DNA of 64,000 nucleotides, from NCBI GenBank assembly GCA_961205875.1, contig OY540813.1:29173001-29237000 (forward strand). Reading direction: 5' to 3'. This DNA is from Sialis fuliginosa. Its lineage: Eukaryota > Arthropoda > Insecta > Megaloptera > Sialidae. The notes beneath the pieces are model-generated. The model was not told the DNA's origin, ran no database searches, and saw nothing but the letters and a program-made list of their open reading frames with translations. A program made the translations under genes and the position numbers. Shown piece after piece: positions 1 through 64,000 of the stretch; position 1 is the stretch's first letter; each line of letters starts with the position of its first letter.

Positions 1-501
1 TTTTTTATTTCTTCCCATTTATTAGTGATAATCTCAATAGTAGTATCGATAGGTATGTTAGTAAACAATGATTTAACATCAAGTGAAATTAATTTATATT
101 TATTAGGTATATGAAAATCTTTAATAAATTCATGGAATTCCCAAGAGTCTCTCACGGTATTATTATTAGCAGTAATATTTTTTAAAATATCAGAGAAAAA
201 TTTTGACAATTTTTGTTGTGGGCTATTATATGAAGCAACTATAGGTCTGACAGGATTATTTACTTTATGTAATTTTATCAACCCGTAAATTAGTGGAGGA
301 GTACTATTATGCACTTTAAGTTGGTTACTCAAATTTTGATCAATATAACCCATTTCATAAAATTTTTGAATAATGTTATTGTTTCTGTTCTGGAAAATAT
401 TAGTGGGGTCTTTATGTATTTTAAGATATGTTTCACCATCATTTAACAGCTCATACATTTTATTATCATAATCTACTTTATCAATCAATACGGTTTTATT
501 A
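1..501 (-). pseudogene. inverted fragment of the PLE reverse-transcriptase gene
   Basis: Read on the minus strand this stretch matches about 1965-2465 of the element body almost base for base. It covers the N-terminal edge of the reverse transcriptase and continues beyond the left edge of the window. It joins the first pLTR abruptly at base 501/502. It is a truncated, opposite-orientation partner of the main copy. Confidence 0.85.
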
Positions 502-927
502 GTTTTTAAACTAAATTTTTAAGTTTTAATGTTTTAAAGAAATTGTTTTTATATATTGTTTTATCTGTTGGATATCACATTTACATATTTTTAGTCTTTT
601 GTACAAGAATGGGTACTTTTTAATATTTAAAAAAAATTTTTTTGATGTAATATGCATCTTTTACTACATACATATGGTCACACTAATTACTGTTTAAATT
701 GTAAGTAAAAAAAATATGTTTATATCTATGAATATCTTGTTCATATGCTTATGTTACTTACTTATGTTTATGATTTCTTATAGGGATAATTATTAATTTC
801 TGATGAAGACAAAAATGTTGAAAATTAAAATAAGCGCTATTAATTAAAATGATTTGAACATTGGTTTAGTTCTTTAATTAATATTTTGACCTAAAAAAAA
901 CCCCTACAAAATAGGTATATTTAAATA
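502..927 (+). repeat. PLE pLTR, left copy
   Basis: This 426-bp segment recurs at 4065-4490 with the same length and nearly identical sequence; homology stops at both ends (501/4064 and 928/4491). It lies between the inverted fragment and the coding body, where PLE pLTRs lie. It contains the possible hammerhead ribozyme at 796-850. Confidence 0.88.
796..850 (+). ncRNA. possible hammerhead ribozyme in left pLTR
   Basis: CTGATGA at 800-806 and GAAA at 820-823 are the two invariant blocks of a hammerhead core. GACA (808-811) pairs with TGTT (816-819, one G-U) over an AAAA loop as stem II. ATTAA (824-828) pairs with TTAAT (840-844) as stem III. T845-A846 sits at the cleavage position, and ATTT (796-799) pairs with AAAT (847-850) as stem I. 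PLE pLTRs are known to carry hammerheads. The stems are short and AU-rich, so self-cleavage is an inference. Confidence 0.5.
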
Positions 928-935
928 ATATCAAG

Positions 936-1805
936 ATGGTCATATATATGAATACTAATATAAAAAACACTGGGGATGATAAGTGTAATATGAACTCTCT
1001 ACTCAACAAATATAAAAATGAAGACATCCAAGATAGAATGAAACAAGTAAGAAAATTATATAGTACAAAGGCAAGACTAGATATAAAAAAATTTTTCCTT
1101 ATAAGTTGTAAAAAGAATAATCTTTTTCCTAAATTTATGAATAGTAAATTTGATAATAAAAAAAACTTTATTTCTTTAAGTAATAATAGCAATAAACATA
1201 GATATAACAATATTTTAAATAATTTTAAGTACAAGCTATTAAATCTGTTAATTTCAGAAACCTTTAGTAATTTAAAAAATAACAAAAATTGTATTAATGA
1301 ATGTCATAGTTTGCTAAAACAATATCTCACTATATCTGATTTACAACAAGTTTTTTTCATTGAAAGTTCTATTTATCAATTTACTTATTATAAATCATTT
1401 AATGTTGTCATTAATAAATTTAATAAATTGAAGTCTGAAGCCATGGTTAATGAAAATCAATATATTAATAATTGTATCAATAGTTCTAAACAGATAGTAG
1501 ATAACTATAATAATAATAAAAATAGAAATTTAATAATAAGTAATAACCATGTTTCTAAATATAATAACAAATATAAGTGTAAGCTACCAATAGATATTGA
1601 ATTTAACCCTCTTAAACACAATGAGGAGAATTTTGTTGTTAATTTAACCTCTAACAAGATACCAGATAATATTAACAATTTATTAAAACTTGGATCAAAT
1701 TTCAATTTACCCTATAATAATAATAATCTACCTATCAATGATATGATTATTTCATTTGAATATGGTATTGACAACCTAGATGAAAATGGAAAAAAACTTA
1801 ATTAG
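936..1805 (+). CDS. PLE protein, N-terminal part
   Basis: A 289-codon open frame starting just after the left pLTR. It is very rich in Asn, Lys, Leu and Ile and shows no domain I recognise. In PLEs the single protein begins with a poorly conserved region ahead of the reverse transcriptase, and this frame has that position. Its end overlaps the start of the reverse-transcriptase frame by 26 bases, in a different frame. The frame has no trace elsewhere in the window, unlike the reverse-transcriptase part. I infer it is the N-terminal portion of the same polyprotein, not a separate gene. Confidence 0.7.
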   Translation: MVIYMNTNIKNTGDDKCNMNSLLNKYKNEDIQDRMKQVRKLYSTKARLDIKKFFLISCKKNNLFPKFMNSKFDNKKNFISLSNNSNKHRYNNILNNFKYKLLNLLISETFSNLKNNKNCINECHSLLKQYLTISDLQQVFFIESSIYQFTYYKSFNVVINKFNKLKSEAMVNENQYINNCINSSKQIVDNYNNNKNRNLIISNNHVSKYNNKYKCKLPIDIEFNPLKHNEENFVVNLTSNKIPDNINNLLKLGSNFNLPYNNNNLPINDMIISFEYGIDNLDENGKKLN

Positions 1806-3276
1806 AAATAAATTTATATATAATGTTAATCAGTACAAGGATAACATGAAAAAAAACAATTTTTTGAATAATAAATATAATTGTTCTCTAATTAAGGATG
1901 TTTCTGATGCAAGGAAGTTTTTTAAGGAGAATGAAAATATCAAAGTGATTCGTGCTGATAAAACTAATAAAACCGTATTGATTGATAAAGTAGATTATGA
2001 TAATAAAATGTATGAGCTGTTAAATGATGGTGAAACATATCTTAAAATACATAAAGACCCCACTAATATTTTCCAGAACAGAAACAATAACATTATTCAA
2101 AAATTTTATGAAATGGGTTATATTGATCAAAATTTGAGTAACCAACTTAAAGTGCATAATAGTACTCCTCCACAAATTTACGGGTTGATAAAATTACATA
2201 AAGTAAATAATCCTGTCAGACCTATAGTTGCTTCATATAATAGCCCACAACAAAAATTGTCAAAATTTTTCTCTGATATTTTAAAAAATATTACTGCTAA
2301 TAATAATACCGTGAGAGACTCTTGGGAATTCCATGAATTTATTAAAGATTTTCATATACCTAATAAATATAAATTAATTTCACTTGATGTTAAATCATTG
2401 TTTACTAACATACCTATCGATACTACTATTGAGATTATCACTAATAAATGGGAAGAAATAAAAAAATACACTAATATTGAGAAGGACGATTTTATTGAAG
2501 GTTTGAAATTTTGTTGCAATACGTCATATTTCCAGTTTAAAAATCAATTTTATTCACAAATTTATGGAGCACCTATGGGTTCATCTCTATCTGTTGTTTT
2601 GGCTGATATTATTATGAACGAACTACAAGAGTCTGTTTTGAAAAATGTAGATTATGAGATTCCTTTTTTTAAAAGATATGTTGATGACATCATTACAGCA
2701 ATACCTTCGGATAAAATTGAAACTTTATGCAATAGCTTTAATTCTTTTCATGATAGATTACAATTTTCTTATGAACTTGAAAATCAAAATAGAGAAATTA
2801 GTTTTTTAGATATAAAAATTTTGGTTAACAAACATAATAAAGTTGAAACCATATGGTATACTAAACCTACCTGGTCTGCTAGATATTTGAACTACAATTC
2901 TAATTCCTCTATTGAACATAAACGTAATGTTATTACTGCTATTTTAGACCGGGCAATTAAATTCACTAATTTTAAATATAGAAGTCAAATACTCAACAAA
3001 GTTTACAATATTTTCTTATTAAATGGTTATCCCATTAATTTTCTTAAAAACACTATAAATAATAGACTCAAAAGTATACTTTATGGACATAATAAAAATA
3101 GTAAAAGTTTGGCTGTTGCAGAAAATTCCAATTACTCTTATGATGATCAAATATATTTTTCATTCCCGTATATACCTATTTTATCTGAAAAAATGAAAAG
3201 AGTTGTTTCTGGACATAATATAAAAATGATAAACAAAAATAAGTATACTACAAAAATTTTTTTTTTTCTAAATTAA
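1780..3276 (+). CDS. PLE reverse transcriptase domain
   Basis: A 498-codon frame with the ordered motifs of a Penelope-type reverse transcriptase: YGLIKLHK with NPVRPIVAS (about residues 135-155), LISLDVKSLFTNIP (about 200-215), YGAPMGSSLS (about 265-275), the catalytic FKRYVDDII (about 300-308) and a later FLDIKI block. The paired aspartates of YVDD are present, so the polymerase core looks chemically complete. The enzyme would copy the element RNA at a nicked target, together with the downstream nuclease. The start at 1780 is simply the first Met of the open stretch; family comparison would extend the protein into the upstream frame. Confidence 0.88.
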   Translation: MKMEKNLIRNKFIYNVNQYKDNMKKNNFLNNKYNCSLIKDVSDARKFFKENENIKVIRADKTNKTVLIDKVDYDNKMYELLNDGETYLKIHKDPTNIFQNRNNNIIQKFYEMGYIDQNLSNQLKVHNSTPPQIYGLIKLHKVNNPVRPIVASYNSPQQKLSKFFSDILKNITANNNTVRDSWEFHEFIKDFHIPNKYKLISLDVKSLFTNIPIDTTIEIITNKWEEIKKYTNIEKDDFIEGLKFCCNTSYFQFKNQFYSQIYGAPMGSSLSVVLADIIMNELQESVLKNVDYEIPFFKRYVDDIITAIPSDKIETLCNSFNSFHDRLQFSYELENQNREISFLDIKILVNKHNKVETIWYTKPTWSARYLNYNSNSSIEHKRNVITAILDRAIKFTNFKYRSQILNKVYNIFLLNGYPINFLKNTINNRLKSILYGHNKNSKSLAVAENSNYSYDDQIYFSFPYIPILSEKMKRVVSGHNIKMINKNKYTTKIFFFLN

Positions 3277-3293
3277 AAAATAAAACTGATAAG

Positions 3294-3608
3294 ATGAAAT
3301 GTTCTAACGTTATTTATAAACTTAAATGTTCTTGTGATTATTCTTACTTAGGGCAATCTAAACAATACTTGCAAAAGAGAATCAACAGTCATAAATATGC
3401 TAAAAATGAAGTTACTGCACTTCGTACCCATATACAACAGACTGGTCACGAAGTTGAATATGGTGATGTTGAAATTTTAGATTTTCAGCCTATTTTAAAA
3501 AAAAGATTACTTAGTGAATCGTTACATATCTTAAAAGAACCTAAATGTCTTAACTCTAGAGAAAATCTTAATCACCTCAAAGAATCATATCTAAATTTAA
3601 TTAAATAA
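3294..3608 (+). CDS. PLE GIY-YIG endonuclease domain
   Basis: A 104-codon frame with the GIY-YIG signature of PLEs: CSNVIYKLKCSC, then YSYLGQS, then LQKRINSHK, and a C-terminal half with THIQQTGHEV. The Cys-rich start resembles the linker that precedes the nuclease in many PLEs. In complete elements the domain is fused behind the reverse transcriptase and nicks target DNA to prime copying. Here it lies in another frame 18 bases downstream of the end of the polymerase frame, so it is an orphaned C-terminal part of the polyprotein. Confidence 0.88.
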   Translation: MKCSNVIYKLKCSCDYSYLGQSKQYLQKRINSHKYAKNEVTALRTHIQQTGHEVEYGDVEILDFQPILKKRLLSESLHILKEPKCLNSRENLNHLKESYLNLIK

Positions 3609-4064
3609 ATTTTCTTTTTTCCTCTTTCTTCTTCTTTCCACGTTTCTTTTTGCTTGTATTGTATGCCATTTTTTGGTTTTTCTATTAATTTTAACTTTTT
3701 TCATTTTTGTTTGATTAGGTATATGTTTTAGTTTGATTTTGTTGGTTTTTGTTCCCTTTTTTTCTCTCTTTTTAAAATTTTTAAAAAATTCTTTCTAGGT
3801 TACCTTGTACTTAAAATTGACATTTAACATAGATAAGATTTTTGTTTTCCATAGATGTAATAAATATAATTAAGTTTGTAATACTAGTGCTTTTCTTTCA
3901 TTGAAACACTAGTAATTTTATTTCTTTTTTCATGTTTGTATAATAAATTTGTAACTAGTTTTAAGTAAAAACAATTGATGGTTCTTGTTTAATTAAGTTT
4001 TATCTTAGTATAAATACTTTTCAACATGTGATACAATGTGATACGAATTTTATTTATTTTTAAC

Positions 4065-4490
4065 GTTTTTAAACTAAATTTTTAAGTTTTAATGTTTTAA
4101 AGAAATTGTTTTTATATATTGTTTTATCTGTTGGATATCACATTTACATATTTTTAGTCTTTTGTACAAGAATGGGTACTTTTTAATATTTAAAAAAAAT
4201 TTTTTTGATGTAATATGCATCTTTTACTACATACATATGGTCACACTAATTACTGTTTAAATTGTAAGTAAAAAAAATATGTTTATATCTATGAATATCT
4301 TGTTCATATGCTTATGTTACTTACTTATGTTTATGATTTCTTATAGGGATAATTATTAATTTCTGATGAAGACAAAAATGTTGAAAATTAAAATAAGCGC
4401 TATTAATTAAAATGATTTGAACATTGGTTTAGTTCTTTAATTAATATTTTGACCTAAAAAAAACCCCTACAAAATAGGTATATTTAAATA
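4065..4490 (+). repeat. PLE pLTR, right copy
   Basis: Second copy of the 426-bp terminal repeat. It ends at a run of TA dinucleotides (about 4487-4511). It carries the second copy of the hammerhead-like motif. Confidence 0.88.
4359..4413 (+). ncRNA. possible hammerhead ribozyme in right pLTR
   Basis: Same core as the left copy: CTGATGA at 4363-4369 and GAAA at 4383-4386, with the same three short stems and a TA at the cleavage position. Two copies in direct repeats would let a transcript trim itself to unit length, as proposed for PLEs and retrozymes. Confidence 0.5.
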
Positions 4491-6031
4491 TATATATATA
4501 TATATATATATTATTTTTCTAATTATATATTAATATCAATTTCAGTAAATTGATATAGATTAACCTTTTAAATGAAGGTTATTCAAAATAATATAATAAC
4601 CTTATCTGAATAATTACAAAAAATTCTGGCTGTATATAAATTCTATCTAAAAATAAATAAAATAGTCTAATAAAAGTTTTAATTAAGTTTGGTTGACACA
4701 TGAAAATATTTCGAGAGCCATGCATTCTACCACTGAAATGGTTTTTATTGACGTGAATAACGTCTAATGTTTTACGCCATATACTGTGTGAGCATTTTAG
4801 AAACTTGTTGTAACGTGCTGAGATCAGTTTGCGCGCTAGCGAAAATTTATAATCAGTGTATCTCGACACCCAGAGCAGCTACCACACGGATTTTAGTCTC
4901 AAATTTTAGATCTCTATTAGATTTACGTGGTACAAGTACAAATAAAAACATTTAATAGACCAGGCGTTACAAGGAAGTGAGTGGACATAATATGACAACC
5001 GGCAACTATGTTCAAATTCGTATACCTGAGACCTCAAAGAACTTAAAAAGTCAAGGTGCCAGTCGGTACTTGGGTGCAATTTTTTTTAAAGTGCGAAAAT
5101 GCCCTACAAAAGGAATAAATGTTTTTTGAAATGAAATTTTTTTTTGTATCATCATTAGGCCTTTCCGCTTAAAGAAGGTCCTTACACTAGTAACTGTAAC
5201 TATACTCATTTATTTGTTATAATTTTTTTAATGTTCATAAAACCTTGAATTTGGGTGTTTTTAATCATGAAAATGTACACTTTAAAACTAATATATTCAT
5301 ATTTAAAAAAAAATTTATAATCTTCAAACGAATGTTAACAATATGGTATACTTCAATTTTAAAATTATTACCGGCACCCACCTTTATTTTAATTAACAAC
5401 TAGGCGCGTTTCTCTACTCTGTGAGGGCAATTAACACAGGGCAATAAGAAATAACTACATATATTATACAATACTACTCTGAGTTATATTTAACCCCACT
5501 GTTAAAATTCGAGAAAATGGAACTTTGTTACAGGAAACATTTTTCATTCTTTACATTTTGAATATTAAACTATACTTGGAATTACAAAAATTCGAGAAAT
5601 AAAGAAAAGTACTTATTTAGCTATATGGAAATGATTGCAACCTGTTTTTATGTTCGAAAAAATCGAATAAGATTTATTAATTATTGCCAGAGTTTTTATA
5701 TTTACACCCTGTATATTTATTTTTTTTAGCTGTAAATATTGTATACATTAATGTAAATGTGTTTGTTTAAAAAGGGTTGCACATTGCACAGAGATGCAAG
5801 ATGGATGTAGACTTTCCACATGGGCCCATCATAGCAGGCTGGAGACGAACAAGGTGGCCAGGTTCGATAAAGAAGGTGGTGTGGTGATTATTAGGATTAG
5901 TAGAACTACATATAACAAGTCATTTAAAGAGAAACTTTAGAACAGAGGTTCCCAACTCTCTGCCCGCGGGCACCATGATGCACTTCGACCAATTTATGTG
6001 TGCACCATGGTGCCATACCGGTATTATACTA
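4491..6031. other. non-coding stretch with no recognised gene
   Basis: A short (TA)n tract is followed by AT-rich DNA. Near 5706 there is a lone CACCCTGTATA motif of the kind seen in the 58.9-61.9 kb palindromes. At about 5945 a CAGAGGTTCCCAACTC motif resembles a hAT terminus, but I could not find its partner end. The open frames here are short and lack any family resemblance. Confidence 0.5.
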
Positions 6032-6964
6032 CATGAGCTGAAAAGTCTTTGGCTGACAGAGAGATGTCGACATAAACAAAAAATCCTTATGCTTCTCATA
6101 GAATACTGTCAAAATTTCATGTACTCTTGTTCATGTTTCAGCCATCGAAGTGACACTATTTTTTTTTAAGTGAATTTCGTGATTTTGATTAAACATTGTT
6201 TTTTTATGTAAAAAAATATCGTCCAAAAAAGGAATGGCTTGATAAGTGTTACTGCCTCCGCTAATACAACCGTAAAATATTGGTTTGATGAGTTTCTTCG
6301 TGACCGTACAAGCACAATAAATGATGCTTCACGTTTAGGAAGGCCAAATAAATAAAGCAGTTACTCTAGAAAACATTAGAAAAATTCGTGAAATTGTGTT
6401 GAATAATCGTAAATTGAAGTGAGTGCTGGTCATATCCTTCATAAATGTATACATATTATGAAAGCTTTGCGCGCGTGGGTACCGCGTTTTTAACAATTGA
6501 CCAAAAAAATGAACGTGTTCAACTTTCAAAGCAAAATTTAGCACTGTTTCACCGCAATAAGAAGGATTTTTTCATGCGATTTGTGACAATGGATGAAACA
6601 TGGATCCATTACTACCATCGGAGTTCCATCAGCAGTCAGTAGAATGGTTATTGCCTGATGAAAGCCGTCCAAAACGTCCAAAAATATAACAGGCGGTCGG
6701 TAAAGTTCTTGCTAGTATTTTTTAGGATGCACCTAATATTTATTGACTACCTTCAACATGGTAGAACAACTAACAAAGAATATTACTGTGTATTACAAAT
6801 AGCGAAGAAAAAATGCTGTTTCTTCAAGATACGGCACCATCTCACAAGGCTCACGATATGACCGATAAATTGAAGGAATTGCGCTATGAATTGTTCTAGA
6901 TGGAGATTATGTTGAAGAATAAAATAGTTTTTTCATTGTTATGCCCAAGACTTTTCAGCCAATG
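6032..6964 (+). mobile_element. decayed mariner transposon
   Basis: The ends form inverted repeats around GCTGAAAAGTCTTTGGC (left) and, read inward from the right, GGCTGAAAAGTCTTGGGC, flanked by TA on both sides. Inside are scattered pieces of mariner transposase on the plus strand: VKYWFDEFLRDRTST near 6260, NEAVT..ENIRKI near 6350, the hallmark FVTMDETWIHYY at about 6580-6620, LPDESRPKRPK near 6652, and IFIDYLQHGRT..EYY near 6735. At 933 bp it is shorter than the usual 1.3 kb, with many stops, frameshifts and a missing C-terminal part. It is an old, inactive copy. Confidence 0.9.
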
Positions 6965-7062
6965 TAGTACATACATATGTGTGTAATAAAAAATTTAGTT
7001 TATATATTTATTAAATCAGTTATCATAAATCATGCCTATTAAGAAATTAATATAGATTTAAT

Positions 7063-8123
7063 CGGTCATTCCATAAATAACTACACACTTTTTTGGTTGT
7101 TGTCATCGATTTTTTTAATTTTTACATATGTTTTAGTACAAGTTTAGAGAAATATGTTCATGGTACTTAGAGATCGAAAAAAAAATCTCCCTCCTCTTCC
7201 AAAATATCGACTTTTGAAAATTTGACGTACTTTTTTTTGAAAACAATATATCTCAAAAACTATCAAAGATAGGGTTAAACGACAAGAGAATAATTTTGTG
7301 GAAAAATGTATAAAATTTATTAAAAAAAATAATTGCTGTACAAATTCTTTGTTTAAACAGTTTTTATTTATTTATAAAATTTAAATTGAAAATTTGGGGG
7401 ACATATCAACCCTGAATTTTAAAACTAAAAATATGTGTTATAGCTTATTGTTATAGTCATTTCCGAGTATATACCTCTTTGAAAATTTATAAACATATGA
7501 AAATTTTACGAAATATTAATTTTTTTAGGTGACGGCGCACAAGTATCAGCACGCTGCGTTCGCGCTGGCTTAGTGCAACACCGTACGACTGTATCAAAGC
7601 ATTCAGTAATTACTGCAAATAGCTATATTATCGATTATTTTATAAACATTTTCTAATACTTAACTGATTTCAGTATATTTATATTTTATTATAATTTTCT
7701 TTCTTTTAAATATAAATTGTCCACAAAAATATATTTTAGTAAGATATTATTAATTTATATATGTGACCGCTTGTAATGCCTAAATAGATTAAATATTAAG
7801 TTCACTAATAAATTTTTCAGGTTAATAATACCTAACTTACCTGATATAAGCATTAATAAAAAATGTTCATAAAATAATCGATAATAACTATTAATAGTAA
7901 ATATTGAACGCTCTGATATGTTCAAGCCAGCGCGCTAATACTCGCGTGCCGCAACCTAAAATAATTAATATTTCGTAAATAAATACGATGCACGATTCGT
8001 CAAAACCCCAGCAACCACTGTCAACTTAAAGGAAACAGACTATGTATAGTACTAAAACATGTAAAAATTAAAAAAATAGGTGACAACAACCAAAAAAGTG
8101 TGTAGTTATTTATGGAATGACCG
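7063..8123. mobile_element. non-autonomous inverted-repeat element, ~1.06 kb
   Basis: The left end CGGTCATTCCATAAATAAC is mirrored at 8104-8123, and pairing continues for at least 40 bases (ACTACACACTTTTTTGGTTG region). AAT lies on both outer sides and could be a 3-bp target duplication. A second, GC-richer inverted pair lies inside at about 7530-7590 and 7915-7970 (GCGCTGGCTT and its partner). There is no coding capacity. Superfamily unknown. Confidence 0.75.
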
Positions 8124-8134
8124 AATATATGTAT

Positions 8135-8760
8135 TAGGGTGTTTTTTTATTTTTATTTTTGGTCCCGCAGGCCTATGTTTTAGCTTTGGATCAAAAGTTA
8201 ATTGTTTCAAAATTTCAGACTCGTAGATCAAACCTGTGGACGGCGCAAACCGAGTCTTTTTCCCATTTGATTAACATGGGTAAAATTATTTTTTTACTTA
8301 CGCGTGAATATCTCGTTGAAAAAAAATTTTTTTTTAAATTTCTCAGGTGAATATTTTGTAGAGAATTAAGTGCTCAATTCATAAATCCAATAAATTTGAA
8401 GAAATGTTTGTTTAAAAATTATTATAAAAATTGGATTTTACTTTTTATGATAATGTCTAAACGAACATATCTTTAAAAATATTCGATCTATGAATTGAGC
8501 ACTTGGAGTCTTTTTTGTAAAAAATTTAATTTTTTATGATATGCTGCTGTAAGAAATTAAAATAAATACATTTTTCAACGAGATATTCACGCATAAGTAA
8601 AAAAGTAATTTTTCTCATGTTAATCAAATGGGAAAAAGATTTAGTTTGCGCCGTCCACAGGTTTGATCTACGAGTCTGAAATTTTGGGACAATTAACTTT
8701 TGATCCAAAGCTAAAAAATAAGCCTGCGGGACCGAAAAAAAAACAACAAAAAACACATTA
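8135..8760. mobile_element. TAGGGTG foldback MITE, copy 1
   Basis: Two long inverted arms begin TAGGGTGTTTTTTT and contain GGTCCCGCAGGC, GCTTTGGATCAAAAG and GGACGGCGCAAACC in mirrored order. Two more copies lie at 31746-32362 and 53570-54180. The other two have 8-bp target duplications; this one does not show a perfect one. It ends 11 bases short of the stop codon of lectin gene A, so it probably makes up that gene's 3' untranslated region. Confidence 0.85.
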
Positions 8761-8770
8761 TATAAGTAAG

Positions 8771-10711
8771 TTATAATTCTTTTTCACAAATAAAGTTTGT
8801 TGCTTCTAGACAAGATACATCATCCAAGCCTCCTCTTCTATGTAGAGATCCGCAATTTTCTATCCCATTATTGTTGTCTGGTTGCTTATCAAACCAATCA
8901 AAATATTTTGTATTTTGATTTTCACCTGAAACATGAAAACTGTATTAAATAATAATAAAAAAACTATAGTAGCTACCCTATATTAAAGAACATCATATGA
9001 TTTCTCCAGGGAGATCAGATCAGGCAACATTCACGAGGCTAAATTTATTATAAAATATATTTATTTACTTAATAACGCATTTTCCTCGTTACTGTAAACC
9101 ATAACTGGTTTAAAATTATTTATTTAAAATTTTTAAAGCTTGAAATAAAAATAAAATTAGAAGTTTTTGGCGATTTTTGAGGGAGCAAATGTGTTACCAA
9201 TTTTTTAAAATTTAATCCCGGCGAGTGGGGTATCAAATGAAAGCTGACAATCCAATAAATTAAAAATATGGCACTTCTTACGTTCTCCTCGTTAGTTCTC
9301 AATCTTTTAATTTTCTTACCTAAAATATTCATGAAAACACCTTCATTAGCAATATCATTAAAACCAACCAATAGAGTATCGAATAATTTAACAGCTTGTT
9401 TTGGATGAGATTTGTATAAAGATAACAGAAGATTAGCTTCTTCGTGAGTATCAACAACAGCTAAATGTGCTCCTTCTAGCTCACAGATGTATTTCGCGCT
9501 ATGCCAGGTAGCAGGATGTATGTGATGCTTGTAAAACCCAAATCTAGGATAAAAAGTGTAGTCATCACGGAATTTCGGAATTATTTTTATTTCAGTCACG
9601 TTTTTTTCATTGTCTATAACATTAAAATAAAAATATATAGATATATTGAATATTATGGATATAAAATTTATAAAAATATACCGGATGTTTTCTTAAAAAC
9701 TTTTTAGTGGATTATTTCCAAAATTATTTAGAAAAAATGTTTCAGGCAAAAGTTTCATGGTATCGAGGAGGCTAAATATTGACATTATGGGTTGACTTTA
9801 GAAAGGTCATTTTGATGGGTTTTCAAGTTCGATTTTTCTTTTTCAAATGTAAACCTATATTTTTTGTTGCAGATTCGTAATTTAAGAGATAAACTAAACA
9901 ACTTTTGTTTGAAACTTTTTTTCTGAAAATATCCAATTTTTATGATAAGGAGCAAACTAAAGAGAAATTTCTAGGTTTTCCATAAAAGTTCTTATTGTTA
10001 GATATATGTAAAGATTCTCTTAATTTATTTAATTTGTAATTCATTTTTTTTTAAATTTCAGAATTTTTACTTTATAAAAAAGTTGCATAAAAAAATTAAC
10101 AATAAATTTGAAAAGTAATTCTCCAAGAATCCTTGCTTAACTCTAAATACTTTTTTAATTTTGTGATTTTTCTTAAAAGTTTATAGTTTTCGAATAAAAA
10201 ATTATGGAAAATCCAGAAATTTCTCTTTGCTTTCCTACATATCATAAAAAATTGACATTTTCAGAAAAAATGTTTCAAACAAAAAATATAGGTTTAGATT
10301 TTTTAGAAAAACTTGAACCTGAAAATCCATCAAAGTGACTTTTCTAAGCCCCCCCCCCCCAATATGTCAATATTTATCCCCCTCAAAACCATGAAACTTT
10401 TGTCTAAAACATTTTTTCTAAAAATTCGTTATTTTGGTAATAATTCGCTGGAAAGTCTTAAAAAAACATATTTTTTATTGTACTTTAAAATTGAATAAAT
10501 TGAAATATTCTTTTAGAAACATACCTGATTCTTGTTCATTGCTTGCACATTTCTCACTTTTATCTGTATATGTTTCAGTTAAAATCTACAATTAATAAAT
10601 TATTAAGAGGATTATATAGATTTTTTTAGAAAATACACAACTTACTATTTGTCGTGACTGAACTTTGTATAAAAACAAAATTATAAATACACTGTTTATT
10701 TTAAAAATCAT
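8771..10711 (-). CDS. C-type lectin A, secreted, single CRD (4 exons)
   Basis: Predicted exons, 5' to 3' on the minus strand: 10711-10646, 10585-10525, 9613-9320, 8925-8771. They sum to 576 bases, 191 residues. Exon 1 encodes a signal peptide (MIFKINSVFIILFLY). The lectin domain starts at KFRDDYTFYP, with YICELEGAHLAV (first cysteine) and LLVGFND in exon 3. The last exon has KQPDNNN, ENCG, LDDVSC and NFICEKEL, giving all four conserved CRD cysteines. QPD suggests galactose-type binding by family rule; the usual WND is LDD. By family it would be a hemolymph pattern-recognition lectin. A hAT insertion lies 124 bases upstream of the start and a MITE abuts the stop. Splice sites match GT/AG and phases (0,1,1) match genes B-G. 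Confidence 0.87.
9170..9290. repeat. fragment of a dispersed repeat in the last intron of gene A
   Basis: The sequence around GGCGAGTGGGGTATCAAATG with GAAAGCTGACA matches the middle of the repeat at 47125-47760 (GGCCAGTGGGATATTTAATG), in the same orientation. It is a short internal piece with no ends. Confidence 0.55.
9686..10468. mobile_element. foldback element in intron 3 of gene A
   Basis: Long imperfect inverted arms: the left arm begins near TTTTCTTAAAAACTTTTTAG and contains AATGTTTCAGGCAAAAGTTT; the mirrored right arm ends near 10468. Inner mirrored blocks include AAACCTATATTTTTTG. The arms differ at many positions and one includes a C-run (10351-10360), so it is older than the palindromes further right. 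No coding. Confidence 0.7.
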
Positions 10712-10834
10712 TATGGGAGAGTATAACATGAACTCTAGATTCTTCTGTACTCGAATAATATAATCAAAATTTGATGCTTTAAATAAATAAAAACGGAAGT
10801 ACTTCTTTTATCTACAGTCTAGCTGCTTTATTAA

Positions 10835-11517
10835 TAGAGTTGAGCATTTTAGTTCATGACAGAGAGCGCTCCCTATAGTTCAGTGGTCTTTAATGAACTA
10901 GTTCGTTCTTCTAGTTCTTTTAGTTCATATAACTTTTTTCCGGACTATACGATGACAATTTATTGATTTAGATATACATATTGGATTGTTGGATTTTTAA
11001 TGTATAATTAAATTTTTTAATTAGTAATTTTGTATTACTATTTTTTTCATCAAACAATAGAAATGTAAACTGCTGTAATTTTTAATTGGTTATTAATTTA
11101 TAGACAAGATCGATTGTTTTAAAAGTATATATATTTCAAATAATCTTTTTTTTTAATCGAACCCTGATATTAATTTTTTGATTTTGAAATATTTTCAATG
11201 ATACATTATTTATTGTATTGTAATTTAAGCAATATATTTCAATTTCATTAAAATCTGTGATATTCCTTTTTGTTGATTGTCATAAAATAATATAAAAATC
11301 ACGTGCTTTTGACAGACATATTGCATTCTTTTGTACAAAAAAATTCAATTTAATATATCTTTAGTAAAATAAATTCAAAATGGGTAATAAAGTATTGAAA
11401 ACGTAAATTATTAAACATAAAAATCGTACAATCTCATTTTTAGAACAGTGTATTGAAGTGTATTGTGTATTGGGAACTATTGAACTAACTAGTTCGTTCG
11501 TGAACTACACAAGTCTA
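10835..11517. mobile_element. hAT-type non-autonomous element upstream of gene A
   Basis: A perfect 8-bp target duplication TTTATTAA lies at 10827-10834 and 11518-11525. The inverted ends read TAGAGTTGAGCA and TAGACTTGTGTA. Subterminal GAACTAGTTCG motifs occur at both ends in opposite orientation. It is 683 bp long without a transposase. Its right-hand neighbour on the minus strand is gene A, whose start codon lies 124 bases away, so it sits in or next to the promoter. Confidence 0.85.
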
Positions 11518-11708
11518 TTTATTAATACATTTTTATGTTTAAAAAATAATTGTGTTCATTTAACTGTGAATTCGTGATCAAAACCAAAACATGTAAAAAA
11601 GTCAATGGAATATTTATTCAGAATCAAAATTTACAAATTATTAAAATATACCATAAATTTAAATGGATCGTACAAAATGAAATTTCATGGTACAAATAAA
11701 CAAAAAAA

Positions 11709-14700
11709 TTACTGGTAATTTATTTTACAAATGAAAGAATTGGGTTCTCCACATGGATAATCATTTAATAATAAGTCTTCAAAGTCCATTGATCCACAAT
11801 TTTCAACTCCACCTGGATTTCCAGGAATCCATTTGTTGTAACCACTGTCTTTAACTAAACCGCCTATAAAATTGAGATTATTATAGTATTATAATTATTT
11901 TATTCATACATACTAGGTGGGAAAAAATAGTGTACTGGCATTATATCTGTTTGTTTGTTTCATGTAGTTTACGAGTAGTTTAGTAATATGCAGGCCCGGA
12001 TTTACCATGCAGGCAGAGTAAGCAGCTGCCTAGGGCGGCAAGAATTGAAGGGCGGCAAATTTTGGTGGAAACTTTGAAAACTTGTTAATTCGTGGGAATT
12101 GAATTTGATTTTGATTCCATTATCGATAAGTTTGCCATCCGAAAATCGAGACGTAAAAATTTCAACCCATAAGCAATAATTTCTCTATACATTTAACTCA
12201 AGCATGGCAAAAAAAAGGTCTTTAGTTTTTATGTTTCCTAATGTAACTATAAAAATTTATAAAATTTGAAACTGACGCAACCAAAAAAAAATAGATCCTG
12301 AGTTTTATATTTTGACATCTATGACTTAAACTATTAGTTTCGAGGGGGGGGGGGGGGGCAATTTTCGCAACTGCCTAGGGGCGGCAAATTTCTAAATCCG
12401 GGCCTGGTAATATGTCTTTATATATCGTTCATAATAACGTCGGTATTTGTAGAATAATAATAATAGGTATAATTTATTATTTATTTCATTTTTGTTTTCA
12501 GATAGAAAACTATAAAACACAATGGGGATTAAATTTCTTATTTTAACAATCTTATTTAAAACTAAAATGTGAGTGTTTTGATATAAAATGCAAACACAAT
12601 ATTAGAGTGTGTAAAGGTTTAAACAAAATTGAAGTTTCTTTTTTAATTTTGTAGATATTACCATTGATTTAGTTCGAGTACATTAGTTCACTTTCTCTTC
12701 GAATACTTAAAAAGTAAATTACATAACCTATTTTGAGTATTATAATTTCAAACCATTTAGTAGTGAAGTGTACAAAAATAGTAGAGGGAAATTAGCATTT
12801 TGAAGTGATGCATTCGGGAAGTTGGATTTTCTCTTTATATGTTCGAAGATTAGTTAAAAATCAAAAATTTAGAAAAATCGGCCATGTACGTCCCGAGAAA
12901 ATTGTATAATTGTGCATTTTTGATACATTTCGAGTGTATCGCTACACTGTTTTTGAAATATCTCCAGTTCTATAGGTCGTAGGAAAATTAAAAAAAATAT
13001 TAAAATACTTATAAGTTAATAGACTATGAAACTGCATAGGTAGCGCTACTTTTCAAACGCATCATAACCTCAAAAATAAAAAAAATGTCGAAAAACTTTT
13101 TTTATCACTAATTATGCAATAATTAACATAAGTTTTTCGACATTTTTTTTACTTTGAGGTTATGAAAGTAACGCTACCTATGCATTTCTATAGTCTATTA
13201 ACTTAATTTTCCTACGACCTATAGAAGATATAGATAGAGATATTTCAAAAACAGTGTAGCGATACACTCGAAATGTATCAAAAATGCACAATTATACAAT
13301 TTTCTCGGGACGCACATGGCCGATTTTTCTAAATTTTGGTTTTTCAACTCATAAAGAGAAAATCAAAAAAGCCAACTTCCCGAATGCATGACTTCAAAAT
13401 GCTAATTTCCCTCTACTATTTTTGTACACTTCACTACTAAATGGTTTGAAATTATAGTACTCAATATAGGTTATGTAATTTACTTTTTAAGAGTATTCAG
13501 AAGTTTCTGTAATTTATGTATAATTCTAGAATATTACATATGTCACTTAACAAAAAAAAACATTTTGTTAATGCACTTGATATAATTTATAATAGAGAAA
13601 ACTATTACTAAAATATTGAATTACAAAGGAAATATTTTCAACTGTTGTCAAATATCAATAAGAGTTAAGGAAATTTAAAATTACATAGAATAGAAGAAAG
13701 TATAGAAGATTGCCATTATATTATATGTTAACTTATAGTAAGTCTTCAAAGTAATATATTGGCGTGTTTAATTAAACCAAAAATATAAAACAGCAACACA
13801 TATTGATTTTAAAATACGAACTGATTTCAAAATACCGTATCGGTGTTAACGAAACCTTTTAATAACTAATAGACACTTGAGATTTTAATTTAATAACTAT
13901 AAAATATATATACCTAATACAGTGACATATCGATCTTCTGTGTGAATATCACTGAAACCAATTAAAAACTGACGACTTATTTTAACAGACGGAGCTGGAT
14001 AAGCTTTGAAAATTCTACTAAGTAACCGCGCTTCTTCTGCTGAGGTTGGGAAAGCCAAATATGCACCTTCCTTTCTACAAACGTTCACTGCATCCATCCA
14101 TAATGTTGGAACTCTGTGATATTTGTAATAACCAAATCCTGGATATAACTCATAATCATATGAAATTGCTTTTTGATTTGTATGATCACATTGACAGCGT
14201 TCTATAATGAAAATTAATTAAAATAAATATACCGCATGGAAATTATACATAATACAAATATTATTATTTGAAATGGAGATAAGTCTAAAATTATCGATTA
14301 TTTATTTATTATTAATTAACTTTTGCCTTCTAGATCCTTGTTGAACTTTTTAGACAACTTTTATTATTTTTTAGTTTTGCTACCAAAATAGTTGACTGGT
14401 GAAGTACTTTTCAGAAAGTCAGATTTTCATTTTTTGTTAATAAATTGAAAAATATTTTTGGACTTCAGCTTATTTTTACTTATGTTTATTATCCAAGTTT
14501 TTTTTTTCAAATTTTTTTCTTGGTGTAATGGTGCGGTATACTATCGTAATTCTGTCGGTTAGGTAAAAATGCCTTTTTTATTTTTATTTTTTTATCAAAC
14601 TTTATTATAGTTAATGTATAAATTCTGAAAAGACGTTTTTTATTTTTAATTGCAGAATATTAATGAAAATCGTCATTCAAATTAATTGCAAAATTCGTTT

Positions 14701-15266
14701 TTCTATACGTGTGGATGCGACATAACTTTCCATGAATTTGATATTTTTACGGAAAAATCGTATTTTTTTTCATAAAACATGTTAATTTCATACAAGGATT
14801 CCTATAGGCTCTTATCGAAAATGAATTTTTCGATTTGAATGTCAATTTTTAAGATTTTCCTACAATAAAAATGAAATATTTTTTTCAAAATTCTGAATGT
14901 TTGTACGTTTGATAATAATCATATCGATAAAAAAATACTCTACCATGAACTATTAACAGGGCAAGTATGAATAAAATCCGTGGAGATGAGGTACACAGTA
15001 TTTGGCAGAATCACACGTATAATAAATTAAATATATTTAAAATTATTTTTTACCTGCGAATTTAATTGTCAAATTCAATCCATCTTCTGTTTCTTCTTTT
15101 TTGATACTGAATTTTGGTTGGTTAAATGAAATAGGCTATTAAAAATTTGTTGTTAAATTTACAGTTGTCATAGAAATATTAAAGCGTACCTTACCTCATT
15201 ACATTGTAAAGACTCGATACTTTTCCAGAATATTGTAAGAAAAAACAACACAGTTATGTACCTCAT
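11709..15266 (-). CDS. C-type lectin B, secreted, divergent sugar site (4 exons)
   Basis: Predicted exons: 15266-15195, 15135-15054, 14201-13914, 11863-11709; 597 bases, 198 residues. Exon 1 is a signal peptide (MRYITVLFFLTIFWKS). Exon 2 adds a short linker. The lectin domain carries YELYPGFGYYKYH, VCRKEGAYLAF, FLIGFSD and, in the last exon, ENCG, LNDYPC and SFICK, so the four CRD cysteines are kept. The place of QPD reads GNPG, which breaks the usual calcium/sugar motif. The N-terminal linker has a CQCD pair absent from A, C, D and E. It is the most divergent intact member, perhaps binding a different ligand or acting without calcium; that is inference. The 2.05-kb last intron holds a hAT MITE and a nested foldback. 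Confidence 0.86.
11991..12406. mobile_element. hAT MITE with perfect 8-bp target duplication
   Basis: The ends CAGGCCCGGATTTA and TAAATCCGGGCCTG are perfect 14-bp inverted repeats, flanked by GTAATATG at 11983-11990 and 12407-12414. A subterminal CTGCCTAGGGCGGCA motif is repeated inverted near the right end. It is 416 bp, with a G-run near 12344. It lies in the last intron of lectin B. The clean duplication points to a fairly recent hAT-catalysed insertion. Confidence 0.93.
12694..13504. repeat. outer palindrome split by a foldback insertion
   Basis: About 85 bases on each side (12694-12778 and 13419-13504) are near-perfect reverse complements, including CCATTTAGTAGTGAAGTGTA on the left. Removing the element between them restores a palindrome whose exact centre is a TA. 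The outer sequence is non-coding and I do not recognise its family. Confidence 0.75.
12781..13416. mobile_element. GTAGAGGG foldback element, short copy
   Basis: A 636-bp element with ends GTAGAGGGAAATTAGCATTT and its complement, with TA on both sides (12779-12780, 13417-13418). The arms stay complementary for about 300 bases each (GGTCGTAGGAAAATTA, CTGCATAGGTAGCG). A longer relative lies at 51631-53049 and a fragment at 41566-41815. The TA duplication suggests a Tc1/mariner-type enzyme moves it. No coding. Confidence 0.88.
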
Positions 15267-15549
15267 TGCTAGTTCAACAAATTATTGTTACCAAAATTTA
15301 AAATAGTACCTATATTAATTTCATTATTATATATTACTAGGCCATCGTAAAAAAGTATTAAATTATGTACATAAAACTAATCTTAATTGATATATGTATG
15401 CACAGATTAATCATTTATGTGCATGATAGAGAAAATATTAAAAATTATAGTCTTAAGGGTTATCCAAATAAAATTTTATTTACATAAATATCTTTATTTG
15501 ACAACTAGTTTATTATAAATTTGATCAAGAGTATATAATGTCGCATGAT

Positions 15550-16100
15550 ATATGTATACAGGGTGGGGTATTTAAAGTGTTATAGATGATTATCTCAGAG
15601 CCATCGCATATTTGAAAAAAATGTTTCAACCAAAAAATGTTTGGTTGTGAGGCGGTAATCGAATAGTAATATTTATTTGCTATTTCAATGATATTTGATT
15701 TGATTTTAGCAATCTTATTATACGCGAAAAACACGAATCTTGAATTGAAAACTTTTTTTTGAACAACTTAAGCTTTCCAAGGTATCTAACAAAATAGTTC
15801 GAGATTTTGAACTTTCAAGATTTTTTTATTCAGAAATCATAAACTTTTGAGAAAAAACAAAGTACAAAAAATGTTTATTTCGGTCTAACAAAATCTAGAG
15901 AAATATTCTAGTTTTTTTTAACATTTCGTATTTTTTTTTGTTTTTGCTAAAATAAAATAAATAGAAAAAGTTTTAAAAAGTTTATTAAATTTTTTAAATA
16001 ATTCTCCAAGCTTTATTATGGTTTCTGAGTAAAAAATTCTTGAAAGATTAAAATCTCGAATTATTTTGTTAGATATCTTGGAAAGCTTATAGTCGGGGAG
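15550..16100. repeat. imperfect inverted repeat upstream of gene B
   Basis: AAGCTTTCCAAGGTATCTAA near 15768 is mirrored by TTAGATATCTTGGAAAGCTT near 16070. Further paired blocks surround TTCAAGATTTTTTTATTCAG. The left side opens with ACAGGGTGGGGTATTT, a relative of the ACAGGGTG ends at 58.9-61.9 kb. Probably a decayed MITE. Confidence 0.6.
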
Positions 16101-16385
16101 GTGAACGACAAAAATTGCAACTACTTTATAAAGGCTGATTTTTTGATATTACGTCACATTTGAGGTGAAGAGATACAACCTGCCGTCAGTCAGCTAGTTT
16201 CGTTAGCGTTTGGCGCAGAGGCGGTTTTATTTTTGTAAAAATGTTGCAACTACTTTATAAAATCTGTAAATTTTTTTGTAAGCAGTATATTAACAATAAG
16301 TAAGAACCCCTTTTATCATAACCAAACTTCAAAATCTTGCAACCGGGCGCGTCAGCAGCGTGTTTAACTTAACGAGTTGAAACTT

Positions 16386-16910
16386 CCACTGTAAATTATA
16401 ACGAATATTGTCAAAATTATTTTGGACGGAGGGTCCAAAATAATTTTCAAATAACTTGTGAGTTCACATGGGACCCCCTCCCATAGACTGAAAAGTGAAC
16501 TCACATTTTTTTCACTCATTAGATAGGTCTCCTAAAATGCAACTAAAAATGTTAAATGATCTTTTGATTTTAACCCTTGAGTCACGATATATTTGCATTT
16601 AAATGTCGTTATCAGAGCGTCCCCCCCACCCTAATTTCCAAACTATCAATTAAAAAAATCTGAAAAAAATTCAGAATGTAGCGTTTAATTACTACTTTCA
16701 CTGAAAATTATAACGAACACTGTCAAAATTATTTTGGACCCCCTCCCATAGACTGAAAATTGTACTCAAATTTGTTTTCACTCACCCCATTGAGTGGGGT
16801 ATCTTTAGATAGGTTTCCTAAAATACAACAAAACATGTTATATGACCTTTTGATTTTAACCTTCCAGTCACGATATATTTGCATTTAAATGTCGTTATCA
16901 GAGCGTCCGT
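16386..16910 (+). repeat. direct duplication, about 220-240 bp per copy
   Basis: Two diverged copies lie at about 16386-16625 and 16692-16910. Both run from CCACT/TCACTG-AAATTATAACGAA through CCCCTCCCATAGACTGAAAA to AAATGTCGTTATCAGAGCGT. The copies differ by small indels. I see no coding potential and no known family. The rest of 16.1-17.3 kb is unassigned AT-rich DNA. Confidence 0.65.
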
Positions 16911-17382
16911 TGAAATAACTTTTGTTTATAAATCGTAATGACTACGGAAACCTATCATGTGCGTGCCCAACACGCACTTGGTCGTTTAATTTTAATTAAC
17001 TTTAATAAATCAAAATTTTTAAGAAACACGTAACAAAAACAATCAAAATATAATATTTGAGAATACTTCTATTAAATTTAATAAAATGTATAATAAAAAT
17101 AGTTTTACATCAAGAAAAAAAGTTATCTGTTGTGTTATTTATATTTTATATATTTTATAATATATTCAACATTTGGTAATCTATATCAGAGGTCTACGCC
17201 CTATGACATTTCACACTAGAAAATACCTAATTAATATATTCATGGGAATACCAACTCCAACAACATTTCTATGATATTGATGTGCCTGCCTTATCTTTAA
17301 TAAATAACTAAACATAAAATAATAATATGACTTTTTATTGATAAAAGTACAAAGTGGTAGATTATTTTATATAAAATATTAC

Positions 17383-19566
17383 TTATAGTTCTTTCTCACA
17401 CATAAAATTAGCTGGTACGTGACAAGGGAAATCGTTAAGGATTCCAATTTTATGTAGAGACCCACAGTTTTCATTACCTCCGGCATTATCAGGTTGCCCT
17501 TTACCCCATTTTGTAAATCCAGTATCTTGCAACGATCCACCTTAAATAATTAATTTTATACATTTAATATACTTATTTTCTTGAAATAATATTAGTAAAA
17601 GTACACGAAGAAAAATGAAAATGAAAAAAATGTACATTCCGTATTGCAATAATTTACAGTCTTATTGTATTTTTAAATAAAGTTACTATTTTTATTTAAG
17701 ATTTGTAATTTTTTCTAAAATTTGAGTCCCAGTTTTCTTCTTGCACTCACAATTAGGAATTTCTACATTTTACAGTTTTAATATTAAAAATATTTTTCCG
17801 TTTTAAGGAATATTAAATAATATAACAAGTTATTGATTTAAAATTCTTCATAAAAATACAGCTACAGACTTGTGACGTCACTAACGGTTTCATTAAAATG
17901 ATGGTTGAATCGTATCAAACATAGGATATTTATTTTTGTTTTCGCACTGTTACAAAATTAATTTAAAAAAATATATTTTAACTTTTAATTTTATCCGCGG
18001 AAATATCATTTGGTACAAAAGATTTTATGTTTAAAAAAAAATTACCAATAACTAATTATTAATAATTTATTAACGCTTAGAAAAAATTACAAACAACTAA
18101 AGAAATTCCATTAAAACATAGAACGTCATTTTTTGAGAAGGGTTCAATCTATATGGGTTATAAAATATTTTACAAACTCCTTAATTTCATGTGGAAAAAT
18201 ATTTGTTATTCATTATTTTATTGCGTGGCCAAAAAAAATCCTAAAAATGAGCTTTTTTTGGAAGTCCCAACTGGGTCTGCCCCCTTAATGTAAATGACAA
18301 ATTGTATTCTTGAATCAATTAGCGAAAAAAATGTTAATTTTAAACTTCAAAAGAGGTATATTTTGTATATTTTTATACATATAAAATAATTGTATACCTA
18401 ATACCTACCTAAAACTGTTACAAATTGTCCTTCAGCGTGTCTGTCATGAAATCCTAATAATACATAATCGGGATGCTGAACACTGGACCTAGGATACGAA
18501 TTAAATATCATGTTGATTAAGTCTGCTTCTGATTGAGAATTGATTACAGCTAGGTGGGCGCCTTCTAATTCACAGATGTATTTTGCGTTGACCCATAGTG
18601 CTTGATCTATGTGATATTTGTAATAACCATATCCAGGATATAGCGTGTAGTCATCACGGAATTTTGGCACTTTTTTCAAACCATTATTTACTTCAATGTC
18701 TTTATTTCCTAAGGAAACAAACGTGTAATAAACTTTTGTAAATGGCATTGGGAAATATGTATGGTAGAAAATATTTGAATTGACAATTACTATTTCCGAG
18801 TATTATTTTTAGTGTTATACCGTACCGGAATTGGAAAAAGGAATATATGGAATCAACACTGTGTCGATGTTTCTGTCACAACCTTCAGTTTATTGAACCG
18901 CTTGAATTAGAAAGCTGAGAATTGGCGTAATTATGGTAAATAATGGACCAATAATAGACCTGAGTTAGAATTTTGTTTTTGTTTTTGGTTTTATTATTAT
19001 TAAAATCACCATTTAACAAATCTTTAGAAAAGAATCGTAAAAATATTTTTTCTCATATCTCCGAAAGTAACAGTGAGATTTGGAAAAAATTTAATATGTA
19101 TAAAGATGCCTGGATCAAAAGAAAATTTAAGAACACTCACTGCACTTACGTAACACAAAAATAATTAAAAATTATTTAATTATAATACATTTTGAGCTAT
19201 ATGTGTTCTAAGATAAGAATTATTAAATATTATTATAGTGGCTCTTAACTTCGTTAGTACTTTTAAAAAGTTTGAAATCTTTAAAGTAAAAATATACGGT
19301 TTGTGACACTAGTGCTCGAGACTGGACAATTACCTTCTATATTAATAGAAAATATGGTCATTCCACTTTGTGGGTCGTTCTGATTGAAAGAATCATTTGA
19401 TTGTGTATTGATCTAAAATAGAAAAGATATACATATATATATATAGTTATTATAAATTAGAAGAATTAAATATAATGTTAATACTTACGTATAAAATTGC
19501 ATTTGCAAAACATAAAGATAATTTTAAATTGAACAGAAACAGCGATAAAAATACATTCGACTTCAT
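17383..19566 (-). CDS. C-type lectin C, secreted, QPD type (4 exons)
   Basis: Predicted exons: 19566-19489, 19412-19334, 18708-18409, 17540-17383; 615 bases, 204 residues. Exon 1 is a signal peptide (MKSNVFLSLFLFNLKLSLCF). Exon 2 has QSNDSFNQNDPQSG. The CRD opens KFRDDYTLYPGYGYYKYH, then YICELEGAHLAVINS, VLLGFHD and EGQFVTVLG. The last exon has GFTKWGKGQPDNAGG, ENCGSLH, LNDFPC and NFMCEKEL. All four CRD cysteines and the QPD motif are present, so calcium-dependent galactose-type binding is the family expectation. Genes D and E share the exon lengths and most motifs, which marks recent tandem duplication. An AATAAA signal on the minus strand lies about 45 bases past the stop. At 2.2 kb it is among the least inflated genes. 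Confidence 0.9.
18824..19330. repeat. dispersed repeat, copy in intron 2 of gene C
   Basis: Blocks such as CACTGTGTCGATGTTTCTGT, GAAAGCTGAGAATTGGCGTA and ACCAATAATAGACC recur in order at 47125-47760, as does the far end (CACTAGTGCTCGAGACTGG against CACTAGTACGCGAGGCTCG). No transposase or tRNA-like head is visible. Family unknown. Confidence 0.6.
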
Positions 19567-20179
19567 GTTTCTTCTAATAAAGTTATCTGTATAATGACAT
19601 ATTAATAGAGTTTAAAATAAGAATCAATTACTTAACTATAAATAATCGTTTTTTTTTTTAAGTGTGATTATCGCAATGAAATGAAAATATAATGACACAT
19701 TATTTATAAAAAGTAAATAAAAATTAATTAATTGTTATTATAAGTAAAATGAGCAAACTAATTCATATCTAGATTTTTTATTTTTTCTATTACAGTTAGA
19801 TAATGTTTTTCAGTAGGTGTGCTATATTGGTGAGTTAAAAAGTTATTAGACATTTTTATTTGCTAATGAATAGCCTCGAAAATGATTCAATTTTTGTATG
19901 AAATTCTATAAATGATATTCAAAAATATTGTTATGGGGTAATGTTTGCAATTTTGTACGTACAGCCCAAATTCCTGACCCAAGAAATATGAAATTTTATG
20001 GATATCTTCCTTTTGTGATGTAAAAACCCACAAAGAAGAGATTTTCTTAAATTTAACCCCGAAGGAGGGGAAAAGGATGATTTTATTCTGATACGTTTAA
20101 GTGCATAACTGCTTATATAATAATGGTAAATTCCAGGAAAAATATTCATATATTAAAATAAAAACACAATTGTATTGCA

Positions 20180-20562
20180 ACTTTAAACACTATTTTTTAA
20201 CGTTATGTTTTTATGTAAGTGTACGTCCAAATAAACATTTTGCACCAGGTCTGGTCCGGTTGCTATATTGAAATTTTGGGGTCGAAATTTTGAGGGTGTC
20301 CTGTAATTAAACCCCTAGGAAAAAAATTCTGCCGTATATCCAAAACATCTTTAATTGGGGTCTACTTTAAGTAACCGTTACATCCATACGGTTGTTACGC
20401 GATTTTTTTTTTGCGTATTTTTCGTGGGGCCTATCTATTAAACCCCTACAAACTGGTGGACCGGACTCAACGTCCGAGCTTTGTCTGAGTAAATACTTCA
20501 AAAACCACAACGGCGGACGGTTGCTAAACCTACACCGATTTTGCAGCTGGCTCCTATACTAT
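20180..20562. repeat. solo arm of the GGAGCCAGCTGC palindromic element
   Basis: This stretch matches the right arm of the element at 34479-35972, from ATGTTTTTATGTAAGTGTAC to CAGCTGGCTCCTATACTAT, at high but not perfect identity. The opposite arm is not found near it. The FoldBack-like element at 20563 is inserted directly at its outer end. Confidence 0.8.
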
Positions 20563-20570
20563 GATTTGCG

Positions 20571-20945
20571 GTCAATTTATCGTAAACAGTTTATCGTAAA
20601 ACAGTTTATCGTAAACAGTTCATCGTAAAACAATTTACCGAACGAACAATTTATCGTATGAACAATTTACCGTAAGAACAATTTATCGTAAAACAATTTA
20701 TCGTAAGAACAATTTATCGTATGGACAATTTACCGTAAGAACAATTTATCGTAAAACAATTTATCGTAAGAACAATTTATCGTATGGACAATTTACCGTA
20801 TGAACAATTTATCGTAAAACAATTTATCGTAGAACAATTTATCGTAAAACAATTTATCGTAAAACAATTTATCGTAAAACAATTTATCGTAAAACAATTT
20901 ATCGTAGAGCAATTTATCGTAAAACAATTTATCGTAAAACAATTT
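20571..20945 (+). repeat. 15-bp minisatellite, left arm of the FoldBack-like element
   Basis: Tandem AATTTATCGTAAAAC with variants AATTTATCGTAAGAAC and AATTTACCGTATGAAC. The higher-order pattern of variants is repeated (20641-20700 resembles 20701-20790), which suggests expansion in blocks. Confidence 0.92.
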
Positions 20946-21239
20946 ATGTATTATTATTGTCACAGACTCCACTGGACTTTCTTATACGTATTAAGGTCAA
21001 ATCAATTATGAAAATATTATATAATATATTATTATATAGAAACCTTGTTTTCTAATTTTATCAATTAAAAAAAATGTACAGATGCGTATTAAGTTAGATT
21101 TTAGGCCCAAATTATTAAAATAATAAATACACATTACATATAAATAATATATATAAACCTTATTTATTATTTAATCAATTAAAAAAAATGTACAGAAGCG
21201 TATTGAGTAATTATTGAGACCCGTGTATTAAACTAATTA

Positions 21240-24010
21240 ATAAACTCACAACTCGCCCCCTGTCATAGATGGAGGGTTGTAACTGGTCTCATTGGATCCG
21301 GCGGGAAAAATACTATAGGATTCTAGGGGAATGGGGGGCAAAACAACCCTCTATCTAGCACAGGAGTCGAGATATTTACGATTTTCTGTAATGAATACCA
21401 TAAGTAGCGAAACAGAAAAATTCAATATTTACAATAAATACTGCATATAAACATAAGATATTATTATGTAATTTAATAGAATGAAATACAAAGTTCAGGC
21501 ATGTATTAAGTGATATTTTAGGCCCGTATTGTTAAAACAACAAATACACATATGTATATAGAAGCCTTGTTTATAATTTAGTCAGTTAAAAATAATTATA
21601 CAGAAGCGTATTGAGTGATTTTTGAGGCCCGTGTATTAAACTAATTAAAAAACTCACAAATCACCCCCTGTCACAGATGGAGGGTTGTAACTGGTCTCAT
21701 TGGATCCGGCGGGAAAAATACTATAGGATTCTAGGGGAATGGGGGGCAAAACAACCCTCTATCTAGCACAGGAGTCGAGATATTTACGATTTTCTGTAAT
21801 GAATACCATAAGTAGCGAAACAGAAAAATTCAATATTTACAATAAATACTGCATATAAACATAAGATATTATTATTTAATTTAATAGAATGAAATAAAAA
21901 GTTCAGGCATGTATTAAGTGATATTTTAGGCCCGTATTGTTAAAACAACAAATACACATATGTATATAGAAACCTTGTTTATAATTTAGTCAGTTAAAAA
22001 TAATTGTACAGAAGCGTATTGAGTGATTTTTGAGTCCCGTGTATTAAACTAATTAAAAACAACCCCCTTACTCGTATAGGTGACGTGTTAATTACGATTT
22101 TCTATTATGAATAAATAGTGAAAAAGAAACAAAATCAATATCCACCTCTTACACAATAATAATATACCTTAGATATTATTATTAAATTAAATAAATTTTA
22201 AAAATGTACAGATGTATATCAAGTGATAATATAGGCCTGTATTCTTAAAATAACAAATTCACGTATACCTACTATTTAGAAACATTGAATATTATTTAAT
22301 CGATTTGCGTTCAATTTATGGTAAACAGTTCAATGTAAAACAATGTTATATTACATTCTTTCATCACGTGACAGAGGCGAGTTTATTAATTAACCACGGG
22401 CCTCAAAAATCACTCAATAAGGTTCTGTACAATTATTTTTAATTGACTAAATTATAAACAAGGTTTCTATTTAATATATGTGTATTTGTTGTTTTAACAA
22501 TACGGGCCTAAAATATCACTTAATACATGCCTGAACTTTTTATTTCATTCTATTAAATTAAATAATAATATCTTATGTTTATATGCAGTATTTATTGAAT
22601 TTTTCTGTTTCGAAACTTATGGTATTCATTACAGAAAATCGTAAATATCTCGACTCCTGTGCTAGATAGAGGGTTGTTTTGCCCCCCATTCCCCTAGAAT
22701 CCTATAGTATTTTTCCCGCCGGATCCAATGAGACCAGTTACAACCCTCCATCTGTGACAGGGGGCGAGTTGTGAGTTTATTAATTAGTTTAATACACGGG
22801 TCTCAAAAATCACTCAATACGCTTCTGTACAATTATTTTTAACTGACTAAATTATAAACAAGGTTTCTATGTACATATGTGTATTTGTTGTTTTAACAAT
22901 ACGGGCCTAAAATATCACTTAATACATGCCTGAACTTTTTATTTCATTCTATTAAATTAAATAATAATATCTTATGTTTATATGCAGTATTTATTGTAAA
23001 TATTGAATTTTTCTGTTTCGCTACTTATGGTATTCATTACAGAAAATCGTAAATATCTCGACTCCTGTGCTAGATAGAGGGTTGTTTTGCCCCCCATTCC
23101 TCTAGAATCCTATAGTATTTTTCCCGCCGGATCCAATGAGACCAGTTACAACCCTCCATCTGTGACAGGGGGCGATTTGTGAGTTTATTAATTAGTTTAA
23201 TACACGGGTCTCAAAAATCACTCAATACGCTTCTGTACAATTATTTTTAACTGACTAAATTATAAACAAGGTTTCTATATACATATGTGTATTTGTTGTT
23301 TTAACAATACGGGCCTAAAATATCACTTAATACATGCCTGAACTTTTTTTTCATTCTATTAAATTAAATAATAATATCTTATGTTTATATGCAGTATTTA
23401 TTGTAAATATTGAATTTTTCTGTTTCGCTACTTATGGTATTCATTACAGAAAATCGTAAATATCTCGACTCCTGTGCTAGATAGAGGGTTGTTTTGCCCC
23501 CCATTCCCCTAGAATCCTATAGTATTTTTCCCGCCGGATCCAATGAGACCAGTTACAACCCTCCATCTGTGACAGGGGGCGAGTTGTGAGTTTATTAATT
23601 AGTTTAATACACGGGTCTCAAAAATCACTCAATACGCTTCTGTACAATTATTTTTAACTGACTAAATTATAAACAAGGTTTCTATGTACATATGTGTATT
23701 TGTTGTTTTAACAATACGGGCCTAAAATATCACTTAATACATGCCTGAACTTTTTATTTCATTCTATTAAATTAAATAATAATATCTTATGTTTATATGC
23801 AGTATTTATTGTAAATATTGAATTTTTCTGTTTCGCTACTTATGGTATTCATTACAGAAAATCGTAAATATCTCGACTCCTGTGCTAGATAGAGGGTTGT
23901 TTTGCCCCCCATCCCCCTAGAATCCTATAGTATTTTTCCCGCCGGATCCAATGAGACCAGTTACAACCCTCCATCTGTGACAGGGGGCGAGTTGTGAGTT
24001 TATTAATTAG
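21240..24010. repeat. ~408-bp units, inverted between element halves
   Basis: Each unit contains CCCTGTCACAGATGGAGGG, TTGGATCCGGCGGGAAAAAT, GGCAAAACAACCCTCTATCT and AGGCCCGTATTGTTAAAAC. About two units run forward (21240-22055). About four run reversed (22380-24010), with starts spaced 407-408 bases apart (22764, 23172, 23579, 23987). Between them lies a unique centre (22055-22380). Unit identity is very high, consistent with recent amplification or conversion. Confidence 0.9.
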
Positions 24011-24292
24011 TTTAATACACGGGTCTCAATAATTACTCAATACGCTTCTGTACATTTTTTTTAATTGATTAAATAATAAATAAGGTTTATATATATTATT
24101 TATATGTAATGTGTATTTATTATTTTAATAATTTGGGCCTAAAATCTAACTTAATACGCATCTGTACATTTTTTTTAATTGATAAAATTAGAAAACAAGG
24201 TTTCTATATAATAATATATTATATAATATTTTCATAATTGATTTGACCTTAATACGTATAAGAAAGTCCAGTGGAGTCTGTGACAATAATAA

Positions 24293-24672
24293 TACATAAA
24301 TTGTTTTACGATAAATTGTTTTACGATAAATTGCTCTACGATAAATTGTTTTACGATAAATTGTTTTACGATAAATTGTTTTACGATAAATTGTTCTACG
24401 AGAAATTGTTTTACGATAAATTGTTTTACGATAAATTGTTCATACGGTAAATTGTCCATACGATAAATTGTTCTTACGATAAATTGTTTTACGATAAATT
24501 GTTCTTACGGTAAATTGTCCATACGATAAATTGTTCTTACGATAAATTGTTTTACGATAAATTGTTCTTACGGTAAATTGTTCATACGATAAATTGTTCG
24601 TTCGGTAAATTGTTTTACGATAAACTGTTGTACGATAAACTGTTTACGATAAATTGTTTACGATAAATTGAC
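24293..24672 (-). repeat. 15-bp minisatellite, right arm of the FoldBack-like element
   Basis: Mirror of the left array, with the same order of variants near the inner edge, down to the outer GACCGGAACC. The variant order shared with the left arm indicates that the arms are copied from each other. Confidence 0.92.
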
Positions 24673-24815
24673 CGGAACCCCTATACTATATATCATATAT
24701 ACTTACGTCTATAAGAATTTTTGTGAGTAGGTATATTTACTAAAAATAATTATCTCATACAATAAATTTTTATTTGTAAAAGTTAAGATATAAACGTTAT
24801 TATATGAAATGTAGC

Positions 24816-26557
24816 TTAGATTTCTTTTTCACATATAAAATTAGCTGGTATGCTGCAGGGGAAATCATTAAGAACTCCACTGCTATGCAACGACCCGCAG
24901 TTTTCAGTAGTTCCAGAATCAGGTTGACCTTTACCCCATTTTGTAAATCCAGTATCTTGCAACGATCCACCTTAAATAATAAAAATAAAACTATAAAAAT
25001 ATACTCGAATCCAATTTCTTTAGATTGGGCTAATCTTTGAAATATTTTTATAAATATATGACTTTACCGAAAATAAAAATTGATCAATTAAAAAATAATC
25101 GAGAAAATCTATGTTTAATAACCAAATATTACATATAGTTGAATAATAAATACAAAAATGTTTTAATATATTCTAGTATTTTTCTGTTCAATTACTCTAG
25201 AAAACTTGTATCGTCATAAATTCTTTTTGATTCTTTTTCCTTATTTATTTTCAAAGATAGATGACAAAATCGTAATAAAATGATTACATATATACCTAAT
25301 ACAGTTATAAATTGGCCCTCTGCGTGTCTGTCATGAAAACCCAACAATACATATTCAGGATGCTGAACAATGGACCTAGGATACGAATTGAAAATCATGT
25401 TGATTAAGTCTGCTTCTGATTGAGAATTGATCACAGCTAAATGTGCGCCCTCAAGTTCACAGATGTATTTCGCGTTGACCCATAGTGCTTGATCTACGTG
25501 ATATTTGTAAAAACCGTTTCCAGGATACAGCGTGTAGTCATCACGGAATTTTGAAACTTTCTGCAAACCATTTTTTACTTTGATGTCTTTGTTTCCTAAG
25601 AAAACAAAATTTGAAATACTCTGAATAATTTAATGCAGCAATGTTTGTAGGTAAATAACTCGTATATTTTTGAACGACATATTAACATCATAACAATTAT
25701 GCATCCTTAAAGAGCACACACTAAAAAAAGAATATAAAAATATAAGTTATTGGCACTAGTCATGGAGCCTTTAAGAGCAAGGTATATTGTTTTTTGGGAT
25801 TGATGGGCTTCTTTTCTTTTATTCTCGTGAACTTATGTTACTAATAAAACAAGTACGCAAATATAGTTAGTTTTTTTAAATTATAGCCATTTATTTTGTT
25901 TATGTTTTTTCTCCAGTAATGGAAAAAGTAAAATCAGTAATGGGTATACCCAGTGATAGACACTTGCTAATGATTACAAAATGTTATAAAATATGTAACA
26001 ATGTAAAGTAGATGCTATGGTAATATAATAATAAATAAATATATTACACTAATAATTAGTTTAAATGTCCACCATTTTGACATCTATTGGTCGATTGTCA
26101 TCAAATTATGCTGTAAGACAGTTAAATTATAACAATTAGTTTAAATGTCCACCATTTTGACACTCATCATCAAAATACGCTATTTTACAGTTAAGTATAT
26201 AGATTATGATTCAGTAATGACTAATTTAGTACATTTAATTAAAAAAAGAATCCAACACTGGAGTATGATCGAAGACTGATGCCAGTACCTTACATATCCA
26301 TGTGTAATGTGTAGGTTTAATTATACCTTCTATATTGATTGAGATTATGTTTACTCCATTTTGTGGTTCATTTTGATTGAATGAATTATTCGATTCTGTA
26401 TTGATCTAAAATACATATAACATTTAACGTAACAATTCAGTTGTCTACTTAAATTATAATTTTATTTTTTAATACTTACGTATACAACTGTATTTGCAAA
26501 ACAAATAGATAAATTGAGATTAAACAGAAGAAACGATAATAATACATTTAACTTCAT
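24816..26557 (-). CDS. C-type lectin D, secreted, QPD type (4 exons)
   Basis: Predicted exons: 26557-26480, 26405-26327, 25595-25296, 24970-24816; 612 bases, 203 residues. Exon 1 is a signal peptide (MKLNVLLSFLLFNLNLSICF). Exon 2 has ESNNSFNQNEPQNG. The CRD has KFRDDYTLYPGNGFYKYH, YICELEGAHLAVINS, VLLGFHDRHAEG and, in the last exon, GFTKWGKGQPDSGTTENCG, LNDFPC and NFICEKEI. All four cysteines and QPD are kept. It is the closest relative of gene C, with identical lengths for exons 1-3. A TATA motif lies about 55 bases before the start, and the first exon plus promoter is duplicated in tandem just upstream. An AATAAA lies about 45 bases past the stop. It is the most compact gene (1.7 kb). Confidence 0.9.
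26051..26200 (+). repeat. short direct duplication in intron 2 of gene D
   Basis: TAGTTTAAATGTCCACCATT occurs at about 26057 and again at about 26138, followed by TTGACA in both copies and a similar TCATCAAA.TA.GCT stretch. Confidence 0.65.
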
Positions 26558-26610
26558 GTTGTTCTGTTGTCCGTACAATGACGAATACGAAGGTTGACGT
26601 TGTTGACGAT

Positions 26611-26617
26611 ATTTATA
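26611..26617 (-). promoter_or_regulatory. TATA box of gene D
   Basis: On the minus strand this reads TATAAAT, 54 bases before the predicted start codon, leaving room for a transcription start about 25-30 bases downstream. The same box is copied at about 26895 in the upstream duplicate. Confidence 0.5.
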
Positions 26618-26766
26618 TTGTAACTTTGTAACGTAGGAAAATTATTAATTATTTTGTTAATATTTTTGTATGTGTTAAACAAAGGCAACTCTACCACTAA
26701 AGTTCGAAGCTTTATGTGCCGTCTCCCTCTGGGTTATCCGCATATATTTTGATTTTGTTTCCTGTT

Positions 26767-27232
26767 TACAACTGTATTTGCAAAACAAATAGATAAATTG
26801 AGATAGAACGAAAGGAAAGATACTAATACATTTAACTTCATGTTGTTCTGTTGTCGGTACAATGACGAATACGAAGATTGACGTTGTTGACGATATTTAT
26901 ATTGTAACTTTGTAACGTAGGAAAATTATTAATTATTTTGTTAATATTTTTGTATGTGTTAAACAAAGGCAACTCTACCACTAAAGTTCGAAGCTTTATG
27001 TGCCGTCTCCCTCTGGGTTATCCGCATATATTTTGATTTTGTATTGTATTGTATTTATATTGTTTTGATTTTGTATTTATATTGTAACGTAGGAAAATTA
27101 TTAATTATTTTGTAAAAATGTGTTAAACAGAGGCAACTCTAGCTTATCTATCGCTAAAGTTCGAAACTTCATGTGCCGTCTCCATCTGAGTTATCCGCAT
27201 ATATTTTGATCTTGTCTGCTGTTTAGCGACAT
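26767..27232 (-). pseudogene. tandem duplicate of gene D exon 1 and promoter
   Basis: The 284-bp block 26483-26766 (signal-peptide exon, TATA region, upstream sequence) is repeated at 26767-27050 with few differences. A third, partial copy of the upstream part lies at about 27080-27232. The duplicated exon still encodes a start and signal peptide (MKLNVLVSFLSFYLNLSICF), with ATG at 26841-26839. Its original donor site lies just outside the duplicated block, and the new join reads TTGTAAACAGG. It could serve as an alternative promoter and first exon or be inert. Confidence 0.75.
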
Positions 27233-27401
27233 AGAATTATAAAAAAATACATCGAAGTGATATTTAAATACTTGTAATAAATAATGCTAATTTTATGTAT
27301 TTTAATAGCGAGTCATTTAGATAAATTATTTAGCAGTTACTTTTATCAAAAACAACGACAAAAAAGAATAATTATTATTTTTGAACATAGACTTTCACGG
27401 T

Positions 27402-27558
27402 TGTTTAATTGCTTAAACTTATGATTTTTTAGTTTTATCCTGCGTCGCACTTTTTTATCACTTGACGTTTCGACCAAAATTTCATGGTCTTCTTCAGATG
27501 TGATAAAAAAGTGCGACGCGGAATAAAACCCAAAAATCATAAATTTAAGCAATAATTA
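27402..27558 (-). repeat. hairpin with hammerhead-like core
   Basis: The arms GTCGCACTTTTTTATCAC (27444-27461) and its complement (27500-27517) form a long stem, extended outward to TTGCTTAAACTTATGATTTT. On the minus strand the enclosed bases give CTGAAGA (27497-27491), GACC pairing with GGTC, then GAAA-C-GTC (27471-27464). These match the invariant CUGANGA, GAAA and GUC parts of a hammerhead with an almost absent stem III. No coding function is supported. Confidence 0.5.
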
Positions 27559-27799
27559 TTATTTTTAGAATGTATATAGTATAAAGTAAGGTAGTTTTGA
27601 AATTCAAATGAGAAAAATTCCTTATTTCAATATTATTATTAACAAAAAAATGTGGGAGTTGTTTTTTGTACATCAGTGTTTTTAATATTTGGAATTTTTA
27701 TATCACTTTTAGTTTCCGAGTTAAAACCTTAACTTTAGAACGTGTTTTTACTCTACAACGATATGTCACTTGTCATATTTATTTTCGAAGTACTAAATA

Positions 27800-27966
27800 C
27801 CAGTAATAATAGTATCTACAACTGGTAAAGATGCGGTTCTCTTTGCAGACGACACAGCAATAATTTATAAAAATGTAAACCAAAAATCTTTAATAACTTG
27901 TATGAATAATTCGCTTACAGACATCAAACAATGGTTTTAAAAAACAGCTTACAATTAAACGGTTTT
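27800..27966 (+). pseudogene. LINE reverse-transcriptase fragment
   Basis: The plus strand encodes AVLFADDTAIIYK (about 27836-27875), then LITCMNNSLTDIKQWF, followed in another frame by NSLQLNGF. This is the FADD catalytic region and the helix after it in jockey-type non-LTR retrotransposons. Only about 50 codons survive, with one frameshift after the QWF. No other LINE part is recognisable nearby. Confidence 0.8.
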
Positions 27967-28185
27967 GCCGGTGTGTGGAAAAACGCCCTTACTGTTTAGG
28001 AAATCCTCATGCATTTCAAGCTTATCTTGGACAATGTAGGTATGTATTTTATTTTATAGTGTATATAATATTTTATATGATCAAAACAGAAATAAATGTT
28101 GTTAAAAATTTATTTATTTATTTATGAAAATACAAAATAAATTTGATTATAACAATATTTAATGTAAATATGAATACCATGTTTA

Positions 28186-31100
28186 TTACAGTTCTTTTTC
28201 ACATATATAATTAGATATTGCGGTGCAGGGAAAATCATTAAGAAGGCCAGGTTTAGTCAATGATCCACAGTTTTCATTGTTTTTATAATTATCAGGTTGC
28301 CCTCCGGCCCATTTATGAAAACCAGTATTTTGCAATGGTTCACCTTAAAAAATAAATTCAAATAATTAAATAATGAATAAGAATGTGTTTATTTAATTAA
28401 CTACGATGCAACATACATGCATGTTTTGTAAAGAGTATTGTTTAACTAATAAATACATTCAAGTATTTATAATCAAGTATACTGAAATATAAAAAAATAA
28501 AGAATAATTAGTTTCTTTTTCTGCTAAAAAGTTAATTATTAAAAATAAATGTTTATCGTTGCTTATCTTCTTCAATTGCCTCCTAATAATAAGTTGGAAA
28601 TATATTATTTTTTGTTTACTTATTTATTATTATTATTTTTTTGGCCTTAATTTTTTAATATACAGTAAAAGCTCCTTATTCGCGCTTCCTTCATTCGCAT
28701 TTTCACTATTCGCGGATTAAAAAAATGCGACCCAATTCCTATATTCGCGGCTAAAGATTTCTTTATTCGCGGATCTAATCAGTACATACATAATAATAAA
28801 ATAGATTCCAATAGCTATCCAACCCAATATCCTTTGTAAACGCCGTCAAATGGACTAATAAAAAAGTAAAATAGACCTTATTACAACTTTGCCTAAGAAG
28901 AGGCTTCAACAAGCACTGGAAACGTGACATTTAATTTGAAAAATCTTAGTGAAGGTTTAAGAATGGCAAATGAGCTTTGTGATTTCTTTATGAAAATTGA
29001 TCCGTCTATGGAACGAAGTCTTATTTTTAAGAGGTAAATTGTTAATGCCACTGCTGAATATCAGTCTGAATTGAAGGAGCTTTTGAAAACTGCCAAGCAA
29101 GAAAAAATTACAAAATTCTTTAAACCATTGCCTAAGCCTGAAGATAATAATTAATCAATATGGTCAAAAACTTCAATTAAATTGTTTTTTTATATTGTAT
29201 TTGTTTATTTATTTTGTCACCTAGGAACGTATCCCCTATAATCCCATATAAATTACCATTCCGTATTCACGGTTTCTGTATTCGCGGCATATTTATGGAA
29301 CATATATCCCGCTAATAAAGAGCTTTTACTGTACAGCTAAAAACATCCCTCACCTGTCAGGATTATATTATGGAGTAGTAGGTTGCCCTGGGATGATCAG
29401 GGTAGGCGACATTCACGAGACCCTTAGAATTACAGGGTAATTCCAGGCTGGCACAATAGGATCTAAATCTAACTTAACCATATACCCCCTGAGTTAGGCA
29501 ACGATTGTTCCATCGTTCAATTAAAATCGAGCTCCAGAACCTCCGTACCACCACTATTTACTATTCTTAAGTTGGCAATACGTTATGTGATTCTGACACA
29601 GCTTTTTATGATTTTGCAATGTCGAATTTGTACTTCTTTGATTGTATGTGTTGTTAAAATATTTAAAAGTACGAAAAGAAGAATAAATAAAGGATTTTTT
29701 TGTAACTGATATTTTATTATACATTTATAACATTTGAATATGTCTTCGTGGTGACGTCAATTCCCGCGCCAACACTGATTGGTCAAGAACCGGATGAGAC
29801 TACCTTGTCTTTATAAATAGTTAGTAAATAATAGGTTGCCTTAAAACTCTGTGCGAGGAGTGGCATGAGAGGGGAGACTGCGTCACCGTGAGGAATTCTT
29901 TGACATTATAAATGGCTGTCAAACTATATTTACTCTTTACTTTAGTTAAGCTGATTTATTGTAAGTTGTTTTTAAATATTTTCATTTGATATTGATAAAA
30001 TATGTACTGAGTTTTAAATCTTAATTTTTATTATTTTATTATCATAAGTTATAGTTTTAAACAAGTGTTTTTTTTTAATGTATTTTCTTTAAGCATTGAT
30101 TTCTGACATCATTTTAAAATTTTTATGAAGAAATATTATATGAAATAATTTGTGTTTCTGTAATAAACAATAATATTTACTTTTTTAAAATACAAATATC
30201 CAAAAATTCGAAATAATTTGAAAACGTTTGAAAGGTTCCTCAGGGTGACGTCATCCCACGCGGCCGTTGATTGGTCAAAAAGTTATGAGGCAACCTATAC
30301 ATATACTAACCTTGTATATAAGACATCACATATTTCTATTAGTGCTTATACCAATATTTTTAAATCTATTCAAACGCAAATCCTTAGGCGGCTATTACAC
30401 TATCAATGAAATATGATAAAATTTCTATCAAAGAAATATGACAGTGTAATAAGTCAACTTTTATAATATTTACCTTCATAATATTTATATGATCATAGTT
30501 AATGACAGTCTCTTATATTTGATCAATGTTTTTTGACGTCAAAAACGAAATGGCGACATCAAGTTATCACTGACAGTTACAGTTATATAATTATTAATAT
30601 ATGAATATCAACAAAATCCAGTAGGTATTATATGATAATATTCTTATTGATTATAAAAACCACAATATACGGTTGTAAATTCAAACCTCGATCGCGACAA
30701 TTGGCAAACATCCACGCACTGATAATCAAAATGCACCAAAAAAGAAGAAAATATCCCTAGATAATATTGAGAAAATATTATCAAATATTTTATGTAGTGT
30801 AATAAAACAAAATCTCGTATTTTATCAAAGAAATATGATCAAATCTTTGTCAAAGATCTTTGACATATTTATTTGATAGTGTAATAGCCGCCTTAATTAT
30901 CTCGCAATTACGAAAAATGGAGTTGCAAATCTTTAAAAATAAACGGTTCATATGTGTATAATTATGTTTATATTTAACCTACAATCATTATACATAACAA
31001 TTTAAGATAAAACAGATAAAATGGAGAACAACCTTGTTGGCATAGGAGGGTAGATAAAAAGACGTAACAATATAATTAATTATTACATACCGAATATAGT

Positions 31101-32630
31101 TACAAATTGTCCTTCCTTATGTATGTCATGGAACCCCAGAAACATGTAATTGCTGGCGTTTGGATCCGAATTGTAGAGTATGGTTAGTAAATCTGCTTCG
31201 GGTTGAGAATTAATTATTGCTAGATGGGCGCCCTCAAGTTCACAGATGTACTTTGCATTGTGCCACATGGCTTTCTGTACGTGATATTTGTAGTAACCAG
31301 TTCCGGGATATAGTGTGTAGTCGTCGCGAAGTTTTAATATTTTTTGTGGGGAACAATTTTTTACTTCTAGGTCCTTATTTGCTATCGTAACAAATAAATA
31401 AATAAATTAATTGTTTAAAACCAAGAAAAGGGGATATAATTTAAATTCAAATTTTGTTCAAAAAAACACCGCGTTGTCTATTTGGTCTAAACACGGAATA
31501 ATGGTTACAGCAAACAACAGACACAAACTATAATAATGACTTATACAAATACAATCCCTCCCCCCAACATAGCTCGAAAAACGATTAATATATGAAACAA
31601 TAAGTTTTTAAATCATCAATAGCTGAACCGATCTTGATGAAATTAAGCAGGGAGATAGCTTGTATTCTGAGGAAGGACATAGGCTACTTTGTATCTCGAC
31701 AAATTCCACGCGGATGAAGTCGCGCTTAAGAACTAGTATTTATATTAGGGTGTTCTTTTAATTTTTAATTTTTTCGGTCCCGCAGGCTTATGTTTTAGCT
31801 TTGGATCAAAAGCTAATTGTCCCAAAATTTCAGACTAATAGATCAAATCTGTAAACGGCGCAAACCGAGTCTTTTTCCCATTTGATGAACATGGGGAAAA
31901 TTACTTTTTTACTTATGCGTGAATATCTTGTTGAAAAATGTATTTATTTTAATTTCTTACAGCAGCATATCATAGAGAATTAAAGTTCTTACAAAAAAAA
32001 TCTTAAGTGCTCAATTCATATGTAAATCGAATATTTTTAAAGATATGTTCGTTTAAACATTATCATAAAAAGTAAAATCCAAATTTTATGATAATTTTTA
32101 AACAAACATTTTTTAAAATTTATTGGATTTATGAAAATATTCCCCTGAGAAATTAAAAAATAAAAATAAAAATTTCAACGAGATATTTCCGCGTAAGTAA
32201 AAAAGTAATTTTTCCCATGTTAATAAAATGGGAAAAAGACTCGGTTTGCGCCGTCCACAGGTTTGATCTATGAGTCTGAAATTTTGGGACAATTAACTTT
32301 TGATCCAAAGCTAAAACATAGGCCTGTGGGACCGAAAAAAAAAAAAAAAAAAAAACACCCTAATTTATATATATGTATCTATAAGTATTAAATTTACCTT
32401 CTATATTAACGGAAACTACATTCATTCCATTTTGTGGCTCATTTTGGGAGAATGAATCATTTGATTGTGTATTTATCTAAAACAGAACATTAAATAAGTA
32501 AGTATCGCAGTGCTTATGCTATACTTATTAAAATTTAACTAATAATACATACATTTAAAATTATATACGCAAAACAAGTAGACAATTTTAGATTTAATAA
32601 AAGCAAAGATAGAGATACATAAGACTTCAT
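28186..32630 (-). CDS. C-type lectin E, secreted, QPD type (4 exons)
   Basis: Predicted exons: 32630-32553, 32476-32398, 31381-31091, 28343-28186; 606 bases, 201 residues. Exon 1 is a signal peptide (MKSYVSLSLLLLNLKLSTCF). Exon 2 has QSNDSFSQNEPQNG. The CRD has KLRDDYTLYPGTGYYKYH (FRDDY replaced by LRDDY), YICELEGAHLAIINS, MFLGFHDIHKEGQFVTIFG and, in the last exon, HKWAGGQPDNYKNNENCG, LNDFPC and NYICEKEL. It keeps QPD and the four cysteines. Exons 1-2 have the same lengths as in C and D. The 2.7-kb last intron holds a pogo-like and a Harbinger-like element; intron 2 holds a TAGGGTG MITE. A TATATAAAT box lies about 55 bases upstream of the start. Confidence 0.89.
28673..29331 (+). mobile_element. 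pogo/Tigger-like element, internally deleted
   Basis: The ends CAGTAAAAGCTCC and its partner AGAGCTTTTACTG are inverted repeats flanked by TA (28671-28672, 29332-29333); ATTCGCGG motifs repeat inside both ends. The interior (about 28930-29155) encodes a pogo/Tigger transposase C-terminus: LSEGLRMANELCDFFMKID, then AEYQSELKELLKTA and QEKITKFFKP, with one in-frame stop (TAA at 29034-29036). The catalytic domain is missing. At 659 bp it is a deletion derivative, inside the last intron of gene E. Confidence 0.88.
29621..29790. repeat. repeat shared in inverted orientation with 49150-49351
   Basis: From TATGATTTTGCAATGTCGAA to GCGCCAACACTGATTGGTCA this matches the complement of 49150-49351. It includes GACGTCAATTCCCGCGCC. 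A weaker relative of the last part (GTGACGTCATCCCACGC...TTGATTGGTCA) lies at 30244. Family unknown; the remaining 29.3-30.4 kb has no gene. Confidence 0.7.
30387..30892. mobile_element. Harbinger-like MITE, 506 bp
   Basis: The ends GGCGGCTATTACACTATCAA are inverted repeats, flanked by TTA on both sides (30384-30386 and 30893-30895). A 3-bp TTA duplication is typical of the PIF/Harbinger superfamily. Subterminal ATATGATAAAATTTCTATCA-type motifs recur. Non-coding, in the last intron of gene E. Confidence 0.85.
31746..32362. mobile_element. TAGGGTG foldback MITE, copy 2
   Basis: The long arms match copies 1 and 3, with ends TAGGGTGTTC and ACACCCTA. ATTTATAT is directly repeated at 31738-31745 and 32363-32370, an 8-bp target duplication. 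It lies in intron 2 of gene E. The right end has an A-run. Confidence 0.9.
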
Positions 32631-32683
32631 GTTTCGTCACTTAAAATTATCAGTGTAATAATGTATACATATAGTTCTCATCA

Positions 32684-32692
32684 ATTTATATA
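32684..32692 (-). promoter_or_regulatory. TATA box of gene E
   Basis: Minus-strand TATATAAAT about 55 bases before the predicted start codon, the same spacing as in gene D. Confidence 0.45.
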
Positions 32693-32989
32693 TGACTGTG
32701 TAAACATTTATCGCTTAACTAATAAAAAATTGAATCTATTAATAAAACTTTATAAGCGAAGTGAACTAAAAACTATTAAAAATAAAAATAAGTTGACATA
32801 ATAAACTAGGAATACATAGGTCACATTACGAGAATTATTTCGAATAAGTATATCAAAATATTATATTTATAATAATAATAATCATAAATTGATATAATTG
32901 ATACAAGTCTGCTCAACTCAAATTGCTCCATGAACCGCATTGATAATCTAAAATTTTTCGAAGGCCGCACATAAAAAAATCTATATTTT

Positions 32990-33210
32990 TACAGTTTTAG
33001 TCCAGGCTGACTAGGCTAAAAAGTACCTAAAATAAATATTTTTGCGTACAGTTTTAATACTTACAGGATACGTTACAAAACTGGTGTAGAATAATACCCT
33101 AAGTTTGCTCCGATTTTGGTTGTCCGCGACAGGATGTAACCATGATTCAATTGCAATATTCTTCAGATTTTCTGATTTTTGCTAAATAGCGGTGTAAGTA
33201 AGTACAATAC
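32990..33210 (+). repeat. dispersed repeat, also at 36520-36715
   Basis: CCTAAGTTTGCTCCGATTTT, GATTCAATTGCAA and ATTCTTCAGATTTTCTG occur in the same order and spacing at 36527-36715. No ends or coding content are recognised. Members of this family lie on either side of the 34479-35972 palindrome. Confidence 0.7.
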
Positions 33211-33582
33211 AAAAATAGTTTTAAATAAAAGTTATTCACTACAAAATTCCCTACAACCTCCATTTTGAAAATAAAATAAAAAATTCATTTGTTTATCCGC
33301 TACGCTGATTAAAATGGCTGAAAATACACTTTTTTAAGCTGTAATAACTAATAAAGTTTAACGATTTTAAGTTGATACCTCTGGAAAATAAACATTATGT
33401 AGTAAAGAACATTCACTGAAAATTAGGACCTGATATCATCAACTGTTTTTGTTTTATTAAATTGTTAATAATAGAATCATGCTTGTCTTTGATTTACAAT
33501 AAAAGTTTTTGTAAAACCTTTACTGTTGTACAACAGTTTGTATGTATTCTCAAAGACTTATATAATCAATTCCCACCATAAA

Positions 33583-34075
33583 AAAGTAAAAATTTTCAAT
33601 TTTTTGGCAAATGGTAACACTAAAATCTTATTTTTGAGTTTATTTTATTTTAAACCAATTCAATTGTTTTATAGAACCAGAAATATTAAAAAAATAATAG
33701 CCAAGAACCTACTCTGAATAATTATTTATCTATTGGTGAAAACCGCATTAAAATCGGTTCAGTAGTTTTTGAGTTATTTAATGCATATTAAACACTACAC
33801 AATTTTTATAAAAATTGATTGTTTATTTTATACAATACAATTAACTCTGCCTACATAAAAGCTTATTTTTGTATCTTTTACCGCTTATTTCGAAAACTAC
33901 TGAACCGATTTTCATGCGGTTTTCACCAATAGATAAATAAAACATAATTACTTTTTAAATGTTTCTGGTTCTATGAAACAATTGAATTGGTTTCAAATAA
34001 AAAAAAACTCAACAATAAAATTTTAGTGTTAATAACGGATATAGTCTAAAACTCTAAAACAATTGAAAATATCCC
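33583..34075. repeat. imperfect inverted repeat
   Basis: TTGGTGAAAACCGCATTAAA near 33734 is mirrored near 33925 (TTCATGCGGTTTTCACCAAT). Outer arms containing CCAATTCAATTGTTTTATAG and CAATTGAATTGGTTTC pair as well. It is a decayed foldback; the sequence around ACTACTGAACCGAT resembles motifs common in insect repeats. Confidence 0.7.
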
Positions 34076-34891
34076 ATTAATATAAATATTAGTAAACTCC
34101 CAAATTAAAAATAAAGGTTTTTAAAATAAAAAAATATCAGCATTTCATTTTATTTATTTTTATTTTTAAATTACAATCATAATGAAGAATATAAAATTGT
34201 GTTCCTAATATTAAAAAGTTCTATTTAAGAGAATAAAGATTCTTCAAAGCTGTGCACTAATATTAAGCTATACTAGTTAAATAAAAGTACAATAATTTAA
34301 ATTTCCCCTAAAAGTGAGCTGTTAAGTATAGGTCCAATTTACAAAAATGTACTTGACCCTTTGTTAGTAGCAATCAATCTGAGAGATACATACGAAATGT
34401 ATTTGGACGCCACTAATTAACGGTAGCAGTGGAGAAGATGACACTTCGTTTAGCCTCATATCGCACGGTTTAGTAGTAGTATAGGAGCCAGCTGCAAAAT
34501 CGGTGTAGATTTAACAACCGTCTGCCGTTGTGGCTTTTTTGAAGTAATCACTCAGACAAAGCTCGGACGATGAGTCCGGTCCACCAGCTTGTAGGGATTT
34601 AATAGATAGGGCCCACGAAAAATACGCACAAAAAAATCACGTAACAACCGTTTGAATGAGACGGTTGCTTATAGTAGACCTCAATTAAAGATGTTTTGGA
34701 TATACGGCAAAAATTTTTGCGTAGGGGTTTAATTACAGGGGCCTCTCAAAATTTCGACCCAAAAAAATCAGATAACAACCGGACCAGACCTGGTGCAAAA
34801 TGTTTATTTGGACATATACTTACATAAAAACATAATGGCAGAATTTTTTATGTAGGGACTTTGGTGCTATAAGGCCTACAAATGGCCAGAA

Positions 34892-35125
34892 TTGGACCCC
34901 AATCTTAAAAATGCTGTAAAATCTAAAATACCGAATGAAAATTTCTGCCGCGCGGTGTATGCCTTTGTTATGAACTATAAAATAGATATATACCCATGGC
35001 AGAAGTTTTTATTCATGCAGTTCCCCCTCCCAGCTCCCCCAAAAGATAAATTTGGATTAGTAATAAAATGCACTAAAAAAATCATAGCAAATAGGCCTAT
35101 AGAGGCTTATAAACTTTTAAAATGA
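34892..35125 (+). CDS. unrecognised ORF in left arm of the palindrome
   Basis: Open from a TTG at 34892, and in frame upstream to about 34855 (GLWCYKAYKWPE), to a stop at 35123-35125. Motifs include AVKSKIPNENFCRAVYAF, DIYPWQKFLFMQFPLPAPP and FGLVIKCTKK. The composition is protein-like (Trp, Cys, Pro-rich loop) and the frame is conserved in both arms, but mirrored copies need not mean selection. I do not recognise a family. It may be a remnant of the protein that once moved the element. Confidence 0.4.
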   Translation: MDPNLKNAVKSKIPNENFCRAVYAFVMNYKIDIYPWQKFLFMQFPLPAPPKDKFGLVIKCTKKIIANRPIEAYKLLK

Positions 35126-35323
35126 TAATATATTATTGTATTTAATGTTAGACACCCCCCGTGCCCCCCCTCATGCAATAATAAATTATCATTTTAAAAG
35201 TTTATAAGCCATTATAGACCTAATTGTAATGATTTTTTAGCGAATTTTATTACTAACCCAAATTTTCTCTTAGGGGTGAGGGGGGCACGGGGGGTGTCTA
35301 ACATTAAATACAATAATATATTA

Positions 35324-35557
35324 TCATTTTAAAAGTTTATAAGCCTCTATAGGCCTATTTGCTATGATTTTTTTAGTGCATTTTATTACTAATCCAAATT
35401 TATCTTTTGGGGGAGCTGGGAGAGGGAACTGCATGAATAAAAACTTCTGCCATGGGTATATATCTATTTTATAGTTCATAACAAAGGCATACACCGCGCG
35501 GCAGAAATTTTCATTCGGTATTTTAGATTTTACAGCATTTTTAAGATTGGGGTCCAA
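35324..35557 (-). CDS. unrecognised ORF in right arm of the palindrome
   Basis: Its translation is identical to that of the 34892-35125 frame. Identity of the arms is enough to explain it. No start signal or RNA evidence is visible. Confidence 0.4.
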   Translation of the reverse strand: MDPNLKNAVKSKIPNENFCRAVYAFVMNYKIDIYPWQKFLFMQFPLPAPPKDKFGLVIKCTKKIIANRPIEAYKLLK

Positions 35558-35972
35558 TTCTGGCCATTTGTAGGCCTTATAGCACCGAAGGCCCTACATA
35601 AAAAATTCTGCCATTATGTTTTTATGTAAGTATATGTCCAAATAAACATTTTGCACCAGGTCTGGTCCGGTTGTTATCTGATTTTTTTGGGTCGAAATTT
35701 TGAGAGGCTCCTGTAATTAAACCCCTACGCAAAAATTTTTGCCGTATATCCAAAACATCTTTAATTGAGGTCTACTATAAGCAACCGTCTCATTCAAACG
35801 GTTGTTACGTGATTTTTTTGTGCGTATTTTTCGTGGGCCCTATCTATTAAATCCCTACAAGCTGGTGGACCGGACTCATCGTCCGAGCTTTGTCTGAGTG
35901 AGTACATCAAAAAAACCACAACGGCAGACGGTTGTTAAATCTACACCGATTTTGCAGCTGGCTCCTATACTA

Positions 35973-36926
35973 TAGTGATGTAACTTTAGTATAAGGAGTT
36001 TGTCGTCTTATGCAGCTAATTTGTAACTAGTAGACACATTGCGACTATTTATGTAAGGTTGGACCTCAGATAAGGGACCATACATAAATTTCGTCACACA
36101 AATTTCATTGTTTTTGGACACCCTCCCCCACCCTTGGTCTTGTCGCAGGTTGTCACATTTGTGTACCCCCCCCCCCTGTTATAACGTCACACAAATTTCG
36201 AAACAATAATTAGGTATTCGAAATCAATGAAAAAAAAAGAAATTAGTTATTTTTATTACTGTTTATATTATTTTGTTATTATGGAATTTTTCCATACACG
36301 TTTGAAATTTTCCCATTAAATTCATTGTTTTGATTTTTTAGATGTGACATCACGAAGCTTGTGACTCCTCCCACCCCCTTGTCACACCACGTTACACTTT
36401 GTAGACTCCCCCTCTCTCTAAACGTGTGACGCAATATATGAATGACTCCTAAGAGAACACGGTTGACGAAGTACCAATGTAGCCAATGTCAAAAAATCAT
36501 TGCTTAGGGCTTAGAGCATATAGTTCAGGCTGTGGAGGCTAAAACAGATTCTTTTTAGGTACAGTTTTGCTACTTACAGAATTTGTTACAAATGCGGTTT
36601 AGAATAATATCCTAAGTTTGCTCCGATTTTGGTTGACCGCGTCAGGGGTAAACAATGGATCAATTGCAAAATTCTTCAGATTTTCTGGATTTTGCTAAAT
36701 AGTGGTCTAAATAAATACTGTATAAAAAAATATTTTTTTGTTTTTAACTTATGTATCTATGGGATACATTGCGAATTTGCAACCAATAAGGTATTGCGAC
36801 TAACGGAGGGTTAAAAACAATTACAAGTGCGCTGTTAAAAATTTTTACTTAAATACAAATATTATTTTGAAAGTACAAATTCTTTGATTTGATAAGTAAA
36901 TAAGTACAATTATTTAAAAGTAAAAC
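35973..36926. other. spacer with no recognised gene
   Basis: Contains C-rich runs (36164-36177), the second copy of the dispersed repeat (about 36520-36715), and AT-rich DNA. The frame at 36629-36814 lies mostly in this repeat and is not a gene. Confidence 0.55.
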
Positions 36927-39900
36927 TTAAGTGCATGCACAGTTTTCTAGCTCTTTTTCACATATAAAATTATACGGTATGTTGCATGTGCAATCATCAA
37001 GAAGTCCATCATTTTTAAAACATCCACAGTTTTGACCTTGGTAATTATCAGGTTGGCCTACCCCCCACTTTGTATATCCGGTATCCTTCAACGATCCACC
37101 TAAAAATAATTTCAACACAAAATTAATTATTTAAATTTTTATCAATATAAAAATGACGTTTTATATACTATATGCTACTCTGGTAAATGTAGAAATTGTT
37201 ATCTAGCAAAGCAGTGATATCAAACCCAAATATGAATACGGGCTACCGAATTCAGTTTAATGGTTTCTCATAAAAAATTATGAATAAAAAAAGAGTATTT
37301 TAAATAATGCTATAAAAAACAAAATTTACAATTAAAGAAATTTAAAAAAAAACATATTTTTTACTAGAAAGGCTTCTTCTGGGAGAAATTATTTATATTT
37401 TATACTGCGCAATGTTTTAAAAATGTATGTTATATTTGTTTAAATTCCATTTTATTATTTTAATAATAATCAATTCTAGGGTTCTAAAGACCGCATGCGG
37501 CCGTAACTCATGTGTTTAATACTACTGTCGTAAAGGAAGGAAGCACCGATTTATTTTATGTTTTCATACACATAATTTCCAATATGCACAAGAATTAACC
37601 CATTACTTCCTATTTATAGGACATCATATTTTCAATGTTAATTTGATTTACATTACTAATATGTTTTTTAACTCTCACTACTTACAATAAATTTAATGGA
37701 CACCTCTAGAGTTCATTCAATGACAAATTATAACCCTTTTAGAGTAATCGTGTTTTATGCCAGTTAGCCGACTTTTATAGTTAATTTTTTTTCACTTAGT
37801 AAAGTGTTTTTAAATTGACGAAACTATATATAATATTACCTACTTATGAGAATGTAAATAAAGCAAAATAATATCAATACATTTAAAAAAAAATCCAGGT
37901 ACAGACTGTCGTTAAAATGTGCTATTCTATAAATATTACACTGGGAGAACTCATGGCAATAATCTAATACTGTGACTCATTATTATTATATCTTGTATTG
38001 AATTTATCTTTTTGGTCATATTTTCAACAAGAATTGAGAACATGACCAAAAAATTCGAAGAAATAAAAAGTCGGGAAGTAATGGGTTAATTGTCTTTGCC
38101 CAATGCAATTTGCTATACATTAAGATAATTGTTTCTACTATAAATAATATATACCTAATATAGTTACAAATTGTCCTTCCACAAACTTGTCATGAAATCC
38201 TAACAATGCAAAACTAGGGAACGGAGCACTGGACTTGGGATACGAATTGAAGAGACTCGTTAGTATGTCTGCTTCGGCTTGAGAATTGATAATTGCTAGA
38301 TGGGCGCCCTCAAGTTCACAGATGTATTTCGCATTTGGCCACAGGGCTTCCTGAATGTGGTATTTGTAATAACCCTGACCAGGATACAGCGTGTAGTCGT
38401 CACGGAATTTACTGGAGCAGCCCTGTGTAGTGTGTGTATGTTTAATGTTACTGTATTTCCCATTTTCTGTAAATAATTTGTAACAAATATTAACTTTTCC
38501 GTCCTTTTCAGTCAAAGTAAAATATCTCGTCATTTATACATTTTTGAGTTAGAAAAAAATATAAAAAAGTGTCAAGTTCTACTAACTCAGATCTACATTT
38601 TGACACCCCAATTACCTAGATATCAAAATAAAAAATTCAATGACGCCCCTCCCTATTATTCAAAAATTTAAAATTATATTGTTGAGTATTTGTCGTTGGT
38701 AGTCCCACCAAAACCTCGTTACCAAATTTTTTCAGATTTTTGAACCAGTAGTTACAAAGTTAGAGAGGGGGGGGGGGTAGATAAAATAAAATACTGCTTT
38801 TAGCCCTCTACAGGCGCCATTTTTAAGTTAGAGGACGACATTTTACATGTTCATTAAAAATTTCAAGTTTCTAACTTATATAGTTTAGGTAGGTACGAGC
38901 TATTTAGCTTTGAGTGAAAAGGATGTATGGACGGACGATCGACAAAATGAGATTAATAAGGTTTCTTCGGAACCTTAAAAAGAAAAACAATTTACTATAA
39001 AATTTTTATTTTTAGCTTGCTTCTAAAATATCAATTTTAAAGTATTTGCGCCAGAAAAGATGAATATATTTATAAAAGATATTTGAGTCTTACCTACGAC
39101 TGATATTACAAATGTTGTAATGTTTCCATGTACCCTTTGTTCAACATCGATATTATTTTTTACTTCATTGTAGTTAAAAACATTAACCTGTGGAAAATAT
39201 GGACTATACAGATTTTTTTAAATGGATTATACATATACCTTCTTGTACTAGATTTAAAAAGAATAGAACAGAAGAAAACTAACAACCAAATGTACCTATG
39301 TATAACTAATTTCACTCGTATTCGTTCAAAAAATAAAGTTTTTGTTTTTTAAGTAATTCATTCTAAACAGTTCTAATGAATATCACAACTTACGTTGCTA
39401 ATTTGTTGTAACTAATGTAAGCTTGAATATTGGGCCTAAGCCTTCTCGCCCCACCCCTGGGATTAAAGAAAATTCTATTTTTTTACTAGGTAGGCTAATT
39501 ATTTATTTCATTGAATATATTTTTATTATGGAGATATTTGGTTCTTTATTTTTATGAATTGTAGTGAAATTAGTATGTGGAATATTAAAGTTAATTTTAT
39601 TTTTTGTTATGGTATTATGCGTGTCAAAATAATACATTTATGCCCGGTATTATAAAGAAATTGCATGGGTACAAATTTGCATGGGTGCAAATTTGCTCTC
39701 AGCTAACGCTATCTGCTGGGTGTTAAATTATTATGAAATTGCTCGATATTTTAAAGCAGTGGTAATAAATTTATAATAATGTAAATGCTATGCATTTAAT
39801 GAGAAACACTTGGCAGCACTTATTTTAAGTCGCTGATTTCTACTTAATACGCACGCGTTAAAGTCATATATGTACGATTTCATTGGCTACATCTTGTGAG

Positions 39901-40270
39901 TGGTTGTCATTTACATTTAATACCCAGTAGATAGCGTTAGCTGGAAGCAAATTGGCTACCATGCATATTTGCACCCATGCAATTTCTTTATAATACCGGG
40001 CATTGTTGTTGTATATGCATATTAATTTAAAATACATATGTAACTAAACAATGTGGAAAGCTTTGACTACGTAATGGACTTATGTTTAGTAAAATACTGT
40101 TTTAAAATAATTGTACTTACATTTTTTTGCCATTTTCCACAATTATTTCTTTCCGCATTTATCGATATTTTCAAATTAGTATCAGTCGTTTTAACAACGT
40201 CTCTGCAGATTTCTGCGTTAGTTACACCAACGACAAACATAAATAAAACAAAGCTTAGTGAGGAGTTCAT
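36927..40270 (-). CDS. C-type lectin F, secreted, Cys-rich C-terminus (4 exons)
   Basis: Predicted exons: 40270-40121, 39187-39094, 38466-38155, 37099-36927; 729 bases, 242 residues, the longest member. Exon 1 (50 codons) encodes a signal peptide (MNSSLSFVLFMFVVGVTNAE) and an N-terminal block with ICRDVV and NNCGKWQK, shared only with gene G. The CRD has KFRDDYTLYPGQGYYKYH, YICELEGAHLAIINS, ALLGFHD and EGQFVTILG. The last exon has GQPDNYQG, then NCGCF, LLDDCTC, NFICEKEL and a tail ENCACT. QPD and the four CRD cysteines are present, plus five extra cysteines in the last exon. Paired cysteines could add disulfides or link chains. A TATAAAAG box lies 43 bases upstream of the start. Confidence 0.89.
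38600..38995 (+). repeat. dispersed repeat with GGACGGACGATCGAC tail
   Basis: It ends in GGATGTATGGACGGACGATC, GACAAAATGAG and CTTCGGAACCTTAAAAAG, a tail pattern common at the ends of insect interspersed repeats. It includes a G-run near 38767. It lies in intron 2 of gene F. Class not determined. Confidence 0.45.
39641..40002. mobile_element. short inverted-repeat MITE in intron 1 of gene F
   Basis: TGCCCGGTATTATAAAGAAA at the left is perfectly mirrored at the right. Inverted pairing continues through TTGCATGGGTGCAAAT and TAGCTAACGCTATCTGCTGG (with small differences). It is 362 bp long. A target duplication is not evident. The GGTATTATAAAG end resembles the element at about 56795-57118. Confidence 0.82.
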
Positions 40271-40312
40271 GATTACAAATATTTTGGTTGTTGAATATTG
40301 TTGTTACAGTCT

Positions 40313-40319
40313 TTTATAG
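40313..40319 (-). promoter_or_regulatory. TATA box of gene F
   Basis: Minus-strand TATAAAA within CTATAAAAGAC, 43 bases before the start codon. Flanking sequence (AACCGCTTGC, GTTGTTGAA) matches the promoter of gene G. Confidence 0.55.
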
Positions 40320-40479
40320 TAAATTAACCGCTTGCAAAACGGGTTTGTTGATAATAATTAAATTTGCAATTAAAATACAATAACAATTATTTTGGCTGTT
40401 GAATATAAGTTGATCGTTTAAGAGAGTTGACACGAAGCGCAAATCACGACCGTGCATTATAAAGGAATGTAGTGTACAC

Positions 40480-40879
40480 CAGCGATTCTCAACCTGTGGG
40501 GCTCGCCCCCCTAGGGGGGCGTAATAAAACTAAATTGGGCGCGCGAGCATATCGAGAAAATATATTATTAAAAAATTTATTTAATTTACTGAAAGAAAAG
40601 CAATAAAATACATTCTGACATATTAAAAAATAAAATAAACGTTTACATTTACACTGATATAAAGATTATAATACACTTGTAAAAAGTATTAACTTATTAA
40701 TATTAAAATAAAAACAAGATTAATAATTATTTGTAACTCCCTTGGGTCTGTCTTGCAGAGCAAAGTTTTTCGAAAGAAGGTTTAATAAAATTATTGTATG
40801 AAGGAGGAGGAGGGGGGGGGGGGGGTGAGAATTCTGATTGAAAATTGGGTCGCAAATACTAACTGGTTAAGAAACGCTG
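40480..40879. mobile_element. hAT MITE, 400 bp
   Basis: The ends CAGCGATTCTCAACC and, inverted, CAGCGTTTCTTAACC are flanked by GTGTACAC (40472-40479) and GTATACAC (40880-40887), an 8-bp duplication with one change. A long G-run lies near 40810. No coding. Confidence 0.88.
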
Positions 40880-41194
40880 GTATACACCATAGACTTAGAG
40901 ACATGGATTGCGTATTCTGTATTATCATAATATATAAAATTTGGCTCACAAAATTGAAGATATAACAAAAATACCCTTTTAACATTCATGTTTAAATAAA
41001 GACATGCATAGACCCAAAATACGCTCTATATTTTTTTCGTGAAGACTCTAGCCTGGAGGGAGGCCCGACGCGGTGAGTTAATAAACTTTTTTTTGGTCGT
41101 CGTGAAAAAAATGTCTTACATTTCTTAGCAGGAGGGGACTCGCGATAAAATATGGGAACCATGTTACGTTTATTTCTAGTCCAGTGTAAGGTTG

Positions 41195-41370
41195 CCTTTA
41201 GTTGCAGTGTTTTATTGTTTAATAAGTGCATAACTGTTTTTTAGATAAAAATAAAATTCCATTAAAATGCAAAATTGTTATCAGATGTTCTACGAATAAT
41301 TTTACTGTTGTTATTGTAATTACATTTTAAAAATATTTAAAAAATATTCTTACCAACAGTTAGTTAAGTT
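41195..41370 (-). repeat. orphan copy of a gene F/G-type promoter region
   Basis: TTAGTTGCAGTGTTTTATTG and the following TTTAATAA, CAGATGTTCTACGAATAA blocks match the region just upstream of gene G (TTAGTTGCAGTGTTTTATAG at about 54592, GACGTTCTACGAATA at about 54711). The signal-peptide exon that should follow on the minus strand is not present in recognisable form. It looks like what is left of a lost duplicate. Confidence 0.6.
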
Positions 41371-41565
41371 AATGTGCACCACCCAAATAAAGTATTGCCA
41401 ACAAACAAAAATATCAAATCTGTGTGTACGTCGGATACTGAAGTTTCGCCGAGAAAACTTTGGAAGACTCAGAAACAGCCTCGATACTGATGATTTTTTT
41501 AAATGTTCGTTATACCATACTATTTTAAAACAGAAACATTCCAGCCGTCGGATTTATTAGGTAGG

Positions 41566-41815
41566 TTCTATTGGTCGTAGAAAAATAAAAAAATACTTTA
41601 TAGTTAATAAACTGCATAGGTAGCGTTATTTTCCAAACGCATCCTAACCTCAAAAATAAAAAAGATGTCGAAAAACTTTTTTTATCTCTAATAATGTAAT
41701 AATTAAAGTATAAATAAGAGGAAATATGTATTTTTATGTTATAAATACGTGATGAAATTTTCAAAAATTAAATTTGATTTTTACGCCCACAATCGGCCAT
41801 TTTTGAAAAAAAAAA
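41566..41815. repeat. fragment of the GTAGAGGG foldback family
   Basis: It matches one arm of 51631-53049 (TATTGGTCGTAGAAAAAT, CTGCATAGGTAGCGTTA, GTCGAAAAACTTTTTTTATC, CCCACAATCGGCCATTTTTG), without either end or the opposite arm. Confidence 0.78.
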
Positions 41816-41829
41816 TTGAAAATAAGACA

Positions 41830-43332
41830 TCATATTTTTGAGGGTTCCGAAATATTTACCTATTGACTGGACTATAAAAAAAAACACACCGTGTTGCAGT
41901 TTTGGTCTCAAAACGGCATTATACATACATATATATTTTTAGCAATAGGTTTAAGGTGTGGGTGACAGGAAAGAACGCAATACTTTTTCTAGGATTTTTT
42001 TTATGAAATTTATTTATGCAGTGATTTAAAATACTGCTAAATGTGGAGGATTGAACAAAAAATAAATAATATTAAATACCTTTACAATTTGAAAAATATA
42101 TTCGTTTTACTTTGGTTATTATTTCCTTGGTCAACATACGAATATTTTGAAAAATAACCATCCTTAAAGTATGTAAAATGCCATAGTTTTCTTATAGTTA
42201 GAAAATAAGTGTTCACGAGTGCCACGGGACTTTCTTATACATTGTACAGTGTACGTGTTTGTAATTACATAAAAAAGTCTTTCTGGCTGACTGATAAAAG
42301 ATGGAAAACATGAATGGGATATATATGTATCTTAGATAATATTCTCTGCAACTTTTATATAAAACATTTTTTTTATTCATAATATTTCAGAAATAATTCG
42401 AAAATGAAATAAGAGACAAGGGTAAACCGTTTCTGGTTGTTAGATCGCTATTAAAAATAAAAAGGTTTCTTTCCAGACGAAAATCAATCCAAAATTTAAA
42501 ATTTTACCCATCTGTGATTTATAGTTTCTGATTTACAATGTACACAAACAGACAGACACACAGACATCATGGCGAAAATAGTCAAAATGGATTTATGAAA
42601 GGTCAAAATGAAAGAGGTGAGACAAGATTTTTGTTCCAAAAACCGAGACGAGACCAAACTTACCTACTTGACTCTTGTATCGTCTCATTTGTATCTACAT
42701 ATATTATTTCTTATTATTATCTCCAGTAACAATTGTAGGTGAAATTTATTTGTACAAATAGAGTATACTGTTTGTTATAAATTTTATCTGATTTTTTAAT
42801 ACGTAATAATTACCACAATGTCAAACGATAAAATATAGGATAATTTATGAATTTTATAATAAGTTATTAAAGCGTACATTAATTATTATTTTATTTGTAT
42901 TTATTTATTTTTTCCATCTAGCGTTAATGTCTACATTAATCTTTTAGTAGAACTGTTTTCATGAAAATTACAGTGTATGATTTGGTTTGTATCCTAGATA
43001 ATGCAGGGATTTTCTCTATTTGCCATTAGATGGCTACATAGTACAAATTCCTATAGGAAATCATACATATTATTATTTTGTTATCTTACAAAATTTGACT
43101 AGTCATTTTTTAAACTACGAATATTTTATCAAAGTAAACACTTTATTTGGATATTGGATATCTAAATAAAATAAAATATTGAGGACGTTTTAATAAACAT
43201 TAAATTGAAGGTACAAAAATGTATTTTTTATTTTAATTTTACAATACTATCTAGTCAACAAAATATGACGTGTTATTAGAAACATAAAACAATTTAAAAA
43301 GTATTTTTATTTGTTACTAAAATATAAATTAT
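41830..43332. other. spacer with no recognised gene
   Basis: AT-rich DNA with a short GACAGACACACAGACATCAT motif near 42550 of the sort found in insect repeats. I saw no exon, inverted repeat or RNA gene. Confidence 0.5.
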
Positions 43333-46300
43333 TCAGTGGACTTCCTTTTCGCAAATAAAATTAGCAGCAATAGCACAGGGAAAATCATTGAGTACTCCAC
43401 TTCTGTGCAAAGATCCACAATCTTCATTACCACCAGCATCATCGGGTTGGCCTTGACCCCATTTATAGAATCCTGTATTTTTCAAAGGTCCTCCTATAAT
43501 TTTTAAAATAAAATTATAACACAAAATAATCGATAATAATAATTTTTAAATTATGGAAAAATTACACAAATGACATAGAAAAGATTTATTGTTTATGTCC
43601 CATAATTACATAATAAAATTCAATGAAACTTCTACAAACTGTCCAGCAATGGTTCCAAAAAAAACCTATCGCTTATAAAAAATTGTATTAAAATGCAACA
43701 TTCAGTGGCGCAACTACAAATTAAGAATCACTGATTAATTTTTAAGATGGGGCTCTCTAATAAATAGATTACCAACTGAGGGGATTAAGGTAACGATAAA
43801 AAAGTCACTGGATTTTTGTCGCGGGGCCCCTAGCTTTGCCAGTCAGCTACTCCGTAGTTATGCCCACTAGCAACATTACTTCCCTTAAAATTTTGGTCGT
43901 TTCAGGAAAGGGTTGTGTTCGAAATGGGCTCGGTTTAGAAGTTTCAATCAGGGACTTGAACCGAAATTTATTTATGGTTCGGGTTCAAATATATTTAGGT
44001 TCAACATGTTGCAAACTATTTGGGTTCAAAAACCGTTAATTTTTTAGGGTTCATGTTCGGGTTCAAGTTTATAATTGAAAGAAAATTATTTTGTTCGAAA
44101 AAAAAAATTATATTTAACAAATAAAATAATTCCTGAAGAGGGAAAAAACATTTTTTTGCAAATTGAAATGTAATTCAGTTATAGAAATAAAAAAAAAAGT
44201 AAAAAATATGTGAACTTTAGTAATTGACTTGATAAGTCACATCAAACTATAAAATTCAAACAGATTTCCAGTATTAGTAGGGGAAAAGGTATATTTATTG
44301 GCCACTTAAGAAAAAAACTCGAAAGAAACAATCGTTATTCCTTTAATATAAGTGATAAATGGAATAAAAATACAGTAATATGTTCATAATTTAGTCCTTT
44401 ATTAATGGTATATGTATTACAACTATAAGTATAAGGGAAAACGAATACTTGCATAAAATAGTAAAAGTCTCAAAAAAGTATATTGATTAGCCATTTTTTT
44501 AATAATTGGCATAGTATTTTTTACATTTATTGGCCATAGTGATAATGATTAACATATAATAAATGATAATAATTAGCCAATATTTTTAATGGAAAATTTC
44601 ATAAAAGAAACATTATTCACTGGTGTCATTTTCTCTGTAGCATTTATGACATATAAACATATCATCGAAGTCATTTGGTATATGAATTTGATGCTTTTTT
44701 GATATATGTACATGTGGATGTGCTGTGGTAGATAATCTTACAATTTTCACAAAGTAATCTCCTAATCCCTGTTGTAAAATCAACAAAAGTAACAATTAAT
44801 TGACAAATTTTGCATTTATTTGTAGTTGTCATTTTCTGTTTCTTAACAGATTTGGGTTTTTGAGAGGCAGTACTTTTATTTGATTTTGTTTTAGTTATTT
44901 TTTCTGTTACATTTTACTCATTTTTTTATTTTCCTTAATTATTTTAATATTTTCTTTTTCGCTGGCTTTTTGCTCTCTGCTTCTTTTTCAAGTTTTAAAA
45001 TTAGTTCTTTTTCTTTTTTTACTTTTTTTTCTTCCAAGATATTTTGACATTCCATTGATGTAACTACAAATGATGATTTAGGCCAATTTAGTACTTCAGC
45101 TATATTTATTTCCGAATGTTAATTTTCAACTATTTTGTTTATTATATCTACTAAAATAAAACTGACAATTGTAATTTTATCATTTTCTTTGTTTGTATTT
45201 TCATAAATTACATCAATGTAATGTTCTCTTATAAATTTTTTTCTATATCTAAATTTATCTGTTCTTCAGCTGTTTTCATCATTTATTTTTTTAGTAACAT
45301 TTTTGTAAACCATTCCAAACTTCACGTATATGGTTTTTTTCATTTAATGTCTTTAAATTTTGAATATCATTTGTTCCTACTATTTCACAAAATTTTGTAA
45401 ATGGTAAATATGTACCTTTCGTCCGATGAGTAATTAACATGAGTATCTTTTTTATCATCTCCAGGTTTATTGTTTTGAAATGGATTATATCTTGTTGAAT
45501 CAATTATAAATTTTTGCGCGCTAGATAAAATATTGAACTTCTTCCGAGGAAATTCTTTTTTTTGCTGACTTAATAATCCACGCTACTAAAATATCCTTCT
45601 CCTGAGTAGTTAAATAAGTTTTATGTTCGATAGACTTTAAATGACCAGGTTAGTTTAAACTGTAGTGTAGAATGTGGTACACCATATATTTTAGATACCA
45701 TATGAAGCGATAGTTTTACACTACTTGTTTGTATTTCATTCAGTGCTTTCATCTCTTGGATCATAATTCACTAATATAAATAATTATAATTATATATAAA
45801 TAATTATATTATGTTTCATAATTACTAATCGATCATGACAATCATTGGCCGTCCAATTATTTCAATTATTGGCCAGTATCATACCATGGCCAACAATTGT
45901 ATAAAATAACAATAGAGAGAAATTGTTCATAATTTAAGTATAATTCACTCTATTAAATATTATAAGAGTAAAAATAAATCAAAATATAATTATATTTAAA
46001 TTACAATGATTAACCACCAGCGGCCAATCATTAGAAAAACTTGTATGTATTAGCATAATGATTGACCAGTAGAGTTTAAAAATAATATTTTAAAAATAAT
46101 TAACAATTACTATCTGAAACACTTACATTTAGCAATTATCTTCAACATAAACTAACAACTTTTTTTAAATATTACAAATTATTCACACAAATTTTATTTT
46201 TATCTACTCATTCTCCCTTATGTTTTCCATAAGAAAATGTCAAAATAACAATACGTTCAAATTTAAAATCAAAGTAATGTAATTATTGTTGAAAATGTTA

Positions 46301-49300
46301 TGTGCATTCTCAAAAATATGTTCTCAAACAATCACAATAAAGTAGGTTAACATTTTAGTAAGCATTTCGATTTTATTAAGTTACCATATTTCTTATTTTA
46401 AGCCCAAAATCTTAAAAGTGGCCAATCATTATCAGTGGCCAATAATTGTACCTTTTCCCCTACATTTTATAATATCTTTTAAAAATTATTGGAGAAAAAT
46501 ATTAAAAATAATTTATTGAACCTTTTAAAAATATATGGTTACCGGTTATCCATGAAAAGGTTCGGATTCAGATTCAGGTTCTTTGACTTTGAAATATAGC
46601 GGTTCGGTTCGGGTTCAGGTTAATGAAAAATACTAGTTTTTTCGGGTTTACGGTTCGGGTTCGGGTTCAGGTTCAAGTACCTGGTTTCAATTACAGGTAT
46701 TCCTCGACTTACGACGGTTCGCACTTACTTTTCTTCAGAACTTTTTAAATTCCTCATTAACTTCATTCTACAATAATCATCAAATACAAATCATAAAATA
46801 AATCAAGTTCAACAATTGAATCAACAATCAGCAGTTATTTGTCAACAATAGAACTTTTTAACTTAAATAACATGATAATATGTATAGATATTTTTATTAT
46901 AATTTTGAATAAAGATTGAACTATGAATTTAATTTTTGTATCTAATAATCTTTTTGTTGTTCTTTGTTTTTTTTTTTTAAATGAAACTCGACTTACGACC
47001 GATGTCTAGGAAACGAGCTCGGTCGTAAATCGAGGAATACCTGTAATATCCTTTCTAAGTGTCAATCGGCTGTTTTAAAACCATGTCAACTTAATCACTA
47101 TTAATAAACGGATGATTTCCTAGTGTTCTGTACTGAAATCGGAAAAATGAACACTGTGTCTGTCTGTCTGTTACAGCCTTCTAGTTGATGAATCGTTTAT
47201 CCTAGAAAGCTGAGATTTGGCAGAATTATAGTAAATGATAGAACAATAATAGACCCTTATTATAGAAATAAAACTTTAGTTTTTCGCATTTTTTGAGAGA
47301 GGTAAATCAGTTTACCAAAAAAAATATTTTTAATCAATCTCGGCCAGTGGGATATTTAATGAAAGCTGATAGTTCAAGAAATTTAAAAATGTTAACGTTT
47401 TGTGATTATCAAAATCTTTGTTTAGCAAATTTAAAAAAATCGTAACTATTTCGACCCTCTACTAATATTTCCGAATGTTATAATGAGAAAAATCAGAAAA
47501 AATGGAAATATACCATTATAGTGATGCTGAAATCAAATGATAATTATCAGTACCTACTAATAGATTTTTAGAAAAATAGTTTAAAGTAATTTATTTTAAC
47601 ACATTTGGAGCCATCTGTTTTCTAAAAGACGAACTATAAAAAATAACTATTAAAACATACCTATTTTAACTTTGCTAAAATAAAAATAAATTAATATAAT
47701 CAAATAAATTGAAAAACTATACGGTATGGAACACTAGTACGCGAGGCTCGACGCGTAATTGGCAATTTTTTACTTTATGTAATTCATTATATTCATGATT
47801 AATAAATAGTGGTTTTAAAAAATCGTGATTAATGTTGTTGCTTCCTTGCAATATCGAAGATACGAGAAGCTTTGTGATCGTTTTAAAATGAGACAAAAAA
47901 ATTGTTCTCCGATTTTAAAATATTAAATTGGTCTTTCCGTTTCAGGTCAAGACAAACAATTCTCGTTCCGTATCTGTCTGTCTGTCTGTTCCCTGAATCC
48001 TTGTCACACGCATAACTCGTGAACTACTGAATCGGTGTTAATGAAACTTGGTTGGATGGTTGGGTCTGGCTTGAGGACGGTCCTATTTCAAAATCATCAA
48101 AAACGTGTGTAAGGGGGATGGGTTAACTTCCTAAAATTTTTATATTTTCAAGATATCTCAAGAACGTTACATGTTATGTGAAAATTTAAAAAGAATCATT
48201 TTTGTAGAGCATTCAATTTCTTATAATATACCAATATACGTTTACAATGTTTGTTGTAAAATATTCCTTTACAAAGATTTATCTCAATTTGCTTTAAAAA
48301 ATTGTAATTTGTTTTTTCAAATTGATATTGACATATTAAATAAAAGATTTAGATTGAAATTGTCAGAAAAATTTCGAACTAATATTTTTTAGTAAAATTG
48401 TATAAAAATTAAAAGATTAACCAATGCCGGGCAATTTATCTGAACACTATCAGTTTTTATTTAAATTGTTTGATAATAATGAATTTAGCACGAGGAAGCA
48501 CGGAGCATTTATTTGGGAGATGTTTTTTTATACAAGATCCAACCGAAGGTCAGTCTTTTATTGACAATTGTAACTTCTGTAACTCAATACTTACATACTT
48601 TTTAATGAAATATTTCTATATTGGATACCTACTATACCTATATAAAATATTAAATCAATTAGTTATCTGATATGTCTTTATTACCTAGTATACTGACGTA
48701 TTTCCCTTCAACTTCTAGGTCATTAAATCCTAGAAGAATATAATCTGGATGGGGAACGGGTGACTTTGGGTGTGAATTAAATATCTTTACAAGAAGTTCA
48801 GCTTCTGCAGGAGAATTCACGACAACTAAATGTGAACCTTCTGTTTCACAAATATTTTTTGCGTTTGCCCAAATAGCAGGCTGGTGATATTTATAAAATC
48901 CTTTTCCGGGGTAGTGAATGTAGTCTTCACGGAACTTGGGAGGTTTGTAATCGCATTTACCATTTTCTGTAAGATAACTTAAAATCAGTGCAAATGGCTC
49001 ATTAACCATAAAATCAGTTTTCAAATTAAATAAGTCTAGTATTTATTATAAATACAGTCGGGACTCGTTTATTTTAAGCCTTCTGAATCGTTTTGAATCG
49101 AGGATGTCGCGTTTATTCGAAGTCGAGAGGGGCTTCTACAAAGTTATGTATAGATCCTTGACCAATCAGCGTTGGCGCGGGAATTGACGTCACCACGAAG
49201 ATGTATTCAAATGTTATAAATGTAAAATGTATAATAGAATATCAATTACAAAAAATCTTTTATTTATTCTTGTCTTCGTATTTTTTGATATTTTAACAAC

Positions 49301-52300
49301 ATATACAATCAAAGAAGTACAAATTCGACATTGCAAAATCATGAAAAAGCTATTACAGATAATTTTGTCTATTTGAGAAGTGTCATTTTTACTATAAGTT
49401 GGCAATACGTTCTGTGATAAATTTCTATAAATATTAAATACCTTGGTATTTAATATTTATCGTTAATAGTGAAATAATTTTACTTTACTTTTAATTTCGA
49501 ATATGGCAAAATATGAGCAAGGTGACGAGTGACGACGGTGATATGTGTAAATTATAATATGTATGTATTCTTTCTGACCTAACATCAAATCTATAGATAT
49601 GATTTTCGTTGCGTTCGTAGCATGCAATGAATATCAAGAAAATTAAAATCTTTTGAAAAATATTGTACAGTCAATGAGATGAATACAAATGCTCTAATTC
49701 ATTCTACAAAAAATTTCAAAAATATGTTCGTTTACGCCATGACTCGAGAATGGTGGGAGGTGAAGAAGGAGAAAAAATTACGAATAAACGAAACTCGGCA
49801 TTTCAGATAAACGAGAGAATAAACGAGTCCCGACTGTATTTCAATTTTATCGATGTTTTAAGATAAGTTTGGCATCTAAATAGATAATAATTGTTGTATG
49901 TTAAATATGTATCTATGTATAGTAATAAAATGCCTTACCCACAACCGTTATTATAAAAGTTGTAATGTTTCCAGAAACCTTTTGTTCTACATCGATATTA
50001 TGCTTGGCCTCATCATGATGAGAATTATGAACGGTTATCTGTGAACAATTTAGCTATATTAATGAAGAAGAGTACATGAAATACATTTTTTCTTAATTCA
50101 AGAAATGTTGAAAACCATACGTATCAATGTAGAAATCATAAACGTATTTTAATTTACAGACGCTGAAATTATAATACCATAAAATACAAAACAAAAAATT
50201 AACGTATAGTCTGTTTCATTTAAGATTGCAGTGGTGGGTGGGGATTAGATGGTACGATTCACACAGGCATTATTCTCGCACTGGGTTAGCCCACAGAATA
50301 AACATAGTAAGAAGCGATACTCCATGTTAAAAAAACTGGAAATCCTTTTTACATACACTCTAAAATTTGTAAGAAATAAAACTCACCTTTGTATTATGAA
50401 TATTATTTTTCTAATATCCTAATGTCAATAATATAACACACATAACCCCCCCGAAATATTCAGTGTTCTAAAAAAAACCTGTTTTGCAAAATCACTTTAA
50501 AATACCTTAAAAAAAATTTACTCAATGTAATCCCCCCCCCACATTTTTTTTTCTAACTACGATACTGGAATCTGACCAACTGACCATGGACTTCGAAAAT
50601 ACGCCACTCAGAAGAGAAAAATAAAAAAGTTAATTTTAAGAAAAAAATAAAATCGACTTAAAAAAACTAAAAACACTGAGAAATATACCTAATAATTAAA
50701 TTTAACAGTTTTTTAAATCGGTGCCAAGCCAATAAAAAACTTTTTAATAAACAAAAAAGAAAACCGACTTCAAAAACTTTTAAATATAATTATTAGGTAT
50801 GCCTACATTTCAGAGTTTCTGGTTTTTTAAGTATGTTTTATTTTTGTTTATTTTTTGTTTTGAAAGATAAATCTGCCAACTAATTAGGATCTTCTAAATA
50901 AGGTACCTCTAGTTTTTATTTTTGATTCTAAAAACATTGTATTTTATTTTTTAAATCGTAGAATCTTCTTAGCGTTGTGTTATATTCATTATTTTATTAT
51001 AATATAATTTTTTTTTTAATTATCCGATGAGGGCCGCATCAAAGATACTCGCGGGCCGCGGGTTGGACAAGCTTGGTATACACTATACAGATCACACAAA
51101 CACATCATGAATCTGAGTTTTATTTAACCCCACTACCACAAATAAAACGATGCAACCTTAAATTTGGAACGTATCCACGCCAATTCCTGTACTGTGCCTC
51201 CCGGCATAGCCACACCCATTTTTATTTTTTCAGTCTCGTCTCATCTATGAGTCCAAGACAAAACCGGTAAAAATGTTGACGCGAGATTATCGGTTATACC
51301 CTACAAATGCAAGAAAGCGAATGTGGTTATTGACGTCAAGTTAGTAAATGCTTAAACTGACGATCAATATTTGTTAGGACGTTAATATACATTGACACAT
51401 TGTGGCAAATATTATCTCGATTGATAATGTGTATTTTGAATTATTGACAATAACATTCCTCGTCAATTTGGACAAGTAATTAATATTTAAGTAATATATT
51501 ATGTTTTACAGTTATAATATTATATACAAATATATAAATATACAGAACGACGTTATTTTATGGTAATCTTTAGTGATTTCTCCGTTATATCAGGACCTCG
51601 TAAATGTTTTCAGCCTTGATTGTTCCAATAGTAGAGGGAATAGAGACATAAAAAGAGATGAATAGTGATGCATTTGGGAAGTTGGAAATTTTTTGGATTT
51701 TATCTTTATATGTTCAAAGATGAGTTGAAAATCAAAAATTTGGAAAAATCGGCCATGTGCGTCCCGAGAAAGTTGCATAATTGTGCATTTTTGATACATT
51801 TCGAGTGTATCGCTACACAGTTTTTGAAATATCTCCTGTTCTATAGGTCGTAGGAAAATAATTTTTTTTTTAAATACTTATAACTTAATAGACTATAGAA
51901 CTGCATAGGTAGCGTTACTATTCAAACGTATCATAACCTTAAAATAAAGAAATTGTCGAAAAACTTTTTTTATCACTAATAATTCAATAATTAACGTAAT
52001 AATGAAGGGATTTTTACGAAAATAAGATATAATATGCATTTTTATGTTACAAATAAATGATAAAATTTTCAAAAATAAAATTTGAATTTTACACCCACAA
52101 TCGGCTATTTTTGAAAAAAAATGGAAAAGCTCGCCATTTAATTAGAAAACGGCGTAGGGTCAATTTTATTTTTTTTAATAGTAGACTTTTTTATGTACCT
52201 ACTTTCTTGTGAACGTATGCCAAAATCTGTTAAATAAATTAAAATATTGTAACTGATGTATAAACTAATGCTCGATCAGGGCCACGTGCGCGTAATACTA

Positions 52301-54553
52301 GTTTATACCACATTTTAATAGTCTTATTATAGATGTTTTGTATTTATTTCTAATATTGCATATTTTTTATGTTATTGCAAATGACTTTTTTTTATTATGT
52401 GAGTGTAATTCTACAGGAATTGCATTTAAAAAAATTTTATTCGCAGTATTGGCTAAACATTTTTTAATTATAAAAAATATATATTTTAACTTATTTAACA
52501 GATTTTGGTATATGTTCACAAGAAAGTACATAAAAAAGTCTACTATTAAAAAAAAAAAAATTACCCTACGCCGTTTTCTCATTAAATGTCGAGCTTTTCC
52601 ATTTTTTTCAAAAATAGCCGATGGTGGGTGTAAAAATCAAATTTTATTTTTGAAAATTTGATCATGTATTTGTAACATAAAAATACATATTTACTCTGAT
52701 TTTCGTAAAAATCTCTTCATTATTACGTTAATTATTACATTATTAGTTTTTCGACAATTTTTTATTTTTGAGGTTATGATGCGTTTGAAAAGTAACGCTA
52801 CCTATGCAGTCCTATAGTCTTAACTTATAAGTATTTAAAAAAAATTTATTTTCCTAAGACCTATAAAAAACAGTGTAGCGATACACTCGAAATGTATCAA
52901 AAATGCACAATTATGCAATTTTCTCGGGACGCACATGGCCAATTTTTCCAAATTTTTGATTTTCAACTCATCTTCGAACATATAAAGAGAAAATCCAAAA
53001 AAATCCAACTTCCTGAATGCATCACTTCAAAATGCTAATTTCCCTCTACTACAAGGTAATTTCATTCCTCTGCAAGTAATCCTAGTTAGGTGTCAGGTAG
53101 AATTACATAGTTAAATATATTCTGACTTATCAATCAATGCCAATAAATAATTTAAAAAGCCATATTTTTAGAATAACTAATCTGACAATTTGAATTTAAT
53201 TGCATTTGTTTCCAAGGCAACATAAATTAATAGACGTATTTATTAGTATTTAAAATTAACATTTTGAGGGTGGTTTTCACCCTTTCAATGGCTAATAAAT
53301 AGTGAAATACATGTTTCATTATATGTATTGTAGAATACTAAAAATAAGTTTCAAGTAAATTCGATCAAAAAAAAAATTTTTACCTACACAAATATTTACA
53401 CCCCTTTTTACCCCAGTAAGGGATGAATTTCGAAAAATCCTTTCTTTCTGATCATATTCACGTCAAGACGCTTCGATTGACACCCCAATGAAGTTAATAA
53501 CATTTCTTATTTGCGAGATTTCGTGCAGGATAAAAATAACACACACTATGCACGTACGTACATACACACTAGGGTGTTTTAAATTTTTTTTTTTTCGGTT
53601 CCGCAGGCCTATGTTTTAGCTTTGGATCAAAAATTAACTGTCCCAAAATTTCAGACTCATAGATCAATCCTGTGGACGGCGCAAACCGAGTCCTTTTTCC
53701 ATTTGAAACATGGGAAAAATTACTTTTTTACTTATGCGTGAATATCTCGTTGAAAAAATTTTTTTTTTAAACTTCTCAGGAGAATATTTTGTAGAGATGT
53801 AAGTGCTCAATTCATAAATCCAATAAATTTTAAGAAATGTTTGTTTAAAAACTATCATAAAAATTGGATTTTACTTTTTATGATAATGTTTAAGCGAACA
53901 TATCTTTAAAAATATTCGATCTATGAATTGAGCACTTGGAGTTTTTTTTGTAAAAAATTTAATTCTCTATGATATGCTGCTGTAAGAAATTAAAATAAAT
54001 AAATTTTTCAACGAGATATTCACGCATAAGTAAAAAGTAATTTTTCCCATGTTAATGAAATGGGAAAAAGATTCGGTTTGCGCCGTCCACAGGTTTGATC
54101 TATGAGTCTGAAATTTTGGGACAATTCTTTTGAGCCAAAGCTAAAACATAATCCTGCGGAACCGAAAAAAAAACACCCTAATACACACACACACACACAC
54201 ATACACATATACACATACATCTTTCTGAAATTAGTGTAAATATACTATAGTGACCTTGAAACATAAAAATATGTTGACATTTTTGATTTCGATTTTCGGA
54301 CAAGAACTTCCTGGTAGGAAATTAAAAACATATATTTAAATATAATAAATTGAATTATTATAACACAATATTTAATATCAAAACTATGATTTTAAAATGA
54401 TATACATACAGTTTTCTGCCATTTTCCACAATTATTTCTTTCTGCATCTATCGATATCTTGAAATGTGTATCAGTCTCTTTAACAACGTTTCGGCATATT
54501 TCTGCGTTGGCAATAGCAAATACAGTTAAAGTAAAGCACAGCGCAGTCTTCAT
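43333..54553 (-). CDS. C-type lectin G, secreted, TE-inflated gene (4 exons)
   Basis: Predicted exons: 54553-54410, 50038-49939, 48966-48685, 43493-43333; 687 bases, 228 residues. Exon 1 encodes a signal peptide (MKTALCFTLTVFAIANAE), then ICRNVVKETDT and NNCGKWQK as in gene F. Exon 2 has NIDVEQKVSGNITTF. The CRD has KFREDYIHYPGKGFYKYH, ICETEGSHLVVVNS, ILLGFND and EGKYVSILG. The last exon has KWGQGQPDDAGGNEDCG, LNDFPC and NFICEKEVH. QPD and the four CRD cysteines are kept. The exons join in frame across introns of 5.2, 1.0 and 4.4 kb that hold at least six mobile elements. TATA and TCAGTT initiator motifs lie upstream at fitting spacing. Confidence 0.86.
44280..46460 (-). mobile_element. pogo-like transposon, 2.2 kb, nested
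   Basis: The inverted ends GGGGAAAAGGTA are flanked by TA (44278-44279, 46461-46462); ATTGGCCA motifs recur many times near both ends as likely transposase-binding sites. The minus strand holds a decayed pogo-type transposase. It sits inside the hAT element at 43949-46683, so it arrived later. Confidence 0.88.
44613..45764 (-). pseudogene. decayed pogo-like transposase
   Basis: From ATG at 45764 the minus strand reads EMKALNEIQTSSVKLSLHMV, then SKIYGVPHSTLQFKL, then after a break KTYLTTQEKDILVAWIIKSA, which is the psq plus CENP-B helix-turn-helix layout of pogo-type transposases. Further down are KFCEIVGTNDIQNLKTLNEK and a C-terminal MFICHKCYREND, likely a small zinc-binding tail. Several stops and frameshifts separate the pieces, and a full catalytic triad is not readable. 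Confidence 0.75.
46694..47043. mobile_element. pogo-type MITE, 350 bp
   Basis: The ends CAGGTATTCCTCGACTTACG and their complement (CGTAAATCGAGGAATACCTG) are flanked by TA (46692-46693, 47044-47045). It begins three bases after the hAT element's duplication. Non-coding. Confidence 0.9.
47125..47760. repeat. dispersed repeat, longest copy in window
   Basis: Shares ordered blocks with 18824-19330 and 9170-9290. It begins near GTACTGAAATCGGAAAAATG and ends near CACTAGTACGCGAGGCTCG. No coding capacity. In the last intron of gene G. Confidence 0.6.
49055..49836. mobile_element. pogo/Tigger-like MITE in intron 2 of gene G
   Basis: The ends CAGTCGGGACTCGTTTATT and AATAAACGAGTCCCGACTG are perfect inverted repeats between TA dinucleotides (49053-49054, 49837-49838). 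Its interior carries 49150-49351, which is shared inverted with 29621-29790 and may be a captured or nested piece. No transposase. Confidence 0.88.
51631..53049. mobile_element. GTAGAGGG foldback element, long copy
   Basis: 1419 bp between TA dinucleotides (51629-51630, 53050-53051). The arms are about 600 bases each and largely complementary, past AAACGGCGTAGGGT and TTAACAGATTTTGG. A roughly 250-bp loop around 52236-52490 is unique. The 12781-13416 copy lacks the inner part. Frames at 52338-52661 and its complement are arm sequence, not genes. In intron 1 of gene G. Confidence 0.86.
53570..54180. mobile_element. TAGGGTG foldback MITE, copy 3
   Basis: Same arms as copies 1 and 2. ATACACAC is directly repeated at 53562-53569 and 54181-54188, an 8-bp target duplication. 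It lies in intron 1 of gene G, followed by an AC-rich microsatellite (54181-54220). Confidence 0.9.
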
Positions 54554-54582
54554 GGCTACATATATTTTGGTTGTTGAACTTG

Positions 54583-54610
54583 AACTGATCGTTAGTTGCA
54601 GTGTTTTATA
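54583..54610 (-). promoter_or_regulatory. core promoter of gene G (TATA and initiator)
   Basis: On the minus strand TATAAAA (54610-54604) is followed by TCAGTT (54588-54583), an insect-type initiator, about 22 bases later. The predicted start codon is 30 bases further. The AACCGCTCGCGAAACTGG block just upstream is matched ahead of gene F. Confidence 0.6.
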
Positions 54611-54829
54611 GTTTAATAACCGCTCGCGAAACTGGTTTGCAGATAAAAGTTAAAATTGCAATAAGATACAAAGACTTTGATGTGCTAAAAGTTATAAAAT
54701 ATTCTTGTAAGACGTTCTACGAATATGTTATTAATTTTGTTGCACACGTACGAAACATAGACGTACAGGCAGTATACAATGTTTTATGTTATATATTATT
54801 TTCACAGAATAAAACCACGTTAATTATAA

Positions 54830-56790
54830 TATTACTAGCAGTGTCCGCGCGGCTTCGCTCGCATGGGCTACGGAATTATTGTTTAGGATTTTTGAAAAAT
54901 ATAATTGAATTGATTAAGTACAAACACGATTAGTTATTGATTGTGGTAATAACTGAGCAACACTTAAACTACCTAACAAAAACGAATCAGAACAAGAAGT
55001 ACAAATAAAGTGACCAGACCAGACGTCCCGGATTTGAGTAGTCTGTCCCGCATCACAAATTGTCCCGGATTAGACATTTATAACATTATATTATCATGAT
55101 TGTGTGTTTATTAAATTTTATTTAGTATAAAACCATATTATGTCTGTGGTACAGCCGTTGACACATGCACACAAAATGTATTTATATATTGTTGTTATTT
55201 GTAAAGTAACATTGTTGATTATTGAAATTATTGTATGATTTTATGATAATGATTAAATTTAAATATGAATTATAGTTTTCTAATAAAATGCAGATTTATT
55301 TATGCAGAAAAAGAGATCTTGCAAATTCAATAATGAATTACAGAAACAATTTAGTTCCCTTAAAAAAACTTTACATTTATAAATTAGTGCATATATAAAA
55401 AAAACTTGTATTATTTAAATTTAAAATTTTTATAATTTTTTTTTTTTTTTTATAAAAATTTTTTTTTCGTACGTGTGGTGGGGGGAGGGGGGGGGGGTGT
55501 ACCGCATCAGGGTTTTAGAATTCTGGTCACTTTCAGTACAAATCATTTTTGTTCTGCTTAATTTAAAAGTTAATTATTGGAAACAATATAACGAAAAGAC
55601 AACGGCCGAACCGATGAGAATCTTTCCCTCTACAACGCTCCGACGCGGCACTTATCTAGTTCGTGTGTTAATAATAATATTTTACCATATATAACTTATT
55701 TCAAGATATTTCCTAAACTATACGACCAAATTAGCTGTGAAGGGCAAATTATATCTACATCAAGTACTTATGACGATGAAATCATTTATTTTGATAATGA
55801 TTAATGTTTTTCAGGTCATAAGTCCACGTAAACAGAACTCAAACATTTTTTATTTTCTTTGTAACATAAAAGCAGTCATTATGGCTTAGATATAAAAGTT
55901 AGATATATGGTATCGCGGACTTTATTTAAGATCTTTTGATTCTACACAACTCTTTACTATATTATTTTGTTCTATATTTAAGGGTATTGCAAAAGAGCGC
56001 GTTGGCGGCAAACTTTTTTCTGACTTGATTTACTATTTTCGTCACTGCTTATTCCTTATGTTACCTAACGTAACAAAATATAGCCTATAATCTGGCCACA
56101 GAACGTATCTATGAATAAAAAAAACACGTAAATCAGATAAGTGGTTCTCGAGTTATAAGCACATTAACGGACAGACAGACAGACAAGTGTCCGGAAACAT
56201 TTCATGAGGGAGCTACAGCCCTCCAAATATTTTACCTAAAATTGGTTTTTATCTAATATTTTGAGAATCTATTTTGTACGGATGTTCCTTACTAAGGGGT
56301 GGGGGGGGGGGGGTGATTATTTTTTTATTTGAAGAAAAAAAGTTCATATAAGTAAGTGTCCTAAATGACTTTAAAAAAGAAAAGAAAAAAGTGTGTTTTT
56401 TCAGGGAAATATATAACTATATACTCAATGTTTAGGAAAACCAACTAATAAACTAAAAAACTTTTACAATTTTTTTAGCATAGATAAAATTTTTATTTAA
56501 ACATTATAAAAAAAAAATGTAAATTAAATTAAACAAATTTATTATGAATAATGTACCGCCACTGTTTTCTAAAGTAGAAACATGTTCTATATGAATCGTG
56601 TCACATGCAGTTTTATAATTAGTTATAACAATAAAATACGGGGATTTCTCGAACGTAAAATAAAAAACAAAACAGTAATAAAAGTAATTCAATATTTGTT
56701 TAATTATTATTTATTATCTACACTACACATTATATTTAAAAAATATTTCTTATTATAAGTTTCATTTATAAAGTTAATATTTACGTTTTA
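54830..56790. other. spacer with repeat traces, no gene recognised
   Basis: ACTAGCAGTGTCCGCGCGGC followed by TTCGCTCGCATGGG at 54834 is the start motif of a repeat common in insects; a likely end of the same family (CCACGCGGATGAAGTCGCGC) lies at 31709. G-runs occur near 55475 and 56297. Nothing here looks like an exon. Confidence 0.5.
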
Positions 56791-56794
56791 CGTT

Positions 56795-57118
56795 TATGTA
56801 TTATAAAGGACCTAACAAAATTTGTTAGCTAGCAATTACATTCATATGGGGTATTAATACTGTACTAGTATCTATGGATTAGTTATGGAATTTAGAGCAG
56901 TGACACTTCAATTAATTGTAACACAGTTGGCATCTTTGACCGTACAAAATAATTTTCATAACACTGTTTTAATACCGTTTGTATTTACCTTCAACGCGTG
57001 CGCGAAACTTGTCAAAGTCATCAACAAACTCCAAAAGAACTGTCATATATGTTTGATACCTCAGTTGAAAGTGTTTGTTAGCTAACAAATTTGTTAGGTC
57101 CTTTATGATACCGGACAT
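56795..57118. mobile_element. short MITE, about 320 bp
   Basis: ATTATAAAGGACCTAACAAA at the left is mirrored by TTTGTTAGGTCCTTTATGAT at the right. TTAGCTAGCAA and TTAGCTAACAAA lie just inside. The right end ATACCGGACAT resembles the CCGGTATTATAAAG end at 39641. Confidence 0.72.
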
Positions 57119-58860
57119 TAAAGAACCGAATATATTTCTTAACAATAAGTAGTGTATTTTATTTTAAAATATATTGTAAATTGTGCATATGTATGAAATA
57201 GTTTAATAGGTACTGGTTTCTTTTATTTTTCCAAAATGACGCTGAAAAAAACGTTGAAAATAATATTTATCTATTCAAAACAAAAATTTCCCGCCATTAC
57301 ACTTATTCAAAGTCGTATCATGCGTGACGTCAGAGCTCAGTAAACAAATTAATTGAGTATATAGTATATAGTAATGTAACGAATATTCGCATATTTATAA
57401 CATTCGCAAGAAAAAGTGCGAATATTACTTGTTTTTGTAATAATAAAAAAAAATATTTTTTTATCTTTTATATTAAATAATTATTTTTAAGAACCTAGGA
57501 ACAGTCAAATTTATTTTTACTTCCATGTTCTGAAAGAAATGGAAATATTGTAATATCGTCGAAAAATCGTGTACGAGATAAGAGCAGATTCTAATTGTAC
57601 TAACTTTAAAACGTAAAGAAAAGTTGGCGGCTGTGCGTGTTTGTGTCTGGAGGTAGAATTTTCTTTCGTTCACAATACTACTGTAAACATGCACCGATTT
57701 TAATTATTTTTGGGGAAATGTTTGTCTCAGTGAGTACTCTAAACTCTAGACCTATTGATTTTGATACTAATCGGATTGGGGTCTTTTGAATTATTTACAA
57801 AAAAAGTTTTTTTTTATAAAATTAAAGCAAATTAAATAATACAATACGTTTTGGGGGGTGGGTTGTATGGATCATGCCCCAACTACCAAAAAAAAGTTAT
57901 AAAATTAAAGCAAATTAAATAATGCAATATTTTTTTAAAATTTTAAAATTAAAGTTTTTTAATAATTGAGGTACCGGCGATAACCATATGTGCTGAATAT
58001 GCCTCTGAAATTTCAGATCTATTGGACAAATGGTTTTTGCGCAATCACCTGCACCAGATGTAAAAATATCGTTTTGAAAAAATACTTTTAAGTTCTTGTT
58101 AATACAAACTTTTGGAAATCAAAGACTTACGGCTAATCAGCGATTCCAGGACCATATAGATTTTCTTCTGCTTCTTTGTAAAACTCGTCAGCAACTGATC
58201 TAGCCTACCTGTGAGCTGTTCGGGTTTCTTTTTTAAAAATAAAAAAAGTGAATTTTTCTGTTCCGAAGAAGTAGAATAGCCCCTTAAAGAAGAAATTTTG
58301 AAATATTTTTTAAAGAAAATATTTCTGCAAATTTTGATAAAAAGCAGGCCTCCGTTTCTTTATTTGTCTTGATGTTATTCAATATTAACTAAATTAAGAT
58401 TCAAACGGCTGTAAAATATTTTCCACAAGGCCTATGGATAGGAACTTTTTTATTTATACCATCGCACTCCGAATTTGTTTAATTTGAAAACCTTCGTTGT
58501 ACTAATTATCATTACAAATTCACACGGTCATATTTTTAAAACGGTTGCTCTTTTAAAAAAATCCGTTTGTCCTTTTTTATTATTCATTTTGTAAAGTACA
58601 ATTTTGATAAGAAATATTTTTATCATAAAGTCAATATTATACCCGTCGTAGTATCTACAAATGGCCTTGTTACCAATGAATGGTCTTTGACAATATATAA
58701 ACTCTGTTTACAAGAGTGGCAGATGCGCACAATGCAGAAAGCTACAATTTTAAGAACAACAGGGATCGTGCGCAATGTTCTCAGCCTATAATGAAGCCAC
58801 TGTATCTTCCAACCATAACCATCAGTCGCATTTTACCATTTCACACGATGATGCAACATA
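57119..58860. other. spacer with no recognised gene
   Basis: Contains a small direct repeat (ATAAAATTAAAGCAAATTAA near 57816 and 57898). No exon, RNA gene or terminal repeat was found. Confidence 0.5.
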
Positions 58861-60379
58861 TACAGGGTGGGGCAATAGTGTGAGAAAGTTCAATAGCTCG
58901 TAGACCACAACAAATAAAAAAATATTTCTAATGCAGATTTAAACTGTGGGTAAATGCACATACATAGAAATTATTTTTAAATATACAGGGTGCTACAAAA
59001 AAGTGTAGCACGCTTAAGGTAATTTTTTTTAAATGGAATGCCCTGAATATTTTTACATATTTAACACTTCTCTTGAGATGTTTATTCATATCTAAAATAT
59101 TAGCCCCAACTGATGTCCGGTTTAGACGTAATAATATTTTTTTCAAAAAAATTGACTTTTACATTACTTCACTTAAAAATTCATCACTTTCGCAGCCGCA
59201 GCTTTGAAGACGAAATTAAATATGGACCTTATTGTAGGAGATTGGTGGGTGCTTTTGTTTAAATATCTTAGAGCCACAATGTACAGGGTGTTCAAAATTA
59301 ATTTTCAAATTTTGAGAACTTCAAAGTTATTTATCTCAACTATTTCAAATGGAACATCCTATATATTTTTTAATATTGTTATGTAGAGTTACTAAATGAA
59401 CATTTTTTGTATGTACATCCTTATGGCTATTTGTAACCATTTTTGATTTATTAAGCAAAAAGTACAAAATTCAACAATATTTACTAAAAAAAATTATAAT
59501 TTTTTCAAACAAAATAGAATACCGTGTACAGGTTGTTCACGTTTCCCATAAAAACGGCATGAATTTTTTTCAGCTAGCAAACAGATGATTTATTATTTTA
59601 TTGAACACAAACAACCAAAATAATCTACGATCATATAAATTCACTAATACGCAGTGTGAAATCGAGACAGAAACATAAAATGCTGTTTTTATGGGCAACG
59701 TGAACACCCTGTACACGGTGTTCTATTTTGTTTGAAAAAATAATAATTTTTTTTAGTAAATATTGTTGAATTTTGTACTTTTTGCTTAATAAATCAAAAA
59801 TGGTTACAAATAGCCATAAGGATGTTACATACAAAAATGTTCGTTTAGTAACTCTACATAACAATATTAAAAAATATATAGGGTGTTCCATTTGAAATAG
59901 TTGAGATAAATAACATTGAAGTTCTCAAAATTTGAAAATTAATTTTGAACACCCTGTACATTGTGGCTCTAAGATATTTAAACAAAAGCACCCACCAACC
60001 TCTTACAATAAGGTCCATATTTAATTTCGTCTTCAAAGCTGCGGCCGCGGAAGTGGTGAATTTTTAAGTGAAGTAATATAAAAGTCATTTTTTTTGAAAA
60101 AAATATTATTACGTCTAAACCGGACATCAGTTGGGGCTAATATTTTAGATATGAATAAACATCTCAAGAGAAGTGTTAAATATGTAAAAATATTCAGGGC
60201 ATTCCATTTAAAAAAAAATACCTTAAGCGTGCCACACTTTTTTGTAGCACTCTGTATATTTGAAAATAATTTCTATGTATGTGCATTTACCCACAGTTTA
60301 CATCTGCATTAGAAATATTTTTTTATTTGTTGTGGTCTACGAGCTATCGAACTTTCTCACACCATTGCCCCACCCTGTA
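58861..60379. mobile_element. ACAGGGTG palindrome, unit 1
   Basis: TACAGGGTGGGGCAATAGTG at the left is mirrored by CCATTGCCCCACCCTGTA at the right. The whole 1.5 kb is one palindrome with arms of about 740 bases and a short centre near 59600. Internal ACAGGGTG(C/T)T motifs at about 58984 and 59284 occur again inverted, splitting each arm into modules. Small frames of 60-86 codons inside are mirrored arm sequence and not genes. Confidence 0.88.
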
Positions 60380-60385
60380 TATATA

Positions 60386-61902
60386 TACAGGGTGGGGCAA
60401 TAGTGTGTGGAAGTTCGATAGCTCGTAGACCATAAAAGATAAAAAAATCTTTCTAATGCAGATGTAAACTATGAGTAAATGCACATACATAGAAATTATT
60501 TTCAAATATACAGGGTGCTACAAAAAAGTGTGGCATGCTTAAGGTAATTTTTTTTAAATGGAATGCCCCGAATATTTTTGCATATTTAACACTTCTCTTG
60601 GGATGTTTATTCATATCGAAAATATTAGCCCCATCTGATGTCCGGTTTAACCGTAATAGTATTTTTTTCAAAAAAATTGATGTTTACATTACTCCACTTA
60701 AAAATTCACCACTTCCGCGTCAGCATCTTTGAAGACGAAATTAAATATGGACCTTATTGTAGGAGGTTGGTGGGTGCTTTTGTTAAAATATCTTAGAGCC
60801 GCCATGTACAGGGTGTTTAAAATTAATTTTCAAATTTTGAGAACTTCAAAGTTATTTTTCTCAACTATTTCAAATGGAACACCCTATATATTTTTTAACG
60901 ATGTTATGTAGAATTACATTTCAAACATTTTTTGTTGTACATCCTTATGGTTATTTGTAACCATTTTTGATTTATTGAGCAAAAAGTACAAAAATCAACA
61001 ATATTTACTAAAAAAATGAATTTTTTTTTAAATAAAATAAAACACCATGTAAAGGAAGTTCATGTTGCCCATTAAAACAGCATGAATTTTTTTCAGTTAG
61101 CAAACAAATGCTTTATTATTTTATCAAACACAAATAACCAAAATAATTTACAACCATATAAATTCACTAATACGCAGTGTGAAACCGCGACAGAAACATA
61201 AAATGCTGTTTTTATGGGCAACATGAACACTCTGTACATGTTGTTTTATTTTATTTGAAAAAAAAATCATTTTTTTAAGTAAATATTGTTGAATTTTGTT
61301 CTTTTTACTCAATAAATCAAAAATGGTAAGAAATAACCATAAAGATGTATAAACAAAAAATGTTCGTTATGTAATTTTACATAACATCGTTAAAAAATAT
61401 ATAGGGTGTTCCATTTGAAATAGTTGAGAAAAATAACTTTGAAGTTCTCAAAATTTGAAAATTAATTTTGAACAGCCTGTACATGGTGGCTCTAAGATAT
61501 TTTAACAAAAGCACCCACCAACCTCCTACAATAAGGTCCATATTTAATTTCGTCTTTAAAGATGCTGACGCGGAAGTGGTGAATTTTTAAGTGGAGTAAT
61601 GTAAACATCAATTTTTTTGAAAAAAATACTATTACGTCTAAACCGGACATCAGATGGGGCTAATATTTTTGATATGAATAAACATCCCAAGAGAAGTGTT
61701 AAATATCCAAAAATATTCGGGGCATTCCATTTAAAAAAAATTACCTTAAGCGTGCCACACTTTTTTGTAGCACCCTGTATATTTGAAAATAATTTCTATG
61801 TATGCGCATTTACCCACAGTTTACATCTGTATTAGAAAGATTTTTTTATCTGTTATGGTCTATGAGTTATCGAACTTCCACACACTATTGCCCCACCCTG
61901 TA
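60386..61902. mobile_element. ACAGGGTG palindrome, unit 2
   Basis: Same structure, length and module order as unit 1, separated from it by six bases (TATATA). It is more diverged between arms and from unit 1 at many single positions, so neither unit is a fresh copy of the other. Beyond it, 61903-62345 shows nothing recognisable. Confidence 0.88.
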
Positions 61903-62345
61903 TATCTTGTCAGGTCTTAATGACCGGTATATAAGTTAAAAAATGTTAAAAAATAATAATCTTTTTTCAATAAAACCTTGTAGGTACAGGCACTGAATGT
62001 GTTAATAAGCATAATATTATATATTCTACATAAGTTTATTTACTATATATTATATTCACCTATCCTCTACATTTCATTGATTGAATTTTAATTCTTTAAT
62101 TGATGTATATATTTTTTATTTCTGGATGAATGATATATAGTATGATATAATTACTACTAACAATAAGTGTAAATACACATCTAAAATTATATTAAAATAT
62201 ATTTTATTATATTTAGGTTTTGTCCAAGACTGTTTCGGTGTGATCTTATTAGACTCCTGATGAGGTTTTCTTGTGAAGTCAAAATACGAATATTTTATTG
62301 TGGTTAAAGTAAATTTTATTTTTTATTATACAAGTATTTATGATA

Positions 62346-62497
62346 TTAAGGTTCGATTACTTCCAATTCACACATGGCAAGAGAAATCGTTTAGATCTTG
62401 GGTGTACATATACATAGCACCACAGTTTTCCGAACCTCCGTTATCTGGTTGTCCATAGGGCGCCAATTTGTATAGCCACTGGCGTTCACCGAACCAC
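62346..62497 (-). pseudogene. C-type lectin H, damaged last exon
   Basis: A normal acceptor (TAG before GTGGTTCGG) and the family opening GGSVNASGYTNWRP are readable, followed in a shifted frame by GQPDNGGSENCG, then LNDFSCH, then a stop where VPANFI should follow, and CELEVIEP in another frame. One single-base loss after WRP and a small deletion before the last cysteine would account for this. Upstream exons of this gene are not visible in the remaining 1.5 kb and would lie beyond the window. It keeps the QPD motif. The damage could also be a sequencing error. Confidence 0.78.
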
Positions 62498-62695
62498 CTA
62501 AAAATTAACCAGAAAAATGTAGGTACTTCTTATTTGGTAAGTAAAAAAAGTAAAATCATTGTATCATTATACAAGATGATTTACAACGAATGTAAAAACA
62601 TTAAACAGTACCTACAAGTATCCAGAAAGTATTAATCAGTGTTATAATTTCTAGTACCAACCAATAATTATATAGATCCGGGGCGTTACATTTTA

Positions 62696-63486
62696 CAGTA
62701 TGATTTCATACTTATGAAACGTGATTTCACATTTCCGAAAACATATTTCACACAAATGAAATATAATATAATATTAATGAAAACTGATTTCGCACAAATG
62801 AAATATAATTTCACATTAAAGAAAACTGATTACACACAAATGAAAACAGAATTCACATATAGGAAAATGAAATTTTCAAGTGTAAAATTAATTTCAACAA
62901 AAGAATATATGTTTAAAGATTTTTTATTCTTTATTATATTTACCCTAGGGTTCTTCAAAGGGGTTACCAAAACCCCACATTTAATACGTTTTTTCTTGCG
63001 CAATTATGCAGCATAATATCGTTCGTTAGCACATGTATAGTTCAATATGCCATGCATACTGCCCTGATATGTCGTTTTACTAACAATTTAAAAGAACTCT
63101 ACATAAAAACAATATTGCTAACGTGACAATTCAAAAGATTTCACAACATCTTGGATATGAAAACCATGTCAAACGATATTATGCTGCATCATTGCACCAG
63201 TAATACCTTATTGAAATGTGATATAATTAATATGTATATTTAATATTATAAGGAATAAAAAATCATTAAATCTGTATTGGTTTATTGATAGTAGTTTCAC
63301 ACCTGATAATTTAATTTTCCTAGATGTGAATTCTGTTTTCATTTGTGTAAAATCAGTTTTATTTAATGTGAAATTATATTTCATTTGTGAGGAATCAGTT
63401 TTCGTTAATGTGATTTTATATTTCATTATTGTAAAATCTGTTTTCGTTAATGTGAAATTATGTTTCATAAGTGCGTATTCATACTG
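62696..63486. mobile_element. foldback element with ~33-bp subrepeats
   Basis: The ends CAGTATGA are inverted and flanked by TA (62694-62695, 63487-63488). The arms carry tandem units such as TTCACACAAATGAAATATAA and TTTCACATTAAAGAAAACTG. A second inverted pair inside (TTATGCAGCATAATATCGTT and its mirror near 63175) surrounds the centre. The frame with repeated FTQMK is translated subrepeat. TA flanks suggest a pogo/mariner-type enzyme. Confidence 0.8.
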
Positions 63487-64000
63487 TAAAAGGTATATAA
63501 TTTACGGTTTCAATATTTTATTTTATTAATTAAGGTTACTACAAATTCTGCAGTGCTTTCTTTTATATCGATATTTTTCATAAACGGGTGATCCTATGAC
63601 AAATTATGTATGTTTTTGTGAAATTTTATATCGAATACCTAATCTTATATTAGTGCTCAACTCAAGAAAAAATCAAGAATAAAAAATAATTTTGTATTAT
63701 AAAAATAGTTTCACCATTTAAAATTATTAGTTAAGTTATATGAATGTATAAATAAAACAATATTTTAAGTGTTAGTTTCAGGCATTCTGATACACCCGAT
63801 ATTAAAAAAATCCTTATAAAACATAATTTGTTCGTTTGTGACCGCAGACCGCAGGTTGGCCAGCCCTGTTTTATAACATATATTTTTTTCACAGTGAAAA
63901 AAAGCCATGCGGTAAGAGGTAAAAATCAAATTATAATATTTTATTTTATAAAAGATATTGTTTATAAATTTTCAAAATTTAATCGGTTTAGAAGACAGGC
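63487..64000. other. right edge of window, no gene recognised
   Basis: AT-rich. GACCGCAGGTTGGCCAGCCC at about 63847 resembles a hAT-type terminus; no partner is visible. A similar GGGCCGCGGGTTGGACAAGC lies at 51053. Confidence 0.45.

What the first reader, a model, noticed from the sequence alone, without database searches (positions are those of the whole stretch)
8771..62497. Head-to-tail array of eight C-type lectin loci with one exon plan
Seven intact genes and one damaged exon lie on one strand over 54 kb. Each intact gene has four coding exons with phases 0, 1, 1, and every exon sum keeps frame (576, 597, 615, 612, 606, 729 and 687 bases). This is seen directly. Tandem expansion of a secreted immune-type lectin is the inference.
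Basis: partly seen in the sequence, partly recalled or inferred. Interest (0 to 1): 0.7.

Follow-up and report, generated by a model that had tools for sequence, protein, structure and literature searches.

The report
Alderfly C-type lectin gene array
The window holds seven intact genes and one broken gene piece for small, apparently secreted sugar-binding proteins (C-type lectins), part of a larger array in what is very probably an alderfly genome; such arrays are a known kind of insect gene family, though this family is large and has a fast-changing side branch near chromosome ends.

Summary
All seven proteins pass Pfam's Lectin_C cut-off, one domain each. The eighth locus is a last exon with a frame break and early stop, the only unpaired last exon in its cluster. 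The array runs on: 31 third exons over 216 kb, 27 minus and 4 plus, 30 paired with a last exon; genome-wide 107 of 134 pair. Assembly figures match the alderfly Sialis fuliginosa. 'Tandem expansion' is only partly right: the window's genes are not one clade. They are under purifying selection (omega 0.16). Immune function is inferred; expression could not be tested. Beyond the question: a related branch of 27 copies, 24 within 2.5 Mb of a chromosome end (other members: 14 of 107), has gene-wide omega 2.2 in 18 intact copies, and its exons diverge two to four times faster than its own intron and 3' flank. That branch, not the array, is the surprising part.

The parts
8771..10729 (-). Gene 1: exons 10711(or 10729)-10646, 10585-10525, 9613-9320, 8925-8771; 191 aa; QPD, E, LDD at the calcium/sugar site
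11709..15266 (-). Gene 2: exons 15266-15195, 15135-15054, 14201-13914, 11863-11709; 198 aa; the QPD triplet is missing; most divergent of the seven
17383..19566 (-). Gene 3: exons 19566-19489, 19412-19334, 18708-18409, 17540-17383; 204 aa; QPD, E, LND
24816..26557 (-). Gene 4: exons 26557-26480, 26405-26327, 25595-25296, 24970-24816; 203 aa; QPD, E, LND; closest to gene 3 (dN 0.092, dS 0.535)
26480..27042 (-). Tandem copy (279 bp, 96.4%) of gene 4's first exon and upstream DNA; the outer copy ends before its splice donor
28186..32630 (-). Gene 5: exons 32630-32553, 32476-32398, 31381-31091, 28343-28186; 201 aa; QPD, E, LND
36927..40270 (-). Gene 6: exons 40270-40121, 39187-39094, 38466-38155, 37099-36927; 242 aa; QPD kept, E and N of the site lost (QNC, LDD)
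43333..54553 (-). Gene 7: exons 54553-54410, 50038-49939, 48966-48685, 43493-43333; 228 aa; QPD, E, LND; introns of 4371, 972 and 5191 bp
62368..62497 (-). Damaged, orphan last exon: frame break, then an early stop; its 3' part is closest (66.7% over 27 residues) to last exons of two genes just right of the window (L040, L041)

Best explanation
The window is a stretch of a roughly 31-gene cluster of single-domain, apparently secreted C-type lectins (the kind called CTL-S in insects) on chromosome 5 of what is very probably the alderfly Sialis fuliginosa. Each gene has a leader exon, a short linker exon and two exons that together encode one carbohydrate-recognition domain, so the protein should fold as a C-type lectin domain and, where the QPD, E and ND residues are kept, bind calcium and a sugar. 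Shown here: gene structures, domain membership, cluster size, purifying selection, one broken copy. Inferred: that the leader directs secretion into haemolymph; that the copies arose by repeated local duplication and some longer-range moves; that the proteins recognise microbial or other surface sugars in humoral defence, with copies that lost part of the calcium site doing something else.
For: Exon plan and coding lengths in 7 of 7 genes; Pfam Lectin_C over cut-off in 7 of 7; gene 3's best solved relatives are C-type lectin domains of aggrecan and CLEC10A, E 8.6e-11 and 2.2e-10 (only gene 3 was searched); full QPD/E/ND set kept in genes 3, 4, 5 and 7, i.e. 4 of 7 (sequences; the role of these residues is recalled from mannose-binding protein and galactose-type lectins). 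30 of 31 third exons in the cluster pair with a last exon downstream on the same strand within 8 kb. Codon-model omega 0.160 for the seven genes, lnL -4081.1 against -4248.7 at omega 1; 14 third exons of the cluster (six of them from the window) give 0.116. Insect C-type lectins and cockroach lipopolysaccharide-binding proteins are described in print as opsonins and immune recognisers (PMC7934958, passages seen; PMC8235521, passages seen).
Against: No transcript evidence was available, so junctions and tissue are untested. No NF-kappaB-like site in 600 bp upstream of any of the seven starts. Three of seven genes have lost part of the sugar/calcium site. Leader peptides were judged by eye, not by a predictor. 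The window genes are not one local clade.
Confidence: 0.62

Rival explanations
1. The array encodes secreted lectins with a non-immune job, for example in gut lining, egg coat, seminal fluid or larval secretions, and is kept for that reason.
For: Sequence alone does not show tissue or ligand; no NF-kappaB-like promoter sites were seen; three of seven genes have an altered sugar site (sequences).
Against: The closest described insect classes (CTL-S, lipopolysaccharide-binding proteins) are discussed as immune in the passages seen.
Confidence: 0.25
2. Most of the array is decaying: tandem copies that are no longer used.
For: One orphan last exon with a frame break and early stop; one third exon of the cluster outside the window holds a stop (L034); one third exon of the cluster (29057377, plus) has no last exon found.
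Against: 7 of 7 window genes are open with 21 of 21 GT-AG introns, omega 0.16.
Confidence: 0.03
3. The array is an assembly artefact: alleles or haplotypes laid side by side.
For: Tandem families are prone to this.
Against: The closest window pair differs at dS 0.54 and the closest of the cluster pairs I tested at dS 0.24, far above allelic difference; long-read assembly with quality value 63.7 and 0.5% duplicated BUSCOs (PMC11549539, passages seen).
Confidence: 0.02

Closest known systems
Insect CTL-S (single-domain secreted C-type lectins)
   Same: One Lectin_C domain (7 of 7) after a leader-like first exon.
   Different: Copy number: 107 paired loci here, against 2 to 37 in the species listed in PMC8235521 (Aedes aegypti 37, Drosophila 30, Tribolium 10; passages seen). 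My count is of exon pairs, including some broken ones, not annotated genes, so the two are not counted alike.
Cockroach haemolymph lipopolysaccharide-binding proteins (LPSBP)
   Same: Insect C-type lectins of a large family; reported as significantly expanded in cockroaches (PMC7934958, passages seen). The run FRDDYT.YPG.GYYKYH looks like theirs, but that is recalled and came from no call.
   Different: No LPSBP sequence was held, so kinship was not tested; ligand unknown.
Immulectins (dual-domain lectins, almost all of Lepidoptera)
   Same: Same domain family.
   Different: Two domains per protein (recalled); here one in 7 of 7.
Expanded C-type lectin repertoires of bivalves
   Same: Very large families of the same domain (PMC10140915, title and start of abstract only).
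   Different: Different lineage; no sequence comparison made.

Membership tests
C-type lectin domain (Pfam PF00059) | Profile score over the curated cut-off | tested here: met
   7 of 7 window proteins, 46.6 to 63.8 bits against 22.6
C-type lectin domain (Pfam PF00059) | Four conserved cysteines of the short-form domain | tested here: met
   Seen in the alignment of the seven proteins; the pairing itself is recalled
Calcium-dependent sugar binding, QPD type | QPD (or EPN), E and ND residues of calcium site 2 | tested here: inconclusive
   All kept in genes 3, 4, 5, 7; gene 1 has LDD; gene 6 lost E and N; gene 2 lost QPD (sequences). Binding itself not testable
Insect CTL-S | One domain, no second domain | tested here: met
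   One stretch per protein in 7 of 7
Insect CTL-S | Signal peptide, secreted | tested here: inconclusive
   Hydrophobic leader in exon 1 by eye; no predictor run
Immulectin | Two tandem lectin domains | tested here: not met
   One domain per protein in 7 of 7
Lipopolysaccharide-binding protein | Binds bacterial lipopolysaccharide; sequence kinship to the Periplaneta protein | not testable with these tools
   No such sequence was at hand; none fetched
Tandem array of one origin | Array members form one clade against loci elsewhere | tested here: not met
   Window label needs at least 3 changes on starred branches in trees of 51 and 58 third exons; both have under 90 columns and many open forks

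The most novel reading that the evidence does not exclude
From the lineage that also holds genes 3-6 of the window, a separate lectin branch has been scattered to the ends of at least eight chromosomes and is being driven to diversify across its recognition domain: the fold is kept, the QPD sugar site is gone, and the exons change two to four times faster than the intron between them and the 3' flank, a pattern that I recall from fast-evolving venom and recognition families. If so, the alderfly has a mostly subtelomeric, diversifying repertoire of lectin-fold proteins beside a conserved one.
Probability: 0.65. Interest if true: 0.65.

Novelty: new member of a known kind. Interest (0 to 1): 0.42.

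Why it matters
The array adds a large, chromosome-level case of lectin expansion in an alderfly; a search for 'Sialis' with 'lectin' found 3 papers in the held library, none of them on alderfly lectins by title and abstract start. The wider family gives a natural experiment in one genome: other sets of the same exon with omega 0.12-0.18 against one branch with omega near 2. One of the conserved sets, at 1.3 Mb on chromosome 5, also lies near a chromosome end, so position alone does not explain the difference, and ligand or tissue can be tested as the driver.

Tried and rejected
Rejected: that the dispersed copies are carried by a transposon. The copies first looked as if they began sharply about 30-40 bp before exon 3 with unrelated DNA upstream, but upstream exons of the same plan were then found: exon 1 in 5 and exon 2 in 10 of the 20 loci searched, at E below 0.05 (the 20 loci are 14 copies and 6 upstream pieces, and several lack enough upstream DNA). 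So these are whole genes with diverged or inserted introns. Rejected: that the damaged exon belongs to the next gene upstream; that gene has its own last exon. Led nowhere: NF-kappaB and GATA site counts upstream of the seven starts; two paper searches for insect lectin expansions (0 papers each). My first model of gene 7 was wrong and was replaced. I first called all the comparison clusters 'interior'; the one at 1.3 Mb is not, and the text was mended.

Limits. The third- and last-exon tables are lower bounds and not gene annotations. Of 27 dispersed copies, 21 went into the alignment (6 split, partial or more distant ones were left out) and 18 into the codon model (L045, L049 and L063 dropped for stops or frame breaks). 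One omega per data set was fitted with IQ-TREE; no site models, no recombination test. One search's pair counts use 10 of the 14 copies then held, those with both exons parsed. The omega sets overlap: six of the 14 third exons in the cluster set are window genes. The set called C5 1.3 Mb holds 9 third exons, 7 from that cluster, one from chromosome 11 and one from 15.97 Mb; the 6-Mb set has 8 of that cluster's 11 third exons. Some third-exon ends were extended a few codons past the match and may include intron bases.
Full report
What was checked. The seven genes were rebuilt from the sequence; exon coordinates, splice sites and frames are. My first attempt put a wrong first exon on the seventh gene; the right one, 54553-54410, was found by similarity to the sixth gene's first exon and lies 4.4 kb upstream of exon 2. 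The eighth locus is a last exon at 62497-62368 with its parts in two frames and an early stop. Against gene 3's third exon the other six match at E 7e-61 to 9e-24, so chance is not an issue.

What it is. Each of the seven proteins has one Lectin_C domain over Pfam's cut-off (gene 3, the other six), and gene 3's nearest solved relatives are C-type lectin domains. Exon 1 encodes a hydrophobic leader (by eye), exon 2 a short linker, exons 3 and 4 the two halves of the domain. The calcium and sugar residues QPD, E and ND are complete in genes 3, 4, 5 and 7; gene 1 has D for N, gene 6 lacks E and N, gene 2 lacks QPD (sequences; the meaning of these residues is recalled).

Where it is. The window is 29173001-29237000 of contig 5 in a genome of 392,097,322 bases in 20 contigs. 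The mitochondrial contig is 15,590 bases with the tRNA order I-Q-M and W-C-Y around ND2, which I recall as ancestral for insects. A search for these figures found one genome note with 392.1 Mb span and a 15.59-kb mitochondrion, that of the alderfly Sialis fuliginosa. I therefore name the species as very probable, not certain.

How large it is. A search with the third exon gave 134 matches, one with the last exon 117. Pairing them by strand, order and a distance under 8 kb gives 107 loci. The cluster around the window holds 31 third and 31 last exons from 29.038 to 29.256 Mb, with 27 third exons on the minus and 4 on the plus strand, and 30 pairs; the one unpaired last exon is the damaged one in the window. 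Other clusters lie on the same chromosome at 1.31, 6.07-6.10 and 7.15-7.18 Mb (7, 11 and 10 third exons). The window's seven genes are thus about a quarter of the cluster, near its right-hand end, with three more to the right.

How it arose. A tree of 51 third exons (87 columns, 19 of 48 branches starred) and one of 58 that adds the 6- and 7-Mb clusters and keeps 3 of the 14 dispersed rows (86 columns, 26 of 55 starred, bootstrap not fully settled) both need at least three changes for the window genes. Genes 3 and 4 are sisters (100/95); gene 1 is sister to a gene about 19 kb outside the window (100/99). In the larger tree gene 2 groups with the 6- and 7-Mb clusters (98/85) and genes 3-6 with loci at 1.3 Mb, on chromosome 11 and with the dispersed branch (96/82); the smaller tree placed gene 2 and genes 3-6 otherwise, so these deeper joins are tentative. 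By BLAST gene 2 matches genes at 6.1 and 7.2 Mb at 53-55% and its best in the array at 51%. Local duplication explains neighbours, not the whole array.

How it evolves. Pairwise dN/dS among the seven genes is 0.11 to 0.36 in the 12 of 21 pairs where dS could be estimated, and 0.09 to 0.19 in six close pairs of third exons outside the dispersed branch. A codon model gives omega 0.160 for the seven genes and 0.116 for 14 third exons of the cluster; three other sets give 0.168 (9 exons), 0.170 (10) and 0.179 (8). These genes are maintained.

A side branch behaves differently. A DNA search with one dispersed copy gave 27 copies after pieces of one copy were joined and tail-only and distant matches dropped. 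24 of 27 lie within 2.5 Mb of a chromosome end, against 18% expected and against 14 of the 107 other third exons; grouped at 100 kb it is 18 of 21 groups against 6 of 33. In the 51-row tree 14 of 14 sampled copies form one clade (100/100). In 21 aligned copies the mean difference is 0.063 in intron 3 and 0.075 in the 3' flank, but 0.159 in exon 3 and 0.239 in exon 4, rising to 0.34 in the stretch that in other lectins forms the ligand loop (the loop's role is recalled). In 18 intact copies omega is 2.17 (2 delta lnL 44.3, p 3e-11); 2.07 for exon 3 alone (p 3e-6), where the alignment is nearly without gaps, and 2.07 for exon 4 (p 3e-4). Three of 21 copies are broken. QPD is absent in 18 of 18 intact copies, yet the two that I scanned pass the Lectin_C cut-off.

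What speaks against a simple reading of that branch. Synonymous distances (0.144 in exon 3, 0.203 in exon 4; 10 copies, 45 pairs) are also two to three times the intron distance (0.066). Selection on the protein alone does not predict this; counting bias at codons with several changes, local mutation, or gene conversion that carries divergent exons into similar flanks could contribute. The conserved cluster at 1.3 Mb is also near a chromosome end, so position alone is not the cause. No expression evidence exists here.

Compared with what is known. Single-domain secreted lectins (CTL-S) are a known insect class; the numbers in PMC8235521 run from 2 to 37 per species (passages). Lipopolysaccharide-binding proteins are said to be significantly expanded in cockroaches (PMC7934958, passages). 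So the array is a new, large member of a known kind. Searches that paired lectins with subtelomeric positions (7 papers), with accelerated evolution and introns (15 of 169 listed) and Sialis with lectin (3 papers) showed no paper on this branch by title and abstract start; I opened none of those, and most subscription papers are not held.

Function. Most likely humoral sugar recognition in defence, inferred from the class and not tested. I give this about 0.6, other secreted roles about 0.25.

Noticed in passing
L042, L043, L045-L047, L049-L064 (contigs C4, C5, C7, C8, C9, C11, C13, C14): Lectin branch mostly near chromosome ends with gene-wide omega 2.17 (18 intact copies) and exons diverging two to four times faster than intron 3 and the 3' flank (21 copies); QPD site lost; same exon plan where upstream DNA was held.
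   Followed up: partly
L043, L045-L047, L049, L050, L052, L054-L056: 10 of the 14 dispersed copies held with upstream DNA carry a second, shorter copy of the start of exon 3 (about 50-85 bp, 75-88%) some 670-1340 bp upstream, as if an exon had been partly duplicated before the branch spread.
   Followed up: no
window 1-4495: Penelope-like retroelement: reverse transcriptase frame 1780-3276 (Pfam RVT_1), a following frame that looks like a GIY-YIG nuclease by eye (no Pfam match), 430-bp direct repeat and 506-bp inverted repeat at 99.8%, so probably a recent insertion.
   Followed up: partly
window 20569-24674: Foldback-like element between genes 3 and 4: 1.49-kb inverted arms at 98.6%, each with a 15-bp tandem array and 408-bp tandem repeats.
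   Followed up: no
window 34477-35972: Inverted pair of 697-bp arms at 98.9% identity about 100 bp apart.
   Followed up: no
window 58854-61909: Roughly 700-1500 bp repeats in direct and inverted order at 90-97%.
   Followed up: no
window 62648-63529: 21/42-bp tandem repeats in two inverted blocks create two long open frames on the plus strand that are probably not genes.
   Followed up: no
window 26480-27042: Gene 4's first exon and upstream DNA are duplicated in tandem; the outer copy has lost its donor and would add a short upstream open frame.
   Followed up: partly
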